From a virus, in the IMG/VR virus record IMGVR_UViG_3300032297_001097, positions 1 through 41,679 of that record: DNA of 41,679 nt; one strand, written 5' to 3'. This document shows positions 1 to 41,679 of this stretch, one piece after another (within the stretch, counting starts at the first letter, position 1; the number at the start of each line of letters is the position of its first letter). The notes beneath the pieces were generated by a model. The model did not search any database. It saw nothing but the letters and a program-made list of their open reading frames with translations, and had not been told where the DNA came from. The translations under genes and the position numbers were made by a program.

Positions 1-411
1 TCTGAACTACAAAACATGTTTATAAATGAAGTGAGTTTAGAACTTTCAAACAACTTAAAACCAATATATAGTTTAGGTTCAAAACATCATAATCGAGTTC
101 AAAGACTAAATAAGAATTTCTTCCCATTTGCTTATTATTCAGAAGGAAGAAAGATTTCTGGATCTATCAAATATACTGGACCAATAAAACCATGGTCAAT
201 TGCAGAATTCTTAGCAGGCCCATCTGTTGTAAATAATGGCGGTATAACTCTTGATATGGGGCCTGCAAAAATTGAATTACCTGAAGTAGTTTGGTCAACT
301 GATAATAGCACTTACGATATGACTTCTACAGAAATGAAATCAGTTAATTTTTCAGTTGTCACACAAAATTATGATTTCAATCCTGTTTTGAAATCTACAG
401 GAGTTTATTAG
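1..411 (+). CDS. Tail structural protein, 5' partial (tail-tube-like)
   Basis: The frame is open from the first base of the window, and the first ATG (base 16) has no ribosome-binding site, so the true start probably lies upstream. The visible 136 residues are rich in beta-forming and aromatic residues and contain the segments SLELSNN, KISGSIKY and EFLAGP. The same pattern (SLDISNN, VTGSVKY, MYFGGP) recurs in the last 120 residues of the gene at 798-2018, which suggests paralogous beta-sandwich tail domains of tail-tube or baseplate type. The next gene starts on the last base of this one, so the two are translationally coupled. The structural role is inferred from the block it sits in; I do not recognise a named family. 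Confidence 0.5.
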   Translation, partial: SELQNMFINEVSLELSNNLKPIYSLGSKHHNRVQRLNKNFFPFAYYSEGRKISGSIKYTGPIKPWSIAEFLAGPSVVNNGGITLDMGPAKIELPEVVWSTDNSTYDMTSTEMKSVNFSVVTQNYDFNPVLKSTGVY

Positions 412-797
412 TGAGTATATTTATTGATCCAGCAAAAAGATTTGAAATTAAACTTAACTGTGATGAAGTAAAAGATGAGCAAGGAAATTTACTTTGTTAC
501 AAGATACATAGTAATGGCAGCTCTCAAATTGTGTGTGAAGCAAAAGGAAGATCTTTCCATGACATGTCTAACATTATTGAAGAAGCCACTATCATCAATT
601 CTGTAACTGGAAACCCCTTACTTAGAACATCTGTACTTTGTAAAAAAGTTATTAGCACATTTTTCTCCTCAATCAAAGTAATTAATGGAGAAGAGACTCA
701 AGTATTTTATCCTGATCCAAATAGTGTAAATCACATGAGATATGAATTAGTCAAGGCATTAACTAAAAGATGGCTTGAGGTAACTGGCGGAAAATAA
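411..797 (+). CDS. Hypothetical protein in tail block
   Basis: A 128-residue protein starting at GTG, whose first base is the last base of the preceding stop codon. AGGAG about seven bases upstream supports this start. No membrane segment, signal peptide or recognisable motif is visible. It is a mixed alpha/beta-looking protein with four scattered cysteines. It lies between two proteins with related tail-like C-terminal domains and ends directly against the next ATG, so a role in tail or baseplate assembly is likely by position. Small tail-completion or tail-terminator proteins have this size, but that is only a guess. Confidence 0.5.
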   Translation: MSIFIDPAKRFEIKLNCDEVKDEQGNLLCYKIHSNGSSQIVCEAKGRSFHDMSNIIEEATIINSVTGNPLLRTSVLCKKVISTFFSSIKVINGEETQVFYPDPNSVNHMRYELVKALTKRWLEVTGGK

Positions 798-2018
798 ATG
801 GCTTCAATCACCAACTTTGTACTAAATGGAATATCTGCATCAGGACACAATATATATGTGGCTTCAAGCGGATTTTCACCATCATTTTTGTCAGTTGGTG
901 GAAGAAGATACAATGGCAAATACAATACAACTGCTGCTTTTATAGTTGATATGTATTTATTGACTAGAGGGCTTGGTCCTAGTATAAAGAATTTTTCAAA
1001 ATCATACAAGCCAATATTTTGTGATAGCTATACTGACAATGCCGGAGATGCAATTTACAAACAATTACAAAATTTTACTGGATTGTCATTACACAATCAT
1101 CCAGTCTTTACAGAGCAAAAGTATTCAGCTAGTTTTGGTTACAGTCCATTAATTTCATTAAATTACAATGAACAAGAAGAAGCAGAAAATATACTCTATA
1201 TAGCTTCTAAAGTTCCTATGGTTCCACTGTACTTCTGTTCATCAATTCCTTCACACAAAACGTATGGACCGGCATTTATCAATAGATTTTCTATAAGTGT
1301 AGATGGTACGTCAAGTGCTGGAGATGTAAAAATACAAGTTGGTATTATTGGTGGTAAATCTTTCATTTCTCCTAAAGGTGTTGCTCTAAATAATTCCACA
1401 AATGTTACTGCCGGATTCAAGAAATTTCATACAGATATTATAAAAATGAAAGATCTTGAAATGAAAAATCTTGATGAAACTGGAATTACAAAAGCTAGTC
1501 CAAAAAATGAAGACTTCTTAAATAAGTATAGATCTATGAACTTAACTGATTGTGCTTTTGAAAAAACTTCATGCACAAGCGTTCAGGATTTTCTTACAAA
1601 AATAAGTCAAAAGTATTTACCTCAAACTGAAGTACCTAATAGAAAAATAGTATCAATGTCTTTGGATATCTCAAACAATATTGATTTGAATTTTACTTAT
1701 CCTATGATTGATCTTACACAATTTGCTTATGATGATGTTGGAGCTAGATATGCTCAACTCTCTTCTAGATCAGTAACAGGATCTGTTAAATACTTTAGCT
1801 TTAATGATACGATCACTTGGAATAATACAGATATTATTACAATGTACTTTGGCGGACCTTATATCTATTGTGTTAAAAATGTTGATTGGCAAAATCCAGT
1901 TGTAACTATTAGCCCTGGATCTGGATATTTTCACGAGTATAAGTTTATTGCTAGATTTGGTGAAATTACATACTGGCCACATTTAAGCTCAACAAGAAAT
2001 TCTGAATTTTTATTTTAA
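798..2018 (+). CDS. Putative tail/baseplate structural protein with tail-tube-like C-terminal domain
   Basis: A 406-residue protein whose ATG follows the previous stop codon directly, with GGCGG just upstream. Residues 1-190 are rich in Ser, Gly, Tyr and Asn, as in many virion proteins. Residues 190-280 are more charged and may form a linker. Residues 285-406 repeat the pattern of the gene at 1-411: MSLDISNN, SVTGSVKY, a Phe-Gly-Gly-Pro segment and a terminal set of beta strands. The shared domain suggests gene duplication with an extra N-terminal region, as in tail hub or baseplate proteins built on a tube fold. A structural role is likely; the exact one is not clear. Confidence 0.5.
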   Translation: MASITNFVLNGISASGHNIYVASSGFSPSFLSVGGRRYNGKYNTTAAFIVDMYLLTRGLGPSIKNFSKSYKPIFCDSYTDNAGDAIYKQLQNFTGLSLHNHPVFTEQKYSASFGYSPLISLNYNEQEEAENILYIASKVPMVPLYFCSSIPSHKTYGPAFINRFSISVDGTSSAGDVKIQVGIIGGKSFISPKGVALNNSTNVTAGFKKFHTDIIKMKDLEMKNLDETGITKASPKNEDFLNKYRSMNLTDCAFEKTSCTSVQDFLTKISQKYLPQTEVPNRKIVSMSLDISNNIDLNFTYPMIDLTQFAYDDVGARYAQLSSRSVTGSVKYFSFNDTITWNNTDIITMYFGGPYIYCVKNVDWQNPVVTISPGSGYFHEYKFIARFGEITYWPHLSSTRNSEFLF

Positions 2019-2034
2019 TCAGTATATTATATTT

Positions 2035-2610
2035 ATGCAAGAAATATATGATTTAATCAATCAGTATCCCGATAAAAAATTTCATGTAATTGAAATTGAT
2101 GATATTGTTTTTTTAGTAAGAGAAATATCATGGAAAGAAGGGCTTGAAATTGATGCTAGATCTTTTAGAAAGAAAGAAGATTTAATCTATCAAAATACTG
2201 AATTTGAAAAAAGAGAAATCCTAAAAATTGCAATTACTAAAGCTTATGACAAAAAAGCTAACATTACAATTTCAAGTAAATATGAGAGCAATATATTAGA
2301 ATATCTCGATCACGTACTTGTTGAAAAACTTTGGGTGGAATATCAAAATTATTTATTCTTGTCGGCAGATGAAGCAAACTTTTTCTATTCATCTACTAAA
2401 AAATATTTTGATCCTAATAATGCAGAAACATTCCCCGTGCATCCTCTTATTATTGAAGTTGATTATATGACACGAGGAATTGTTTCTATGAGTACTAAAG
2501 AATTTTCAAATCTATCAATGAAAGAATTTGAAACTATTCAGATCATTATTGCAACTAAAAATGAAGTTGGAAGAAATGAAATGAATGAATTAACTGATCA
2601 ACTAGATTGA
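2035..2610 (+). CDS. Hypothetical protein in tail block (possible tail assembly chaperone-like)
   Basis: A 191-residue protein beginning MQEIYDLINQYPDK, with a beta-like stretch HVIEIDDIVFLVREISWKEG, helices after it, and a helical C-terminus. An N-terminal beta element followed by a conserved helical region is seen in some tail assembly chaperones, and the position after tail-tube-like genes would fit, but no diagnostic motif is visible. No Shine-Dalgarno sequence precedes the ATG. A TATATT box six bases before it could be a weak leaderless promoter. The 3' end overlaps the convergent glycosyltransferase gene by nine bases, with no terminator between them. A frameshifted second product is unlikely because the next gene is on the other strand. 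Confidence 0.4.
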   Translation: MQEIYDLINQYPDKKFHVIEIDDIVFLVREISWKEGLEIDARSFRKKEDLIYQNTEFEKREILKIAITKAYDKKANITISSKYESNILEYLDHVLVEKLWVEYQNYLFLSADEANFFYSSTKKYFDPNNAETFPVHPLIIEVDYMTRGIVSMSTKEFSNLSMKEFETIQIIIATKNEVGRNEMNELTDQLD

Positions 2611-3402
2611 GAACGTTAGCTTGCTTTCATGTTTTTTTCTAATCTGACCAGCTAATTCTGTTCTATCCCATTGATGAAATAAGTAGTAAGGCTCACCCTT
2701 TTCATTACAAGCATATTGGCCATCGTAAAATATGTCAATATTATTTCTTTTGATAGCTTCTCCTGTACAGCAAAAAGTATCTGTGTAAGGATGGCATAAT
2801 TCAACGTTCTTCATCTTTTTCATGTAGGGATAAAGAGAAGTATAGATGGATTGATCAGTAATTACACCACCTGACTTACGATTGCTGTTTGTCATAGCTA
2901 ATAAAAGCATGTTCATATAATCTGGAACTCTACCGCCAATAGTTCCACCATTAATTACTAAATTATTCTCTCCATCTTGATTTGGAAAAATTTGAGTAGA
3001 TGAAAGTAATTGATGCCAGTAAAGATTGCATTCATTTTCTAACGATTTCATTCCCTCACATACAAGAAATAAATCTTTATCTGGTTTAGAAGCAAAGTAA
3101 TCAAAAGGATTTTTTTGAATTATAACGTCTCTAGTGTCAACATAAAGAGCATATTCATAATCTTGTCCATCTTCCATGAGTACTTCATGAATTTTATAAT
3201 AAAGATAATAAAATGAAGTTTCTTTATAAATAATTTTGTCGTACTTCTTTTCAAGCAATTTGATATTTTTATCTGAAATGTTATTTACAATCACAAATTT
3301 ATCAGCATTATTTATTTTTTTCAAAGAATCAAAGTATATTTCAATATCCAATGATTCAAAAATTTTGTCTCCTGAGAGGTAATTAATCAATAAATTTTTC
3401 AT
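2602..3402 (-). CDS. Putative glycosyltransferase
   Basis: A 266-residue protein with the layout of small nucleotide-diphospho-sugar transferases. A beta/alpha N-terminal half leads to ALYVDTRDVIIQKNPF (residues 85-100), where the D-x-R-D sequence takes the place of the DxD metal and sugar-nucleotide site. NGGTIGG and ITDQSIYTSLYP follow, like acceptor-side segments of GT-A enzymes. No membrane anchor is seen. Its ATG overlaps the stop of the epimerase gene upstream by four bases, so the two are coupled and the transferase may use the sugar made by this cluster. Acceptor and donor are unknown; a virion protein or host glycan is possible. Confidence 0.6.
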   Translation of the reverse strand: MKNLLINYLSGDKIFESLDIEIYFDSLKKINNADKFVIVNNISDKNIKLLEKKYDKIIYKETSFYYLYYKIHEVLMEDGQDYEYALYVDTRDVIIQKNPFDYFASKPDKDLFLVCEGMKSLENECNLYWHQLLSSTQIFPNQDGENNLVINGGTIGGRVPDYMNMLLLAMTNSNRKSGGVITDQSIYTSLYPYMKKMKNVELCHPYTDTFCCTGEAIKRNNIDIFYDGQYACNEKGEPYYLFHQWDRTELAGQIRKKHESKLTFSI

Positions 3403-4214
3403 TTTAAAACCATGTAAACTTTTTTTATGCCTTTTTCTAATCCAACAAAATCTATATTTTCTAAATTATTTTTACCACAATAACTTTTACCTAATTCACT
3501 TTTCTCTATTACAACTTCAACTTTGTGATCATCTAAACTGTTTATAATTTCAGCAATGTCTGTCAATTTAAACTTTTTACTGTACACACAGTCAATTTCT
3601 TTTAGGTTAGTATTATTTGTTAATACAGCAACCAAAATATTATAAAAATCATCAAAATAAGTAAAATCCATATACTTATCTTGATGAATTATTATAGGCT
3701 TTTTGTTGATATAATTTTTAATATTTGAAGATATCATTCTATTCTGCGATTCATTAGCAGAGAATACATTGTAAATTCTTAAGTTATATGTATTATTTTC
3801 ATTATAAAATAATCTTGAAATTATATTTTTTGAAAAACCATAATAATCTTCTGGCAGGGTATTTAGAAAATTTGAAGTATCATTAATATTTAAAGCCCTA
3901 TCTAACTCAGCTCCAGAACCAAAATTAATTATCTTGCCAAAGTGATTCTTGTTAATTAAAATATTTGTTGCCATTCTTATGTTGTCATTTACAATATCAA
4001 CAGGATCTTGTACTAATCTTTTACCTCCAAGAATAGCACAATGCAAAACAGCATCAAAATATTTATCTTTTAAAAAAACAGAAGTTGATTTTGTATCTCT
4101 CAAATCAAAATTATCTTGTCTTGTAATTGAAGTAACATTAATATGATTTTCTACAAGTTTGTTGTGAATGTTTTTGGCTAAAAAACCGTTACCACCAGTG
4201 ATTAATATATTCAT
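3399..4214 (-). CDS. NAD-dependent epimerase/dehydratase (extended SDR)
   Basis: A 271-residue extended short-chain dehydrogenase/reductase. GGNGFLA (residues 7-13) is the Rossmann glycine motif, Ser100 in NFGSG the catalytic serine, and Y125-x3-K129 (YGFSK) the catalytic Tyr/Lys pair. Family members are nucleotide-sugar epimerases and 4-keto-reductases such as GDP-fucose synthase. In this cluster a C-4 ketoreductase closing a deoxysugar pathway is the simplest role, comparable to YerF in yersiniose synthesis, but substrate cannot be read from sequence. The gene lies just past the terminator that closes the five-gene sugar operon and is coupled to the glycosyltransferase gene. No Shine-Dalgarno sequence is evident. 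Confidence 0.7.
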   Translation of the reverse strand: MNILITGGNGFLAKNIHNKLVENHINVTSITRQDNFDLRDTKSTSVFLKDKYFDAVLHCAILGGKRLVQDPVDIVNDNIRMATNILINKNHFGKIINFGSGAELDRALNINDTSNFLNTLPEDYYGFSKNIISRLFYNENNTYNLRIYNVFSANESQNRMISSNIKNYINKKPIIIHQDKYMDFTYFDDFYNILVAVLTNNTNLKEIDCVYSKKFKLTDIAEIINSLDDHKVEVVIEKSELGKSYCGKNNLENIDFVGLEKGIKKVYMVLK

Positions 4215-4228
4215 TGATTAAAAATAAA

Positions 4229-4262
4229 AACGGCTAGAAAATAGTTATAACTTCTAGCCGTT
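4229..4262 (-). terminator. Intrinsic terminator closing the sugar operon
   Basis: A perfect 11-bp inverted repeat (AACGGCTAGAA at 4229-4239, TTCTAGCCGTT at 4252-4262) with a 12-base loop. On the minus strand it is followed by TTTTTATTTTT. It lies ten bases after the stop of the panB-like gene, so transcription from 9219 should end here, with some readthrough into the SDR gene. Confidence 0.85.
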
Positions 4263-4271
4263 GAAATTAAG

Positions 4272-5198
4272 CTAATACCAATATTTTGACTGCTTGATTT
4301 TTTCTAAATCATCTTTTCTAATTGGGTAAATGTATTCTTTTGAAGGATAAAACTCATTTTTAACTTCATGACAATACTTTTCTATTGCTTTTCTTACTAG
4401 ATGCATTATCCCATCTTCTCTTGTGTCTATGCCAAATTTCTTAACATCTTGTTGGCTGTTAACATTTAAGGAGAATTCTTCAACAACTTCTGGAATGTAG
4501 CATTTTGCAAACCAGGGTCTAAATGATGGATAAAAACCAACCAAGTCGTGCATAATAATTAGCTGGCCATCTACCATATTCCCAGCTCCAATACCTAAAA
4601 CAGGAATAGAAAGTCTTTCTGTGATTTTACCAGCTACTTCAGCGGGTACAGCTTCAAGTAAAAGCATAGAACAGCCAGCTTCTTGAATTGCTAAAGCATC
4701 TTCAAGCATTTCTTCAAAAGATTCCAAAGTCTTGCCCTGTACTCTGTATCCACCAAAAGAAACAGTACTTTGAGGAGTTAGACCTAAGTGCCCAATAACT
4801 AAAATGCCTGCGTTGACGATAGCTTTGATTTTATCTGCTACTCTCAATCCACCTTCAAGTTTAATTGCATCACAATTAGCTGCCTTTGAAAAGGCAATGG
4901 CATTTTTTACAGCTTCTGCTGTTGATGCTTCATATGACCCCTGTGGCATATCTCCAACGATAAAAGTATCTGGAGCACCCTTTCTTACTGCTTTTGCAAA
5001 TGTAAGCATTTCATCCATTGTGACAGGGTTGGTAGTCTGATAACCCAACTCAACCATACCACCAGAATCACCAATTAAAATCATTTCTATGCCAGCTTTT
5101 TCAGCTGCCATAGCAAAAGGATAAGAATAAGAGGTTATCCAAGTAATTTTTTCATTACTTTTCTTCATTTTTATGAAGTCGTTGATAGATTTTTTCAT
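4272..5198 (-). CDS. panB: Ketopantoate hydroxymethyltransferase-like protein (PanB family)
   Basis: A 308-residue protein with clear full-length PanB similarity. PanB transfers a hydroxymethyl group from methylene-tetrahydrofolate to 2-oxoisovalerate in pantothenate synthesis. The metal ligands match: Asp44 in IGDSGGM, Asp83 in VGDMP and Glu115 in KLEGG. The catalytic Glu182 (LLLEAVP), HLGLTPQS and GIGAG are also present. About 45 extra residues follow the catalytic domain at the C-terminus. Good Shine-Dalgarno AGAGGAAA. The gene overlaps the stop of the ThDP-enzyme gene by four bases and is the last gene before a terminator, so it is co-expressed with sugar enzymes rather than with panC or other pantothenate genes. 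It may therefore act on a different 2-oxoacid. Confidence 0.85.
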   Translation of the reverse strand: MKKSINDFIKMKKSNEKITWITSYSYPFAMAAEKAGIEMILIGDSGGMVELGYQTTNPVTMDEMLTFAKAVRKGAPDTFIVGDMPQGSYEASTAEAVKNAIAFSKAANCDAIKLEGGLRVADKIKAIVNAGILVIGHLGLTPQSTVSFGGYRVQGKTLESFEEMLEDALAIQEAGCSMLLLEAVPAEVAGKITERLSIPVLGIGAGNMVDGQLIIMHDLVGFYPSFRPWFAKCYIPEVVEEFSLNVNSQQDVKKFGIDTREDGIMHLVRKAIEKYCHEVKNEFYPSKEYIYPIRKDDLEKIKQSKYWY

Positions 5199-5947
5199 TT
5201 AATCATTTCCTCTGAAATTACATTGTCATCCAAAAAAGGATACATATCATGTAAACCGCATTGAATATTATACCCAGTTTGAGGATCTTTTTTGAGCATT
5301 AAAGTTGGAACTATTTCTTGATTAGGTTGACAAATAACTTCTATCAAACAAGGTGAATTGTTATTAATAATTTCAGTTGCTTTGTCTTTTAAATCTTGAT
5401 TTTTTTGAATTGAATAATAAGTAAATTCGTAAGCGTCAGCTATTTTTTTAATATCTGGGAACCATAGTCCGTCATCTGGTGATGTACCATATACTCTACC
5501 TTCATAAAACTTTCTCTGAGTATTTTTGATACTGAGGTAACCATTATTATTCCAAACAAAAATCTTGACTGGTATGTTTAAATTTCTAATTGTAGCTAGT
5601 TCTTGAATATTAGTGTTAAAGCTACCATCTCCTGTGAATACTAAAACATTTTTAGTGTCATCAGCCAAGTAAACACCAATAGAAGCGGGTAAGGCAAAAC
5701 CCATATCTGCCTGTGCTCCTGATAAAACAAATCTCTGACCTTCTTTCATTTTTAAGTTTTGAGAAGGAACATATATTGCAGACCCAGCATCACACACAAT
5801 AGTTTCTTTTGAAGTCATTTTTTCATTCATGATTTCTATGAATGTATATAAATTTAGACCTAATGTATCATCTTCGTATTCTTTCAAATACAAAGGCCAC
5901 ATATTTTTCCATTTTTTAGTTTTGCTTACCCAATCAGAAAGTGACAT
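5195..5947 (-). CDS. ThDP-dependent enzyme, C-terminal (PP) half, acetolactate synthase-like
   Basis: A 250-residue protein corresponding to the diphosphate-binding domain of the acetolactate synthase/pyruvate decarboxylase family. The ThDP/Mg motif runs from GDGSF (residues 106-110) to WNNNG (132-136), and GAQADMGFALPASIG precedes it. The PYR domain with the catalytic Glu is in the upstream gene, which overlaps by 14 bases in another frame. Together they make about 590 residues, a normal length for one chain. Either this is a true two-subunit enzyme, as in sulfopyruvate decarboxylase, or an indel in the T6 run at the junction splits one gene. TTAGGAG lies 12 bases before the ATG. In context it may transfer a two-carbon unit to a keto-sugar, like YerE. 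Confidence 0.8.
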   Translation of the reverse strand: MSLSDWVSKTKKWKNMWPLYLKEYEDDTLGLNLYTFIEIMNEKMTSKETIVCDAGSAIYVPSQNLKMKEGQRFVLSGAQADMGFALPASIGVYLADDTKNVLVFTGDGSFNTNIQELATIRNLNIPVKIFVWNNNGYLSIKNTQRKFYEGRVYGTSPDDGLWFPDIKKIADAYEFTYYSIQKNQDLKDKATEIINNNSPCLIEVICQPNQEIVPTLMLKKDPQTGYNIQCGLHDMYPFLDDNVISEEMIK

Positions 5948-6956
5948 TATTAAAAAATACTCCTAAATCACATTCAAAAAATTCATCAATATTAATTTTA
6001 TTTTTCTTAAATTCATTATTGTCAATATCTATTTGAGTTTTATATGAATTAGGAGAAAATAATTTTTCATCATATCCCGTATGAGAACAGTTCAGAGAAC
6101 ATCCTAAAATCAATAAATAATCACAGTTTTGTATAGCAAAATTACCAGCTCTTGAGCCTTTGATCCCAATACTTCCGAGATTCAAATCATGTTCATAAGG
6201 CAATAAGTCAATTCCCAAATAAGAAGTCACAAATGGTAAATTATTTTTTTCAATAAATTTTTTGAATTCTTCTGATTGGCCTGATAAGTAAACGCCATAT
6301 CCTGCTAATACCAAAGGCCTTTTTGCACTTTTAAGTTTAGAAAGATTGATAGGCGTAGAACCATAATCGTGATTAAGATTAAAACTAAAATTAGAAGGGT
6401 AATCAATATAAGCATGCTGTACATCACTTGGAATATCAATCCATACAGGACCCATTCTAGGAGACAAAGCTTTCTCAATAGCTTCTTTTAATATTTCAGG
6501 AGTTTCATCAGCATCTTCTACAAGTTTTGCAAATTTAGTAAGAGATTTTACTGTCGATATAATATCGCTCTCCTGTATTCCATACTTTCTTATGTTGCAA
6601 TCATTTTTCTTGTTGATGACTGAACTGCATTGTTCCACTTTGACATTTCCTGAAATAAACATAATTGGTAAAGAATCTTGCCAAGCATCTAAAAGTGGAG
6701 TTATGCAATTAGCACCTCCACAGCCAGTAGTTGGATTTACAACTGCAAGTTTTCTAGTTATTTTAGCTTCACCACATGCAGCATAACCAGCTCCTTGTTC
6801 ATGATGAGTACAGATATATTTTATAGATTTGTTTTTGATAAAGCCATCATTTAAACCGGCTGCACCTCCGCCCATAATGCCATAAACATTCTTTACACCT
6901 ATGCTGGACAATGTCTGAGAAATAAAATCACTTACTCTAATCTTGTTTTCTACCAT
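5934..6956 (-). CDS. ThDP-dependent enzyme, N-terminal (PYR and central) half
   Basis: A 340-residue protein matching the PYR domain and the middle domain of acetolactate synthase-like enzymes. The catalytic Glu53 is in HHEQGAGYAACG, followed by PTTGCGGANCITPLLDAW and, near 115-120, a polar segment with Cys and Asn that departs from the usual family pattern. The central domain (about residues 190-330) ends in LILGCSLN and QIDIDNNEFKKNKI, typical of this family. It stops where the phosphate-binding domain should begin, and that domain is supplied by the next gene. Its ATG overlaps the end of the 4,6-dehydratase gene by seven bases. Confidence 0.8.
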   Translation of the reverse strand: MVENKIRVSDFISQTLSSIGVKNVYGIMGGGAAGLNDGFIKNKSIKYICTHHEQGAGYAACGEAKITRKLAVVNPTTGCGGANCITPLLDAWQDSLPIMFISGNVKVEQCSSVINKKNDCNIRKYGIQESDIISTVKSLTKFAKLVEDADETPEILKEAIEKALSPRMGPVWIDIPSDVQHAYIDYPSNFSFNLNHDYGSTPINLSKLKSAKRPLVLAGYGVYLSGQSEEFKKFIEKNNLPFVTSYLGIDLLPYEHDLNLGSIGIKGSRAGNFAIQNCDYLLILGCSLNCSHTGYDEKLFSPNSYKTQIDIDNNEFKKNKINIDEFFECDLGVFFNNVTF

Positions 6957-7903
6957 ATAAAATTATCCTTGTAATATTCAACTATTTCAATAATTTCTGT
7001 ATCAAAGTCACAAGAAGGCTCCCATCCTAATCTTCTAATTTTTTGATCATTAAGTGCATATCTCACATCTTGCCCAGGACGCTCAACACCAAAATCAACA
7101 AACCTTTGATAATCTTCTATATCTTGATTATAGTATGCATTTATAACTTTTCTTACTGTCGTAATATTAGATTGCTCAAATCCCCCAGCAACATTATAAA
7201 TCTCGTTTTTTTGCCCTAGTTCAAGTATCTTTTCAACAGCTCTTGCAGTATCTTTTGCGTGTAGCCAGTTTCTAATAGGAGTACCTTGATTATGTAGTGG
7301 AATTTTTCTACCTAATCCTAAAAATTTACATGCTTTTGGAATTAGTTTTTCTACATACTGACCAACACCATAATTATTAGTAGGTCTAATAATGTTATAG
7401 GGAATATCATAAGTTCTTGCCCATGCTATTATAAGTTGATCTGCAGCAGCTTTTGTTGCAGAGTATGGATTACTTGGCTTTAATATATCTGTCTCAATAT
7501 GCTCTCCAGAAGAAATGTCACCATACACTTCATCTGTGCTAAAGTGAATAAATCTTGGGAGGACATAGCCTTCTTTTTTATATATCTTTAGTAACTCTAA
7601 AATATTATGAACACCATTAATATTTGAGTCAAGAAATACCCTGCTATCCCTAATGGAGTTATCGACATGTGTTTCAGCAGCTGTATTTATAAAATAATCA
7701 CAATCGACAAGTCTGTTTATGTCACAAATATTTTTTTGTTCAAATAAAAAATTGTCATATGTTTGAAATTTTTTCAATAAGTTCATGTCTGATGCATAAG
7801 TGCAGCAATCTATTCCATACACATAGAAGTCTCCACTTAAGAGAAGTCTCGTAACATGACTACCTATGAAGCCCAAACATCCTGTAACATATGCAATTTT
7901 CAT
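6950..7903 (-). CDS. rfbB: dTDP-glucose 4,6-dehydratase-like protein (RmlB family)
   Basis: A 317-residue extended SDR with strong RmlB features: TGCLGFIGS (residues 7-15, NAD binding), AAETHVDNS (75-83), FSTDEVYG with the Thr-Asp-Glu catalytic triad (123-125), Y147-SAT-K151 and IRPTNNYG. It converts an NDP-glucose to the 4-keto-6-deoxy sugar, the entry step for deoxysugars. The family usually uses dTDP-glucose, whereas the E1 enzyme encoded next to it normally uses the CDP sugar, so the nucleotide is uncertain here. It overlaps the E1 gene by four bases and is translationally coupled to it. Confidence 0.85.
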   Translation of the reverse strand: MKIAYVTGCLGFIGSHVTRLLLSGDFYVYGIDCCTYASDMNLLKKFQTYDNFLFEQKNICDINRLVDCDYFINTAAETHVDNSIRDSRVFLDSNINGVHNILELLKIYKKEGYVLPRFIHFSTDEVYGDISSGEHIETDILKPSNPYSATKAAADQLIIAWARTYDIPYNIIRPTNNYGVGQYVEKLIPKACKFLGLGRKIPLHNQGTPIRNWLHAKDTARAVEKILELGQKNEIYNVAGGFEQSNITTVRKVINAYYNQDIEDYQRFVDFGVERPGQDVRYALNDQKIRRLGWEPSCDFDTEIIEIVEYYKDNFIW

Positions 7904-9219
7904 AATTTATTTCTCATAAAATCTTGAACAATTTCTGAAATATAAGCTATTTGTTCAGGAGTAATAACTGGTGAAGTGCCTAAGAAAAAAGTGTTTGTCG
8001 TAACAAAGTTTGCTACTGGAAAATCTTTTAACTTTAAGTCTCCGATAAGATGAGAGTAGGCTGGCTGCATCAAAATATTTCCAGCAAAATAAGGCCTAGT
8101 CTGAATTTTCTTTGATTCTAAAAATTGACAAAATTCACTCCTACTAAATGGAGCGTCTTTCTTGATAGTTATTGGGAATGCAAACCAATTAACATCTGCC
8201 TTCTTTTCTGGTTTTGGTAAATGGAAATATTCTTCATACTCTTCAAAAACTTTAAATAAGAGTTTGTAGTTTCTTTTTCTGAGTTCTGAAATAGTGCTAA
8301 ATTTATCAAGTTGTGCAAGTAACATAGAAGCTTGCATTTCTATTGGCTTTAGATTAAAACCAACTTCTTCATAAACATACTTATGATCAAATACTTCACC
8401 AGGCATACTAGGAAGCCACTCTGAAAATCTAGTTCCACAAGCTCCACATGCTGAGAGGTTTTGTTTTCCATGACAAAAACATCCCCTTCCCCAATCACGG
8501 AAAGATCTAATCACTCGCTCCAGATTTTCATTATTACAAACTACTAATCCGCCTTCTCCGCATGTAATATGATGAGCTGGATAAAAGGAACAAGAAGCCA
8601 TCATTCCAAAGCTTCCTAATGGCTTATCATCATATGTAGAGCCTAAAGCATCACAACAATCTTCTAATAATATAAGCTCATATTCTTTGATTAAAAGCAT
8701 CAAATCATCCATATTAGGAGGATTGCCAAGAACGTGTGCAAATGTAATTATTTTTATTTCAGGATCATTTTCTAAAGCCGCTCGTACACAATCTATATCA
8801 AGATTTAATCCATCTAAAGTAATGTCAACAAAAACTGGCTTAAAATTACATTGAAAAATAGGATTTACAGTAGTTGGAAATCCTGCAATAGGAGTTAATA
8901 CTTTTGTGCCTTCTGGAAAATCTGTAAACCTCTTTGACTTTAGAGCAGACATCATAAGTAAGTTACTACTACTTCCAGAATTAGTGAGTAAACCAAACTT
9001 TTTATCAAACATACTGGCAAGTTTCTTTTCTGCCTTATATGCTTCTGCTCCTAATACAAGCCACCCATCAAGAAGGGTATTAACAGATCGTAAAATTTCA
9101 TTATTGTCAAAGAATGGTCCGGCATATTGAACATAATCTTTTCCAGCTCGCCATTCTTTTTTGGTACTAGAATCAAGAAAATTACTTAAAGTTTGAAATA
9201 GTTCTTCTTTTGATAACAT
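7900..9219 (-). CDS. rfbH: CDP-4-keto-6-deoxyglucose-3-dehydratase-like protein (E1/RfbH family)
   Basis: A 439-residue DegT/DnrJ/EryC1 fold protein with E1 hallmarks. The PLP-anchoring lysine is replaced by histidine in SFYPAHHIT (His217), just before GEGG. The cysteines Cys189, Cys247, Cys249 and Cys258 follow C-x57-C-x1-C-x8-C, almost the known E1 [2Fe-2S] pattern C-x57-C-x1-C-x7-C. E1 removes the C-3 hydroxyl of a 4-keto-6-deoxy sugar using PMP and electrons from a reductase (E3). No E3 gene is seen in this window. It is the first gene of the five-gene operon, lacks a Shine-Dalgarno sequence, and has TATAAT six bases before the ATG. Confidence 0.85.
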   Translation of the reverse strand: MLSKEELFQTLSNFLDSSTKKEWRAGKDYVQYAGPFFDNNEILRSVNTLLDGWLVLGAEAYKAEKKLASMFDKKFGLLTNSGSSSNLLMMSALKSKRFTDFPEGTKVLTPIAGFPTTVNPIFQCNFKPVFVDITLDGLNLDIDCVRAALENDPEIKIITFAHVLGNPPNMDDLMLLIKEYELILLEDCCDALGSTYDDKPLGSFGMMASCSFYPAHHITCGEGGLVVCNNENLERVIRSFRDWGRGCFCHGKQNLSACGACGTRFSEWLPSMPGEVFDHKYVYEEVGFNLKPIEMQASMLLAQLDKFSTISELRKRNYKLLFKVFEEYEEYFHLPKPEKKADVNWFAFPITIKKDAPFSRSEFCQFLESKKIQTRPYFAGNILMQPAYSHLIGDLKLKDFPVANFVTTNTFFLGTSPVITPEQIAYISEIVQDFMRNKL

Positions 9220-9225
9220 AAAAAA

Positions 9226-9231
9226 ATTATA
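9226..9231 (-). promoter_or_regulatory. -10 box of probable leaderless promoter for sugar operon
   Basis: TATAAT on the minus strand, preceded by TGG (extended -10) and followed by exactly six T before the ATG at 9219. A start site about seven bases after the box would fall on the A of the ATG. No Shine-Dalgarno sequence is present and no good -35 is seen. Confidence 0.6.
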
Positions 9232-9243
9232 CCACTAATTATT

Positions 9244-9969
9244 TTATGATATTTCATACAACCAATCAGAAAAATTTTTGTTATTTTTAAAATCAAAAGT
9301 AGAGTGACCCAAATCAAGTAATTCACAATTAATATCAACGTTAAAAACAAACTGAAATGAGCTTTCTGCAAACCATTCTGCAATTGGAACATCGTATTTC
9401 CAATGATCTAAAATCATTTCATAATACTCTTTTGGATTAGAAAGTATAGCTTCTTTTCTCAAAGCATAATGCCCATTTCTATAAAAAGCCCAAGGTTTAT
9501 ATGAGCTAATCTTTCCAAAAGGATCTAATAGCTTCATCCATTCATTCCAATTTACTGTGTTTGTAATAAAAAATTCATGATGACGCTGATTATAATTTGT
9601 TGGGCAATCATATATATTTGCTATAGTTTGTTGAAATGCTGGTTTAGACATATATTTATTATTTGGAATGTCACTATAATAATCTAGCATATTTTGAATG
9701 CCTTGTTCATTATTTTTCCATCCCATTTGTTCTTCAAGTGTTCCGTCCCATGGCCAAGCTTGAATAAAAATAGTAATGTCAGCTAAATTGTCATAATTCC
9801 TATAACAATGATATATTTGAGACGCGCCAAGCATTCCCAAATTAGGCAAATTTATTACATTATGACTAGAATTAATCTTTGGACCTTTATTGTAAATGGT
9901 GACATTTTCAAGATGATCAGCCCAAGAAACATCTTCTTTGTATCTTCCTAATACTATTTCTCTTGTCAT
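9244..9969 (-). CDS. DUF3431-like protein (glycan-related)
   Basis: A 241-residue protein with the pattern of DUF3431. It starts VLGRYKEDVSWADHL, then IYNKG, then LPNLGMLGASQIYHCYRNYDNLADITIFIQAWPWD, and has the late segment AFYRNGHYALRKEAIL. The family is often found near polysaccharide or glycosyltransferase genes and has no proven reaction that I know of. Its ATG overlaps the stop of the methyltransferase gene by four bases. The pair forms a small transcription unit between the capsid genes and the sugar operon, so glycan modification is the likely theme. Confidence 0.6.
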   Translation of the reverse strand: MTREIVLGRYKEDVSWADHLENVTIYNKGPKINSSHNVINLPNLGMLGASQIYHCYRNYDNLADITIFIQAWPWDGTLEEQMGWKNNEQGIQNMLDYYSDIPNNKYMSKPAFQQTIANIYDCPTNYNQRHHEFFITNTVNWNEWMKLLDPFGKISSYKPWAFYRNGHYALRKEAILSNPKEYYEMILDHWKYDVPIAEWFAESSFQFVFNVDINCELLDLGHSTFDFKNNKNFSDWLYEIS

Positions 9970-10661
9970 GTTATTCTCAAGTCATCGTATTCAAAAATAA
10001 GAGGATATTGTGCCTCTTGATGACATCCAACTACTTCTCCAAGATCATAAAATCTATATTGAAAATCGCCTTCCCACATAAATCCAATCTCAGTAAAATG
10101 TCCATCAGGCTTATTGATCTTCCAGCTATTAATATATTCCCAATAATTTGCTTTTTCAAATCCTCTGAAAACATTGTCCTTAATTGAGTAAATCCACTTA
10201 TGATGAAAAAAGCCTCTGTATCCTTGAACCCCATACCAATTTTCAAATCTCAAATATTCAGCATATTTTGATGGGACAGAAATAAATCCTCTCTTGGAAA
10301 TTTTCATCAACATATCACAAACTAATTTAGGATTTGTAATGTCTTCAAGTGTATGTGTGCAAATAGAATAATCAAATTTTCCATTCTCTTCTACATAATC
10401 TAAAACTGACTTCCAGTTATTTTCTTGAGTAATATCAAAATCAAAAAAATGTCTGTCGGGATGAGAAGCTAAAAATTCTTCTTTACTTCCCTCATTTACA
10501 AAAATATCTACAACGTGAGTAGTATATTTGCACCAAGAATTGATTCCTCCACCAACATCAATAACCTTAAGTGATGGATTTTCATTCTTGAGTTTTACAA
10601 TTTCATCGTCTACAAAATGTCTGTGTTCAGTAAATTTTCTTAGAACCTTATTTGTTATCAT
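9966..10661 (-). CDS. Class I SAM-dependent methyltransferase-like protein
   Basis: A 231-residue protein with a Rossmann methyltransferase start: VIDVGGGIN (residues 33-41, motif I), an acidic residue after the second strand (VVDIFV, Asp52), FDYSICTHTLEDI (motif IV region) and a following strand GFISVPS. A long aromatic C-terminal region (FHHKWIYSI, FYDLGEVVG) may bind the acceptor. Methyltransferases of this type in sugar clusters modify sugars or glycan ends, which fits the location. The gene starts without a Shine-Dalgarno sequence, seven bases after a TATAAT box, and follows the capsid-gene terminator. Confidence 0.65.
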   Translation of the reverse strand: MITNKVLRKFTEHRHFVDDEIVKLKNENPSLKVIDVGGGINSWCKYTTHVVDIFVNEGSKEEFLASHPDRHFFDFDITQENNWKSVLDYVEENGKFDYSICTHTLEDITNPKLVCDMLMKISKRGFISVPSKYAEYLRFENWYGVQGYRGFFHHKWIYSIKDNVFRGFEKANYWEYINSWKINKPDGHFTEIGFMWEGDFQYRFYDLGEVVGCHQEAQYPLIFEYDDLRIT

Positions 10662-10668
10662 AAGAAAA

Positions 10669-10674
10669 ATTATA
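10669..10674 (-). promoter_or_regulatory. -10 box of probable leaderless promoter for methyltransferase
   Basis: TATAAT preceded by TTTGCTTG and followed by seven bases (TTTTCTT) and the ATG at 10661. The identical TTTGCTTGTATAA core is found before the gene starting at 31552. It lies just beyond the capsid-gene terminator, so it restarts transcription. Confidence 0.6.
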
Positions 10675-10700
10675 CAAGCAAATCAATTACCTTAAATAAA

Positions 10701-10728
10701 AAAGGAGGAGTATTTCTACTCCTCCTTT
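10701..10728 (-). terminator. Strong intrinsic terminator after major capsid gene
   Basis: A perfect 12-bp stem (AAAGGAGGAGTA at 10701-10712, TACTCCTCCTTT at 10717-10728) with a four-base loop that reads GAAA on the minus strand, a stable GNRA tetraloop. It is followed there by TTTTTTATTT. It lies 18 bases after the capsid stop codon. Confidence 0.92.
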
Positions 10729-10746
10729 CTCTAGACTTGCTAGGAA

Positions 10747-11601
10747 TTACGCAACGGTAATTCTGGAAACTGCATAGTCGTTGATAAGAGCAAAACCGAG
10801 CTCTTCGTAAACAACCCATCCGAGTCTAAGTCTCTTTGGATCGTCTGCAGGAAGAACGGTGATGTCTTGTCTGATTGGCATTGCACCACAGAATTGAGCA
10901 GGAGCAAGAACGTAGACAGAGTTCTTAGGAACCATTGTGCTGACGTGGATGTCTGCTGAATAGATGTGACCGTAAAGACCAGTCATGAGGATGTCTCTTT
11001 GAGTAGCTTCATCAAAGAATTCCTTGCCCCAGTTTCTGATATCCTTGTATCTTTGTGGGTGAAGGACAACCTTAGCGCCGATGAGCTCATGCTCTTCGAT
11101 AAGGGTAAGCGCAAGGTTGATGTTCTCTGGTTGAAGAGTACCGGAAACAGAGATAGCTTGGTCAGTAGGCACACCAGCATTGATGACCTTAAAGACTTCG
11201 GTATCTTCTTGTCTTTGGAGGGAGTCCTTAGCACGGACTTGAGCTCTATCGACAATGTAGAATCTTCTTTGTCTGATCTCATTCAATCTGATTTGTGGAT
11301 GAGCAGCCAACTCGATGGTTGGAACAAGAAGCTCTTCTGCTTCAACTTCAGCTGCAGGAACGGAGCCTCTCTTAGGAATGACGTATGACTTTACAGCAAC
11401 GTCTCTCTCATATCTTGCAAGAGCGCCTTGTGGGAGCTCATCAACCATGAGAAGCTTTCTACCGATAGCTTGGTACATAAGGGAGGTCTTGATTGGCTCA
11501 ACCATTGCTTGAGCTAATGCTGTTCTGCCCTCTGGAGTCTCAAGAGCCATCGCGATGATGGATTCTCTTTGCTCATTTGTGTTTCTTTTAATCATTGACA
11601 T
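10747..11601 (-). CDS. Major capsid protein (HK97-fold)
   Basis: A 284-residue protein in the expected place, after portal, protease and scaffold-like genes. The helical N-terminus (residues 1-60) is followed by PKRGSVPAAEVEAEELLVPT, resembling an N-arm/E-loop region, then the P-domain helix of about 105-150, LIGAKVVLHPQRYKDIRNW (A domain) and YGHIYSADIHVSTMVPKNSVYVLAP near the end, a typical HK97-like C-terminal region. AAGGAG lies 11 bases before the first of two close ATG codons. Codons are visibly richer in G and C than in neighbouring genes, as expected for the most abundant protein. It has its own strong terminator. Family assignment is by position and pattern. Confidence 0.8.
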   Translation of the reverse strand: MSMIKRNTNEQRESIIAMALETPEGRTALAQAMVEPIKTSLMYQAIGRKLLMVDELPQGALARYERDVAVKSYVIPKRGSVPAAEVEAEELLVPTIELAAHPQIRLNEIRQRRFYIVDRAQVRAKDSLQRQEDTEVFKVINAGVPTDQAISVSGTLQPENINLALTLIEEHELIGAKVVLHPQRYKDIRNWGKEFFDEATQRDILMTGLYGHIYSADIHVSTMVPKNSVYVLAPAQFCGAMPIRQDITVLPADDPKRLRLGWVVYEELGFALINDYAVSRITVA

Positions 11602-11636
11602 TAGATTTTTTTCTCCTTAAAAAATTACCTTACAGA

Positions 11637-12290
11637 TTAAGCTCCGGTAAGTTGGGTGAAGTAGAGAAGGCCAGAAGCGCTATCGAGGGAATCAACTCTT
11701 CCAACGATAGGACCGTCAGTTCCTCTGTCATCAAGCTTAACTAACTTACCAGCTTGTGCTAATGATCCTGCAACAGTAAGGAGGTCGCCTGGAAGTAAGG
11801 TGTAAGCAGCTGCACCATCAAAGTTGACGTTAGTGGATGCAATAGCGGCATATCTGTCTGTTACAAATTGACCACCTGGGGTGTTGAAAACGCCAACGCC
11901 TCTTCTTGGGCCTTCGTATCCTGAGGAACCAGCTGTTGGGTTGGTAACGCCGTTTACGTTCTCTGCAAGGAAGTCACCAATTGCTCTCTTTGAAACAACG
12001 TAGAAACCGTTGTTGTTAGATTGAAGAACGCCTGATGCATCGGTGTATGAAGATCCGACTGGATCTGCAAGAATCATTGTGTTACCAGATCTAGCGGTGT
12101 CGTCTGCTGAAAAACCTACAAATCTACCCATTTGTTCAACAAGGGTGCTAAAACCAATAGCAGATCTGTAAGCAGCGGAAACAAAACCAGTACTAGGTGC
12201 AATGAAAAGAGCGTCACCAGCAAGGAAAGATGCTGAGGAAGCTGTTGGATAGTTAGCAACTATAGCTGAATTTAATGCTTTAATAGCCAT
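11637..12290 (-). CDS. Capsid decoration/stabilisation-like structural protein
   Basis: A 217-residue protein, rich in Ala, Gly, Ser and Thr, without cysteine and with few charged residues, and with a beta-rich C-terminus (LLPGDLLTVAG, GPIVGRVDSLD). Such small proteins directly upstream of the major capsid gene often decorate or stabilise the shell. It shares the GC-richer codon usage of the capsid gene, which points to high expression. AGGAG lies nine bases before the ATG. No named family is recognised, so the decoration role rests on position and composition. Confidence 0.55.
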   Translation of the reverse strand: MAIKALNSAIVANYPTASSASFLAGDALFIAPSTGFVSAAYRSAIGFSTLVEQMGRFVGFSADDTARSGNTMILADPVGSSYTDASGVLQSNNNGFYVVSKRAIGDFLAENVNGVTNPTAGSSGYEGPRRGVGVFNTPGGQFVTDRYAAIASTNVNFDGAAAYTLLPGDLLTVAGSLAQAGKLVKLDDRGTDGPIVGRVDSLDSASGLLYFTQLTGA

Positions 12291-12325
12291 TTTTAGTATT
12301 CTCCTAATTATTTGTTTTGAGGAAA

Positions 12326-13978
12326 CTAATCCTCAATTTTTGGCATTGTGAAAGCGCCTTTAAGGGCACTTTGTATGTCAAGAGCTGCACCGTTCGCAGT
12401 GTGTCCACCGCTAAATGCAGGAGTCGTCGAGATTCCAATATTGGAAGCTGTTCTAGTGCTTCTCTCTGCAGCAGCTGCTGCAATTCTTTCACTAGAAGAT
12501 TGTGCTGACTTGAGCAACAACTTTGTTTGTCTGATCATAGAATCAGCTTTGAGACCGTCATTGAGCATTTGCTCTGCGTAAGAATCAACTTCTTCAGTTG
12601 TAATGATGCCAGCTAAAGCTAACTTTGTTGAGCAGCTATAAGCTGTCTTAAGTCTAGCTGTGTCTAAAGAAGCAATTGAGCTATTGAATGTATTTGCTGC
12701 ATCGTTAGCTTTGCCCTTAGCGTTATTCAAATCTGCTTTAGCAGAATTGATACCAGAACTTAAATCTGCAGCATCATTGACTAACTCAGTTGTGCTCTCT
12801 GCGCTTTTTTCCATATCTGCATGACCTTCGTCAGATGCATTTGTTGGGCATTCTTTGTTAGCACATCTAGTTGCTGTATCATTCATTTCATCATCAGTCA
12901 TTGACATTCTTGTACCGCAAGCAGTACATTCAACTTCTGACTTAGCTGCAACGGTAGTCTTGTGAGGCATACCTGGCATTTGGGTAGGAACTTTGAAAAG
13001 ATTCTTGTCTTCGAGGCCTTGTGAAGGGTTAGTCAAGCTATCCCAATCAACTGTTACTTCCAATTCAGAGGTTCCTTCAAGCTTCATAGGCTTAGTAACA
13101 TCTGGGAACTGAAGTGAACCAGGATTGTTTGTTGGAATTCTTGATTCATTCCATGTTGGGTTTTGCTCTTTAAGTGAATTACCGCCATCATTTTCCAATG
13201 ACATTGTTGGGTAATCTACAGAACCTGGCATATTTGCCATGCTTTCGTTATGTTGGAATCCAGCTGACGTTTGCACAGTCTCTTCATCAGACGCAAGCTT
13301 CATGAGCATTTCTTCTCTCTCAGCTTTTCTGACAAGTGCTTCTCTAAGTGCTTTGCGCTCAGCTAATGTAGTTCTATTCATATCATTAACCTTTTTGCTT
13401 ATTTTAGTATTTTCTAAATTTTCATCATCTGATTCATCGTCTGAATCGTCATCATCATCAAAATGAGTAATGTCTTCATCATCATCGTCATCAGAATCAT
13501 CATCTCCGCTTAGAAGATTATCGAGCGCCTCTTGCACAGCTTTCTGTGCTGCATCAACCATTTGGGCGGGAACTTCAATTTCAAATACGGCGACATCATC
13601 ACTATTTTCATCTACATTCACATCATCATCCATGTCTTCCATGTCTTCATCATCATCTTCATCATCTTCTGCTCCCATATCAAGAGCTAAATCGTCATCA
13701 TCTTCTTCTGATAAATCATTTGTGAAGTCAACAGTCTCTTTACCATCTTCAAGGTCTAAGTTAGAAACTTCTAAACCGGCTTGTCTAACAACATTTGGAA
13801 GGTATTTTGATCTAATTGCGTTTGCTACAATAATCGCTTCATCTTTATTCAAAGATGCAGTTTTTTGCATATCTGACGCACATGCGATCAAATCCTCCTT
13901 ATCAGTTGCTTTGATTTCTGCTAATTTCATTGCTTCTAATTTGCTTTTAAAGTTGGCATTCTTTGAGTTTTTATTCAT
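12326..13978 (-). CDS. Scaffold/prohead-core-like acidic protein with Cys4 cluster
   Basis: A 550-residue protein between the prohead protease and capsid genes, the usual place of scaffold or core genes. Residues 90-190 are dominated by Asp and Glu (several runs of four to five Asp). Residues 200-225 form a charged helix. Residues 351-377 carry C-x2-C-x17-C-x4-C, a likely zinc site. Residues 390-520 are Ala/Asn/Lys-rich and predicted helical, as in scaffold coiled regions. An acidic, low-complexity core protein removed or cleaved by the prohead protease would fit. The unusual point is the metal site. Upstream lie two copies of GTATAAAACA, possible promoters. The antisense Ser-rich open frames across the acidic region are artefacts. 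Confidence 0.6.
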   Translation of the reverse strand: MNKNSKNANFKSKLEAMKLAEIKATDKEDLIACASDMQKTASLNKDEAIIVANAIRSKYLPNVVRQAGLEVSNLDLEDGKETVDFTNDLSEEDDDDLALDMGAEDDEDDDEDMEDMDDDVNVDENSDDVAVFEIEVPAQMVDAAQKAVQEALDNLLSGDDDSDDDDDEDITHFDDDDDSDDESDDENLENTKISKKVNDMNRTTLAERKALREALVRKAEREEMLMKLASDEETVQTSAGFQHNESMANMPGSVDYPTMSLENDGGNSLKEQNPTWNESRIPTNNPGSLQFPDVTKPMKLEGTSELEVTVDWDSLTNPSQGLEDKNLFKVPTQMPGMPHKTTVAAKSEVECTACGTRMSMTDDEMNDTATRCANKECPTNASDEGHADMEKSAESTTELVNDAADLSSGINSAKADLNNAKGKANDAANTFNSSIASLDTARLKTAYSCSTKLALAGIITTEEVDSYAEQMLNDGLKADSMIRQTKLLLKSAQSSSERIAAAAAERSTRTASNIGISTTPAFSGGHTANGAALDIQSALKGAFTMPKIED

Positions 13979-14046
13979 TTCTTGCTGCTTCCCTTAATAA
14001 AACTTTTTCTTTTATCAAAGCTTAGTTTTAAAACATAGTTATAAAC

Positions 14047-14080
14047 TGTTTTATACATTCTATGTTATTATGTTTTATAC
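14047..14080 (-). promoter_or_regulatory. Two direct copies of GTATAAAACA upstream of scaffold-like gene
   Basis: On the minus strand GTATAAAACA occurs at 14071-14080 and again at 14047-14056, 24 bases apart, 69-102 bases before the scaffold-like ATG. The core TATAAAA resembles the -10 boxes seen before other genes here, and no -35 is obvious. They lie just past the terminator of the protease gene, where a new promoter is expected. Confidence 0.45.
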
Positions 14081-14090
14081 CTTTTTTGAC

Positions 14091-14122
14091 AAAACAGGAG
14101 AGATGTTATTCTCTCCTGTTTT
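14091..14122 (-). terminator. Intrinsic hairpin terminator after protease fusion gene
   Basis: A perfect 13-bp stem (AAAACAGGAGAGA at 14091-14103, TCTCTCCTGTTTT at 14110-14122) with a six-base loop, eight bases after the stop codon. On the minus strand the stem ends in GTTTTG, a short U-tract. The plus strand has TTTTTT, so it may work in both directions. Confidence 0.85.
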
Positions 14123-14129
14123 TTATACG

Positions 14130-17100
14130 TTAATCTATCCAAGTAATAGAAACATCTAACTTAGTTGGATCTGTCTTTGAAGCAGCAACTCTTGTTTTTG
14201 AATAATTTCCACACTTATAGCAGAATGTATTGTCTTTTACTTTATGTGCATGTCTATTGCCACATGATGGGCAAACCATACCAATTGGAAGCATTCTTTC
14301 AGCTGTCTTGTCAAATGTAGGAAGCGCAGTCTTTAAGTAAACATCTGAATCAACAGTAGCAGAAAGTCTGATCATAGATTTGTAAGAACTTGCTGCCACA
14401 GGAGCAGGAGGAGCTGTTGCAGCACCAAGACCTGTATCGCCACCAAGTGGAGCCTCTTCTTCAACCATTTCGTCATTCTTCTTGCCCATTCCACCAGTTC
14501 CGTCAGAAATAAGCTTGAGCATCATTTCAATTTCAAATGCGGAACCACAACTATTACAAGAAGCCTTTGATTCAGCTACATCTACATCATTACTTCCACA
14601 AACTGGGCAAACACTACCCCAAGGCTTCTTCTCACCTGGTTCAGACATTGCATCTAATTCTGGCGACTGATTCATTTCACCGCCTGTGAAACCTGAAACA
14701 CCAAGGTCACCGCCACCTAAATTCGCACCAGCAGAAAGATCTCCAACTGGTCCAGCAGGAGGAGCGGCTGGAGCAGCACCAGGTGCGCCAGCAGGGGCGC
14801 CCATACCAGGAGCCATAGCATATTTTGAAAGAACTTCATCTCTTCTGGTTTTTCTAGCAAACTTTGCTGAATCACTCATAATGACAGGAATTTCTTCATT
14901 TTCAGGCTGCATATCTACAGGCTCAGCTACAGAATCAACATTGAATGTTTTAGTAACATTTGTAGAAACAGAAGCTGTAATATTGCCGTCTGCGTCTACA
15001 ACAAGATCAGTAAAACTAAATGTAGATGGATCAACAGTAAAGGAATGTTGTTGCAAAACTTCAATAGCTTTTTGCTTGAATGTTTCTTCAAATGAGTCAT
15101 CACTTGGATTTACTCCGCCCAAATCTTCTTTGGTGCAAACAAATCTTAAGCATTCCATCTTGCTTTGTGTGACATTCATCGCTGCAGTTCTTTCATTCTT
15201 CAATTTAACTGCAATTGCTTTTTCAATAAGCTTTTCTGCAACTTCGCCTTGAGCGCACAATCTCTTTGCAGCAGTAGCAATTCTGGTTGAGCTAATTTCA
15301 AAGTGTAATGAATAATCTGCGAGCCATCCAATCACATTTGATGTAATATCTTTTGAAGAAGCAGTCTTGATTCCCCAGAACTCTCTTCTTGCTCTTGCTC
15401 TTAGTCTTGCTTCTGTGGATGTAACTGTTTTAGCTCTGTTAATTGCAGCAACAAGATCTCTTTGTGGCATATCTTCTACAGTGCCAGCAACTTCATCAGG
15501 AGTGACCTTCATGTCATCAGCGGATTGACCCATAGCTGATATCGCTGCTTGAAGTGTAAGTTTGTCTACAAGTTCACTATCTTCAGAAACTTTATCAGAT
15601 AATGCTGCTCTAAGTTCTTCTGCTCTTGAAGGGGTTGCAGAAACATCCATGCCTTCTGCAGATGCTGATTCATTCTTAAGCATAACTTCAGCAAGAGACA
15701 TAACAGCTTCTTTAGTGACAGTACCTTCTTCAACTGCAACAGCAATTGCTTCAGCCAAATCAATAGGCTTAATGTCAGATTGAACTGCTGCTCCAAGCTC
15801 CTTGAGGATTGATGATACAGCATCAGGATTCTCTGATTTTTGGTTGAAGAAATCTGCTTTTTCAGCTCTATCAGCATCCATATCAACAGTTGAGGAAGCA
15901 GCTCCAATCATTTCTGGTAAATTTCGCTCTTCAGAAAGCATTTGTGCAACTTTCATTATGTAGCTTGGAGTTTCTTTTGCTGATACAACAGATCTAGCTA
16001 ATGCTTTGATTGTGCTTGACATTACTTCATGAGCACTGGCCTTACCACCAACTCTGCACTCTTCTAATTGTTTCTCTAATACTTCTGTTGGAACACCTTT
16101 GCAGACTTCATCAACGAGTTGTGAAAGAGATTTTGTAATTTCTTCGTGCTTTGATTTATGACCGTATAAACCAGCTTCTGCTAAAAGTTCTTCTCTGACT
16201 TTTTCATCAGTTCCTAAATGCTTTGTGGCAACTTCTTCGCCTCTGGTCTTGTCTGAAACGCCCTTATGATGTGCTTTTAATCCATCATAGGTAGACTTTC
16301 CATCGTAGCCTTCACCAGTTCTTACTTCATCAAGTTGTTCTTGTCTTGAGCCATCTCTGTCTTTGACATCAAGTAGAGCTGTTTTGACAAAAGTGCCATA
16401 ATCTTTGAGAAGATCTGCAGCAACTCTAGTGCCATGGCCATTCTCTAATGATGATAATTGACTCTCATTAAGAATTGGTTCCCAAGAGGTTCTCTTACCG
16501 TTTGTGTAACCTGTAATAGTTCCATCAGTTGAAAGAACAACTCTATTTCCTGCGTTATCTTCGACTTTAAAGTCGATAGTTACTGCAGCAGCAAGCTTTT
16601 TTCTTTGCTCTGATGCAATTTTAGCAAAATGATCCATTTGATTTGTGCTCCTCGCCTCTAAAGGCGTGTTAGTTTTTATATTTTTATTTCTTTCATTAGC
16701 CACTCTCATGACATTTTGAATTGAGTTATTTATGTCTGCTGTACCACTCAAGTTTTCCTTGAGTGACAATAAACTTTGCGCTAAATTTAGAAAATGATTT
16801 TTACTTTTATTTGTGCTTGCAAAAACTTCTCTCTTGCCGTCTCTAGAAGCCCAAACTAAGTTAATGTTTGAAGAGGCAAGTGCAACCCCTCCGCCAACTG
16901 GATTTTCAGGACTTGAAAAATTTGTAAAGTCCATTATTTTTCCAATATTATTATTTGAAGGACTATAATCAGCCAACCCAACTTGCGCTTGTTGTGGTTG
17001 AAGATTTTGAGGTTGAGCTTGTTGTTGTTGTGGTTGGTTTATAGGTTGTGGAGCTTGCCCAGACCCCACGTCGATTCCGTCATCAATCATGTCTTGCATA

Positions 17101-18266
17101 GTGCTTTGAAGGTCAGCCATAGATTTAGTAATTTTTCCAACATGACCTAAATCTACATTGTCCTTACGAGCAAACATGTTCATGACAGCTACTTCTAGGA
17201 AGTTTAATGATAAGTTGATAAGATCTAATACATTTAATCCAGATCTTGGATCAATGCCTAAAGCTTGAAGTACTGCAGCAACGGTAGAGTTTTGATTAGC
17301 ACCTTGACCAGCTAAAAGTGGTCCGCCTACTAATGTGCCAGCAACTTGTGCCAATCTTGTAGCTGTACTTGCAGTTGAATTAGCTACTCTTAAGCAATCT
17401 TCATATTGCTTTCTTTCATTTGGTTGAGCTGGGCAACCTTGATGAGCTAAAACAATTCCAGCAATTACTTCTGATGCTCTCTTCTCTAAATCTGTTGCAA
17501 GACTTAAGACATCATCAACATCATAAATTTCTTGAATTTCACAAGATTCAAAAGCTCCATCTCCTACACAACTAAGCTCAATGAATTTAACACCATAGTT
17601 TTTTTCATAAGCTCTTTTGCCAGTTTCAGGATAAATTTTGCCTTTATATTTTCTTAAATGTTCACAATAGTCTTTTTCAGTATATGCTTTATTGTTACAT
17701 ATTGAACAAACACCCCATTCAACACTTGCACCCATAGAAACATCATGAATTACGCCTGTTCTGATGTTTCTGGCAATGTCAGGATATGCTTCCTCATCAA
17801 CAAAGAAAGTACAATATACACAATTTTCTTCATCATTCCATTCTGAATAAACAACCATTCCTTTGGCTTGCTCAATGTCATCATTTTTATGATTTGTATA
17901 TATAGGCACTCCCTCAAAAGTTTTATAAACTGGGATTTTTTCGCCTTTGATTTCTACTTCTTTGAGTAATTCTTCTTTAGAGAATAAGTCACCATTTGCA
18001 TTTACAACATCTGCATCAATGGCTCTTGCTCTTACCCATAAAAGCTTAGCACCTTTACGTGCTTGCATTTCTTTAACAATATCAAAATCTTTATATTTTT
18101 CAAGAACATCTTTTGGATCAGCATAAAGAGATTGCAAACCAATTTTTGCTGCTTCTCTCATATTTACTGAAGCAGTTTTGATGATATAATCTCTTGCTAT
18201 ATTTCGGTCCTTTTCATTGAGGTAACTATTTATTGTAATAGCCCCTCCTTTTGCAACCTTGTACAT
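14130..18266 (-). CDS. Giant prohead protease fusion protein with two C-terminal zinc ribbons
   Basis: A 1378-residue protein. Residues 70-250 look like a prohead protease of the HK97/T4 gp21 type: His126 in IYTNHKN and Ser177 in HDVSMGAS have the expected spacing, and the Cys187/Cys190/Cys201/His203 group adds a zinc-like site. Residues 400-430 are Pro/Gln-rich. The middle is long, acidic and helical and contains three degenerate QLxExR-like repeats (about residues 630-745). A Pro/Ala/Gly linker precedes two zinc ribbons, Cys1220/1223/1237/1240 and Cys1332/1335/1349/1352. Usual proteases have 200-300 residues, so about 1100 residues are extra, perhaps a fused core or scaffold that is autocleaved. 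AAGGA precedes the ATG. Confidence 0.7.
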   Translation of the reverse strand: MYKVAKGGAITINSYLNEKDRNIARDYIIKTASVNMREAAKIGLQSLYADPKDVLEKYKDFDIVKEMQARKGAKLLWVRARAIDADVVNANGDLFSKEELLKEVEIKGEKIPVYKTFEGVPIYTNHKNDDIEQAKGMVVYSEWNDEENCVYCTFFVDEEAYPDIARNIRTGVIHDVSMGASVEWGVCSICNNKAYTEKDYCEHLRKYKGKIYPETGKRAYEKNYGVKFIELSCVGDGAFESCEIQEIYDVDDVLSLATDLEKRASEVIAGIVLAHQGCPAQPNERKQYEDCLRVANSTASTATRLAQVAGTLVGGPLLAGQGANQNSTVAAVLQALGIDPRSGLNVLDLINLSLNFLEVAVMNMFARKDNVDLGHVGKITKSMADLQSTMQDMIDDGIDVGSGQAPQPINQPQQQQAQPQNLQPQQAQVGLADYSPSNNNIGKIMDFTNFSSPENPVGGGVALASSNINLVWASRDGKREVFASTNKSKNHFLNLAQSLLSLKENLSGTADINNSIQNVMRVANERNKNIKTNTPLEARSTNQMDHFAKIASEQRKKLAAAVTIDFKVEDNAGNRVVLSTDGTITGYTNGKRTSWEPILNESQLSSLENGHGTRVAADLLKDYGTFVKTALLDVKDRDGSRQEQLDEVRTGEGYDGKSTYDGLKAHHKGVSDKTRGEEVATKHLGTDEKVREELLAEAGLYGHKSKHEEITKSLSQLVDEVCKGVPTEVLEKQLEECRVGGKASAHEVMSSTIKALARSVVSAKETPSYIMKVAQMLSEERNLPEMIGAASSTVDMDADRAEKADFFNQKSENPDAVSSILKELGAAVQSDIKPIDLAEAIAVAVEEGTVTKEAVMSLAEVMLKNESASAEGMDVSATPSRAEELRAALSDKVSEDSELVDKLTLQAAISAMGQSADDMKVTPDEVAGTVEDMPQRDLVAAINRAKTVTSTEARLRARARREFWGIKTASSKDITSNVIGWLADYSLHFEISSTRIATAAKRLCAQGEVAEKLIEKAIAVKLKNERTAAMNVTQSKMECLRFVCTKEDLGGVNPSDDSFEETFKQKAIEVLQQHSFTVDPSTFSFTDLVVDADGNITASVSTNVTKTFNVDSVAEPVDMQPENEEIPVIMSDSAKFARKTRRDEVLSKYAMAPGMGAPAGAPGAAPAAPPAGPVGDLSAGANLGGGDLGVSGFTGGEMNQSPELDAMSEPGEKKPWGSVCPVCGSNDVDVAESKASCNSCGSAFEIEMMLKLISDGTGGMGKKNDEMVEEEAPLGGDTGLGAATAPPAPVAASSYKSMIRLSATVDSDVYLKTALPTFDKTAERMLPIGMVCPSCGNRHAHKVKDNTFCYKCGNYSKTRVAASKTDPTKLDVSITWID

Positions 18267-18340
18267 GTATTTAATCCTTAAAAAATAAAGTTATCAATAG
18301 GATTTGTTCTATCTCAAACGTATAAAAACCTGTAAAATTT

Positions 18341-18364
18341 AAACCCGTCGATTTCGACGGGTTT
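18341..18364 (-). terminator. Intrinsic terminator after portal gene
   Basis: A perfect 10-bp stem (AAACCCGTCG at 18341-18350, CGACGGGTTT at 18355-18364) with a four-base loop. On the minus strand it is followed by AAATTTTAC. It lies in the 130-base gap between the portal stop and the protease start; the remaining gap is AT-rich. Confidence 0.8.
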
Positions 18365-18396
18365 ATTGTACGAGCAAATAATTTCTACAATATATA

Positions 18397-20757
18397 CTAC
18401 AAATATTCTTCTTCAGAATTTTGAGATCCTGTTCTTCTCTTAATTACTTGCAATAAGACATTTATACAGTCTTGAGGATGATCATTTAATTCTTTATCAG
18501 TAAATCTGACAATAATCCATCCTTTACTTGCTAATTCAGAATCTCTTCTCTTATCTTTAGCAATTTTATCTGGATTGTTATGCCAAATTTCTCCATCTGC
18601 CTCAACGCCAACCTTTAAGTTTGGAATAGCAGCATCTAACTGGTAATCAAATGTTGGCCCAGCTGAATACTGTGCATATAATGAATAGGGCATATTTAAG
18701 CTCATAAGCATGCCATAAAGTTTTTTCTCTAATGAAGTAAACATTTGAGGTTGTGCTCTATCAAGCTTCTTAGCTAAAACTTGTCTAACACCAGTATCTT
18801 CAGACTGTGCAAGAACAGAAAGTTCATAATTTGCTTCATAGTTCAAAGCTACTGAATTCATGCCACCAGCGATTGGCTCTACCAGATTTCCATACAATCC
18901 ATCATATTTCTCAGGTAATGGCCCTAATGTACCTCTACCAGTGACAGGAGAAATAGACATCAAGAAGCCTTCGTGTGCTGCTGATTTAATATTAGAGCTT
19001 GCATATCGATTGTTAGATCTTGATAATTTGGCTGATACTCTTTCGTTATAAACATCATTAATAATGGTTGAAGCAATCTTATAGAATCTATCTTTCTCAG
19101 CAGCAGTAGGCATCGGTGGAGGAGCAGCTGGTGCTGGAGGAGGACCACCTGCTGCAGGAGCACCTCCAAGTGGAGCTTGTGGCATAGGTGGTTCCATTGG
19201 CATCTGACCAGCGCCAGCCCCAAAACCCTGTCCAGTGACTGGTCCACTTTGCAAATTTAATGAAAAGGCTGGTGTTCCAAAACTTTGATCACTGATAAAG
19301 TTTGCACCTTGCTCAAACCTCAGTCTTTCAATTTCTTGATCTGAGTCTAAACCAAAAGCCTCAATTAATGAAACGTTTGAAATAACACCATTTTGATTTG
19401 CAGTTACAAGCATTTGGAGCTTGCCAGTATCATCTCTTAATTGAAGATCATCAAACTTAATTTTAGGATAGACAAGTTCATCCTGTCCTCTTTCACCTTC
19501 AATTACAAATCCATTCCACTCAGCTACAGGCTTAAATACACATTGCTCAACCCAGTGTGCAACCTCTCTTCTAAAGGTTTCAAGTCTTTGAGCCATAGCA
19601 AGCAAACCAACTTGAGCATTTCCATAAGTTGGCCCTTCGCCATTAAGTAAAGCTTTGTTGAGCATGACACCATCTAAAATTTCTTGCTCAATTAGTTCAA
19701 ATTCTCCGGTTAGTGGATGAATCTTACCAGTAGCTCCATACCATTCCATATCAAAGTTATGGTGGGTAACAAGGGTCAAATTTGGGTCATTAGCAATTGA
19801 TGCTAACTCGTCTTGAACATTGTCAATATCTTCTTGTGATGCTGGTCTTGTATCGCTTCCAATTTTTACAACCTTAATTGGAATAATCAATCTTTCAGCA
19901 ATCATGTACTGAGCTTGACGTAATTTATCTTTATAGGTCAAGATTGGGAATAATGGCCTAATCATAGAAACGCCATAATCTTCCCAAGGGTTTGAGCCAT
20001 GCTTAAAATGATGAATTGAAATAGGACTTAACTTAATTGGATCCCCTTTCATAATCATTTTTTTAACATCATCAGGAATAGAATCATAAATTTCTTTTGG
20101 ATGTCTTTCATTTATGATTCTGACTTCTTCTGCTGATGGTTTATATGCATAGGAGCCAGGTTGGTCAATCATTCCTGGAGTTTTTATAACACTGTCAGGA
20201 TTGAGGATTGAAATAGATTTCCAAGTTGCACCATCATGCTTACAAGGCTCGTTTTTGTTACCGTCCCAGTTTGAGCCATTACAGTGCTCACATTCAATGG
20301 ACAAAAGTACAAATGAATCACCTAATAAGTGATAAGCTTGTGAAATTTCTGGAAGCCATTTTTGGAAGTTTAACTTTTCAACTAATTTTTCAAAATAGTC
20401 TTTTACGTATGAAGATGAGCATTCAAGCTTCCATCCAGAAAAAGGATAGTTTTTATAAAAGTTGATGGCAGCAGCAACTTTTGGCTCATTGTTTTTCCAC
20501 CACGATGCCCAAAGATAAACTTCTCTTCTAGCGTTTGGGATTTGGAAAGATGAAGGGGTTAAGAATGGAGAATAAAAGTTTGGAGCAGTGGTGATAGTAT
20601 TTGTACTAGCTGACCTAGATACAGAAGGGCCAAGTCCTAATCCAATTCTACTACTTGCATATCTTTGTTCAGATGGTGAGCTTGCAGATGATTTCTCACC
20701 AGCAACTTGAGTCGCTGAAGTTCTAATAGCAGCTGCCAAAGATGTTCTATTTGCCAT
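18397..20757 (-). CDS. Portal protein fused to DUF559/Vsr-like nuclease domain
   Basis: A 786-residue protein. Residues 75-500 look like a portal: YLWASWWKNNEPKVAAAINFYKNYPFSGW, long helices (QAQYMIAERLIIPIK), and a Cys156/Cys159/Cys172/His174 insertion. Residues 525-560 are Pro/Ala-rich. From about residue 673 a separate domain follows the DUF559/Vsr-like PD-(D/E)xK pattern: TSLEKKLY, Asp704/Asp708, then VEADGEIWH (Glu719, Asp721, His726), then DKRRDSELASKGWIIVRF. These are the usual core residues, so the nuclease looks intact. Portals are commonly 400-600 residues. The gene has no Shine-Dalgarno sequence and a TATAAT box seven bases before the ATG. Confidence 0.8.
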   Translation of the reverse strand: MANRTSLAAAIRTSATQVAGEKSSASSPSEQRYASSRIGLGLGPSVSRSASTNTITTAPNFYSPFLTPSSFQIPNARREVYLWASWWKNNEPKVAAAINFYKNYPFSGWKLECSSSYVKDYFEKLVEKLNFQKWLPEISQAYHLLGDSFVLLSIECEHCNGSNWDGNKNEPCKHDGATWKSISILNPDSVIKTPGMIDQPGSYAYKPSAEEVRIINERHPKEIYDSIPDDVKKMIMKGDPIKLSPISIHHFKHGSNPWEDYGVSMIRPLFPILTYKDKLRQAQYMIAERLIIPIKVVKIGSDTRPASQEDIDNVQDELASIANDPNLTLVTHHNFDMEWYGATGKIHPLTGEFELIEQEILDGVMLNKALLNGEGPTYGNAQVGLLAMAQRLETFRREVAHWVEQCVFKPVAEWNGFVIEGERGQDELVYPKIKFDDLQLRDDTGKLQMLVTANQNGVISNVSLIEAFGLDSDQEIERLRFEQGANFISDQSFGTPAFSLNLQSGPVTGQGFGAGAGQMPMEPPMPQAPLGGAPAAGGPPPAPAAPPPMPTAAEKDRFYKIASTIINDVYNERVSAKLSRSNNRYASSNIKSAAHEGFLMSISPVTGRGTLGPLPEKYDGLYGNLVEPIAGGMNSVALNYEANYELSVLAQSEDTGVRQVLAKKLDRAQPQMFTSLEKKLYGMLMSLNMPYSLYAQYSAGPTFDYQLDAAIPNLKVGVEADGEIWHNNPDKIAKDKRRDSELASKGWIIVRFTDKELNDHPQDCINVLLQVIKRRTGSQNSEEEYL

Positions 20758-20764
20758 AACTTAA

Positions 20765-20770
20765 ATTATA
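20765..20770 (-). promoter_or_regulatory. -10 box of probable leaderless promoter for portal gene
   Basis: TATAAT preceded by TTGGG and followed by seven bases (TTAAGTT) and the portal ATG at 20757. It overlaps the stop codon region of the gene upstream. Confidence 0.55.
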
Positions 20771-21143
20771 CCCAAGTTTGAGATGAAGGAGCGCTCTTTT
20801 CTGTGAATAAGCCTTTGTTTCTAAGCGCTAAGTATCTTCCTTCACCTTTGAACATGTGAATATCAGAATCAGTTTGATTTAGTGTGTTTCTAATTGGTGT
20901 TTCATTATCAGGAAAATTCATTCTAAGTTGTTCTTCTGTAGTCAAATTTTCTGGGGATAATGAATCTGATTTAGGCTGAATTTCAGAAATTTCATCATCA
21001 ATATTAGTATTAATAATTGATATATTTCCAGGATTTAAAATGCTCATATTTTCTGGAGCTATAACAGAAACAGTTGAGCCGTCATTGCTTTGCTTTTCCT
21101 GTTTAGCAACACCAAAGGCAGCTTTGACGACTCTATACCACAT
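20766..21143 (-). CDS. Hypothetical protein with MWYR N-terminus
   Basis: A 125-residue, mostly polar protein (many Ser, Asn, Glu) lacking predicted domains. It begins MWYRVVKAAFGVAK, a short basic-hydrophobic helix like those starting the small proteins at 40656 and 41118, then becomes low-complexity and probably disordered. It sits one base after the previous gene's stop and eight bases before the portal start, so it belongs to the head operon and is probably a virion or assembly protein. AAGAG precedes the ATG. Function unknown. Confidence 0.5.
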   Translation of the reverse strand: MWYRVVKAAFGVAKQEKQSNDGSTVSVIAPENMSILNPGNISIINTNIDDEISEIQPKSDSLSPENLTTEEQLRMNFPDNETPIRNTLNQTDSDIHMFKGEGRYLALRNKGLFTEKSAPSSQTWV

Positions 21144-21144
21144 A

Positions 21145-22695
21145 TTATTCTCTTGAATCTTCTAGTAAACTGTCTAACCCTAATTCAGATGCAAAATGTT
21201 TTAAATCCTCATCTGAAAATTGATGTCCCCAAGAATCATCATCTAATTCAGAAAGAAGTTCTTCAATTGTCTTGTCAACATCTTTCTCAGGATTTTTTCT
21301 ACTTTCTTCTAAATGAGAATCAAATGAAAGATCTTCTTTAGCTTTCTTTGCTGTTTTGTTTAGATGTTGAGAAACAGACATATCATCTCCGTCTCCTGCT
21401 TCATCATTAATTTCAGCACTAATTTGCTTAGGATCTGATTCATTATCTGATAATTGATGAGCATAAGATTCTTCCATCTCTCCTCTATGCCCCATCAATC
21501 CAGCATCTGAAAGTTGATCTTCCATCACACTTTCTGTATCTGATTCAATATTGTTGATTTTTCTTAAGAGCTCTTCTAAGGAAAAACTTGAATTACCATT
21601 TGTTCTAGGTAATTGTTGATCAATAACTTTTGAATGATCAGTTTGTGAAGTTCTAGTTTTCTTAGGCTTCTTGTCTTCAGTATGACCGTATTGACTCTGT
21701 TTCATAGATGACAATTGTGATTGAATGCTGTCTTCATAGTTTGCTTTATTTCTTAAAGCATTAGCGCCTTGAGTGCTCTTTTCAAACATCATTTCATATG
21801 TATTGTCAGCATCAGTAATGTCTTTACTTCTTTGCCCTTCACTCAAATTGATATTTTGATCATTGTCAGGGCTTCTATGAACATCTAATCTTGCAAATGT
21901 TTCATCATGAGAAATAAAAGCAACCTTAAGCCAATCTTGATAAGCACAAGTTACTGAGCCATCTTCTGCAACTCTGGAATCAATGCAGTTAAATCTACAC
22001 TTTGAAACTTCCATAGCTACAGGTTTACCATATGTATATTTACCTTTTGGGCACATAAGATATGGTTCGTTATCTTGTGTCGATAATGTTGTGTAAGCTA
22101 ATCTGCGAGTTTCTTTTGGAGTGAGGGTCTCGTAGCATGCTTTGATATAGTCTTTAGCATATAAAAGTTCTTTCTTGTCTCCTGAAAGAACTTTTGTTCT
22201 TAAGTTTGTTAAGGCTACTCTTTCATTTCTATCTACAAGATTCGCTAATTTATCAATAGCCTCAATAGATTTAATTTGCCAATAACCACCAGATTTATCA
22301 TCTTGTTTTGATGCAATTCTTTCAAGTTTAGCAGCATCATTATTCTTATCTAAAAAGTTTTGAAGGGCCATATAAGAATATCTGTAGTTATTTCTAAGAT
22401 CAGATGCTAAAATTGTTTTGTATTTTTGTAATCTAGAAGCTAAGATTGGATGCGCCATATTTTCAGGAAGAGCTAAGATCTTAACAACTCCTTCAGGTCC
22501 ACCATCTCTTCTAAATGCTTCAGTTACAGCATCATCACATAAATCCTCATCATCAATGAGAGAAAAGATATTATCAGGAGAAAATCTTCCTAAATTTTCT
22601 TTTACTCCGTTCATCTTTTCCTCTAAGATCAAAACAATGCTTGTGCCGTTTAAGGAAGGTGGGTGCTCTTCGTTCTTTTTTGATTTTTCTGCCAT
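21145..22695 (-). CDS. Hypothetical head-module protein with Cys4 cluster and acidic tail
   Basis: A 516-residue protein. I chose ATG at 22695 because GGAAGGA lies six bases upstream. The in-frame GTG at 22710 would add five residues but covers the ribosome-binding site. Residues 20-200 are helical. Residues 215-250 carry C-x17-C-x3-C-x12-C ending in CAYQDWL, a likely metal site. Residues 330-516 are acidic and low in hydrophobics, and contain EDQLSDAGLMGH, which resembles the repeat EELLAEAGLYGH in the protease fusion. The two may share a binding partner. It lies between unknown genes and the portal; function is unknown, a virion-internal or assembly role is likely. Confidence 0.5.
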   Translation of the reverse strand: MAEKSKKNEEHPPSLNGTSIVLILEEKMNGVKENLGRFSPDNIFSLIDDEDLCDDAVTEAFRRDGGPEGVVKILALPENMAHPILASRLQKYKTILASDLRNNYRYSYMALQNFLDKNNDAAKLERIASKQDDKSGGYWQIKSIEAIDKLANLVDRNERVALTNLRTKVLSGDKKELLYAKDYIKACYETLTPKETRRLAYTTLSTQDNEPYLMCPKGKYTYGKPVAMEVSKCRFNCIDSRVAEDGSVTCAYQDWLKVAFISHDETFARLDVHRSPDNDQNINLSEGQRSKDITDADNTYEMMFEKSTQGANALRNKANYEDSIQSQLSSMKQSQYGHTEDKKPKKTRTSQTDHSKVIDQQLPRTNGNSSFSLEELLRKINNIESDTESVMEDQLSDAGLMGHRGEMEESYAHQLSDNESDPKQISAEINDEAGDGDDMSVSQHLNKTAKKAKEDLSFDSHLEESRKNPEKDVDKTIEELLSELDDDSWGHQFSDEDLKHFASELGLDSLLEDSRE

Positions 22696-22710
22696 TTTAG
22701 TTCCTTCCAC

Positions 22711-23676
22711 CTAGTCTCCAAGACCTAAATTTTTCAAATCTTCTTTATCAAAATTTCTAGCAATTAATGCTTGCTTGATAAACTTAATTTCTTGTTTGAT
22801 GCCTTTTTTATCAGCTGCATCTTTGCCATGACCTTGAGGAGTATTTTTATCATAATCTTGCAAGTCTAATAAAAAACAAGCTCTCATAATTAGTTCAGGA
22901 GTTGATCTTTTTGCGTAGTCTGGCTTTTTATCATAATCAAGGGAAGCAGTTGAAGTTCTTTTATCTATTTCTTCTAGTTCTTTGACAGCATCTGAAAGTT
23001 CATCTTTGCCCTCAGCTACTTCTTTTGCATCATTTACTAGAGAATCTGTAGAGACACTTTCTCTTACATTTTTTTCAGAACTTTTATCTTCTTTAGATTT
23101 CTTTTTCTTGTTATAGTCTCTAACAATATCTACTGCTCTTTCAATTGTTTCTTTATTCCAAAATTTTAATTTAGCTAAGTATCTAACAATATCGTTTTTT
23201 TCAATTCCATGGTCAAGAAGCTTACCAACTTTACCCATTAAAACTCTAAAAGGATTACCTCTGGTTTTTTTCTTGTTCTTAGTTACAGCTGCTTCTCTGA
23301 AATTGTACACTTTGCTTTTTTCCTTTGATAAATATTCTTTTTCAATTTTATTAGCAATATCTATATATGTTGGATCATACTGTCCTGTGTCTGGATCTTT
23401 AGTCTTTTTTCTAGGATCATTTGCCATCATAAGTGCGCTAGATAGTTTATTAAGTCTTGATCTTAGTCTTTTGTCATTTACTTTGTCTGCAACATCAGAT
23501 ATTCTGTCGCAAATAGCTTGTTTTTCAGAATCATGACAAGACTTAACTTCTTGAATTAGTTCTCTTAAGTCTTTTTTAGTAATTCCCTCACTTTGCTCAC
23601 CACCCAAAGCAATATTGTTTACGCCATAAGCTGGATTTGATGCCATAGGAGCATTGAAGTTGGAAATTCTATACAT
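22711..23676 (-). CDS. Hypothetical head-module protein, lysine-rich
   Basis: A 321-residue basic and charged protein, predicted mainly helical, with a Lys-rich centre (about 135-205) and little hydrophobic core except NPFRVLMGKVGKLLDHGIEKNDIVRYLAKL. It begins MYRISNFN, similar in kind to the MYK and MWYR starts of other genes here. The C-terminal helix STPELIMRACFLLDLQDYDKN may be a folded segment. No known family is recognised. It is spaced four bases from the gene before it and 15 from the gene after, so it is part of the same operon. A DNA-contacting internal protein would fit the charge but is unproven. Confidence 0.5.
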   Translation of the reverse strand: MYRISNFNAPMASNPAYGVNNIALGGEQSEGITKKDLRELIQEVKSCHDSEKQAICDRISDVADKVNDKRLRSRLNKLSSALMMANDPRKKTKDPDTGQYDPTYIDIANKIEKEYLSKEKSKVYNFREAAVTKNKKKTRGNPFRVLMGKVGKLLDHGIEKNDIVRYLAKLKFWNKETIERAVDIVRDYNKKKKSKEDKSSEKNVRESVSTDSLVNDAKEVAEGKDELSDAVKELEEIDKRTSTASLDYDKKPDYAKRSTPELIMRACFLLDLQDYDKNTPQGHGKDAADKKGIKQEIKFIKQALIARNFDKEDLKNLGLGD

Positions 23677-23680
23677 TTAC

Positions 23681-24496
23681 TTAATCTTCTATATCTAAAT
23701 CTAAAGAAATACTATTATAAATTTCTGAAATATTCTTAGCTCTATTATTAGCTTTTTCACCAAGTTGGTTTTGAATATTTTTCTTAATAGCAAGTCTTTG
23801 TTCTCTTGATTGATCTTGTAGAGCAATTCTTTTGCTTTCTCTCTCATCAAGAGCAGAAGGATCAATCATGCCAAATTGAGATGTATACTCAACATCAGAA
23901 GAAGTTCTTAAGATAGAATGAGCTCTTGATGAAACAACATTCTTCTCTCTGATGGAATTTAATTTTCTTTCTTCCCAACTTGCATGTCTTGAACTTTGCG
24001 CTTCTCTTTTAGCAGTTAGTTCAGCTCTTGATTGCTCAGAAGTTGAATTCTGGCTATTCATAAATTCTTCTGTAATATTAATCATATCTGGATTAAAAAT
24101 ATTAGCAGATCCTCTTAAGAGACAATCCATGTATTCATCAGAAGAATATGCTTTAAGATTACTTGTTGTAGTTCTAGCATTTAATCCAGAATCTGTTCCA
24201 TAATCAGCTCTCTTAATAGCGCCAAGTTCCTGTGATAAAATTCTATCTTCAATCGTATCTGTTCTTAAGTCTTGATATGTTGAAGCACCAGAAATCTTTT
24301 CCCAAGATTTATTCAGTGATGTAGCTTCTTTTGTAAAACCAATTTGTTGCTTGGAAATCTTCATTCTGTTATCAGAACTATTTGATTTCAACTCAGCATA
24401 AGGATCTTCGTCAATTTCAACTTGTGATCCTACAAATTTTTTCTCAATAAAGCTAGGAATATTGTCAATTTCTCTTACTTTTCTAAATAAACTCAT
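23681..24496 (-). CDS. Hypothetical head-module protein, polar helical
   Basis: A 271-residue polar protein, rich in Ser, Asn, Arg and Glu, with few hydrophobic residues until a helical C-terminal half (about 150-260, with many Arg and Gln) that could form a coiled coil. No domain is recognised. AGGA lies seven bases before the ATG. The stop is four bases before the next gene's start, so they are co-transcribed. A virion or assembly role is inferred from its place in the head operon only. Confidence 0.5.
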   Translation of the reverse strand: MSLFRKVREIDNIPSFIEKKFVGSQVEIDEDPYAELKSNSSDNRMKISKQQIGFTKEATSLNKSWEKISGASTYQDLRTDTIEDRILSQELGAIKRADYGTDSGLNARTTTSNLKAYSSDEYMDCLLRGSANIFNPDMINITEEFMNSQNSTSEQSRAELTAKREAQSSRHASWEERKLNSIREKNVVSSRAHSILRTSSDVEYTSQFGMIDPSALDERESKRIALQDQSREQRLAIKKNIQNQLGEKANNRAKNISEIYNSISLDLDIED

Positions 24497-24528
24497 ATTT
24501 TTATCCTAGTATGAATTTCAAGAATAGC

Positions 24529-24547
24529 CCCAGGCATAAAGCCTGGG
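24529..24547 (-). other. GC-rich hairpin between two head-module genes
   Basis: A 7-bp stem CCCAGGC/GCCTGGG with a five-base loop, flanked by a second outer pairing TCAAGAA/TTCTTGA. On the minus strand no U-tract follows, but the plus strand has seven T. It may be a terminator for antisense RNA or a processing or stability element of the minus transcript. Confidence 0.5.
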
Positions 24548-24571
24548 ACCTTTTTTTCTTGAGGATTTAAT

Positions 24572-25549
24572 TTACTTGTCGTATTCCTGGGTAAAGAGTT
24601 CGTCTACCCAATCTTCAGCGTAACCAAGATCATTTTTCCAATAATCTTTAAGTCTCTTATAGTCATCGCTGGATAATGTAGCAAGCTTAGTCATTGAAGA
24701 AACTGCAGCGATCTTTACACTATTATCTAATGAAGATGCCATAACTTTCTTGATGTCTGCTAAGTTATCAACCTTAGCTGATTCACCTAACATAGCTTCA
24801 ATATATTCAACTGGAAAACCATTTTCGATAGCTTTTGCTGCAAAAGCTTTTTTTGCTGAATTATTCATAGAAGAAACCTTTACAAACTCATCGGATTGCT
24901 TAGCTTCGGTTTTTGGTTCAGCCACTGGCAAAGTATCAATGATATTTTGTCTGTAAGCTTTTCTTTGAGCTAACTTGATGTTTTTTTCAGATTGTGCTTG
25001 TACTTGTCTTTCGATCTTCTCAGCCAATCTAACTCTTCTCTCATGTCTAACTGCAAGAATAACGTTAGCAAGTTCTTGATCACCATTTGCTAAAGCTGAT
25101 TCAATAGCTTCTGCACTGATTTGTGATGGATGATTGAAAGCATAAGACTTTTTGTCATTCTTTGACTTAGGGCCTTTTCTCTTCATAGGACCCTTATCTT
25201 TGTCATCATCGTCTTCGTCATCATCATCTTCGTCGTGATCATGCTTGTCATGATCTTCTTCATCATGATCTTTATCATCATGATCTTCATCATCGTCCAT
25301 TTTCTTCTTTTTCTTGACATTATCAAGAAATTGTGGTGGAACATCACTAAGATCGTCAGTGTCTTTTTTTGATGGTTTCTTTTTATCGCTTAGACCTTTG
25401 AGCATTTCTTTGGTTTCATCATCCATTTTCTTAGGCTCTTTGGCTTTGGCTAATCTTTCATTAAAGTTGTCCCAATCAATTCCTTGGAAAACAAGGTCAG
25501 AATCAAGAGCTTCGTCTTGAATTCTGTTTGGGAAAATTCTATCTGCCAT
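24572..25549 (-). CDS. Hypothetical protein with Asp/His-rich repeat
   Basis: A 325-residue protein. Residues 85-118 consist almost only of Asp, His, Glu and Lys, in DHD and DKDHD units, a plausible metal- or polyamine-binding segment. A basic stretch (residues 119-135) follows. Residues 140-325 are helical and Ala-rich, with KIERQVQAQSEKNIKLAQRKAYRQN likely coiled coil and a C-terminal YWKNDLGYAEDWVDELF. It has an excellent ribosome-binding site (GAGGAG). A candidate late promoter, TATAAATA, lies at 25624-25631. Acidic low-complexity proteins in head operons often act as scaffold or internal proteins; this is an inference. Confidence 0.5.
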   Translation of the reverse strand: MADRIFPNRIQDEALDSDLVFQGIDWDNFNERLAKAKEPKKMDDETKEMLKGLSDKKKPSKKDTDDLSDVPPQFLDNVKKKKKMDDDEDHDDKDHDEEDHDKHDHDEDDDDEDDDDKDKGPMKRKGPKSKNDKKSYAFNHPSQISAEAIESALANGDQELANVILAVRHERRVRLAEKIERQVQAQSEKNIKLAQRKAYRQNIIDTLPVAEPKTEAKQSDEFVKVSSMNNSAKKAFAAKAIENGFPVEYIEAMLGESAKVDNLADIKKVMASSLDNSVKIAAVSSMTKLATLSSDDYKRLKDYWKNDLGYAEDWVDELFTQEYDK

Positions 25550-25623
25550 AATTATTTTTTCTCCTCAAGAAAGAATACATTAAGTGATTTCTAAATATTT
25601 TACTTGATTACCTTTAATGTATT

Positions 25624-25631
25624 TATTTATA
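25624..25631 (-). promoter_or_regulatory. TATAAATA box upstream of Asp/His-rich gene
   Basis: TATAAATA on the minus strand, identical to the T4 late-promoter core, 75 bases before the ATG at 25549 and at the end of the DUF192 gene. AT-rich surroundings make a chance match possible. Confidence 0.35.
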
Positions 25632-26016
25632 TAGTTTTATCTAAAATTAAATTTTGATCCTTCAAAGTAAAGCTATTACCAATTTTTATACCCAAATCAT
25701 CAAATAATCCTTTATTTGCTTCTACAACAAACTTGACATTGTTTGATTTAGGACAACATGATTGTTCGCTTTGTGCTTTCATATCTTTTATATCTAATAC
25801 TTTATAATCTTTGTCTAAAAAAGCTAATGATAAATCAAAATCAACATTTTTATTCCAAAAACAATAATTGTCAGGTGAATCAAAAATAAAAAAAGCTACT
25901 TCATATTTGTCTAAAGGCCTTGCATTCATCAATCCTTTAGATCTAGTTGAATCGTTTTCTGCTATAAATCTAATTTGTAATTTTCCATCAAAACTTTGAT
26001 GTTTATCACTAGTCAG
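25627..26016 (-). CDS. DUF192 domain protein, start unclear, in frame with upstream gene
   Basis: The reading frame holds a full DUF192 domain: LQIRFIAENDSTRSKGLMNARPL, FFIFDSPDNYCFWNKNVDFDLSLAFLD and IKIGNSF are typical in order. The only ATG (25929) and the TTG before it lie after the first conserved strand and the KGLM motif, so a start there would truncate the domain. Upstream in the same frame no ATG, GTG or TTG occurs before the TGA that ends the preceding gene (26017-26019); only CTG follows it directly. Either a non-standard start, UGA readthrough from the 162-residue gene, or a sequence error must be assumed. Coordinates give the whole open frame. DUF192 has no settled function. Confidence 0.65.
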   Translation of the reverse strand: MTSDKHQSFDGKLQIRFIAENDSTRSKGLMNARPLDKYEVAFFIFDSPDNYCFWNKNVDFDLSLAFLDKDYKVLDIKDMKAQSEQSCCPKSNNVKFVVEANKGLFDDLGIKIGNSFTLKDQNLILDKTI

Positions 26017-26505
26017 TCATTTAGCAACTTTAACAAATTTATTATTAGAAGCTTTAATACTTCTAGCTTCATCTAAGTCAAATCTGTCTTTTGTTCTGCC
26101 TTTTCTAAACTCATTGACAGTTTCTTGGCTTAAGTAATGATCTCTGAGGGCTAACTTAGCTTTTTCTGTTAACTCAACAGATCTGCCATAACCCTTGATT
26201 AAGCCTGCAGTCTTAAGTGCAAATAAATCATTATCATTAATTCCACCAGGTACATTACAATACTTAGCGTCAGAATTAACTGTCATTTGGCTTGCAGCTG
26301 TTACAACTTCATCAGAATTTGAATCAATTTCCTTAAGCATATCAATGTACTTGTTGCTTAATTTCATTGCTTCTTTCTTAGGTTGTGAATTTACACCTAG
26401 TAATTGAATCTGAATATCGGATAATCCTAAACCTTCCATTGAAGGTCCATCAAATAATTCTGCATGTAAATCTAAGGTATGTACAGGTTTGATTGGAAGT
26501 GGCAT
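26017..26505 (-). CDS. Hypothetical protein, possible winged-helix-like
   Basis: A 162-residue protein with an excellent ribosome-binding site (AAGGAGATAAAAATT before ATG). The middle, NDNDLFALKTAGLIKGYGRSVELTEKAKLALRDHYLSQ (residues about 90-127), has the helix-turn-strand look of a winged helix, with LTEKAKLALRDH as typical wing-end helix. The C-terminus is basic (KGRTKDRF, KFVKVAK). The stop is UGA followed by CUG in frame with the DUF192 open frame downstream. It could be a DNA-binding structural protein. The helix-turn-helix reading is only pattern-based. Confidence 0.5.
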   Translation of the reverse strand: MPLPIKPVHTLDLHAELFDGPSMEGLGLSDIQIQLLGVNSQPKKEAMKLSNKYIDMLKEIDSNSDEVVTAASQMTVNSDAKYCNVPGGINDNDLFALKTAGLIKGYGRSVELTEKAKLALRDHYLSQETVNEFRKGRTKDRFDLDEARSIKASNNKFVKVAK

Positions 26506-26510
26506 AATTT

Positions 26511-26969
26511 TTATCTCCTTGGTACTCTATTTAGATGGGCATTTCCATCTTCAACATTTTGTTCGTTTGTTGCTTCGTATGTGTAATCATTTAATGTTGC
26601 ATTTCCATACGCTAATCCTTGAGACGGACTACTAGCTGCTGACGTTGGATCAACCGCTGCAGGACCTGGAGTTGCATCATCTACGTTATTGATTGAAAAA
26701 ATACTTACTTTCTTTTCTTCGTCAGTATTTCCTTGAAGTGAAAAATAATCTTTATTTAATTTGTTAGGTTTTTCAACTTGATTGAATTTGTCATCTCTTT
26801 TGATTTCTTCTTCAATTTCGTCAAAATCTACTTTTCTTTCTTCAGTGTAGTCACTTGTACTTGGATAATAATAAGATAATTTGATAAATAAATTATCAGA
26901 TTCTTTATATTCTCCTAATTCATCAAGCTTTTTGCAAACTCTAATTAGTGATTGAATACTTGTTTTCAT
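26511..26969 (-). CDS. Hypothetical protein with LDxxGxYKxxD N-terminal helix
   Basis: A 152-residue protein. Residues 1-33 form a helix pair with LIRVCKKLDELGEYKESDNLFIKLS, closely matching the start of the protein at 36178-36780 (LASFLDQVGKYKLADKITRIA). The rest is polar and probably disordered, with an Ala/Pro/Ser stretch at about 105-125. The start overlaps the stop of the gene before it (TAATG). It is part of the head operon; function is unknown. The shared N-terminal module suggests a common docking or sorting signal in this phage. Confidence 0.5.
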   Translation of the reverse strand: MKTSIQSLIRVCKKLDELGEYKESDNLFIKLSYYYPSTSDYTEERKVDFDEIEEEIKRDDKFNQVEKPNKLNKDYFSLQGNTDEEKKVSIFSINNVDDATPGPAAVDPTSAASSPSQGLAYGNATLNDYTYEATNEQNVEDGNAHLNRVPRR

Positions 26970-27970
26970 TAAAAACTATTTCCATGAATTCCAATACCAA
27001 AAGTATTGTATTCTTTTTCTAAACCAGATTTTTGCTCTTTAAATGATTCATTGTTTTTATCTTGCAAAGTATAAGGAATCTGATCTCTATTTAAGTTTGC
27101 TTCTAATGATATATTTTCATCAATCAATAATGGTGTCTTAGATATTTCAGAACTTGGATAAACATTTGCTTTAGTATCAGGATTTATTCCATCGTTAATT
27201 GTAGGCTCGTTGTAACCTGAAGAGCCTCTATGGTCCTGATTCGCCTGATTTGCTGTATCTAAGTATTTATTTAATCCGGTAAATCCATCATCGCCTGTTA
27301 GTAAAGGATAATTACCTTCTTGATATTGTTTATATCTTTTATCGTCAATTGGATTTCTGTTTTCTAAATCTTCAGGATGCTCTTTAGTTATTTTTCCTCG
27401 AGAGCCTATCATTTCAGAAATTCTTAAATTATTTGTTTTTGAATAATGAATTCTTTCAGGAGCTTTAGGTATAGGAAGCTCATTTTCAAAATCAAATATT
27501 TGATTAGGTTTATATTTATGTTTTTTTGACGCTTCTAAACTTTGCTCAATAGTTCTATAATGCACAGGGTTTTTTTTAGTATTCTTGTTTATGAAATCTA
27601 CACTATTTTCTTCAATACTTTTAGCTTCTTGTTGTAATGAAAGATTGTAATCGTGTAACAGTCTTCTGTGCTTTGCCTTAAGTCTAGCAATTGGATCGTC
27701 TACTAGATATGGTAAATTTTCTTGCTCAACATCATTCTTATGGAATTTAAGTAAGTGAGCCTCAATAGATAATTCTGATTGATCCTCGTCTTGACGTACT
27801 TTCTCAAGTATTTTGTTAAAAGGATCCTCATTCTCATAAATATTAACACCACTACCGCCTCTACTTTTGCCGCTTAAGCCAAAAGGAGCATTTCCAGGAG
27901 AAAAAGGTGAAGGTTGATATCCTCCGCCTACTCCTCCAAATCCAGAAGCTGTTTTAATATTCTTAGACAT
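26969..27970 (-). CDS. Hypothetical head-module protein, Gly-rich N-terminus
   Basis: A 333-residue protein. Residues 1-50 are Gly/Ser/Pro-rich (GFGGVGGGY, GLSGKSRGGSG). Residues 55-145 are charged helices, and the rest is hydrophilic with many Asn, Asp, Lys and Tyr and no clear core. It begins MSKNIKTASGF, similar to the short Lys-Thr-Ala-Ser segments found in other proteins here. The next gene upstream is the large terminase, 23 bases away. No domain is recognised. By location it is a virion or assembly factor acting between packaging and portal. A flexible, partly disordered protein is the best description. Confidence 0.5.
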   Translation of the reverse strand: MSKNIKTASGFGGVGGGYQPSPFSPGNAPFGLSGKSRGGSGVNIYENEDPFNKILEKVRQDEDQSELSIEAHLLKFHKNDVEQENLPYLVDDPIARLKAKHRRLLHDYNLSLQQEAKSIEENSVDFINKNTKKNPVHYRTIEQSLEASKKHKYKPNQIFDFENELPIPKAPERIHYSKTNNLRISEMIGSRGKITKEHPEDLENRNPIDDKRYKQYQEGNYPLLTGDDGFTGLNKYLDTANQANQDHRGSSGYNEPTINDGINPDTKANVYPSSEISKTPLLIDENISLEANLNRDQIPYTLQDKNNESFKEQKSGLEKEYNTFGIGIHGNSF

Positions 27971-27993
27971 AGCTATTATTTTCTTATATAAAA

Positions 27994-30117
27994 TTATCTA
28001 AACCTTCCACTAAGATTTACTAATTTTGAGCTAGGAAGTCTAGACATAATCTTTGATGTTGTGCACTCATATGAAACTGCTGCTACGGCATCACAAATGT
28101 CATCTTTATAACCTTTGAGTGCTTCTATATAGAATCTTTTGCCTTTCCATATTTTTTGTAGATATTGAAATTGAATTTTTGCTTCTTGGACTTCATTAAG
28201 ATCTATTTTTTTGCCTGACGCATCTTCATTAAATCCAGAAGAAAGATCATATACATCAATTCTGTCTTCTCTAATCAACTGTGAAAGTTCAGAATAAATT
28301 TTTTCTTTATATTCTTTGTTAAATTGTCTTTCTACAATAGGAATTCCACGAGCTTGCAACTTGATAACTGATGTTTGTGAATTCCACTGGTCAATGCTAA
28401 CTTGCTTAAATCTGAATTTAGCATGTAAACTGATGACATATTCTTCAACTTCTCTTTCAGATACAGGTTGATTTTTAGACATAGGATTCCAGAAATGGAT
28501 ATGGTCAATAACAACCCTTTTTAATGGCTTGAAGTCTGGACCAATACTGTTGTATATACTTTCTGCATGAGCTACTACTAAAGCATAATAATCAGATGTT
28601 CTTGCTGGATCTAAGTGACAATAATATTCATAAAGGCCATCAGACTTTTCTTTTCTAGGAACCATTGACATAGAACTAAACATTCTTTGAATATCATCTG
28701 GAGAGAACATTGGATCTGAAGAAGCAGCTCCAAACTCAGCTCCATACTGCATTTGAAATTCAACTGGGTTCTTCTTTTTCTCACCTTCAAGATATTCTTT
28801 ATCAATGTTAGGATTTGATAACCAAGTAGGCATTCTCATGATTAACGTTGATGGATCATCTAATCTATTTTCATGTAAATCATAAAGTAATCCAAGTGGA
28901 CCTTTTGGGTTTGAAAGCATCATAATTTTGCCGTCTCTACCAAATGTAGCTAATGATGGCTTCAAATCGTTATAAAGGGCATAATCAACGCCAGAATCAG
29001 GGCTATCCCCAGCCATAGCAGCAATCTCGTCCATGATGATGCACCAACAAGTAAGACCAACAAGACCTGATGCACTACTAGAACCACATTTAAGAACAAG
29101 AGAGCCTGAAAATGGATTCATGCCTTGATTTATTCTGCGATCATTTTCTCTTCTATCATTTTCAGTGTAGAATCTCATTTCAAGCTCATTATCTTTACCG
29201 ATATATGGCTGAAAGAATGGAGAAGACAAAACAGTATTTTTTATTTTTGCAAAGATAGCATTTTTAGCCTGTTCTTCATTTTTAGCTACATTTAGAAGTG
29301 TAATCTGATCAAATTCCATCAAGCCATATCTTGCTTGAGGATGACCCATTGCGATTAGTCTGTATAGCTCATAAAGGGCAATAGCAGAAACAAGGAACGA
29401 CTTTCCTGAACGTCTTCCGAGAACTAGAACAAGCTCTTGAAATTTAAATCTTTTTTCACATTTATCAAGAATTTGTTTTCTAACTTTTTGATCTAGCTCT
29501 TCTGCAAAAAATAAGTCTCTCTCGCATTGATAGTTTTCAATAATTGGTCTTTGGGAGAGCTCATTGATTATTCTCTCTGCATCAGGGTTAGTTGCTTCTT
29601 CTTTAGCAACGTTGTATCTTTCTTGCCTGACATCATCTGGTAATTTAGTACATATAAGACATGGAGAATTTTCAACTGTAAAAAGAGGTTTTATAAATTT
29701 GCCTTCTTTTCTTTTCTTCATAACATCTATTTCATTTTTGCTAATATGTTCCCAAACACAACCTTTACAAGAAGATCTTTCCTCTTGTGGGACATCATTG
29801 AAAAATATATTTGTATTGCCTTCTTGTCCCATATAGAAGCATTTTAATATAAGTCTCTGCCAAGGGTGAGGTTTAAGATTGCAAAAGAATGGATGCTCAA
29901 TAAAAGTTACAATATCTACAATTTGATCTGGATTAAATCTAGTTTTTTCAGGAGTAACTGGAGGAGATACTTCTGTTCTTGTTTGAGGAATGATTTCATC
30001 TTCAAAATCAGCAGCATATTCCGAGTCTTTAAACAGCTCAGTAACATTATTAGCTTGCTGCAAAAGTTGTGTCTTATAGTCTATATGATTTTGTTTTGCA
30101 GTATTTATTTTTCTCAT
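27994..30117 (-). CDS. terL: Terminase large subunit
   Basis: A 707-residue packaging motor. The ATPase has Walker A GRRSGKS (residues 234-240) and Walker B IIMDE (360-364), with SNPKG (402-406) as coupling motif. The nuclease is RNase H-like, with Asp503 (HLDPA), Asp576 (SIDQW) and Asp672/673/676 (YKDDICDA) as metal ligands. The N-terminal 220 residues carry Cys117/Cys120 and Cys153/Cys156, a zinc-like site not usual in terminases. The ATG shares a base with the preceding stop (TAATG), so translation is coupled to the methyltransferase gene. It cuts concatemers and drives DNA into proheads at the portal. Confidence 0.95.
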   Translation of the reverse strand: MRKINTAKQNHIDYKTQLLQQANNVTELFKDSEYAADFEDEIIPQTRTEVSPPVTPEKTRFNPDQIVDIVTFIEHPFFCNLKPHPWQRLILKCFYMGQEGNTNIFFNDVPQEERSSCKGCVWEHISKNEIDVMKKRKEGKFIKPLFTVENSPCLICTKLPDDVRQERYNVAKEEATNPDAERIINELSQRPIIENYQCERDLFFAEELDQKVRKQILDKCEKRFKFQELVLVLGRRSGKSFLVSAIALYELYRLIAMGHPQARYGLMEFDQITLLNVAKNEEQAKNAIFAKIKNTVLSSPFFQPYIGKDNELEMRFYTENDRRENDRRINQGMNPFSGSLVLKCGSSSASGLVGLTCWCIIMDEIAAMAGDSPDSGVDYALYNDLKPSLATFGRDGKIMMLSNPKGPLGLLYDLHENRLDDPSTLIMRMPTWLSNPNIDKEYLEGEKKKNPVEFQMQYGAEFGAASSDPMFSPDDIQRMFSSMSMVPRKEKSDGLYEYYCHLDPARTSDYYALVVAHAESIYNSIGPDFKPLKRVVIDHIHFWNPMSKNQPVSEREVEEYVISLHAKFRFKQVSIDQWNSQTSVIKLQARGIPIVERQFNKEYKEKIYSELSQLIREDRIDVYDLSSGFNEDASGKKIDLNEVQEAKIQFQYLQKIWKGKRFYIEALKGYKDDICDAVAAVSYECTTSKIMSRLPSSKLVNLSGRFR

Positions 30118-30878
30118 TATTTATAACAGGTCAGGTAAATCCAATATTTATGAATATACTCTTCATAAGAATTTTGTATTGAATAATCTACTTTCTTAAA
30201 GCCTATGCTAAAAAGATCATTAAATAAGTTATTAGGATCTGTCACCCTAACATCATATTCCCCATGAGAACCAGAAGCATTATAAACATTGTCATAATAA
30301 CCTGCTACTGGGAGCTGACTAGGAAATATTCCAACTTGGCTCTTCATTCTTACAAACCAGTGATTTGGAAATGCTCTTTCTTTCAAGTTCTCTCCAAAGC
30401 CCATTTGAAAAGTGAAAACTCCATCTGTTTTCATTACTCTATAAATTTCTTTAAGTAACTCTAATCTAAAGTTGTGTATTGGAATGTGTTGAAATACTAA
30501 AGTAGATATTACAAAGTCAAAAGATTCATCATTAAACTTCTTGAGATTTCTGCCTGAGGTTTTATGAAAATTATATTTAGAGTTTTGAAAATTTTTGATA
30601 TTTTCATCAATATTTTTTTTACTTAGATCAACACCATGTAGTTCTTTCCAGTTTGCTAGCCCATCAAGATTCTTTAGATTTCTTCCTCTAGATGTGCCAA
30701 AATCAAGGGCAACTTTATCTTCCCATTTTTCAGGTTCAGAAGAAATAGGCTTTAGTAAAAGATCCCAATACAAGGGGTTTAAGTCGTGTCTGTCATAGTC
30801 TGAAGTGCCAAATGATGTTTCTTCATATAGCATTTCTAAATATTGACTTAATTCATCGTTATCAAAGCTAAAAAACAT
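30117..30878 (-). CDS. SAM-dependent methyltransferase embedded between terminase genes
   Basis: A 253-residue class I methyltransferase with ALDFGTSRGRNL (motif I), LHGVDLSKKN (acidic loop II), FDFVISTLVFQHI (motif IV) and IYRVMKTDGVFTF (motif V/VI), as in the type 11 group. Both junctions are TAATG overlaps, with the small-terminase-like gene before and the large terminase after, so expression is tied to packaging. Substrate is unknown: protein, sugar or nucleobase targets all occur in this group. No DNA-methyltransferase motif (DPPY, PC) is present. Confidence 0.75.
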   Translation of the reverse strand: MFFSFDNDELSQYLEMLYEETSFGTSDYDRHDLNPLYWDLLLKPISSEPEKWEDKVALDFGTSRGRNLKNLDGLANWKELHGVDLSKKNIDENIKNFQNSKYNFHKTSGRNLKKFNDESFDFVISTLVFQHIPIHNFRLELLKEIYRVMKTDGVFTFQMGFGENLKERAFPNHWFVRMKSQVGIFPSQLPVAGYYDNVYNASGSHGEYDVRVTDPNNLFNDLFSIGFKKVDYSIQNSYEEYIHKYWIYLTCYK

Positions 30879-31552
30879 TAGTTATCCTGTTGAATTTTTT
30901 GGCGTAAGAATTGGATTTCATCTCTAATTCTTTTTTTATCAGCTTCTGTTTCCATATCATTATGAAGTTTAGAAAGAATTTCAAAAATATTAATAGCATA
31001 AATTCCAGCATTATCTCTTGTTTCCTTAAGATAAAGAATTTTTGAAATTAATTTTTCAACCATAGCAGCACGTCTTAGTTTAAGGTCATTGTTTTTGCTG
31101 CAGTCCATCCCTCTAACATCATCTAATTCTACAAGTAAAGCAGTTAGCGCAAGTTGTTGCTCTCTAAAGATCCAAGGAGTAATTAATTCTTCTCTTTGCT
31201 CATAGTTCTTTAGACCAGACGTTGAGATTTTCTTGAAATCACAATGCTGCTCCATATGAGTGTTAACTTGCATCCAGTTTAGTTTAGCATCAAAATGTTT
31301 AGCAAAAAATGTAATTACTGATTGAACTTTTCTGCCATTGTCTAAAAATACATGCTCAGCTAAATCTCTAAATGGGGATGTGCAAATTGTACATCTAGGT
31401 TCAAGAAATTGAGGATATGAAATATCGCTCATATTATCTTGAGGCAAAGGAATTAGGGGAAGTTCTCCTTCTTTTAAGTGAGCAAACATCCGAGAAGGCT
31501 TTTTTGGATCGTTTACTATGAGAGAATCAACTTTACTTTTGTTATCTTCCAT
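30878..31552 (-). CDS. Putative terminase small subunit with zinc-like site
   Basis: A 224-residue protein located as expected for a small terminase, two genes before the large one. Residues 54-104 contain C-x2-C (CTIC) and a later H-x3-HC group (THMEQHC), around a helix-turn-helix-like DNGRKVQSVITFFAKHFDAKLNWMQVNTHM, consistent with a metal-stabilised DNA-binding domain. The C-terminal half is helical (residues 125-224) with a coiled-coil end. Small subunits recognise the packaging site and stimulate the motor. The name rests on location plus motif pattern. No Shine-Dalgarno sequence; a TATAAC box lies seven bases before the ATG. Confidence 0.5.
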   Translation of the reverse strand: MEDNKSKVDSLIVNDPKKPSRMFAHLKEGELPLIPLPQDNMSDISYPQFLEPRCTICTSPFRDLAEHVFLDNGRKVQSVITFFAKHFDAKLNWMQVNTHMEQHCDFKKISTSGLKNYEQREELITPWIFREQQLALTALLVELDDVRGMDCSKNNDLKLRRAAMVEKLISKILYLKETRDNAGIYAINIFEILSKLHNDMETEADKKRIRDEIQFLRQKIQQDN

Positions 31553-31559
31553 TTAATGT

Positions 31560-31565
31560 GTTATA
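31560..31565 (-). promoter_or_regulatory. -10 box of probable leaderless promoter for packaging genes
   Basis: TATAAC preceded by TTTTGCTTG (same core as at 10669) and followed by seven bases and the ATG at 31552. It starts immediately after the terminator of the preceding gene. Confidence 0.55.
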
Positions 31566-31572
31566 CAAGCAA

Positions 31573-31597
31573 AACAAGCCGCAAAATGCGGCTTGTT
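31573..31597 (-). terminator. Intrinsic terminator before packaging operon
   Basis: A perfect 11-bp stem (AACAAGCCGCA at 31573-31583, TGCGGCTTGTT at 31587-31597) with a three-base loop, followed on the minus strand by TTTTG counting the last two stem bases. It lies 20 bases after the stop of the gene at 31618. Confidence 0.85.
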
Positions 31598-31617
31598 CAA
31601 TTGTCCAGTTTTATAGA

Positions 31618-32334
31618 TTAGTCTCTTAGGGCTCTCTTAAGTCTAGCATAAGGGGAGATGCTATCAGCTGCAGAAACCATATATTCATCTGCTAAGCCAA
31701 AATAAGCATAGTTGCCTTCAATAAACTTTTGGCTTGATGAAGTTGCATTATTAAGATCAACTTCCGCAGTTCCTTTTCTCATAGAAACTACTACTTTTGA
31801 ATTACTCTTAGCTTCTACTACAGGGTTTTCTGTTTGGGATTTAAGTACAGAATTTAATAAAGCCTCTTCTACCCATGGCTTTAATTCTTTGTGTAAAGCA
31901 GTTCTCATGGATTCATTATCTTTAGCCATTTGAACAAGCTTTAGCCAGCTTTCAACACCCTTGCTGTCAGTTTTTACAATTGAGTGTTCACCAAGTGTAA
32001 GTTTCTTGACAAATTCCTTTGCAGAAAATTTTTCAAGTGTCTTCTCAATAATTGGAGAACAATCTGAATATTTGGTTGGGACAACTGCAACTTCAATTGC
32101 TTGTTTTACAATTGTGTTTTCATTGTTATCAAAAAGCTTAGATGCAACTCTATTAGCAACTTCTAAATCATAGTTATCTGCTGCTAAAAGTTCAACTACT
32201 TCTGATTTATCAAAACCTTGATTTTTATATTTTTGAGCTTGTGAACTGGCTACTACAAAAACGCCATCACTATGTGAGCGTAATTCATTTCTCCAGTTAT
32301 AAATCATGTCATCGGATAAGTTATTTTCAGCCAC
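31618..32334 (-). CDS. Hypothetical protein with own transcription unit
   Basis: A 238-residue protein starting at GTG, with AAAGGGGAT nine bases upstream as ribosome-binding site. Helical for the first 170 residues (KYKNQGFDKSEVVELLAADNYDLEVANRVASKLF looks like a small helical domain of UBA-like length), then a strand-rich part and a C-terminus ending YARLKRALRD. No catalytic motif or membrane segment is seen. It is bounded by terminators on both sides, so it is a single-gene unit between the replication/sigma block and the packaging genes. Promoter not identified in the short gap. Function unknown. Confidence 0.5.
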   Translation of the reverse strand: MAENNLSDDMIYNWRNELRSHSDGVFVVASSQAQKYKNQGFDKSEVVELLAADNYDLEVANRVASKLFDNNENTIVKQAIEVAVVPTKYSDCSPIIEKTLEKFSAKEFVKKLTLGEHSIVKTDSKGVESWLKLVQMAKDNESMRTALHKELKPWVEEALLNSVLKSQTENPVVEAKSNSKVVVSMRKGTAEVDLNNATSSSQKFIEGNYAYFGLADEYMVSAADSISPYARLKRALRD

Positions 32335-32357
32335 TGTAACAATCCCCTTTAAAGAAA

Positions 32358-32394
32358 TAAAACCTCAAGACATAGTTTTAGAGTCTTAGAGGTT
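32358..32394 (-). terminator. Intrinsic terminator after sigma factor gene
   Basis: On the minus strand AACCTC-(T)-AAGAC pairs with GTCTT-GAGGTT around an 11-base loop (one bulged base), followed by TTATTTC. It lies in the 123-base gap downstream of the sigma gene at 32458. The rest of the gap is very AT-rich with no other clear signal. Confidence 0.75.
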
Positions 32395-32457
32395 TTTGTG
32401 GAACATAATAACATAATACAAATATTTTAAAAATATATTCCAACAACTGTTATGTCA

Positions 32458-33021
32458 CTAATCAAATAAGAAGTCATCTCCCAAAATTGATTTTAATTGC
32501 TCAAGTGTTTTTGACAATCTTTTTGAAAAAGCTCCTTGAGTAATTCCAAGCATTTCAGCTGCTTCTGTTTGACTATATTGTTCAAAAAAGTAAAGCTGAA
32601 TTATGTCTGATTCATCTTCATTAAGTAATTTCATAGCGTTCTGCAATGAAATGATTGTGTCTATTTTATTGAAAGGATCATAGGAAATTTCTTCTGAAAA
32701 GTGATTCTGTATCCTATCTTCTTCTTTTATGTATTTTTCAGTGACATGTCTAAATAAGTTTATATCAATTCTGGTAGATATAAAATAGGAAAAATATGTA
32801 AGTTCTGGATCATATTGTTTGACAATTTTTTGAAGAACAAACAGTGATTCTTCAAACATATCCTCTCTATGAACAGATAATCTTGGTTCTTTGATAATAC
32901 ATCTCTTTATGGATGCGTAAAGCAAAGGTTTATAAAATCCAAAAAGTTCAAAGAGTGCATCTGTATCACCTGACTTAGTTTTTATAACTAAGTCATTTAT
33001 TTGTCCATATTTATCATCCAT
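32458..33021 (-). CDS. Sigma-70 family RNA polymerase sigma factor
   Basis: A 187-residue sigma factor. Region 2 spans about residues 18-100 (DALFELFGFYKPLLYASIKRC, EDMFEESLFVLQKIVKQYD, FSYFISTRIDINLFRHV). Region 4 spans about 130-180, with YSQTEAAEMLGITQGAFSKRLSKTLEQL as helix-turn-helix. This is the small ECF-like two-domain layout. It would redirect host RNA polymerase to phage promoters. The last residues, ILGDDFLFD, form an acidic-hydrophobic tail. The gene follows the clamp and delta genes, has no Shine-Dalgarno sequence, and has TATAAA six bases before the ATG, so it could have its own or an autoregulated promoter. Confidence 0.85.
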   Translation of the reverse strand: MDDKYGQINDLVIKTKSGDTDALFELFGFYKPLLYASIKRCIIKEPRLSVHREDMFEESLFVLQKIVKQYDPELTYFSYFISTRIDINLFRHVTEKYIKEEDRIQNHFSEEISYDPFNKIDTIISLQNAMKLLNEDESDIIQLYFFEQYSQTEAAEMLGITQGAFSKRLSKTLEQLKSILGDDFLFD

Positions 33022-33027
33022 AATTTA

Positions 33028-33033
33028 TTTATA
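33028..33033 (-). promoter_or_regulatory. TATAAA box six bases before sigma factor start
   Basis: TATAAA preceded by ATG and followed by TAAATT and the ATG at 33021. It also reads TATAAATA over eight bases and spans the stop codon of the upstream gene. Same spacing as the other leaderless-type boxes. Confidence 0.45.
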
Positions 33034-34024
33034 CATTTGCTAATTTATTAATAGCAAGCATATTAGCTACATCTGACTCGCCATATAGTCTTGCCTCTCC
33101 TATATGATCTGTAACTAAAGATATCATTTCACTTAATTGCTTAGTTGACAAATTGTTTTCATTTAGAGCAATCTTTATTCTTATGGGATTGTGATTTTTA
33201 GGTTGAAAATTAGTTACTTCATAATTTTCTGACAGATATTTGCCACCTAAATCTCTAAGCTCTAATATTTCTTGAACTTTGTCAGGGGAATATATCCTAT
33301 TTTTTTGACACTCTGAAATGACAAGTAAAAAATAAAGCTGTTGAAGTAATATCAGAAAAAAGCCTTGAGTTGTAAATTCTTCAAGCACCTTTTGCAAATT
33401 AGAATTGATATATGAAATATCACGATTGAATAACTTTTTGAAATATTCAAAAATATCATGCTCAACGTTAAACTTTGAATTACTAAAATGCTCAACAGTA
33501 ATATTTGAACTTATAATGCTTACTTTATCTATTTCTTGAAAAAGTAAATCAATATCATAATACAAAACTTCTTTCTTAGATGTTTTGTTCTTGACTTTTA
33601 TAATCGGGCAATTAAGTAGCACCCAATCAATGCATTTACTGTCAAAATTTACTTTGCATCTTTCAGCATACTTATAAAGAAGGTTTCTAAGTACATTAGA
33701 ATCTCCAAACACAGGATATAAAGCAGAATGTATGCTGTTACTCTTCTTTATCTTTTGAATCAATGAAGATCTGCCATCATAGCCATCATCATCAAAGAGC
33801 AATATATGCTTATCAATTTTCTTGTCTATAAAATAAGAAATCTTCTTAATTGTTTCTGTGTTTGGATTGTCGTAAAGATATATATTATTAAGATCAAAAA
33901 ATGGAGAGTAGCTTGCTAATTGTTTGTCTATGTTATCAACAAAGATAAAATTAGCATCTGGAAATGACTCTTTAATTTGAGACATGTAAAGATATCTTGA
34001 TCCATAATAAATTCTAGGTAACAT
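33029..34024 (-). CDS. Clamp-loader delta subunit-like protein (HolA-like)
   Basis: A 331-residue protein with the outline of DNA polymerase III delta. It starts LPRIYYGSRYLYMSQIKESF (delta proteins begin with a strand plus GxxxYL), followed by a Rossmann-like first domain with no Walker A. The middle domain is helical (NVLRNLLYKYAERCKVNFD, CIDWVLLNCPI, YYDIDLLFQEIDKVS), and the C-terminal collar-like domain runs from EYFKKLFNRDISYINSNLQKVLEEF through GFFLILLQQLYFLLVI. GGAG precedes its ATG. It follows the sliding-clamp gene by one base. Delta opens the clamp in the loader with DnaX. Divergence leaves some doubt. Confidence 0.55.
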   Translation of the reverse strand: MLPRIYYGSRYLYMSQIKESFPDANFIFVDNIDKQLASYSPFFDLNNIYLYDNPNTETIKKISYFIDKKIDKHILLFDDDGYDGRSSLIQKIKKSNSIHSALYPVFGDSNVLRNLLYKYAERCKVNFDSKCIDWVLLNCPIIKVKNKTSKKEVLYYDIDLLFQEIDKVSIISSNITVEHFSNSKFNVEHDIFEYFKKLFNRDISYINSNLQKVLEEFTTQGFFLILLQQLYFLLVISECQKNRIYSPDKVQEILELRDLGGKYLSENYEVTNFQPKNHNPIRIKIALNENNLSTKQLSEMISLVTDHIGEARLYGESDVANMLAINKLANV

Positions 34025-34025
34025 A

Positions 34026-35147
34026 TTACTCCATAGGAAACATAATATGATTGAAATTCATATCATGTAATACACAAATAGTGTATCCGTTGTAGTCATT
34101 GAAGGCAAGAGTAATTTGCTCAAGATTTACTATTTCAAGAGCCTTAATAAAGTGATTTATTAGATATGAAACATCAATAGAATCAACAGCTTCATCTAAT
34201 AAGATCTTGTCAGCAACAGCACCCTTATCATCTCTTGAACTTGAAATTATTAATTCATTCCCATTTGTTCTTAAGTTGAACGTATGCGAGCTTGTAATAT
34301 TTGATATAAATCTTAAGGACTTTATAACTTGATTTTTATCAATCGTAAAAGAAGTGACATGCTTAGACTCATCAAAGAACTTATTAAATGAATTATATAC
34401 GCTTTGATAAGAATTGTTTTCCAAGCTAGTGACAAAGATATTATTTTGCCACTTAATGATCAATTTATTCTTATAAATGCAATAAGTGTAAGCTTCATCT
34501 TTATTTAAGAAGTTAAGCAGTAATTCAGCTTGATTTTTAGCAATCAAATAAGACTGTTCATTAGAGAATCTAGAGCCAAATATTGAAATCCTATGTTTAT
34601 CTGAGGATTGAGAATTAAACTCTCCATCTTTGAGAAAAAACATAATGGATGAATAAGGATGTTCATCAAAATCAGGTGCGCATGAAAAGGCAGAAAACTT
34701 AATCAGATTAATTAAGTTTTCAACGTCTAGTTGCTTGAATTTTATATCTTCACTCAAGAAAAATAGGCTGTTGAGTATTTCATCAAAGTTATTAGCTTGT
34801 AAAGTACTAAGAGCAACTCTAGTCTTCTTGTTACCAAAAACTAGTTGATTTTCTTCACTTGCAAAAACAAATTGAATTTCATCAGCTGGGAAGTTAGAAA
34901 AAGCATTGTTGAATAAGTTTGATTCAACTCCAAAATTAAAGAACTCATCTTCAAAGTCACACAAATACAACATTGATGAACTTATAGTATTTGAAGAATA
35001 TACATAAATTTTGTTATCAAGGCAATAAAATACTAATGAATCACTTGCAATAGCTTTGTTTTCATTGAGTGTAATTTTATTCTTTGATATCTTGTTAAGT
35101 AATTGTACTTTGGAAAGATGTTCAGTTTTGTTCAGCTTAAATTTCAA
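34026..35147 (-). CDS. dnaN: DNA polymerase sliding clamp (beta subunit, DnaN-like)
   Basis: A 373-residue protein, the usual length of bacterial beta clamps, with three repeating beta-alpha-beta domains visible in the pattern. SSDKHRISIFGSRF (residues about 180-193) resembles the ATDGHRL segment of the second domain, and the C-terminus HIMFPME resembles the VMPMRL end that lines the binding pocket. It encircles DNA and tethers polymerase. The start is TTG at 35147, where TTGA overlaps the stop of purA, with AAGGA nine bases upstream. Clamp, delta and sigma genes follow each other on one transcript. Confidence 0.8.
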   Translation of the reverse strand: MKFKLNKTEHLSKVQLLNKISKNKITLNENKAIASDSLVFYCLDNKIYVYSSNTISSSMLYLCDFEDEFFNFGVESNLFNNAFSNFPADEIQFVFASEENQLVFGNKKTRVALSTLQANNFDEILNSLFFLSEDIKFKQLDVENLINLIKFSAFSCAPDFDEHPYSSIMFFLKDGEFNSQSSDKHRISIFGSRFSNEQSYLIAKNQAELLLNFLNKDEAYTYCIYKNKLIIKWQNNIFVTSLENNSYQSVYNSFNKFFDESKHVTSFTIDKNQVIKSLRFISNITSSHTFNLRTNGNELIISSSRDDKGAVADKILLDEAVDSIDVSYLINHFIKALEIVNLEQITLAFNDYNGYTICVLHDMNFNHIMFPME

Positions 35148-36139
35148 TGCAGTTGTCCTTGGAATTCTACTTCAACACCTGGATTGTATCGTGTAATGTG
35201 ATTGATAATCTTAAGCATGAAAGTCCCTTCATCGGAGCATACATTCAATATGCCATCCTGATAAAAATTCCATCCATCATTGACCTGATCAAGAACATCC
35301 ATTTTGTTAACAATAAGCTTAGTTACACCATTCATTTGGCAAGCCGTTGTTACTTCATCTAAATTCAACCAATCTATTTGTCTTGGTCGCCCTGTAGTGG
35401 CTCCGTATTCTTGGCCAATCTCACGCAACTGTTCAAATCTGTCGTCGTTTTTTTGGTATCCTTTAGCTCCAACATAGGTAGAATAACACTTGATAACCCC
35501 GACAACATCCCGTACTTGCTTATAATTGAAACCATTGTTTAATACTGCTCCTACTCCAGTGTTTGAGGAAGTTACGTAAGGATAATCACCAAAGTCAACA
35601 TCAAGCCAGTATCCTTGAGCACCTTCAGCTAAAAATTTCTTTGGTGATGAGTGAATAAGACTATACATATCCACAAGATAATTCTTCAATTCAGGAATAT
35701 CTTTGGCACGAAGACCTGTGCGACCAACTTTGTCTTTATAACAAGGGCCATTTCCAGTGCGAGTTGTTCCAATAGTTGTATCTTTGGAATCTTCTTCTAA
35801 ATGATCTTTTGTTATGATATGTGCATTTTCAGCTATTTTAAGGATTGATGTGTTAAACCCAAATCCTTCAAGATACTCAAGTTCTTCAAATAACTTTTCC
35901 GTATTGATAACACAACCATTACCAATGACACTAGGAATGCCATGCAAAATACCACAAGGAACCATGTGTGTAACAATTTTCTCTCCATTGAGGTAAATTG
36001 TATGACCAGCATTGCCTCCACCATTAAAGCGGACAACGTAGTCATATTCACCCGATGCAGCCATTTGATTGGCTATTTTCCCCTTACCCTCATCGCCGTA
36101 CTGCATACCGATAACTACATCAACAATTGAAGTTTCCAT
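35144..36139 (-). CDS. purA: Short adenylosuccinate synthetase (PurA/PurZ superfamily)
   Basis: A 331-residue enzyme; ATG at 36139 is chosen over a TTG two codons upstream. The P-loop-like GDEGKGK (residues 15-21), FNGGGNAGHTIY (His46/47 region), TTIGTTRTGNGPCYKDKVGR, FLAEGAQGYWLD and TTGRPRQIDWLNL match adenylosuccinate synthetase, which couples GTP hydrolysis to Asp addition to IMP. Bacterial PurA has about 430 residues; this length is like the short archaeal and phage PurZ forms. The catalytic Asp of GDEGKG is kept, whereas PurZ of phage phiVC8 has Ser there, so the sequence leans to PurA-type activity, but dGMP use cannot be excluded. It overlaps the clamp gene. Confidence 0.85.
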   Translation of the reverse strand: METSIVDVVIGMQYGDEGKGKIANQMAASGEYDYVVRFNGGGNAGHTIYLNGEKIVTHMVPCGILHGIPSVIGNGCVINTEKLFEELEYLEGFGFNTSILKIAENAHIITKDHLEEDSKDTTIGTTRTGNGPCYKDKVGRTGLRAKDIPELKNYLVDMYSLIHSSPKKFLAEGAQGYWLDVDFGDYPYVTSSNTGVGAVLNNGFNYKQVRDVVGVIKCYSTYVGAKGYQKNDDRFEQLREIGQEYGATTGRPRQIDWLNLDEVTTACQMNGVTKLIVNKMDVLDQVNDGWNFYQDGILNVCSDEGTFMLKIINHITRYNPGVEVEFQGQLH

Positions 36140-36145
36140 ATGCAA

Positions 36146-36165
36146 ATCTTACTACATTGTAAGAT
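36146..36165 (-). promoter_or_regulatory. Small hairpin in front of purA
   Basis: A perfect 7-bp repeat ATCTTAC (36146-36152) and GTAAGAT (36159-36165) with a six-base loop, in the 38-base gap before purA and six bases from its ATG. It overlaps the place of a ribosome-binding site, so it might limit translation. Short, could be chance. Confidence 0.35.
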
Positions 36166-36177
36166 CTTTAGCAAGAG

Positions 36178-36780
36178 TTATGACAAGTCTCTTTCTGCAT
36201 CATATAAATTTTCATTCTTGTCAACTTCATAATCACCCGTCATTACATCAATAGAAGCGTATGGGAATCTTTCTCTTACATATTCTTCTGCTTCTTCAGC
36301 TGTGTAATCTTCAATGGGTAAATTTGTTGAATAAAGAACATCATATGTTATTTTTTCAAGATCTTCTTCACTACTATACAGTTCTTCTAATCCTGGAACT
36401 GAAAGTTGATCAGTGAGCAATTTGCCTTCTTTATCTGACATTTTTGCTAACCCTTGCAAAGACAATGGATCTATGAATGAAAATTTCCAAACACCATCTT
36501 TTGCAAATATGAAAATTTGTGAATAAATTTCAAAAAATCTTCTATAGTCAGAAAAATTATAATTATCTTCAGCTACATTATCTGAGGTCATCTTATCAAT
36601 TATATCTAAAGGATCTTTTCCAGTAGATTTTGATCTGTCTAATACGTGATCTGAAAACGTAATAGGTTTTTTTGGTAATTCAAAATCACTTAGATCGATA
36701 GCAATTCTAGTAATTTTATCTGCTAATTTATATTTTCCAACTTGATCTAAAAATGAAGCCAAGCGTAGTATGTGTTTCAT
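36178..36780 (-). CDS. Hypothetical protein with LDxxGxYKxAD N-terminal helix
   Basis: A 200-residue acidic protein. The first 30 residues (ILRLASFLDQVGKYKLADKITRIA) match the N-terminus of the protein at 26511-26969. The rest includes a compact-looking region around ITFSDHVLDRSKSTGKDPLDIIDKM and a C-terminal helix DYTAEEAEEYVRERFPYASI. No family recognised. It starts four bases after the sigma-like gene at 36784, with no ribosome-binding site, so it is co-expressed with it. Function unknown. Confidence 0.5.
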   Translation of the reverse strand: MKHILRLASFLDQVGKYKLADKITRIAIDLSDFELPKKPITFSDHVLDRSKSTGKDPLDIIDKMTSDNVAEDNYNFSDYRRFFEIYSQIFIFAKDGVWKFSFIDPLSLQGLAKMSDKEGKLLTDQLSVPGLEELYSSEEDLEKITYDVLYSTNLPIEDYTAEEAEEYVRERFPYASIDVMTGDYEVDKNENLYDAERDLS

Positions 36781-36783
36781 ATA

Positions 36784-37467
36784 TTACTTTTTTGGTAAAT
36801 TATGTGACGCATCCTGTTTCTCGTCAGTCTTAAATTGCGTATAAACTTCTGTAGCCTTTTTACGTATTCTTGTAAGAGCATTATCAACACATTTTGCTGG
36901 GACATTAAGCGTGTTTGATATATCTTTGTATGATGATCTTAAACAATACTCTACAAAAATATCTGCTTCTAAAGGAGTAAGTTTTTCAAGCAGTAAAGAT
37001 GAATTTAGCTCGAGTTCTTCTCTGACAATAATATCTTCAAGCAAATTTACTTCAGGAGACTCATCATAAGGGTTTTTCTTTTCAGGAATATAGTCCCCTA
37101 AAGTATGAAAATTCCCATCATCATTTAAGATAAAAGGAGCATCTAAAGAAATTGAATCATTCAACGCTGAATTTTTCATTCTTTTAGCAGAAGCAATTGC
37201 AGTTGCTAAGTGTCTTTTGCATACTAAGTTTACACAAAAGTTTTTAAAAGTGGTATCTTTAGTACAATCGTACGAGTTTACTGCTTTGTAAACACCTAGC
37301 CTCAATTCTTGCATAACATCTTCTCTGTCGCCACCAACAATAAAAAAGTGTGGAGCAATCTTTTTGAGGTCAGGTTCTACCATTTTTAAAAGCTTCTTAA
37401 ATGAAACTTCATCGCCTTTTTTAGCCTTATTGACTATTCTTACAATTCTTGGATCTTCAGATGCCAT
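36784..37467 (-). CDS. Second sigma-70 family factor (SigH-like)
   Basis: A 227-residue sigma factor; ATG at 37467 is chosen because CAGGAG lies five bases upstream, better than the TTG at 37485. Region 2 is close to Bacillus SigH: RIVNKAKKGDEVSFKKLLKMVEPDLKKIA, FIVGGDREDVMQELRLGVYKAVNSYD, FKNFCVNLVCKRHLATAIASAKRMKN, and SISLD. Region 4 (about 150-195) reads LTPLEADIFVEYCLRSSYKDISNTLNVPAKCVDNALTRIRKKA, with helix-turn-helix. It would give the phage a second promoter specificity, separate from the factor at 32458. Next to dnaX on one transcript. Confidence 0.85.
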   Translation of the reverse strand: MASEDPRIVRIVNKAKKGDEVSFKKLLKMVEPDLKKIAPHFFIVGGDREDVMQELRLGVYKAVNSYDCTKDTTFKNFCVNLVCKRHLATAIASAKRMKNSALNDSISLDAPFILNDDGNFHTLGDYIPEKKNPYDESPEVNLLEDIIVREELELNSSLLLEKLTPLEADIFVEYCLRSSYKDISNTLNVPAKCVDNALTRIRKKATEVYTQFKTDEKQDASHNLPKK

Positions 37468-37504
37468 CAAATCTCCTGAGGGCAAATATCTATTTTAATC
37501 CTTT

Positions 37505-38572
37505 TTACGCTTCTTTTGAATTAGCGTACTTTTCAATAACTTTGAGAACCCCGGTAATTGCCAAGATATCCTCAGAAACAGTTTGCCTTGTGTTATTAGA
37601 AATGTTATACAAATCTTCAGCTAGCATTAATAAATGCAAAGTTTTTACAGATTTTGCTATATTTTCTATTTCAGGATCTCTTTCAACCTTTTTTGTTCTT
37701 AAGACTACATATTCAAATGCTTTTAAGAAAGTACGAGATGTATCAACAAGAAGTCCAGTCAAGCTTCTACCTTCAGATTGAGACGCTTGAATTATCCTCA
37801 TAGAATCTGCATAATTTAAATTAATAATAGAACTAGCAAGATTGAGAGAAACATGCTTTGGAGATTTACCTAAAATTTCTCTGACATTTTCTTCAGATAT
37901 TTCAGCCACAGTAACTTGTTCTAAGATTGATAAAGCATTTCTAGCGCTTCCATCAGATTCTTTGACAATTAGATTTAATGCATCTATATCGTATTCAAGC
38001 TCTTCTTTCTGACAAATATCTTCTAATAACTCAAGGCAGTTTGAGTCAGAAAGCTTCTTAAGATTAAGAGTTTGACATCTAGTATGAATAGCTCTTAAAA
38101 TCTTGTGTGGATCTGTAGTGCAAAAAAAGAACTTTACAAACTGAGGAGGTTCTTCAGTAAGTTTGATAAGTGAAGTTTGAGCTTGATTTGTAAGCATTTG
38201 AGCTTCATCAAGAATAAATATCTTGTATTTACCAGATACAGGAGAGAGTCTTGAGAATTGGATTACATTCTCTCTAATATGATCAACACCATTATTGACA
38301 GCGCAATTAATCTCATAAATATCAGGATGAGAATCATTAATTACCATCTGCTTTGTATTATCATCTGAATCATTTGCAGATAGTAACTTCATAGCAGCAA
38401 TACGAGCTAATGTAGTCTTTCCTGTACCTGGAGGGCCTGAAAGGATGTATGCATGAGTAGTTTTATTATTCCTAATTTGTAAATCAAGAATAGACGCAGC
38501 AATACATCCCTTCAAATCATCAAATTCTGTAGGTCGATATTTATTGTAAAAACTTTGACTAATCATCATCAT
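37505..38572 (-). CDS. dnaX: Clamp loader ATPase (DNA polymerase III gamma/tau-like, DnaX)
   Basis: A 355-residue AAA+ clamp loader. NKYRPTEFDDLKG is the typical DnaX start, Walker A GPPGTGKT (residues 46-53), Walker B LDEAQ (121-125), a sensor/arginine-finger region IHTRCQ (162-167), and a helical collar to residue 350. The Cys4 zinc module usual after Walker A in bacterial DnaX is missing. Length fits gamma rather than tau, so there is no polymerase-binding tail. Three ATG in a row begin the gene, overlapping the stop of the gene before by 14 bases. With beta and delta homologues nearby it forms a phage clamp-loading set; no delta-prime is seen. Confidence 0.85.
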   Translation of the reverse strand: MMMISQSFYNKYRPTEFDDLKGCIAASILDLQIRNNKTTHAYILSGPPGTGKTTLARIAAMKLLSANDSDDNTKQMVINDSHPDIYEINCAVNNGVDHIRENVIQFSRLSPVSGKYKIFILDEAQMLTNQAQTSLIKLTEEPPQFVKFFFCTTDPHKILRAIHTRCQTLNLKKLSDSNCLELLEDICQKEELEYDIDALNLIVKESDGSARNALSILEQVTVAEISEENVREILGKSPKHVSLNLASSIINLNYADSMRIIQASQSEGRSLTGLLVDTSRTFLKAFEYVVLRTKKVERDPEIENIAKSVKTLHLLMLAEDLYNISNNTRQTVSEDILAITGVLKVIEKYANSKEA

Positions 38573-39035
38573 CCATTGGCACTATAAGAGGAATATCATT
38601 ATCAAGAAGTGACGGCAAATTATCTTTATCCATCCAATATGGGCCAAACCCACTTCTGACAAAATATTCTACTATAAAGCCATAATCCTGTACATCGTAG
38701 TTTCTAATCTTACCATCTAATGCTGGGCTAATCGAATAAAGAGACTTGAATATCAACCATTCCTTTTTTGTTTTTTCTGTCTGCTCCCAAATTTCAGACC
38801 AAACAGCAAAACAATAAATTTTACTATTACCAGAGGAGCGCAATATGTCTCTCGCCCATGACTGAGTAAGCCCCGACATGATACATGCCGGGGCGTTCTT
38901 GCTTTTATATCCATCCATTTCAACAAAATGGACTAAGCTCAAGTCAACGTATCCAATAAACATATAGTATTTTTCAATCAACTTTTCAGCTATATTGAAA
39001 CATTCTTGAGATTCTATAAAGTCTGGCTCACTCAT
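38559..39035 (-). CDS. Degenerate phage metallopeptidase-like protein
   Basis: A 158-residue protein that follows the layout of the putative phage metallopeptidase family: N-terminal helix AEKLIEKYYMFI, a strand with Val-His-Phe, a conserved IYCFAVWSEIWEQ segment, then TEKTKKEWLIF, and RNYDVQDYGFIVEYFVRSGFGPYW. At the place where the family has the zinc motif HExxH this protein reads FKSLYS, and the later His before Asp-Val is Tyr. Zinc ligands are therefore missing, and it is probably not a protease. Family assignment is from my pattern memory. Overlaps its neighbours (ATGA upstream). Alternative: unknown replication accessory. Confidence 0.5.
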   Translation of the reverse strand: MSEPDFIESQECFNIAEKLIEKYYMFIGYVDLSLVHFVEMDGYKSKNAPACIMSGLTQSWARDILRSSGNSKIYCFAVWSEIWEQTEKTKKEWLIFKSLYSISPALDGKIRNYDVQDYGFIVEYFVRSGFGPYWMDKDNLPSLLDNDIPLIVPMDDDD

Positions 39036-39364
39036 AATGACAACTGTGTAACTGCTACAACTTGATTGCTCTGGTCACGAATTGCTGTTGGGCCTGTATC
39101 TACGCAAAAAACATCTTCTCTATCGAATGGCACAAAATCCATTGCAATTCTGTTCACAATATAGTAGACACCATCTTCAGGATCAGGAAGATTTACAATT
39201 TTTTCAAAGTGAGTTTCAGCAATAGGAATTCCAGCCAAGTAAGCAACAATTCTTTGCTTTGTCTCTACACGACAAGGGTTTTCACATCCTGGTAAAGTTG
39301 CGTGTCCTGAAATTGTAATATCGTGTCCAATTAGATTTACAAACTTTTTAAATTCTGGATACAT
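39032..39364 (-). CDS. Small conserved phage protein of unknown function (NLxxHxI type)
   Basis: A 110-residue protein with the order NLIGHDITI (residues 10-18), CRVETKQ, IVNLPDPEDGVYYIVNRIAMDFVPFDREDVFCVDTGPTAIRDQSNQVVAVTQL. A short protein family in phages and some bacteria shows NLTPHxI, then LPxPxDGxxYIVS, then R-x-D-L-x-x-P, which agrees well; no function is known to me. Three cysteines sit at the front half. It is in a tight operon (one to four base overlaps) between the HAD phosphatase and the metallopeptidase-like gene. Confidence 0.55.
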   Translation of the reverse strand: MYPEFKKFVNLIGHDITISGHATLPGCENPCRVETKQRIVAYLAGIPIAETHFEKIVNLPDPEDGVYYIVNRIAMDFVPFDREDVFCVDTGPTAIRDQSNQVVAVTQLSL

Positions 39365-39741
39365 TATAAATTTAACCCTGCTATGCCTTCATTACGTTTT
39401 GGCTGATAAACAAAAGCTGATATGTCTCCATTTGCTCTCAAGTCATTAACAAGAACTCTAGAGCCACCACCAATACCCATAACCAATTGATCATAAACAA
39501 TACCAGCGTAAGAAAGCTGCTTGACTGTTACATCACGCAAACTTTCTTTACGTCCAGTTGTAAGAATGATCTTAAATCCTTTGCTATCCCATTCACGAAT
39601 TTTGTCAACAGAACCGTGAATGATTTTTGGTTGATATCCAGGCTTAGCAATTTCAGTTGGATCGCCTTGTTCCCAAAGAGTTCCATCTAAATCACAAAAA
39701 ATAGTGTAATTTTTTGTGGCTTGATCAATGTTGTGTTCCAT
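39364..39741 (-). CDS. HAD-superfamily hydrolase
   Basis: A 125-residue minimal HAD phosphatase. Motif I DLDGTL (Asp17, Asp19), motif II LTTGR (residues 60-64), and motif IV VLVNDLR (Asp100) are clear; the motif III lysine is not obvious. No cap domain. Similar small proteins hydrolyse phosphate esters such as sugar or nucleotide phosphates; substrate unknown. It overlaps dUTPase and the small conserved gene by one base each, so a role in nucleotide pools is possible. Confidence 0.75.
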   Translation of the reverse strand: MEHNIDQATKNYTIFCDLDGTLWEQGDPTEIAKPGYQPKIIHGSVDKIREWDSKGFKIILTTGRKESLRDVTVKQLSYAGIVYDQLVMGIGGGSRVLVNDLRANGDISAFVYQPKRNEGIAGLNL

Positions 39742-40262
39742 TACTTACCTGTACTACCTAATCCACCCTTACGAGATGTTTTATCAGTTGCACCAAATTC
39801 TTTTACTTCAACCAATTCATGATTTGCTAACTTTGCTACAACCATTTGAGCAATCCGATCACCATGCTTGATAGAAAATGGAATCTTGTTATGATTGATA
39901 AGAATGACCTTAAGTTCAAAGTCTTCTCCATCGCCACAATAATCAGAGTCAATAGTACCAGGAGTATTAAGTACAGTAACTCCAAACTTTGCAGCTAGTC
40001 CAGATCGAGGACGGATTTGAATTTCATATCCGTTAGGAATATTGACATTCAAACCTGTAGGAACAATCATAGTTGAATGTGGTGAAATAAGAGTTTGCTC
40101 ATCATAAGACTCTTTTAACCATGCACAAAGATCATATCCAGCAGCACTTTCCGTTGCTTTCTTAGGAATTACAGCATCTTCACGAAATGCTTTTATCTCA
40201 ACTGTTGCTTTATAACCATTAGGACCTGATATTGTAACCTGTCCACTTCCTGATGCTGCCAT
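39741..40262 (-). CDS. dut: dUTPase (dUTP diphosphatase)
   Basis: A 173-residue trimeric-type dUTPase with all five motifs: AAGYDL (motif 1), RPRSGLA (motif 2), GTIDSDYCG (motif 3, with the catalytic Asp in DSD), GDRIAQMVV (motif 4) and RKGGLGSTGK (motif 5, Arg/Gly-rich end). Converts dUTP to dUMP and diphosphate, keeping uracil out of DNA and supplying dTMP synthesis. About 25 extra N-terminal residues. AGGAAGG precedes the ATG. It is second in the minus-strand operon, after the small gene at 40264. Confidence 0.95.
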   Translation of the reverse strand: MAASGSGQVTISGPNGYKATVEIKAFREDAVIPKKATESAAGYDLCAWLKESYDEQTLISPHSTMIVPTGLNVNIPNGYEIQIRPRSGLAAKFGVTVLNTPGTIDSDYCGDGEDFELKVILINHNKIPFSIKHGDRIAQMVVAKLANHELVEVKEFGATDKTSRKGGLGSTGK

Positions 40263-40263
40263 A

Positions 40264-40581
40264 TTAAATACCTTCCTCGTTCTTAATCATTTCTACTGTA
40301 ATTTCTTGATCATCAGGGTTAAAAATAAGAGATAATGGATACTCTCGATTCTTAAGTTCAATAGAGAAATTAATCAATTCTCTACCTTCCAAATATCTAT
40401 TCATTTTTGTAATTTCCTTAATATCATCAAGCGAAAGTACAGCAGTATAAATTCTCTCAGTTTTTACGTCTTTTAATTGAAGCCAAATGTATTGAACAAT
40501 TGTAGGCTCATCTTCACTGCCTTCATCTTCTTTCAATACAGCATCTAAAATTTTCACTTCTCTGATAGTAGGTTTTCCCAT
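40264..40581 (-). CDS. Hypothetical protein, first gene of the nucleotide/replication operon
   Basis: A 105-residue, acidic protein with a predicted alternating strand pattern (YIWLQLKDVKTERIYTAVLSLDDI, FSIELKNREYPLSLIF, EITVEMI) and no known motif. It is the first minus-strand gene in front of dut, and its ATG follows a TATAAT box by six bases with no ribosome-binding site. Function unknown. Confidence 0.5.
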   Translation of the reverse strand: MGKPTIREVKILDAVLKEDEGSEDEPTIVQYIWLQLKDVKTERIYTAVLSLDDIKEITKMNRYLEGRELINFSIELKNREYPLSLIFNPDDQEITVEMIKNEEGI

Positions 40582-40587
40582 AAAATG

Positions 40588-40593
40588 ATTATA
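40588..40593 (-). promoter_or_regulatory. -10 box of probable leaderless promoter in divergent gap
   Basis: TATAAT followed by CATTTT and the ATG at 40581, in the 74-base gap between divergent genes. No -35 consensus. The plus-strand gene at 40656 needs a promoter in the same gap; none is clear. Confidence 0.55.
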
Positions 40594-40655
40594 TCTTGTA
40601 ATAACTAAAATGTAAAATCAAAGGAGATGAATAGTAAAATATTCAATCAATAAGT

Positions 40656-41117
40656 ATGTGGTACAAAACAGCTCTCAAGGGACATAAGACTCGCTATGAT
40701 TTTAATGATCTTAGTTATGAATTAAAAAAAGTTGATGACACTGATGAAAGTGAATGGGAACCTTCTGGAGCAAGAATGAGAACAATTTCATATGTCTTAA
40801 ATGCCTATGACTTAGAGCATATGGATAAAGATAAACCTGTAGGAAAAATGAAATTAGATTTAGATTATCTCATATCTGGAGAAAAAAAATTAGAAATTAC
40901 TCATATTAGAACTGATGATTATCATGAGGGAATGGGTGTAGCGACTAATCTTTATAAATGGCTCAAATACAACTACGAAATTTTTGACAAGCCAGACAAG
41001 ATATTAAGTTTACCAATTAATTCAGCTGCAGAAAGAATAAGAGAAAAAATATTTGGAGAGCCTACTTCCGGGAATGAGTATGATTTAGATTACACTCAAG
41101 GAAAATTGGATTTTTAA
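40656..41117 (+). CDS. GNAT-like acetyltransferase, MWYK N-terminus
   Basis: A 153-residue protein. KLEITHIRTDDYHEGMGVATNLYKWLKYNY (residues about 86-115) has the beta-4/alpha-3 shape of GNAT motif A with the R-x-x-G-x-G/A type turn weakened to HEGMGVA, and KILSLPINSAAERIREKIFG resembles motif B. It starts MWYKTALKG like two other proteins here. AAAGGAGAT is present but 28 bases before this ATG; a nine-codon frame including its stop, starting at 40627, fills the distance. Substrate unknown. It runs directly into the second GNAT gene. Confidence 0.55.
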   Translation: MWYKTALKGHKTRYDFNDLSYELKKVDDTDESEWEPSGARMRTISYVLNAYDLEHMDKDKPVGKMKLDLDYLISGEKKLEITHIRTDDYHEGMGVATNLYKWLKYNYEIFDKPDKILSLPINSAAERIREKIFGEPTSGNEYDLDYTQGKLDF

Positions 41118-41477
41118 ATGTGGTACAGAATAGCTCTTGAACAAAATGAGATTCAAGATTTAATAAATTTTTTCTCAAATAAATATCCTGAAATAGTCTT
41201 AAGAATCAATGAGTACGATAATAAAATAAAACTAGATAAGATTTACATCCCAAAAGAATTAAGAGGACAAGGCATAGGAACTGAAATAATTACAGCTCTC
41301 AAAGAATATAGCCAAAAAGTAGGCAAACCAATTGTCTTGAATCCTGAACCTGAAAAAGGTAAAAAGGGAGCACTTCAAAGATTTTATGAAAGAAATGAAT
41401 TTGTAAATAATTCTGGAAGAAATAAGGACTATGGTTTGTCAGAATTTTCAAGAACAATGCTTTTCAATCCAAAATAA
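41118..41477 (+). CDS. GNAT-family acetyltransferase, MWYR N-terminus
   Basis: A 119-residue GNAT protein. IYIPKELRGQGIGTEIITALKEYSQKVGK (residues about 47-75) is a textbook motif A with R-G-Q-G-I-G for acetyl-CoA binding, and LQRFYERNEFVNN matches motif B (usually FYxxxGF). It begins MWYRIALEQN and its ATG directly follows the stop codon of the previous gene. AAGGA lies 15 bases upstream. Probable protein or small-molecule acetyltransferase of short type; substrate unknown. A strong terminator follows. Confidence 0.75.
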   Translation: MWYRIALEQNEIQDLINFFSNKYPEIVLRINEYDNKIKLDKIYIPKELRGQGIGTEIITALKEYSQKVGKPIVLNPEPEKGKKGALQRFYERNEFVNNSGRNKDYGLSEFSRTMLFNPK

Positions 41478-41505
41478 AAAAGAGGGGATTTCTCCCCTCT
41501 TTTTT
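41476..41505. terminator. Bidirectional intrinsic terminator between convergent genes
   Basis: An 8-bp core AGAGGGGA (41481-41488) and TCCCCTCT (41493-41500) with a TTTC loop, extended by A5/T5 pairs. T-runs follow on both strands, so it can end the plus-strand GNAT pair and the minus-strand gene beyond. Confidence 0.92.
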
Positions 41506-41679
41506 TATGCTCCGCAGCTCTCGCAGTCTGGATCACTCAATGAACATACTTTAGCAGCAAATTCTTCAGCATCAAATTCCTTCATTTGCTCTACTTCTTT
41601 GGGCTTCTCTACTTCTTGGATTGATGCACTAGAAAGATCAATTCCAAGACCCTTTAATGCTTGAGCCTTAGGTTTGACA
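41505..41679 (-). CDS. C-terminal fragment, probable ribonucleotide reductase large subunit
   Basis: An open frame of 57 residues runs from the window edge to a TAA at 41505-41507. It ends VCSLSDPDCESCGA, whose last Cys-x2-Cys resembles the redox-active cysteine pair at the flexible tail of ribonucleotide reductase alpha chains. The stretch before it is a polar linker (about 40 residues), also expected there. Only the tail is visible, so other cysteine-tailed enzymes are possible. Its presence near dut and purA fits a nucleotide-supply region. Confidence 0.5.
   Translation of the reverse strand, partial: VKPKAQALKGLGIDLSSASIQEVEKPKEVEQMKEFDAEEFAAKVCSLSDPDCESCGA

Follow-up and report, generated by a model that had tools for sequence, protein, structure and literature searches.

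A phage-borne PanB paralogue that may supply the acyl donor of a sugar-branching pathway

Introduction

The closest described counterparts of the gene module reported here are the sugar-branching ThDP enzymes YerE (yersiniose), ErwE (erwiniose) and JanthE, which are found in a sugar setting with E1-like genes. YerE takes acceptors of the 4-keto-3,6-dideoxy sugar class, and the yersiniose pathway leads from E1 through YerE to YerF. JanthE, the protein of PDB entry 8rph, has been described as a YerE-like enzyme (PMC12188165). According to a review (PMC12247030), the donors of ErwE are 4-hydroxy-2-oxoacids, with a preference for compounds such as 4-hydroxy-2-oxobutanoate (HOB); pyruvate is not accepted.

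The other protein with which the module has to be compared is PanB, the ketopantoate hydroxymethyltransferase. The E. coli enzyme is reported to be promiscuous on HOB (PMC6966089, on Bouzon et al. 2017), a compound that has been termed a non-native metabolite in an engineering setting (PMC8879981). In viruses, a 2021 virome study found pantoate transferase to be the most abundant of several auxiliary genes of pantothenate and CoA metabolism and suggested a CoA boost (PMC8940887). The review PMC12247030 contains none of the words ‘pantoate’, ‘hydroxymethyl’ and ‘phage’, and among the open-access titles and abstract openings listed in our literature search, we noticed no link between PanB and either sugar branching or the ThDP genes of phages.

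The window, by which we mean the whole 41,679-nucleotide stretch of IMG/VR record IMGVR_UViG_3300032297_001097, carries a PanB-type gene in a run of sugar genes. A preliminary description had proposed that its product hydroxymethylates a 2-oxoacid that a neighboring ThDP enzyme then uses as an acyl donor. Comparative evidence supports the view that the module would be a phage-borne sugar-branching pathway of the YerE type in which a dedicated PanB-type enzyme makes the donor. It shares with the YerE, ErwE and JanthE systems the sugar setting and the E1-like gene, and two fused phage enzymes of the same type have JanthE as their closest relative of solved structure. Unlike these systems, it is phage-encoded, its ThDP enzyme is split into two ORFs, as in its nearest relatives, and it has a PanB-type partner. 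Compared with the yersiniose pathway, E1 and ThDP genes are likewise present (23 PanB-less phage loci also have both), but in the window PanB lies between the ThDP and SDR genes, and the 4,6-dehydratase is RmlB-like rather than of the CDP type (294 versus 56 bits).

Results and Discussion

Gene content of the window

The record is that of a tailed phage, with genes for a major head protein (10747–11601), portal, terminase and clamp loader. The gene run of interest is on the minus strand. Read in that direction, it has a methyltransferase-like gene (9966–10661; PF13489, 26.5 bits, just under the cut-off of 27) and a possible glycosyltransferase recognized by eye only (9244–9969; no Pfam or NCBIfam family over a cut-off). 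An RfbH/E1-type 3-dehydratase (7900–9219; PRK15407, 437.4 bits with a cut-off of 423; best PDB match 3bcx, 314 bits) and an RmlB-like NDP-glucose 4,6-dehydratase (6950–7903; TIGR01181, 294 bits, under the cut-off of 365; best PDB match the dTDP-glucose 4,6-dehydratase 2hun) come next, followed by the N-terminal half (5934–6956; PF02776 and PF00205) and the C-terminal half (5195–5947; PF02775, 118 bits) of the split YerE-like ThDP enzyme. The PanB gene (4272–5198), an intrinsic terminator (4218–4266), an SDR gene (3399–4214; PF01370, 85 bits) and a second possible glycosyltransferase, also recognized by eye only (2602–3402; no Pfam or NCBIfam match), follow.

In the alignment with 3bcx, a CDP-6-deoxy-hexulose 3-dehydrase, the 3-dehydratase has a histidine in place of the PLP lysine and keeps the Cys-rich segment. 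Judged by family, the RfbH/E1, 4,6-dehydratase and SDR genes would fit the making of a 4-keto-3,6-dideoxy sugar.

The four-base overlap of PanB with the ThDP gene noted earlier does exist, with ORF 5195–5947, but this ORF is only the C half of the enzyme, which the preliminary description had treated as a single gene. The terminator that it had taken for the end of the operon is well supported (4266–4218 folds with −16.5 kcal/mol, z −5.8). However, it need not end the module, because the SDR gene and ORF 2602–3402 lie beyond it in the same orientation and relatives have an SDR after PanB: an SDR match stands directly after PanB in 11 of the 14 clade-1 viral loci introduced below. The SDR found no sequence match in the PDB. 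Its family and its adjacency in relatives make it a candidate YerF-like ketoreductase of the branch.

The ThDP motifs are complete across the two window ORFs, with the HHEQ glutamate in the N half and GDG in the C half. We compared the enzyme with YerE-like proteins and AHAS by way of the fused relatives L005 and L101. These two scored 399 and 398 bits against 8rph and 267 and 256 bits against the best AHAS. Judged by these fused relatives, the window enzyme resembles the YerE-like JanthE. In PHROGs, the ThDP proteins of the window and of L101 fall in phrog_11199, a family of unknown function. The split at the border of the middle and C domains, with overlapping or adjoining ORFs, was seen in the window (5195–6956) and in L002, L004, L012, L015, L111, L115 and L196–L217. 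Apart from the outlier L225, all split enzymes sampled group in a single, strongly supported phage clade (100/100).

Identity of the PanB protein

The ORF at 4272–5198 has an ATG start and encodes 308 residues. It scores 316.4 bits with PF02548 (cut-off 28.7), 307.1 with PRK00311 (cut-off 272) and 284.9 bits with the NCBIfam model panB TIGR00222 (cut-off 207.55), and thus passes the panB equivalog cut-off. The closest solved chain is E. coli PanB (1m3u), which was also the top fold match of the AlphaFold2 model (mean pLDDT 92). D45, S46, D84, K112, E114, H136 and E181 (E. coli numbering), which we take to be the metal and catalytic residues of PanB, are all present, so that the earlier statement that every such position is kept is borne out at seven of seven. 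The protein therefore has the fold, the metal and catalytic residues and the equivalog score of E. coli PanB. It differs from canonical PanB in a C-terminal extension, in its sister-clade placement, in residues 179, 212 and 214 (in clade 1 also 47 and 87), in its ThDP and sugar context and in the lack of PanC in the record.

PanB and PEP mutase belong to one superfamily. A PEP mutase or phosphonate reading of the ORF was rejected, as its sole Pfam match at E 0.001 is Pantoate_transf and its best 28 fold matches are all PanB. In PHROGs, neither the window PanB nor that of L101 matched a family at E 0.001.

Placement among PanB proteins

Starting from PanB, a scan of viral contigs found 14 loci (clade 1) at 47–73% identity. 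Scanning bacterial genomes with a clade-specific stretch and two peptide patterns gave at least 22 further loci, in Spirochaetota, Cloacimonadota, Bacteroidota, Elusimicrobiota, Fidelibacterota, Krumholzibacteriota, Bdellovibrionota, Ignavibacteriota and others. In a maximum-likelihood tree of 55 rows, which leaves out V_L003 (identical in sequence to L002) and L033 (PanB in two frames), the 14 viral and 21 bacterial paralogues were split from 20 canonical PanB by a 100/100 branch. A second viral lineage, with PanB about 45% identical to that of the window, was found via ThDP-rooted scans. Its member L101, which itself came from such a scan, served as the query of a further scan, and the best 80 of 99 confirmed stretches were used. 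This lineage joined the first clade with a support of 100/99 in a tree that additionally omits W_L100, W_L104 and W_L105 (duplicates) and V_L014 (long branch). The preliminary description had suggested comparing the protein with bacterial PanB on a tree; the window PanB is placed outside canonical PanB in both trees (100/100, and 100/99 with the second lineage), and all 20 canonical, pantothenate-type rows lie across the supported branch from it. By this placement, the window protein is a member of a PanB sister clade distinct from ordinary PanB.

The seven catalytic positions are kept throughout, in 35/35 clade rows, 20/20 canonical rows and 94/94 viral rows. Five other positions distinguish the clade: G47, Q87, L179, L212 and I214 are shared by all 35 clade rows (21 bacterial, 14 viral), and no canonical row of the 20 has any of them. 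When the second lineage is included, L179, L212 and I214 are invariant in all 94 viral rows (14 plus the best 80 of 99) and all 21 bacterial rows, and G47 and Q87 are confined to clade 1 among the viral rows. The 20 canonical rows have V, I or T at 179, I or V at 212 and V at 214. Positions 212 and 214 presumably line the hydrophobic side of the substrate pocket; a limited literature check found no mention of this role.

Clustering by protein identity reduces the 94 viral loci to 36 groups at 90% and 55 at 95%. Several of the sampled loci have phage replication genes nearby: L101 and L106 have SbcCD-like subunits and a processivity factor, L013 a helicase, L009 a ribonucleotide reductase and L115, a locus without PanB, a clamp loader. 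Among 50,697 isolated-phage records, neither PanB nor the ThDP protein had a match at ≥60% identity. A match in Microcystis phage MaAM05 was set aside, since its panB lies near panC and suf genes, unlike the window module. In the stretch 255369–272070 of MW495066.1 (L227), a ‘Microcystis phage’ record, panB lies near panC, suf genes and pxpA, and this stretch looks more like bacterial than phage DNA. Matches in Listeria, Staphylococcus and Salmonella records may be host DNA, going by the record names alone. In the MAG locus L033 (9866–10790), the PanB paralogue is split across two overlapping frames.

Association with ThDP and 3-dehydratase genes

The survey of PanB neighbors proposed in the preliminary description gave a uniform picture in viruses, with a ThDP gene close to PanB in 94/94 loci (14 plus the best 80 of 99). 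In clade 1, all 14 loci have a ThDP ORF no farther than 1.7 kb from PanB; the gaps are 0–989 bp in 12 of them and about 1.6–1.7 kb in L009 and L014. In the second lineage, it lies within 102 bp and on the same strand in 80/80 loci (best 80 of 99). Conversely, among 18 loci from ThDP-rooted scans, PanB adjoins the ThDP gene in 11 and is absent from five (L111, L114–L117), and two end within the ThDP gene. The ThDP-rooted loci here and in the scan described below include near-copies and shared records (L196–L198 are from the records of L115–L117, and L218–L220 from those of L002–L004).

The bacterial paralogues are more varied. A ThDP gene lies within 111 bp in 8/22 loci, 22 being a lower bound, whereas further PanB copies from the same genomes have one nearby in 0/18 loci with flanks of 0.3 to 9 kb (Fisher's test, P = 0.005). 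The second PanB of genome G006 (L099) was counted in the ThDP pairing and is absent from the trees. Of the remaining bacterial loci, 13/22 have no ThDP gene in the available stretch and one has it 7.5 kb away; hence, the chemistry of the clade is not tied to ThDP.

Within the available stretch, a His-type 3-dehydratase (E1/ColD-like) was detected in 13/14 loci of clade 1, where a pattern found 11 and alignment two more, and in 65/80 loci of the second lineage (best 80 of 99), 61 of them by the pattern and four by alignment. Three of the eight bacterial ThDP loci have one as well. The six genes missed by the pattern were identified by alignment; L129 and L156, with scores like that of L128, were not counted. 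L009 has no E1-like gene within its available stretch. The presence of this enzyme indicates a setting of 4-keto-3,6-dideoxy sugar production in most viral loci; sugars of this class are the acceptors of YerE. In a second architecture, seen in L013, L134, L138, L140 and their relatives, PanB is upstream of the ThDP gene and some loci have ColD-like and GMD-like genes, which suggests a GDP-linked form of the pathway.

Modules without PanB

A scan from the split ThDP enzyme of a PanB-less module returned 32 loci, many of them near-copies, of which nine have PanB. The other 23 have an RfbH-family gene and the split ThDP enzyme with no PanB in the available stretch. In nine of these 23, an SDR match stands directly after the ThDP C half, which is the place of PanB in the PanB-plus relatives. 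PanB is an optional cassette, and related modules exist without it.

The ThDP enzymes of the two kinds of module were compared in motifs, hot spots, tree and loop, with 28 chosen PanB-plus rows. In the tree, the split clade comprises five PanB-plus rows (100/97) and 11 PanB-minus rows (100/98). The JanthE hot spots V121, Y268, P293, Y297 and K567, when mapped, gave no clean split between PanB-plus and PanB-minus enzymes. A contrast was found in the loop JanthE 404–419. Between five PanB-plus and 12 PanB-minus split enzymes, 6 of the 27 disjoint columns, in which the two groups have no residue in common, fall within its 16 columns, where 0.89 are expected (hypergeometric P 9e-5, a post hoc value, as the loop was noticed before the test). 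Without L225, it holds 7 of 35 disjoint columns (P 1.6e-5). Six comparisons within the same state, PanB-plus or PanB-minus, gave P values of 0.16–0.96, and the PanB-minus enzymes showed a weak enrichment against one of two groups of fused PanB-plus enzymes (P 0.016) and none against the other (P 0.13). The loop contrast corresponds to one clade split, a single evolutionary event.

The window loop reads DAGSAIYVPSQ. The pattern DAGSA[IYF]Y[VAT]x[SC]Q fits 18 of the 28 PanB-plus rows, including one from a bacterium (L024), and none of the 12 PanB-minus rows, seven of which have DAGSISYAGP[VT]. Among the PanB-plus rows, L113 and L032 are off by one residue and L013, L027, L030, L124, L133, L138, L140 and L152 do not fit. 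We take the loop to align with the GQHQM segment of AHAS, and for this reason it probably belongs to the active site.

Proposed pathway and alternatives

The most likely explanation, to which we assign a probability of roughly two in three on the comparative evidence, is that the window PanB paralogue produces the acyl donor used in building a branched sugar encoded by the phage, this donor most likely being HOB formed from pyruvate, and that the ThDP enzyme adds the acyl unit to C4. The 4,6-dehydratase and RfbH/E1 would convert an NDP-hexose to an NDP-4-keto-3,6-dideoxyhexose, as their families suggest. The PanB paralogue would transfer the hydroxymethyl group of methylene-tetrahydrofolate to a small 2-oxoacid, and with pyruvate the product would be HOB. 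The split YerE-like enzyme would decarboxylate HOB and place a 3-hydroxypropanoyl unit on C4 of the sugar, and the SDR would reduce the branch ketone. The final product, a 4-C-(1,3-dihydroxypropyl)-3,6-dideoxyhexose, might be part of a glycan on the virion or the host surface. The proposal of the preliminary description is thus the best-supported reading by virtue of the clade placement and the 94/94 ThDP pairing, with the donor step as the part that we infer. Pyruvate is favored since ErwE uses HOB, E. coli PanB acts on HOB and the clade residues at 212 and 214 are at least as large as the canonical ones; alternative substrates would be 2-oxobutanoate and the canonical 2-oxoisovalerate. PanB chemistry on HOB and pyruvate is shared with the synthetic HOB pathway (Bouzon et al. 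2017, as described in PMC6966089), which is an engineered one, whereas here a natural clade would carry it out.

The preliminary description had offered as its alternative that the phage enzyme raises host pantothenate and CoA in infection, which is also the published virome interpretation (PMC8940887). In its favor are the panB equivalog score, the complete set of catalytic residues and the bacterial genomes G004 and G016, which carry panC and have the paralogue as the only PanB found. We regard it as improbable, since the window PanB lies outside the canonical rows, a ThDP gene is nearby in every one of the 94 viral loci (14 plus the best 80 of 99) and panC was not matched in the viral records searched. 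As stated previously, no panC, panE or other CoA gene is nearby: PanC (PF02569), PanE-type (PF08546, ApbA_C) and PanD (PF02261) proteins are unmatched in the record, itself possibly a fragment, although such proteins might come from the host. In all, panC was found in 0/58 viral records, many of them fragments, comprising 14/14 of clade 1, 43/43 of the second lineage (the search covered 43 of the best 80 loci) and the window's own. Furthermore, of the at least 22 bacterial carriers, 17 have a further PanB, shown to be canonical on the tree in 16, and 13 have panC. The paralogue is the only PanB found in G004, G012, G016, G019 and G022; because G004 and G016 also have panC, the paralogue may have a pantothenate role in these two. 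Still less credible is a PanB working in the cleavage direction and supplying methylene-THF for phage nucleotide synthesis. E. coli PanB does cleave HOB and feed methylene-THF in an engineered strain (PMC6966089), and some bacterial clade members lie near homoserine genes, but the phage PanB pairs with branched-sugar genes.

Two other schemes keep the sugar setting and change the chemistry. The order could be reversed, with the ThDP enzyme adding an acetyl branch from pyruvate, as for yersiniose, and PanB then hydroxymethylating the methyl ketone of the sugar. PanB is often between the ThDP and SDR genes, and the PanB-minus modules have E1, ThDP and often SDR genes like a yersiniose-type pathway, as this order would predict. 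However, canonical PanB binds a small 2-oxoacid and the metal and catalytic residues are all kept, and the ThDP loop differs between PanB-plus and PanB-minus enzymes, a contrast that fits a changed donor better than a late modification of the product. We consider the reversed order unlikely. A shade less likely is that the enzyme retains its canonical activity, so that ketopantoate would serve as donor for the ThDP enzyme and the branch would be a 2,2-dimethyl-3-hydroxypropanoyl group. The strong PanB similarity in families and fold model and the ThDP pairing are what it would lead one to expect, but the changes at 179, 212 and 214 are fixed across the clade, and a YerE-like enzyme with hydroxy donors takes unbranched 4-hydroxy-2-oxoacids, according to PMC12247030.

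If the preferred reading, a PanB paralogue serving as donor enzyme, is correct, it gives ErwE-type sugar-branching enzymes a dedicated source of the hydroxylated 2-oxoacids that they require as donors. The same reading offers a testable account, other than a CoA boost, of the viral ‘pantoate transferase’ described as abundant in PMC8940887; should the viral sequences of that study fall in the sister clade, its CoA interpretation needs revision. Viral panB genes annotated as vitamin metabolism would need correction where they belong to the sister clade. Finally, if the HOB assignment is true, the clade provides a natural enzyme for a metabolite that has been called non-native (PMC8879981).

Bacterial members of the clade

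Several bacterial loci combine the paralogue with genes of homoserine and sulfur amino acid metabolism. In L017, it is preceded by genes for MetY (over the TIGR01326 cut-off) and a MetX-like protein (under cut-offs). L035 has it 1.2 kb from a homoserine dehydrogenase gene and 0.6 kb from a methionine gamma-lyase-like gene (under cut-off), and L036, a close relative, has the same gene order. A threonine synthase gene lies 2.2 kb away on the opposite strand in L034, and a cysteine-synthase-like gene, recognized by eye, adjoins the paralogue in L018 and L023. These neighbors, small in number, point to four-carbon 2-oxoacids or homoserine-derived HOB as possible substrates. It is tempting, though doubtful, to regard the whole clade, found in phages and at least eight bacterial phyla, as a natural HOB synthase/lyase, which would make the sugar-branch donor in phages and link homoserine and methionine to pyruvate and methylene-THF in the bacteria without the ThDP gene, as a natural counterpart of the engineered HOB pathway.

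In five of the 22 bacterial loci (L016, L019, L020, L025 and L034), a family of proteins of about 420 residues adjoins the PanB paralogue. Two scanned members, of L020 and L019, had no Pfam or NCBIfam match. A model of the family (pLDDT 72) had no Foldseek match at E ≤0.001; in VIA-align, its best matches were barrels of the B12 mutase (aminomutase) type (Z 13), with other barrels close behind. In the Cloacimonadota loci L022 and L023, two carbamoyltransferase-like genes lie near the paralogue, accompanied in L022 by a carbamate-kinase-like gene, all recognized by eye only.

Follow-up and report, generated by a model that had tools for sequence, protein, structure and literature searches.

Gene content of the window and its start-site boxes

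The window analysed here is a virus record of 41.7 kb (the whole stretch of 41,679 nucleotides, to which all coordinates refer). It contains the structural block of a tailed phage (i.e. major capsid protein (phrog_2522), protease, portal and terminase), together with replication genes, two sigma factors and a PurZ-like gene. Its capsid protein has 126 relatives in IMG/VR, contigs of 300–479 kb among them, and among isolates Bacillus phage G comes closest, with 48% identity between the two capsid proteins. This match and the large-contig relatives indicate that the window is only part of the genome of a jumbo phage akin to phage G.

Six minus-strand genes begin a short, fixed distance behind a TATAA(T/C/A) box. 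At a gap of 6 nt are TATAAT at 9226..9231 before ATG 9219 of a DegT/DnrJ aminotransferase gene (7900–9219), TATAAA at 33028..33033 before ATG 33021 of a sigma-factor gene, and TATAAT at 40588..40593 before ATG 40581 of a gene (40264–40581) that encodes an unknown protein of 105 aa and heads a run of DNA-metabolism genes. At a gap of 7 nt are TATAAT at 10669..10674 before ATG 10661 of a methyltransferase-like gene (9966–10661), TATAAT at 20765..20770 before ATG 20757 of the portal gene (18397–20757), and TATAAC at 31560..31565 before ATG 31552 of a gene (30878–31552) without a family match, whose position suggests the terminase small subunit. All six lie where the first-pass annotation of this DNA had placed them, and the sequence TTTGCTTGTATAA is indeed common to 10661 and 31552. 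It had also described these starts as devoid of a Shine–Dalgarno sequence, which agrees with their complementarity of 0–3 nt; its statement that most other genes have clear AGGAG sites holds for about half of them (19 of 37 other starts have at least 4 matching nt, and 9 of 37 at least 5).

Two weaker candidates are present. A probable seventh box, TATATT at 2023..2028 on the plus strand, lies 6 nt before ATG 2035 and has a matrix score of 4.6, slightly under the weakest of the six. A possible eighth, TAAGAT at 36146..36151 on the minus strand (matrix score 2.5), lies 6 nt before ATG 36139 of the PurZ-like gene, an alternative to the listed start TTG 36145; two orthologues at 81–84% identity carry a clear box.

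TATAA[TCA] at a gap of 6–7 thus precedes six of the 43 window starts, four of them with TATAAT. Dinucleotide-preserving shuffles (n = 2,000) give a mean of 0.38 and a maximum of 4, and none reaches six. All remaining gaps from 0 to 33 together yield two TATAA[TCA] matches at the same 43 starts, and such a box at gap 6–7 is found before 2 of the 260 in-frame internal ATGs of the window.

Conservation of the boxes in orthologues

Box conservation was tabulated by counting each distinct upstream sequence once, with relatives inside groups not being independent. On this count the box is present in 16 of 16 orthologue upstream regions of the aminotransferase, 7 of 7 of the methyltransferase-like gene, 8 of 10 of gene 30878–31552, 23 of 33 of the portal, and 5 of 11 of the sigma factor at 32458–33021. 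Gene 40264–40581 has it in 6 of 7 orthologues, down to the 30% protein identity of a relative of 54% GC (L295). By comparison, the major capsid gene has no box in 76 orthologues and a Shine–Dalgarno sequence in 72 of them. Alignment of the 16 DegT orthologues shows no variation in five of the six columns of the box; of the 14 upstream columns, the outer 12 have a mean pairwise identity of 38%.

Distant portal orthologues carry AAAGGAG or TTAGGAG and a TTG start in place of the box, and at two loci TATAAT lies further upstream and is followed by GGGAG. This replacement of the box by a Shine–Dalgarno sequence and TTG suggests that two initiation modes exchange.

A fixed distance in related genomes

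The scan covered seven uncultured relatives completely or for the greater part, roughly half of an eighth, G010, and, of phage G, 400 kb; gene calls follow a simple longest-ORF procedure and the contigs are fragments. In uncultured relatives of 178–441 kb, the distance from TATAAT to ATG peaks sharply at 6. Candidate ATGs in G001 are preceded by TATAAT 20 times at gap 6 and 4 times at gap 7, against a background of 1.3 per position. The corresponding counts are 9 and 5 in G002, 13 at gap 6 in G014 (40% GC; background 0.22), 10 at gap 6 in G010, and 32 at gap 5 and about 40 at gap 6 in G005 (background 2.1). In G011, 10 boxes lie at gap 6, and another 30 form a class of their own at gap 4. Such an excess over controls at one spacing, the check put forward in the first-pass annotation, is strong in most of the relatives scanned genome-wide. 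Each positive genome has 10–70 box genes of at least 100 aa, as judged from sequence.

The peak is specific to ATG: GTG and TTG starts have no TATAAT peak in the relatives scanned. An unbiased scan of all hexamers at all distances ranked TATAAT at gap 6 first in G001 and G014, and AAGGAGG first in phage G. The same genome scan finds no fixed-distance TATAAT peak in G003, G004 or phage G, although the capsid protein of G003 is 96% identical. Its absence from G003 and G004 means that the box is not a family-wide necessity. In phage G, TATAAT is dispersed 15–30 nt upstream of starts, which is the pattern expected for leadered promoters. As a laboratory model, phage G can thus serve only as a negative control.

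Promoter features around the box

A T or C immediately precedes the ATG at 90% of gap-6 sites and 94% of gap-5 sites, but at only 59% of gap-7 sites, which leaves room for a 1-nt leader at the latter. Starts with a Shine–Dalgarno sequence have a pyrimidine before the start codon in 23 of 46, 14 of 40 and 16 of 49 cases. Bacterial transcription start sites generally follow a pyrimidine(−1)/purine(+1) rule, and at box genes the start site predicted by this rule falls on the ATG.

The boxes also occur in very compact settings. In some divergent gene pairs the two ATGs are only 26–37 bp apart with one box facing each way (e.g. the 26-bp interval cat-AACTCTATTATACTCTATAATAGACT-atg at locus L181 of G005), so that there is no room for leaders. 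Box genes are divergently headed in 47 of 129 cases, versus 58 of 287 for Shine–Dalgarno genes. In the window, a terminator-like hairpin on the minus strand (GAGGAGTAGAAATACTCCTC + CTTTTTTA, 10705..10724) lies upstream of the 10661 box, and another (AACAAGCCGC-ATTTT-GCGGCTTGTT, 31573..31597, minus strand) ends 20 nt before ATG 31552. The orthologue of the latter gene at L192 has the same order of hairpin, box and ATG, and the three elements fit within ~21 nt at L138, L251 and L273 (at L251, TGGGCGGTTTACCGCCCA-TTTTTCTTTTATAATTACTTT-ATG). The suggestion that boxes sit directly after terminators therefore holds for these two window boxes and several relatives, but not as a general rule: the expected enrichment was not found, with terminators upstream of 7 of 173 box genes versus 9 of 291 Shine–Dalgarno genes. 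Likewise, box mRNAs show no reduction in structure over their first 45 nt relative to Shine–Dalgarno genes.

A strong general −35 element was sought at box sites and no column stands out. At least five of six matches to TTGACA at a spacing of 16–18 occur at 15 of 167 box sites versus 75 of 2601 other TATAAT, a weak preference that falls at housekeeping spacing. Both results bear out the earlier view that mostly the −10 is read. The box sites further have G at −13 in 54% of cases versus 13%, and TGn directly before TATAAT in 39 of 167 (23%) versus a background of 8%; TGn is thus enriched without being general, G010 being an exception at 69%.

Sigma factors and other ATG-locked promoters

The first phage sigma factor of the window (32458..33021, minus strand; Sigma70_r4, E 9.9e-12) has its own ATG behind a box, and the second lies at 36784..37485 on the same strand (Sigma70_r2, E 1.5e-6; phrog_1740). 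Sigma-factor genes are present in every relative tested, with at least two per large contig; the one profile used for a multisubunit RNA polymerase found none in the relatives. G003 has two sigma genes, one of them orthologous to the first sigma of the window, yet lacks the box peak.

Three relatives contain two-part promoter classes that are locked to the ATG and specific to the genome: AATCCCC...ATCGGATATATA in G004 (also given as AAAAATCCCC...GATCGGATATATAANNY-ATG); AATCCCCAA...AGGTATACT-N6-ATG in G005, where 42 genes have GGTATACT; and TTTTCCAGGTTTAACA-N9-TATAAT-N4-ATG in G011, at about 35 genes in a row. The TTTTCCAGGTTTAACA-class promoters of G011 often follow terminator-like sequence. 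These two-part promoters are unlike housekeeping promoters, and phage sigmas could read them.

Among the box genes in G001 and G005 are those for sugar enzymes, DnaJ, a clamp loader, a kinase, a helicase and topoisomerase-like proteins. With such mixed functions (structural, DNA, chaperone and sugar), the box appears not to be tied to one timing class.

Probable leaderless expression and its alternatives

We consider it highly probable that the boxes are −10 promoter elements and that the genes behind them are expressed from leaderless mRNAs. The −10 hexamer, the ATG specificity, the pyrimidine at −1, the compact contexts and the contrast with phage G all support this reading, which the first-pass annotation had proposed. 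With TATAAT fixed 6–7 bases before the ATG, the start codon is very probably the 5′ end of the mRNAs, which would lack a ribosome-binding leader. The placement of the box would direct transcription to start at, or at most one base from, the A of the ATG, and ribosomes would load these mRNAs by the 5′-terminal AUG (70S/AUG initiation) and not by a Shine–Dalgarno sequence. A perfect TATAAT with a G just upstream (often GG or TG) may partly compensate for the missing −35. Other genes of the same phages have ordinary Shine–Dalgarno starts.

Several other explanations need to be weighed. TATAAT is common in this genome of 34% GC (40 copies in the window), but the probability that the boxes are chance AT-rich matches is negligible. 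That candidate was rejected by the shuffle and orthologue tests, since no shuffle reaches the observed count and the boxes are conserved; the same peak is also present in the 40% GC relative. We also find it very unlikely that the box is a translation signal within a leadered mRNA, i.e. an A/U-rich ribosome-binding element replacing the Shine–Dalgarno sequence. Such an element would account for a box that adjoins the start codon and trades places with the Shine–Dalgarno sequence in portal orthologues, and Bacteroidota-type hosts, which lack Shine–Dalgarno sequences, are reported to tune initiation by other bases (PMC6847099). However, the box is exactly the −10 hexamer, it occurs between terminators and ATGs and back to back in 26-bp intervals, the pyrimidine-then-purine step holds at the ATG, a few sites retain a −35 at the right spacing, and phage G has the same hexamer well upstream of its starts. 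A promoter fits the boxes better than a ribosome-binding element does. The promoters could also be real and still leave a very short leader of 1–5 nt, with the start site before the ATG. The gap-7 sites, and the tendency of bacterial start-site choice to shift by a base or two, are compatible with this; we regard it as unlikely because the step from pyrimidine to A falls on the ATG where the gap is 5 or 6, and it would in any case be functionally almost equal to leaderless expression.

If the boxes are leaderless −10 promoters, the host housekeeping sigma would most simply be their reader, with phage sigmas as the alternative. That a phage-encoded sigma reads them, in a phage-timed leaderless programme, is possible if somewhat improbable. 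It would agree with the two sigma factors of the window, one of them behind a box, with sigma genes in all relatives tested and no multisubunit polymerase detected there, and with the non-housekeeping-like promoters of G004, G005 and G011. By contrast, the box in the clade of the window is the plain housekeeping −10 consensus, which argues for the host housekeeping sigma, as does the weak −35 preference at housekeeping spacing. The missing peak in G003 despite its sigma-1 orthologue, and box genes that do not belong to one timing class, also speak against a phage sigma. A wider scheme can be put forward tentatively, in which a start-codon-locked programme comprises several genome-specific promoter classes, read by phage and host sigmas, with the −10 fixed 4–7 nt before the ATG and large small-gene arrays expressed as single-gene leaderless messages. 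If true, it would help to explain why many huge phages lack Shine–Dalgarno sites.

A hint about hosts comes from a relative of 54% GC that is embedded in a contig of 1.36 Mb belonging to an Armatimonadetes MAG (L292, the sole informative contig from a single genome scan). TATAATN6-7ATG is enriched in most Armatimonadetes genomes (e.g. 116 vs 8 in G031 and 33 vs 5 in G028), and among the gap-6 matches listed for G031, a pyrimidine (C or T) precedes the ATG in 26 of 27. A plausible host group thus includes bacteria with this same layout.

Significance and comparison with known systems

Start-codon calls in these genomes can be corrected by a sequence rule based on the box, and the layout of the box is a hint about hosts, pointing to leaderless-tolerant phyla. 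These phages also supply natural 26-bp divergent promoters. Since orthologues such as the portal switch modes, the choice between leaderless and Shine–Dalgarno initiation can be tested within one phage family.

T4 late promoters are −10-only promoters with the sequence TATAAATA, read with the phage sigma gp55. The promoters described here are likewise −10-only phage promoters, but T4 late genes are leadered, whereas here TATAAT, TATAAC or TATAAA is followed by the ATG 6–7 nt on, probably at +1, with no Shine–Dalgarno sequence and no predicted leader. They also differ from the closest isolate, Bacillus phage G, which has no box peak and uses conventional leadered starts with AAGGAGG.

In huge phages with S1-like genes, recognisable Shine–Dalgarno sequences are rare, and S1 has been proposed to aid initiation (PMC7162821). 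An S1-domain protein was rejected as the explanation here, since a search of nine phages from the group yielded no such gene. A promoter set against the start codon, giving a message that needs no leader, offers a simple alternative to S1 for the missing Shine–Dalgarno sequences. We found no mention of leaderless starts in PMC7162821 or in two jumbo-phage reviews, and literature searches, most subscription papers lying outside them, turned up no report of the layout in jumbo phages, phage-G-like or otherwise.

Two Thermus phages are closer in part. Phage phiYS40 has been shown experimentally to make leaderless middle and late mRNAs, with IF2 increased and IF3 decreased (reviewed in PMC3594737). 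It resembles the present phages, here by prediction from sequence, in making many mRNAs without a leader, and differs in that its host phylum is rich in leaderless genes. Phage P23-45 has extended −10 middle and late promoters that work with gp39 (PMC7403470); it shares with our phages genes on −10-type promoters without a −35, whereas TGn occurs at just under a quarter of the sites here.

The fixed box-to-ATG layout is known from some bacteria and hardly described in phages. TA-led leaderless genes of bacteria (Zheng et al. 2011, PMC3160421) have TANNNT ~12 bp ahead of the start, and in Deinococcus–Thermus the layout of the genes termed '−10 region adjacent to ORF' has been shown experimentally in Deinococcus (Zhong et al. 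2025, PMC12340547). In the text of the latter paper no word begins with 'phage', and the former uses the word once, for lambda. In the window, the first T of the box lies at −12/−13 in all six cases and four boxes are exactly TANNNT, TATAAC and TATAAA deviating at the last base. The phage genes resemble both bacterial groups in having TANNNT/TATAAT ~12 bp upstream, no Shine–Dalgarno sequence and an optional −35, in being mixed with Shine–Dalgarno genes in one genome, and in having orthologues that switch modes. They differ from these cellular examples in belonging to jumbo phages, in having a full TATAAT with G at −13, and in being accompanied by extra genome-specific promoter classes.

Promoter layouts at start codons in jumbo-phage relatives

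Promoter motifs fixed to the ATG recur in three uncultured jumbo-phage relatives (G004, G005 and G011) of the window phage. In G011, ∼35 mostly small genes, lying mostly on one strand (G011:C1 1–80000; pieces L234–L237), are each preceded by the same layout, TTTTCCAGGTTTAACA-N9-TATAAT-N4-ATG, and a terminator-like GGG..CCCG-TTTTTT precedes many of them. This arrangement suggests that each gene is transcribed on its own, from a promoter specific to the phage. Two-part promoters fixed to the ATG are also found in G004 (AAAAATCCCC...GATCGGATATATAA; 13–15 genes in L321–L323) and G005 (AATCCCCAA...AGGTATACT; L178–L186), where GGTATACT is present at 42 genes.

Divergent gene pairs at four loci (L175:15882/15909, L181:13186/13213, L248:15270/15298 and L150:9507/9545) have start codons 26–37 bp apart and opposed −10 boxes within the interval, which are predicted to be very compact bidirectional leaderless promoters.

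The Armatimonadetes MAG contig JAFDWS010000002.1 (1.36 Mb; L292 and L294–L305) carries phage-like DNA of 51–54% GC in sampled pieces between 10 and 520 kb, and GC reaches 61% by 595 kb. This contig is either a chimeric assembly or a giant prophage.

Other features of the window

The portal protein (18397–20757) has an MTES_1575/DUF559 nuclease-like domain fused C-terminally (residues ∼673–772). Ahead of the portal ATG in many orthologues (L084–L093), an inverted repeat, GTTCTATTTTTATAGAAC, lies immediately 5′ of the GGTATAAT box. Aminotransferase, epimerase-like and methyltransferase genes form a phage-borne cluster (2602–10661), putatively for synthesis of sugar or surface polysaccharide. Three small, otherwise unlike proteins (20766–21143, 40656–41117 and 41118–41477) share an MWYR/MWYK N-terminus, perhaps a targeting signal. 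A PurZ-like gene (35144–36145; phrog_1211, E 3.6e-69) makes 2-aminoadenine in the phage DNA possible; if present, this base would alter melting of the TATAAT box.

Follow-up and report, generated by a model that had tools for sequence, protein, structure and literature searches.

The portal protein of the phage studied here ends in a Vsr-like/DUF559 nuclease domain, and this portal-nuclease fusion is a conserved, lineage-defining trait of a large clade of huge phages. It was found in the window, that is, the whole stretch of 41,679 nucleotides analyzed (IMG/VR record IMGVR_UViG_3300032297_001097). The initial annotation had proposed that a portal and an intact nuclease of this type are joined there in one protein, and this is borne out for the clade as a whole. 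Both domains are already known; the combination is apparently new. The annotation knew of no described example, and we likewise found no portal-nuclease fusion in an open-access literature library; a description elsewhere is possible.

The coordinates first given for the gene were exact, and its coding strand is the minus one. The 786-aa translation has no internal stop, whereas the plus strand is stop-ridden. The features needed below are as follows.

27994-30117, minus strand: large terminase with its own nuclease domain (phrog_2, E 4e-27), separate from the portal nuclease.
18397-20757, minus strand: fused portal-nuclease gene, 786 aa in one open frame, with at least 117 distinct fused relatives.
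19297-20589, minus strand: portal core, residues 57-487, with clip, stem, wing and crown (phrog_16240, Portal_Mu, AlphaFold model).
19099-19296, minus strand: flexible linker rich in Gly, Pro and Ala, residues 488-553 (sequence; pLDDT <50 over 489-553).
18757-19098, minus strand: weakly conserved helical stretch, residues 554-667 (conservation, AlphaFold model).
18400-18756, minus strand: Vsr-like/DUF559 C-terminal nuclease domain, residues 668-786 (Pfam, AlphaFold, Foldseek, hmmsearch).
18580-18729, minus strand: putative catalytic residues E677, D708, E719, D721 and H726 (conservation in 113 distinct domains).
14130-18266, minus strand: head maturation protease with a long C-terminal extension, the next gene after the portal (phrog_18299, E 2e-20).
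10747-11601, minus strand: major capsid protein (phrog_2522, E 1e-67).

The portal core is recognized by the PHROG portal family phrog_16240 over residues 56-420 (E 5e-34) and by the Pfam family Portal_Mu at 219-468 (E 7e-9, 35.8 bits vs a cut-off of 23.9), and portal-family matches together span residues 56-489. When the full-length AlphaFold model was compared with the PDB, the portals of lambda, T4, HK97 and SPP1 were retrieved (best E 5e-9, TM by target about 0.4-0.6). The gene lies between the terminase gene and those for the head protease and capsid. The terminase has a Walker A motif at 234 and a Walker B motif at 360, and it keeps its own nuclease domain, as had been claimed: residues D503, D576, D673 and D676 are present and invariant in all distinct relatives covering those positions. 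Therefore the portal nuclease adds to the terminase and does not replace it.

Other genes of the window deserve a record. Beside the capsid genes, positions 2602-10661 hold a metabolic cassette. Two of its products pass their model cut-offs, namely PanB (ketopantoate hydroxymethyltransferase; equivalog cut-off) and an RfbH-type aminotransferase; the others are a sugar dehydratase, an epimerase and a split enzyme resembling acetolactate synthase. Positions 35144-36145 encode a short adenylosuccinate synthetase homologue of 333 aa which retains the Asp of GDEGKGK; its product looks PurA-like, and the PurZ model scores far below its cut-off. Small ORFs starting with MWY[KR] or similar occur at 20766-21143, just upstream of the portal, at 40656-41117 and at 41118-41477, and ORF starts of this type are also found upstream of the portal in the contigs L016, L040, L342 and L422. 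In the related contig L044, the head protease gene (12649-17952) has an apparent intein (CFPKGTL ... VHNC), as read from its translation alone.

The C-terminal domain was compared with known nucleases at the level of sequence families and of predicted structure. Pfam DUF559 matches residues 673-772 (E 4e-7, 30.5 bits vs a cut-off of 20.6). The family MTES_1575 (PF18741) matches 704-771 with E 4e-9 and 37.0 bits, just below its cut-off of 38.2, and passes it in the relative L131 (39.6 bits). Nuclease-family matches together span residues 668-781, the domain itself being about 668-777. In the AlphaFold model of residues 551-786, built on an alignment of 18 relatives, this region forms an alpha-beta-beta-beta-alpha-beta core with pLDDT of about 75-90, so that the restriction-enzyme-like core expected of a PD-(D/E)xK nuclease, whose absence would have refuted the initial reading, is present in the prediction. 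The top Foldseek match in the PDB was the Vsr-like homing endonuclease I-Bth0305I (3r3p, E 4e-4, TM by target 0.73), accompanied by the DUF559 protein 3hrl (TM by target 0.81) and by RAP-type proteins of mitoribosomes. An hmmsearch profile run against PDB sequences retrieved the same two nucleases, 3hrl with E 9e-6 and 3r3p with E 1e-5.

The motifs TSLE, VEADGEIWH, DKRRD and VRF, on which the initial annotation had relied, are all found in the 786-aa protein. Its statement that the PD-(D/E)xK acidic residues are intact was correct as to the residues, but the pattern, E..D..E-x-D..H..D, is the Vsr/EDxHD version of the fold and is without the classical Lys. It had also placed the nuclease after a Pro/Ala-rich linker; the linker exists, yet it does not adjoin the nuclease directly, because about 115 weakly conserved helical residues intervene. 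Residues 481-560 are poorly conserved among relatives (lowest pairwise identity 0.27). In the nuclease, residues E677, D708, E719, H726, D735, R738, D739, G746, W747 and R751 show no variation among 113 full-length domains, some of which have as little as 27% identity to the window-type domain; Q696 (98%) and D721 (97%) are nearly invariant.

I-Bth0305I is the representative of the EDxHD family and has a metal-dependent mechanism resembling that of restriction enzymes (PMC3943268). The portal domain appears to share its E, D, H, D pattern, the corresponding residues being the invariant E677, D708, H726 and D735. From this intact active site, the C-terminal domain is predicted to be a catalytically active, metal-dependent endonuclease of the Vsr/EDxHD branch. 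DUF559/MTES_1575 proteins and I-Bth0305I resemble it in fold, active-site pattern and profile matches; however, they stand alone, are encoded in introns or are joined to other enzymes, whereas the portal domain is joined to a structural virion protein and vertically inherited.

How widely is the fusion distributed? IMG/VR was scanned with the complete protein, with its nuclease and portal-core parts separately, and with deeper alignments. Other portals with this nuclease tail, for which the initial annotation had suggested a search, proved numerous: at least 117 distinct nuclease-domain sequences lie in fused portal ORFs, on contigs of up to 548 kb. Since so many distinct relatives on many contigs have the same fusion, chance is excluded and an artefact of sequencing or assembly is rejected. 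Among the matches listed in the portal-core-led scans, every clade portal not cut by a contig end had the nuclease, with L044 as the exception. A stop between the two domains, named at the outset as a result that would speak against a fusion, was seen in none of the at least 117 distinct relatives apart from this contig, where the frame is continuous but for a single in-frame TGA in the linker. Since TGA also serves as a normal stop on this contig, recoding was rejected and the two parts may be separate proteins; alternatively, the split may be an assembly error. A tblastn search of 50,697 phage records with four portals and the tail domain gave no fused portal, and the fusion is accordingly not a common feature of known isolates. 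A prophage or host origin was also rejected, as no relative turned up when 84,980 bacterial and archaeal genomes were scanned twice.

In a tree of 61 portal cores, a branch with 100% SH-aLRT separates the fused portals from all others, which requires one change; the tree was made by a quick method without bootstrap and has long branches in four outgroup rows. The nuclease was gained once, in the ancestor of this large huge-phage clade, and then kept. Portal core and nuclease have been inherited together, without any sign of domain swapping: their pairwise identities are correlated with r = 0.96 (Mantel p 0.001). The nuclease is under purifying selection, with dN/dS of 0.069 against 0.053 for the portal core in 122 moderately diverged pairs.

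A scan led by the phage G portal identified the sister groups without the nuclease as the phage-G group, with contigs up to 504 kb, and a group with a Gly-rich tail. We found no free-standing gene for such a nuclease within about 4 kb of the sister-group portals. The nearest isolate portal is gp14 of Bacillus phage G, whose match is confined to residues 1-487. This protein and its huge-phage relatives share a homologous portal core with the fused clade (29-34% identity over about 430-490 residues) and have a Pro/Gly-rich C-terminal tail, but they lack the nuclease domain.

Many of the fused genes are enlarged. Of the 117 distinct fused portal ORFs, 45 are longer than 900 aa, and one to several inteins apparently account for the extra length; L126, L127, L129, L130, L132, L346, L393 and L412 are among them, and intein or LAGLIDADG matches were found in all three long ORFs tested. 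Near the C-terminus of the portal ORF in L346, L393, L400 and L423, an intein lies within the VE/IE-CDG..WH active-site motif, between the catalytic Glu and the next Asp. Inteins typically occupy highly conserved functional sites.

We infer a crown-side position for the nuclease, a stoichiometry set by the portal ring and a substrate preference. Portals are rings of 12, so a polypeptide which is both portal subunit and endonuclease would bring about a dozen nuclease copies to each head. The full-length model has three helices at 444-489, which by portal topology probably occupy the place of the C-terminal crown. In T4 the head encloses the stem, wing and crown of the portal, and packaged DNA is in contact with the crown (PMC9958956). 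With the crown there, the linker would start inside the head, and the nuclease copies would leave the portal on flexible tethers at the end where DNA enters the head.

What could a nuclease do at this place? The initial annotation had put forward three candidate roles: to trim the ends of packaged DNA, to degrade DNA that is not the phage's, or to cut host DNA after ejection. Our leading answer, which we hold tentatively, as possible rather than probable, is DNA processing tied to genome packaging. Acting in addition to the terminase nuclease, the domain would cut branched, nicked, mismatched or surplus DNA, so that a clean genome is packaged. Vertical inheritance without swapping, the near absence of losses and the unchanged active site point to a set task in building the virion. 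The inteins within the active-site motif of four relatives also speak for packaging, because such a site is typically highly conserved and functional.

Phage T4 offers two partial parallels. Its endonuclease VII (gp49) binds the portal gp20 and releases stalled branched DNA (PMC9958956), and is thus a nuclease working at the portal, as the fused domain would be. However, it is a separate protein of unrelated fold, and the Pfam scan found no endonuclease VII family (PF02945) in the fused portal. The gp4 protein, needed for T4 packaging and virions, is likewise a second, non-terminase nuclease of restriction-enzyme fold (PMC7824862), but it is a separate small TnsA-like protein; its family, phrog_218, is absent among the matches of the fused protein, while T4 gp4 itself matches with E 1.5e-62. 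Against the packaging role stands the geometry. Judged from homologous portals, the C-terminus points into the head, while branched DNA and the headful cut are found on the other side, outside, where the terminase is. A nuclease inside would have to extend through the channel, or its action would be limited to DNA already in the head. The interior location argues against a direct copy of endonuclease VII or gp4 and favours release and ejection of the nuclease. It is rather doubtful that the clade has a second, obligatory packaging nuclease in the portal ring, by which DNA would be inspected or cut from inside the head on entering or leaving.

The packaging role was also considered against the resolvase content of 14 fused-clade contigs (255-548 kb) and 3 phage-G-type contigs, all metagenomic. 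DUF559 is present at the portal in 14/14 and 0/3 of them, respectively. RuvC was found in 0/14 fused-clade contigs vs 2/3 of the phage-G type, and RecU in none of the 14. Endonuclease VII passes its cut-off in two of the 14 with one more weak match, RusA in two with two more weak; together, one or the other is over cut-off in four contigs and weak in three more. The remaining 7/14 have no RuvC, endonuclease VII, RusA or RecU match at E<=0.001, and there another debranching enzyme would be useful; these absences are weak evidence because the contigs may be incomplete. The domain is not a simple replacement for a missing Holliday-junction resolvase, an idea only partly supported, since 7/14 contigs contain a resolvase match, even if sometimes a weak one. 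The absence of Pox_A22 and of T4 gp4 (phrog_218) matches carries no information, as the controls were silent. In the records of the closely related L206 and L207 (476 and 296 kb), a second DUF559 gene with a 303-residue frame lies away from the portal.

The release favoured by an interior location leads to the main rival explanation, which we judge somewhat unlikely: the nuclease is loaded into the head via the portal, freed in the linker by a putative cleavage by the head maturation protease, and ejected to cut host or competitor DNA. A crown-side C-terminus would put it inside the head, the linker is long and unstructured, and the protease gene is next door. MuF proteins, some with nuclease toxin domains, sit at the portal and are proposed to be co-delivered with phage DNA (PMC5576092; PMC3482391). 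They are similar in being portal-associated head proteins with a C-terminal enzyme (PMC5576092), but are encoded by a separate gene after the portal, belong to temperate phages and carry varied, swapped toxin domains; no MuF domain was found in the fused portal by the Pfam scan. Swapping of this kind is contradicted here, for whereas polymorphic toxins exchange their C-terminal domains, one domain type is present throughout and its divergence tracks the portal core. The phage's own DNA would also require protection. Vertical inheritance, lack of swapping and strong constraint fit a fixed role in packaging or maturation better than an arms-race effector, without being decisive.

A further candidate role is quality control, in which the nuclease would destroy head DNA lacking the phage's own modification and so block packaging of host or rival DNA. 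The domain sits where incoming DNA passes, its fold is common to restriction enzymes, and the relative L344 has a weak match to the methyl-directed mREase_II; we nevertheless consider this role quite improbable. Very unlikely, too, is a purely DNA-binding role, such as sensing a full head or a DNA end. RAP domains are among the structural matches of the model and show that the fold can be a nucleic-acid-binding module (PMC11879112), and portals of other phages are described as sensing packaged DNA (PMC5290284). Yet binding alone would not demand that the acidic and His active-site residues be 100% conserved (D721, 97%). That a gene targeted by selfish elements captured a homing endonuclease domain at its end, and now keeps it as a relic or passenger, is highly improbable. 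The domain's nearest solved relative is indeed the homing endonuclease I-Bth0305I, and the 45 of 117 overlong ORFs, with matches in the three tested, are consistent with inteins. But a single gain, vertical inheritance, dN/dS of 0.07 and no losses beyond one possible split are not the pattern of a mobile element; the single gain and the joint descent with the portal core likewise speak against a patchy, horizontally spreading homing element.

Portals are usually viewed as passive conduits or sensors, and cutting is credited to the terminase. A nuclease fixed to the portal throughout a large, diverse clade, with its catalytic residues preserved, implies DNA cutting at the portal in these phages, whether the cut belongs to packaging or the nuclease travels as cargo. 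The fusion is also a sequence marker for an apparently uncultured phage clade with contigs of up to 548 kb. It suggests that virus assembly or infection includes a DNA-processing step not yet described. If either reading is true, there would be an added step in how huge phages make or launch their virions; if it is packaging, this would be an assembly step absent from current headful-packaging models.

Follow-up and report, generated by a model that had tools for sequence, protein, structure and literature searches.

The genes considered here lie in the window, by which we mean the whole stretch of 41,679 nucleotides that was analysed; all features given with coordinates are on its minus strand. 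The gene sig1 (32458..33021) codes for an ECF-like, two-domain factor of the sigma70 family, 187 aa long, recognized by Pfam, PHROG and an AlphaFold model. It is preceded by genes of a clamp-loader delta-like subunit (331 aa, 33029..34024) and of a beta-type sliding clamp (373 aa, 34026..35147). Further upstream, a PurZ/PurA-like adenylosuccinate synthetase (35144..36145; Pfam 3.2e-84, phrog_1211 3.6e-69) stands between the clamp and sig2, a second sigma70-family factor identified by Pfam (Sigma70_r2 1.5e-6, r4_2 1.8e-5), which itself follows a DnaX-like clamp-loader ATPase (37505..38572; DNA_pol3_delta2 4.5e-29, phrog_5846 8.7e-60). The sig2 gene spans 36784..37485, or starts from the ATG at 37467 as chosen in a preliminary description of this DNA; its product ends with ..SHNLPKK, which is not clamp-like. 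That description had placed two different sigma factors here, one of them ECF-like and directly after clamp and delta, the other a few kb upstream. This arrangement is borne out: sig1 is ECF-like, and sig2 lies 3.8 kb upstream of it.

Sig1 and its neighbourhood

Both regions that characterize ECF-like members of the sigma70 family, 2 and 4, are present in Sig1. Region 4 is complete, with its helix-turn-helix; it is matched by Pfam Sigma70_r4 (9.9e-12) and, in the AlphaFold model (pLDDT 85), superposes on 5fgm with rmsd of 2.0 over 65 residues. Region 2 received no call by Pfam and its assignment is based on alignment of the model with the ECF sigma 4lup (rmsd 3.0 over 91 residues). PHROG sigma families match the protein at about 1e-13.

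The clamp gives a weak Pfam match (1.6e-4), PHROG_947 recognizes it at 2.1e-16, and its profile aligns with Thermotoga beta (1vpk) over full length at 6.3e-31. The AlphaFold model (pLDDT 90.6) has the beta fold, with Foldseek TM of about 0.8 to beta clamps, and contains the peptide cleft, formed by Y165, I187, F257, I368 and F370, whose residues were mapped onto those of E. coli. The cleft residues are mostly invariant among 15 aligned clamps of the inner clade; in six outer clamps the cleft residues are altered and the C-terminal ends are acidic or longer.

The gene at 33029..34024 is likely delta. Its position in a conserved family, a match to DNA_pol3_delta_C in one relative (0.0087, below cut-off) and a suitably placed motif point to this assignment. 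The motif YSPFFD (residues 39-44, 33893..33910) is the likely clamp-binding loop, by inferred assignment, and S-x-F-F-D occurs near the N-terminus in most inner-clade rows.

A wider search for relatives with the close-relative alignment A1 returned the same two contigs only, and a search via the terminase led to 80 loci. The order clamp-delta-sig1 is found in all 102 loci that extend as far as the clamp. As the neighbourhood is identical with and without the C-terminal tail of Sig1 described below, gene order alone is no argument for a contact with the clamp.

The C-terminal tail of Sig1

Sig1 ends with LKSILGDDFLFD, and its residues 180-187, LGDDFLFD (32461..32484), form the proposed clamp-binding tail, delimited by conservation and by a profile of DnaE tails. 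The pattern LGx[D/N]FL is shared by 38 distinct Sig1 proteins that form a clade, in which the residues are fixed while the codons vary: L180, G181, F184 and L185 occur in 40/40 distinct nucleotide rows and D183 in 39/40. The tail is constant across 11 lineages with core identity of 49-65%, and the preceding residues 174-179 drift. In the sig1 tree, built from 57 of 61 distinct rows (four short fragments were excluded), the full tail is absent from 19/57 orthologues, all outside the clade and all in the same gene cluster, with ends such as GKDFY, ETYKTDGIF and IIEDPI. Conservation of the tail in relatives, which the preliminary description had named as a check, thus holds within the 38-protein clade and fails in these 19.

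The clamp is retained in the phages of the tail-less orthologues, and so, in most of those in which DnaE was seen, is the DnaE tail, so that coupling of Sig1 to the clamp would be clade-specific. We considered loss of the tail due to a changed clamp and rejected it: DnaE tails are still alike in most outer phages, and L164 has an inner-type cleft and yet a Sig1 ending with GKDFY, so that tail and cleft do not strictly co-vary.

The DNA polymerase III (DnaE) of these phages carries a variable linker followed by an end of the type ..SDxLFD; the DxLFD end after such a linker was found in 15/17 phage-type DnaEs, and by its sequence it is a bacterial clamp motif. A profile was made of seven distinct tails, exclusively from DnaE, leaving out L205 (..FSDEFFGD), L206 (..SILDSFE), phage G and two host-like DnaEs. 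Under this profile the Sig1 tail, scoring about 12 bits, ranks first of the 46 window proteins, and in three relatives with 339, 406 and 74 proteins it ranks second, behind DnaE alone; in G003 the sigma tail is just sixth of 138. This rank, together with invariance over varied codons, rules out chance as the origin of the tail.

Two other protein ends drew attention during this comparison. A protein of G014, presumably rIIA-like, ends with ..LKSEGLLD and scores 9.1 bits under the DnaE-tail profile, which was tentatively taken as chance. The small subunit of ribonucleotide reductase ends with QISFDEDF, which we take to be probably a contact for the subunits of its own enzyme.

The tail also follows the grammar of clamp motifs, in which, according to the available text of PMC11139829, L is followed by F/L, or L-x-F is present. 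Ends of the form [L/M][F/L] or [L/M]x[F/L] are found in 36 of 38 distinct clade tails, the exceptions being FLYD and FLVS (L012). Phenylalanine at position 187 occurs in 3/4 lineages with a residue other than F/L at 186 versus 0/7 others (Fisher 0.024, the lineages being partly dependent). At the position of the canonical Gln, the 40 rows have E, K, D or, once, Q; bacterial beta-clamp motifs (QLxLF, QLxLxF, E. coli Pol III alpha) begin with Gln, whereas they share with the Sig1 tail the L-F/L-x-F core, the acidic surroundings and the terminal Asp. The same text describes Gln as important and not essential, its exchange for Glu, Ala or Gly greatly weakening the consensus peptide, and reports that the Asp which ends E. 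coli Pol III alpha after the motif touches Arg246. No sigma factor is named there, as far as that text goes, among the partners bearing clamp motifs.

A short hydrophobic and acidic end beyond region 4.2 is also known in primary sigma factors, whose H5 element is embedded in the hook of the beta flap (PMC2988021, in its accessible part); E. coli RpoD ends with VLRSFLDD. The tail of Sig1 joins the last helix without a linker, L180-G181 resemble a helix cap, and confidence of the model is middling here (about 64); packed against region 4 is where the tail may lie. Sig1 could then be an ordinary sigma, with a tail that contacts RNA polymerase in the manner of H5 or packs on region 4, adjoining the clamp genes because of joint expression. 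We regard this as unlikely, though it is the alternative to be taken most seriously. About a dozen further residues lie between the recognition helix and H5 in primary sigmas, and the profile of H5 is unlike the Sig1 tail. Under an H5 profile of 11 distinct tails, taken from 22 primary-sigma-like ends, the tail register either obtains about -2 to -1 or is outscored by another window, and the 5.4 obtained by Sig1 of the window arises from residues preceding the tail. Under the DnaE profile, three of four Sig1 tails tested score 7 to 12, while KLRDYLD-like H5 tails fall below 0; the fourth, ..FLSF, has negative scores with either profile. The tail is furthermore dispensable in some orthologues. 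The tail is not KLRDYLD-like, and the competing profile disfavours its identification as a primary-sigma H5.

Another partner, phage or host, could be docked instead, for example an anti-sigma or an activator resembling MotA, with no involvement of the clamp. T4 MotA binds the hydrophobic and acidic end of sigma70, which indicates that such ends are adaptable docking sites (PMC2988021, in the part accessible). We hold this for distinctly improbable, as the likeness to DnaE and the LF/LxF pattern would then be mere coincidence.

Promoter-like elements

Upstream of genes, TATAAATA is not enriched in the three larger sets (G001, G014, G003); in two small sets it was found in 1/45 upstream regions of the window versus 0.1 expected and in 3/70 of G009 versus 0.8. 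Enrichment of k-mers revealed inverted TGGGGTG repeats, TTGTCAAA boxes and TGATATA-type -10 boxes in scattered genes; among the enriched motifs, none is attributable to sig1 and no repeated promoter class was found. The lone conserved promoter-like element near sig1, TGGAATA-N17-TATTAT..TGTTCCAC (32395..32444), lies 5' of the g238 gene and the terminase operon. It has -35-like and -10-like boxes with 17 bases between them, is followed by a terminator-like hairpin, and is present in a single copy each in the window, G009 and G014, being kept among relatives. The -10-only boxes suggested in the preliminary description are not supported by this element, which has both boxes, nor by the intact region 4 of Sig1.

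Comparison with T4 and phage G

In T4, as here, a phage sigma carries a short hydrophobic-acidic C-terminal motif common to the phage DNA polymerase: gp43 ends with ..SLDFLFG, gp55 with ..SLDFLYEAND and gp33 with ..TLDFLL, and the Sig1 tail resembles them. In gp33 the motif lies about three residues beyond gp33, as the accessible source has it, and the Sig1 tail is likewise nearly linkerless and on the region-4 side. With the DnaE profile, T4 tails obtain low scores (gp43 -0.8), and the likeness of the peptides is therefore kept as an analogy only. T4 employs a gp45-type clamp and a T4-type polymerase, whereas the clamp here is beta-type and the relatives have DnaE; this is thus no member of the T4 system, though it may work alike. 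T4 divides its functions between gp55, a region-2-only sigma without a complete region 4, and the separate gp33, while Sig1 alone has both regions and retains the helix-turn-helix. T4 late promoters of the TATAAATA type lack a -35 box, and no such class was seen here. Unlike the T4 system, the tail is restricted to one clade.

Bacillus phage G has a capsid with 48% identity. Its gp3, annotated as sigma and located near the terminase, weakly matches the sig1 model (5e-5) and ends with LKDQLKSD, without the tail. A search with the A6 model, which had no positive control, found no clamp in phage G or in three further phages related by their capsid.

Proposed role of Sig1

We propose that Sig1 serves the host RNA polymerase and that it ends, in its last eight residues, with a motif of the DnaE-tail type that binds the beta clamp. 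Region 4 would sit on the beta flap of RNA polymerase, and the tail would dock into the peptide cleft of a phage beta clamp that stays on the DNA after its replication. With the holoenzyme tethered to DNA by the clamp in this way, one class of phage genes, probably the late genes, would come to depend on replication, and a single Sig1 would cover the roles divided in T4 between gp55 and gp33. The sigma identity of Sig1, the beta-type clamp with its kept cleft, the conserved DnaE-like tail and the fixed neighbourhood are features of the locus itself; the contact of Sig1 with the clamp, its effect on transcription and the class of genes affected are what we infer from them.

Judged from sequences and models, Sig1 is, slightly on the probable side of even, a phage sigma tethered to the beta clamp through its DnaE-like tail and coupling transcription to replication; such a clamp-tethered sigma would be convergent on gp55/gp33 of T4. 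From the T4-like coupling suggested in the preliminary description, the part relying on a clade-conserved tail, its likeness to T4 and DnaE and a beta clamp has stood, and the promoter half has not.

The same clamp binding could also serve to keep the sigma in store at the replisome or to withdraw it, as a switch or sink, with no late activation. All evidence for clamp binding is shared by this explanation, and no repeated promoter class links sig1 to late promoters. In T4, however, the clamp-bound sigma activates (PMC7892883, PMC2988020, in their accessible parts), and we consider storage or removal the least probable of the alternatives.

A clade of phage-G-like jumbo phages might, as we suggest tentatively and somewhat short of even expectation, represent a second origin of replication-coupled transcription, in which a complete two-domain sigma bears the equivalent of a DnaE tail and the bacterial-type beta clamp acts on host RNA polymerase as a mobile activator. 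In the literature searched, as far as its accessible text goes, we found no report of a clamp-binding sigma paired with a beta-type clamp. Because beta clamps are bacterial, clamp tethering of any sigma would be testable with well-known biochemistry, and the orthologues and sister lineages with and without the tail present natural states to compare directly. If our proposal is true, a family of giant phages ties its gene expression to DNA replication in the fashion of T4, through another kind of clamp.

Gene neighbourhood of sig1

The 41.7-kb window is a fragment of a virus record, and it encodes a capsid protein sharing 48% identity with the one in Bacillus phage G. On its minus strand lie, in this order, dnaX (37505-38572), a second sigma factor gene (sig2, 36784-37485), a 200-amino-acid gene, a PurZ/PurA-like gene, the beta-type sliding clamp (34026-35147), a delta-like clamp-loader subunit (33029-34024), the sigma factor sig1 (32458-33021, 187 amino acids), g238, g224, a methyltransferase-like gene, so labelled from its translation, and the terminase. 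Gaps of 1 and 7 bases separate clamp, delta and sig1. The PurZ/PurA-like gene (35144-36145) lies inside this replication-transcription cluster in most relatives, went undetected in the cluster of loci L180, L184 and L188, and could point to 2-aminoadenine DNA. Another minus-strand cluster (2602-10661) holds apparent sugar and cofactor genes, whose products we take from their translations to be epimerase-like, aminotransferase-like, thiamine-diphosphate enzyme-like and PEP mutase-like.

Pfam recognized region 4 in sig1 (9.9e-12) and made no call for region 2. In an AlphaFold model built with 16 sequences (mean pLDDT 85), 91 residues could be aligned to the region-2 structure 4lup (3.0 A), and the fit to region-4 structures was about 2 A. 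Both a profile comparison (6e-31) and the modelled fold (pLDDT 90.6, TM about 0.8) match the clamp to known beta clamps. Delta was assigned by position, a sub-threshold Pfam match in a relative and an S-x-F-F-D-like motif that is conserved close to the N-terminus.

Relatives came from a terminase search (80 loci), a sig1-alignment search (80 loci) and one bacterial genome contig. Sig1 was present in 124 loci, many of them overlapping pieces of the same contigs, and these gave 61 distinct proteins. Delta is upstream in 115 loci, the other nine starting at a contig edge, and the clamp is present in 102, the contig ending before it in the remaining 22; the neighbourhood is thus constant with or without the tail, even around an orthologue of 37% identity (L188). 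In some relatives an insertion of about 2.8 kb separates sig1 from g238. L188 itself is a phage-G-like block in a 1.36-Mb contig of an Armatimonadetes MAG (JAFDWS010000002.1; G022 contig C5, about 137-188 kb), containing capsid (78% identical), terminase (39%), DnaE (48%), clamp, delta and both sigma factors. A second DnaE lies at 1.31 Mb on that contig, and the block is either an integrated jumbo prophage or part of a chimeric contig.

Conservation of the sig1 tail

Translation of sig1 confirms the GDDFLFD end noted in the preliminary description, which named its conservation in relatives as a check. The tail is conserved within one group of 38 rows (support 96/89 in a tree built without the tail), whereas other orthologues end differently: the sister pair L164/L165 in GKDFY, the 17 remaining rows in other ways. 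Among 11 representatives of the tail group (mean core identity 55%), L180, G181, D183, F184 and L185 are invariant, and positions 174-179 mostly vary. In 40 distinct nucleotide rows the two L residues, the G and the F never change and D occurs in 39, each residue being encoded by two to four codons. Positions 186-187 read FD, LD or YD, SF, DF or CF, or VS, or a stop follows F. Tail-less orthologues adjoin the same genes, which counts against clamp contact.

Likeness to the DNA polymerase tail

DnaE, the DNA polymerase III of the same phages, has Pfam PHP, Pol III alpha, finger and HHH domains; it was detected in 8 of 13 records, and then as phage-type DnaE in 9 of 20. The window, being a fragment, lacks its own phage's DnaE gene. 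In 15 of 17 cases the protein ends in a freely varying linker followed by [LI][LFI][SQD]DxLFD, the exceptions being FSDEFFGD (L205) and SILDSFE (L206). A profile of seven distinct DnaE tails, with those two excluded, was scored on the C-terminal eight residues of all predicted proteins. Sig1 ranked first of 46 in the window, at 11.9 bits (next 1.0), and second behind DnaE of 339, 406 and 74 proteins in related records G001, G014 and G009; in G003, where its tail is one residue shorter, it came sixth of 138. As the genomes are related, these rankings do not count as independent trials. Under this profile E. coli RpoD scored -0.3 and T4 gp43 -0.8.

A hydrophobic/acidic sigma end need not mean clamp binding, because such a far end of sigma70 sits in the beta-flap hook, according to the accessible text of PMC2988021. 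The sig1 tail was not recognized by a profile built from 11 distinct tails of primary sigma factors.

The bacterial clamp motif, as outlined in a review (PMC11139829), is Q-aliphatic-x-[L/M]-[F/L], or has one extra residue before F/L; its L-F pair binds alone, Gln being helpful, not essential, its flanks are mostly negative, and the terminal Asp of E. coli Pol III alpha contacts Arg246. Both DnaE and sig1 tails match the L-F end and terminal Asp, but sig1 has no Gln. The cleft was located by aligning the clamp with E. coli beta through profiles, at 15% identity, where single positions may be off. The mapped residues Y165, S182, K184, H185, R186, I187, F257, F370 and P371 are invariant or nearly so in 15 clamps of the tail-bearing clade and L164, and mostly altered in six outer clamps, which retain R186, F257 and P371. 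Variation within the tail-bearing clade occurs at further cleft positions, those of Pro242 and Arg246 among them. Beside the peptide cleft, outer clamps of L166, L172, L179, L180, L184 and L188 have a mostly acidic C-terminal extension, absent from the tail-bearing clade's clamps.

Promoter-like elements

The suggestion that sig1 acts together with -10-only promoters was not borne out. A conserved TGGAATA-N17-TATTAT..TGTTCCAC element with inverted TGGAA/TTCCA ends (window 32395-32444, minus strand) lies upstream of the g238-terminase operon, with a terminator-like hairpin downstream. G001 (L089-L104) has many intergenic TGGGGTG/CACCCCA inverted repeats, which the leading motifs of G014 do not include. 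Short-gene clusters of G014 (about 155-161 kb) and G001 (about 18-21 kb) share a TTGTCAAA box 5' of a -10 box resembling TGATATACT or TGATATAAT; these may be early promoters.

Proposed role of the tail

Among the papers listed by literature searches, none reported a clamp-binding sigma factor paired with a clamp of the beta type. A jumbo-phage survey, in its available portion, describes group 3, typified partly by phage G, as without sigma factors (PMC7824862); that statement is at odds with the present phages and with the annotation of phage G gp3. A 2026 review of jumbo phages mentions phage sigma factors and, in the sections available, not a clamp link (PMC13282480).

In T4, the clamp motifs of gp55 and gp33 are replaceable by that of gp43, and gp55-gp33 fusions are functional (PMC2988020, in part). 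Cryo-EM, as excerpted from PMC7892883, places the gp33 motif, the essential one, about three residues past its body and the gp55 motif on a 21-residue linker. Sig1, with region 2, region 4 and the motif straight after, resembles such a fusion, and tethering of its holoenzyme by the phage clamp, through a putative contact, is therefore the reading that we favour as most likely. Region 4 would sit on the flap of RNA polymerase with the clamp motif directly behind, and the clamp would tether the holoenzyme. By analogy with T4, we infer that clamp-tethered sig1 would act on late genes.
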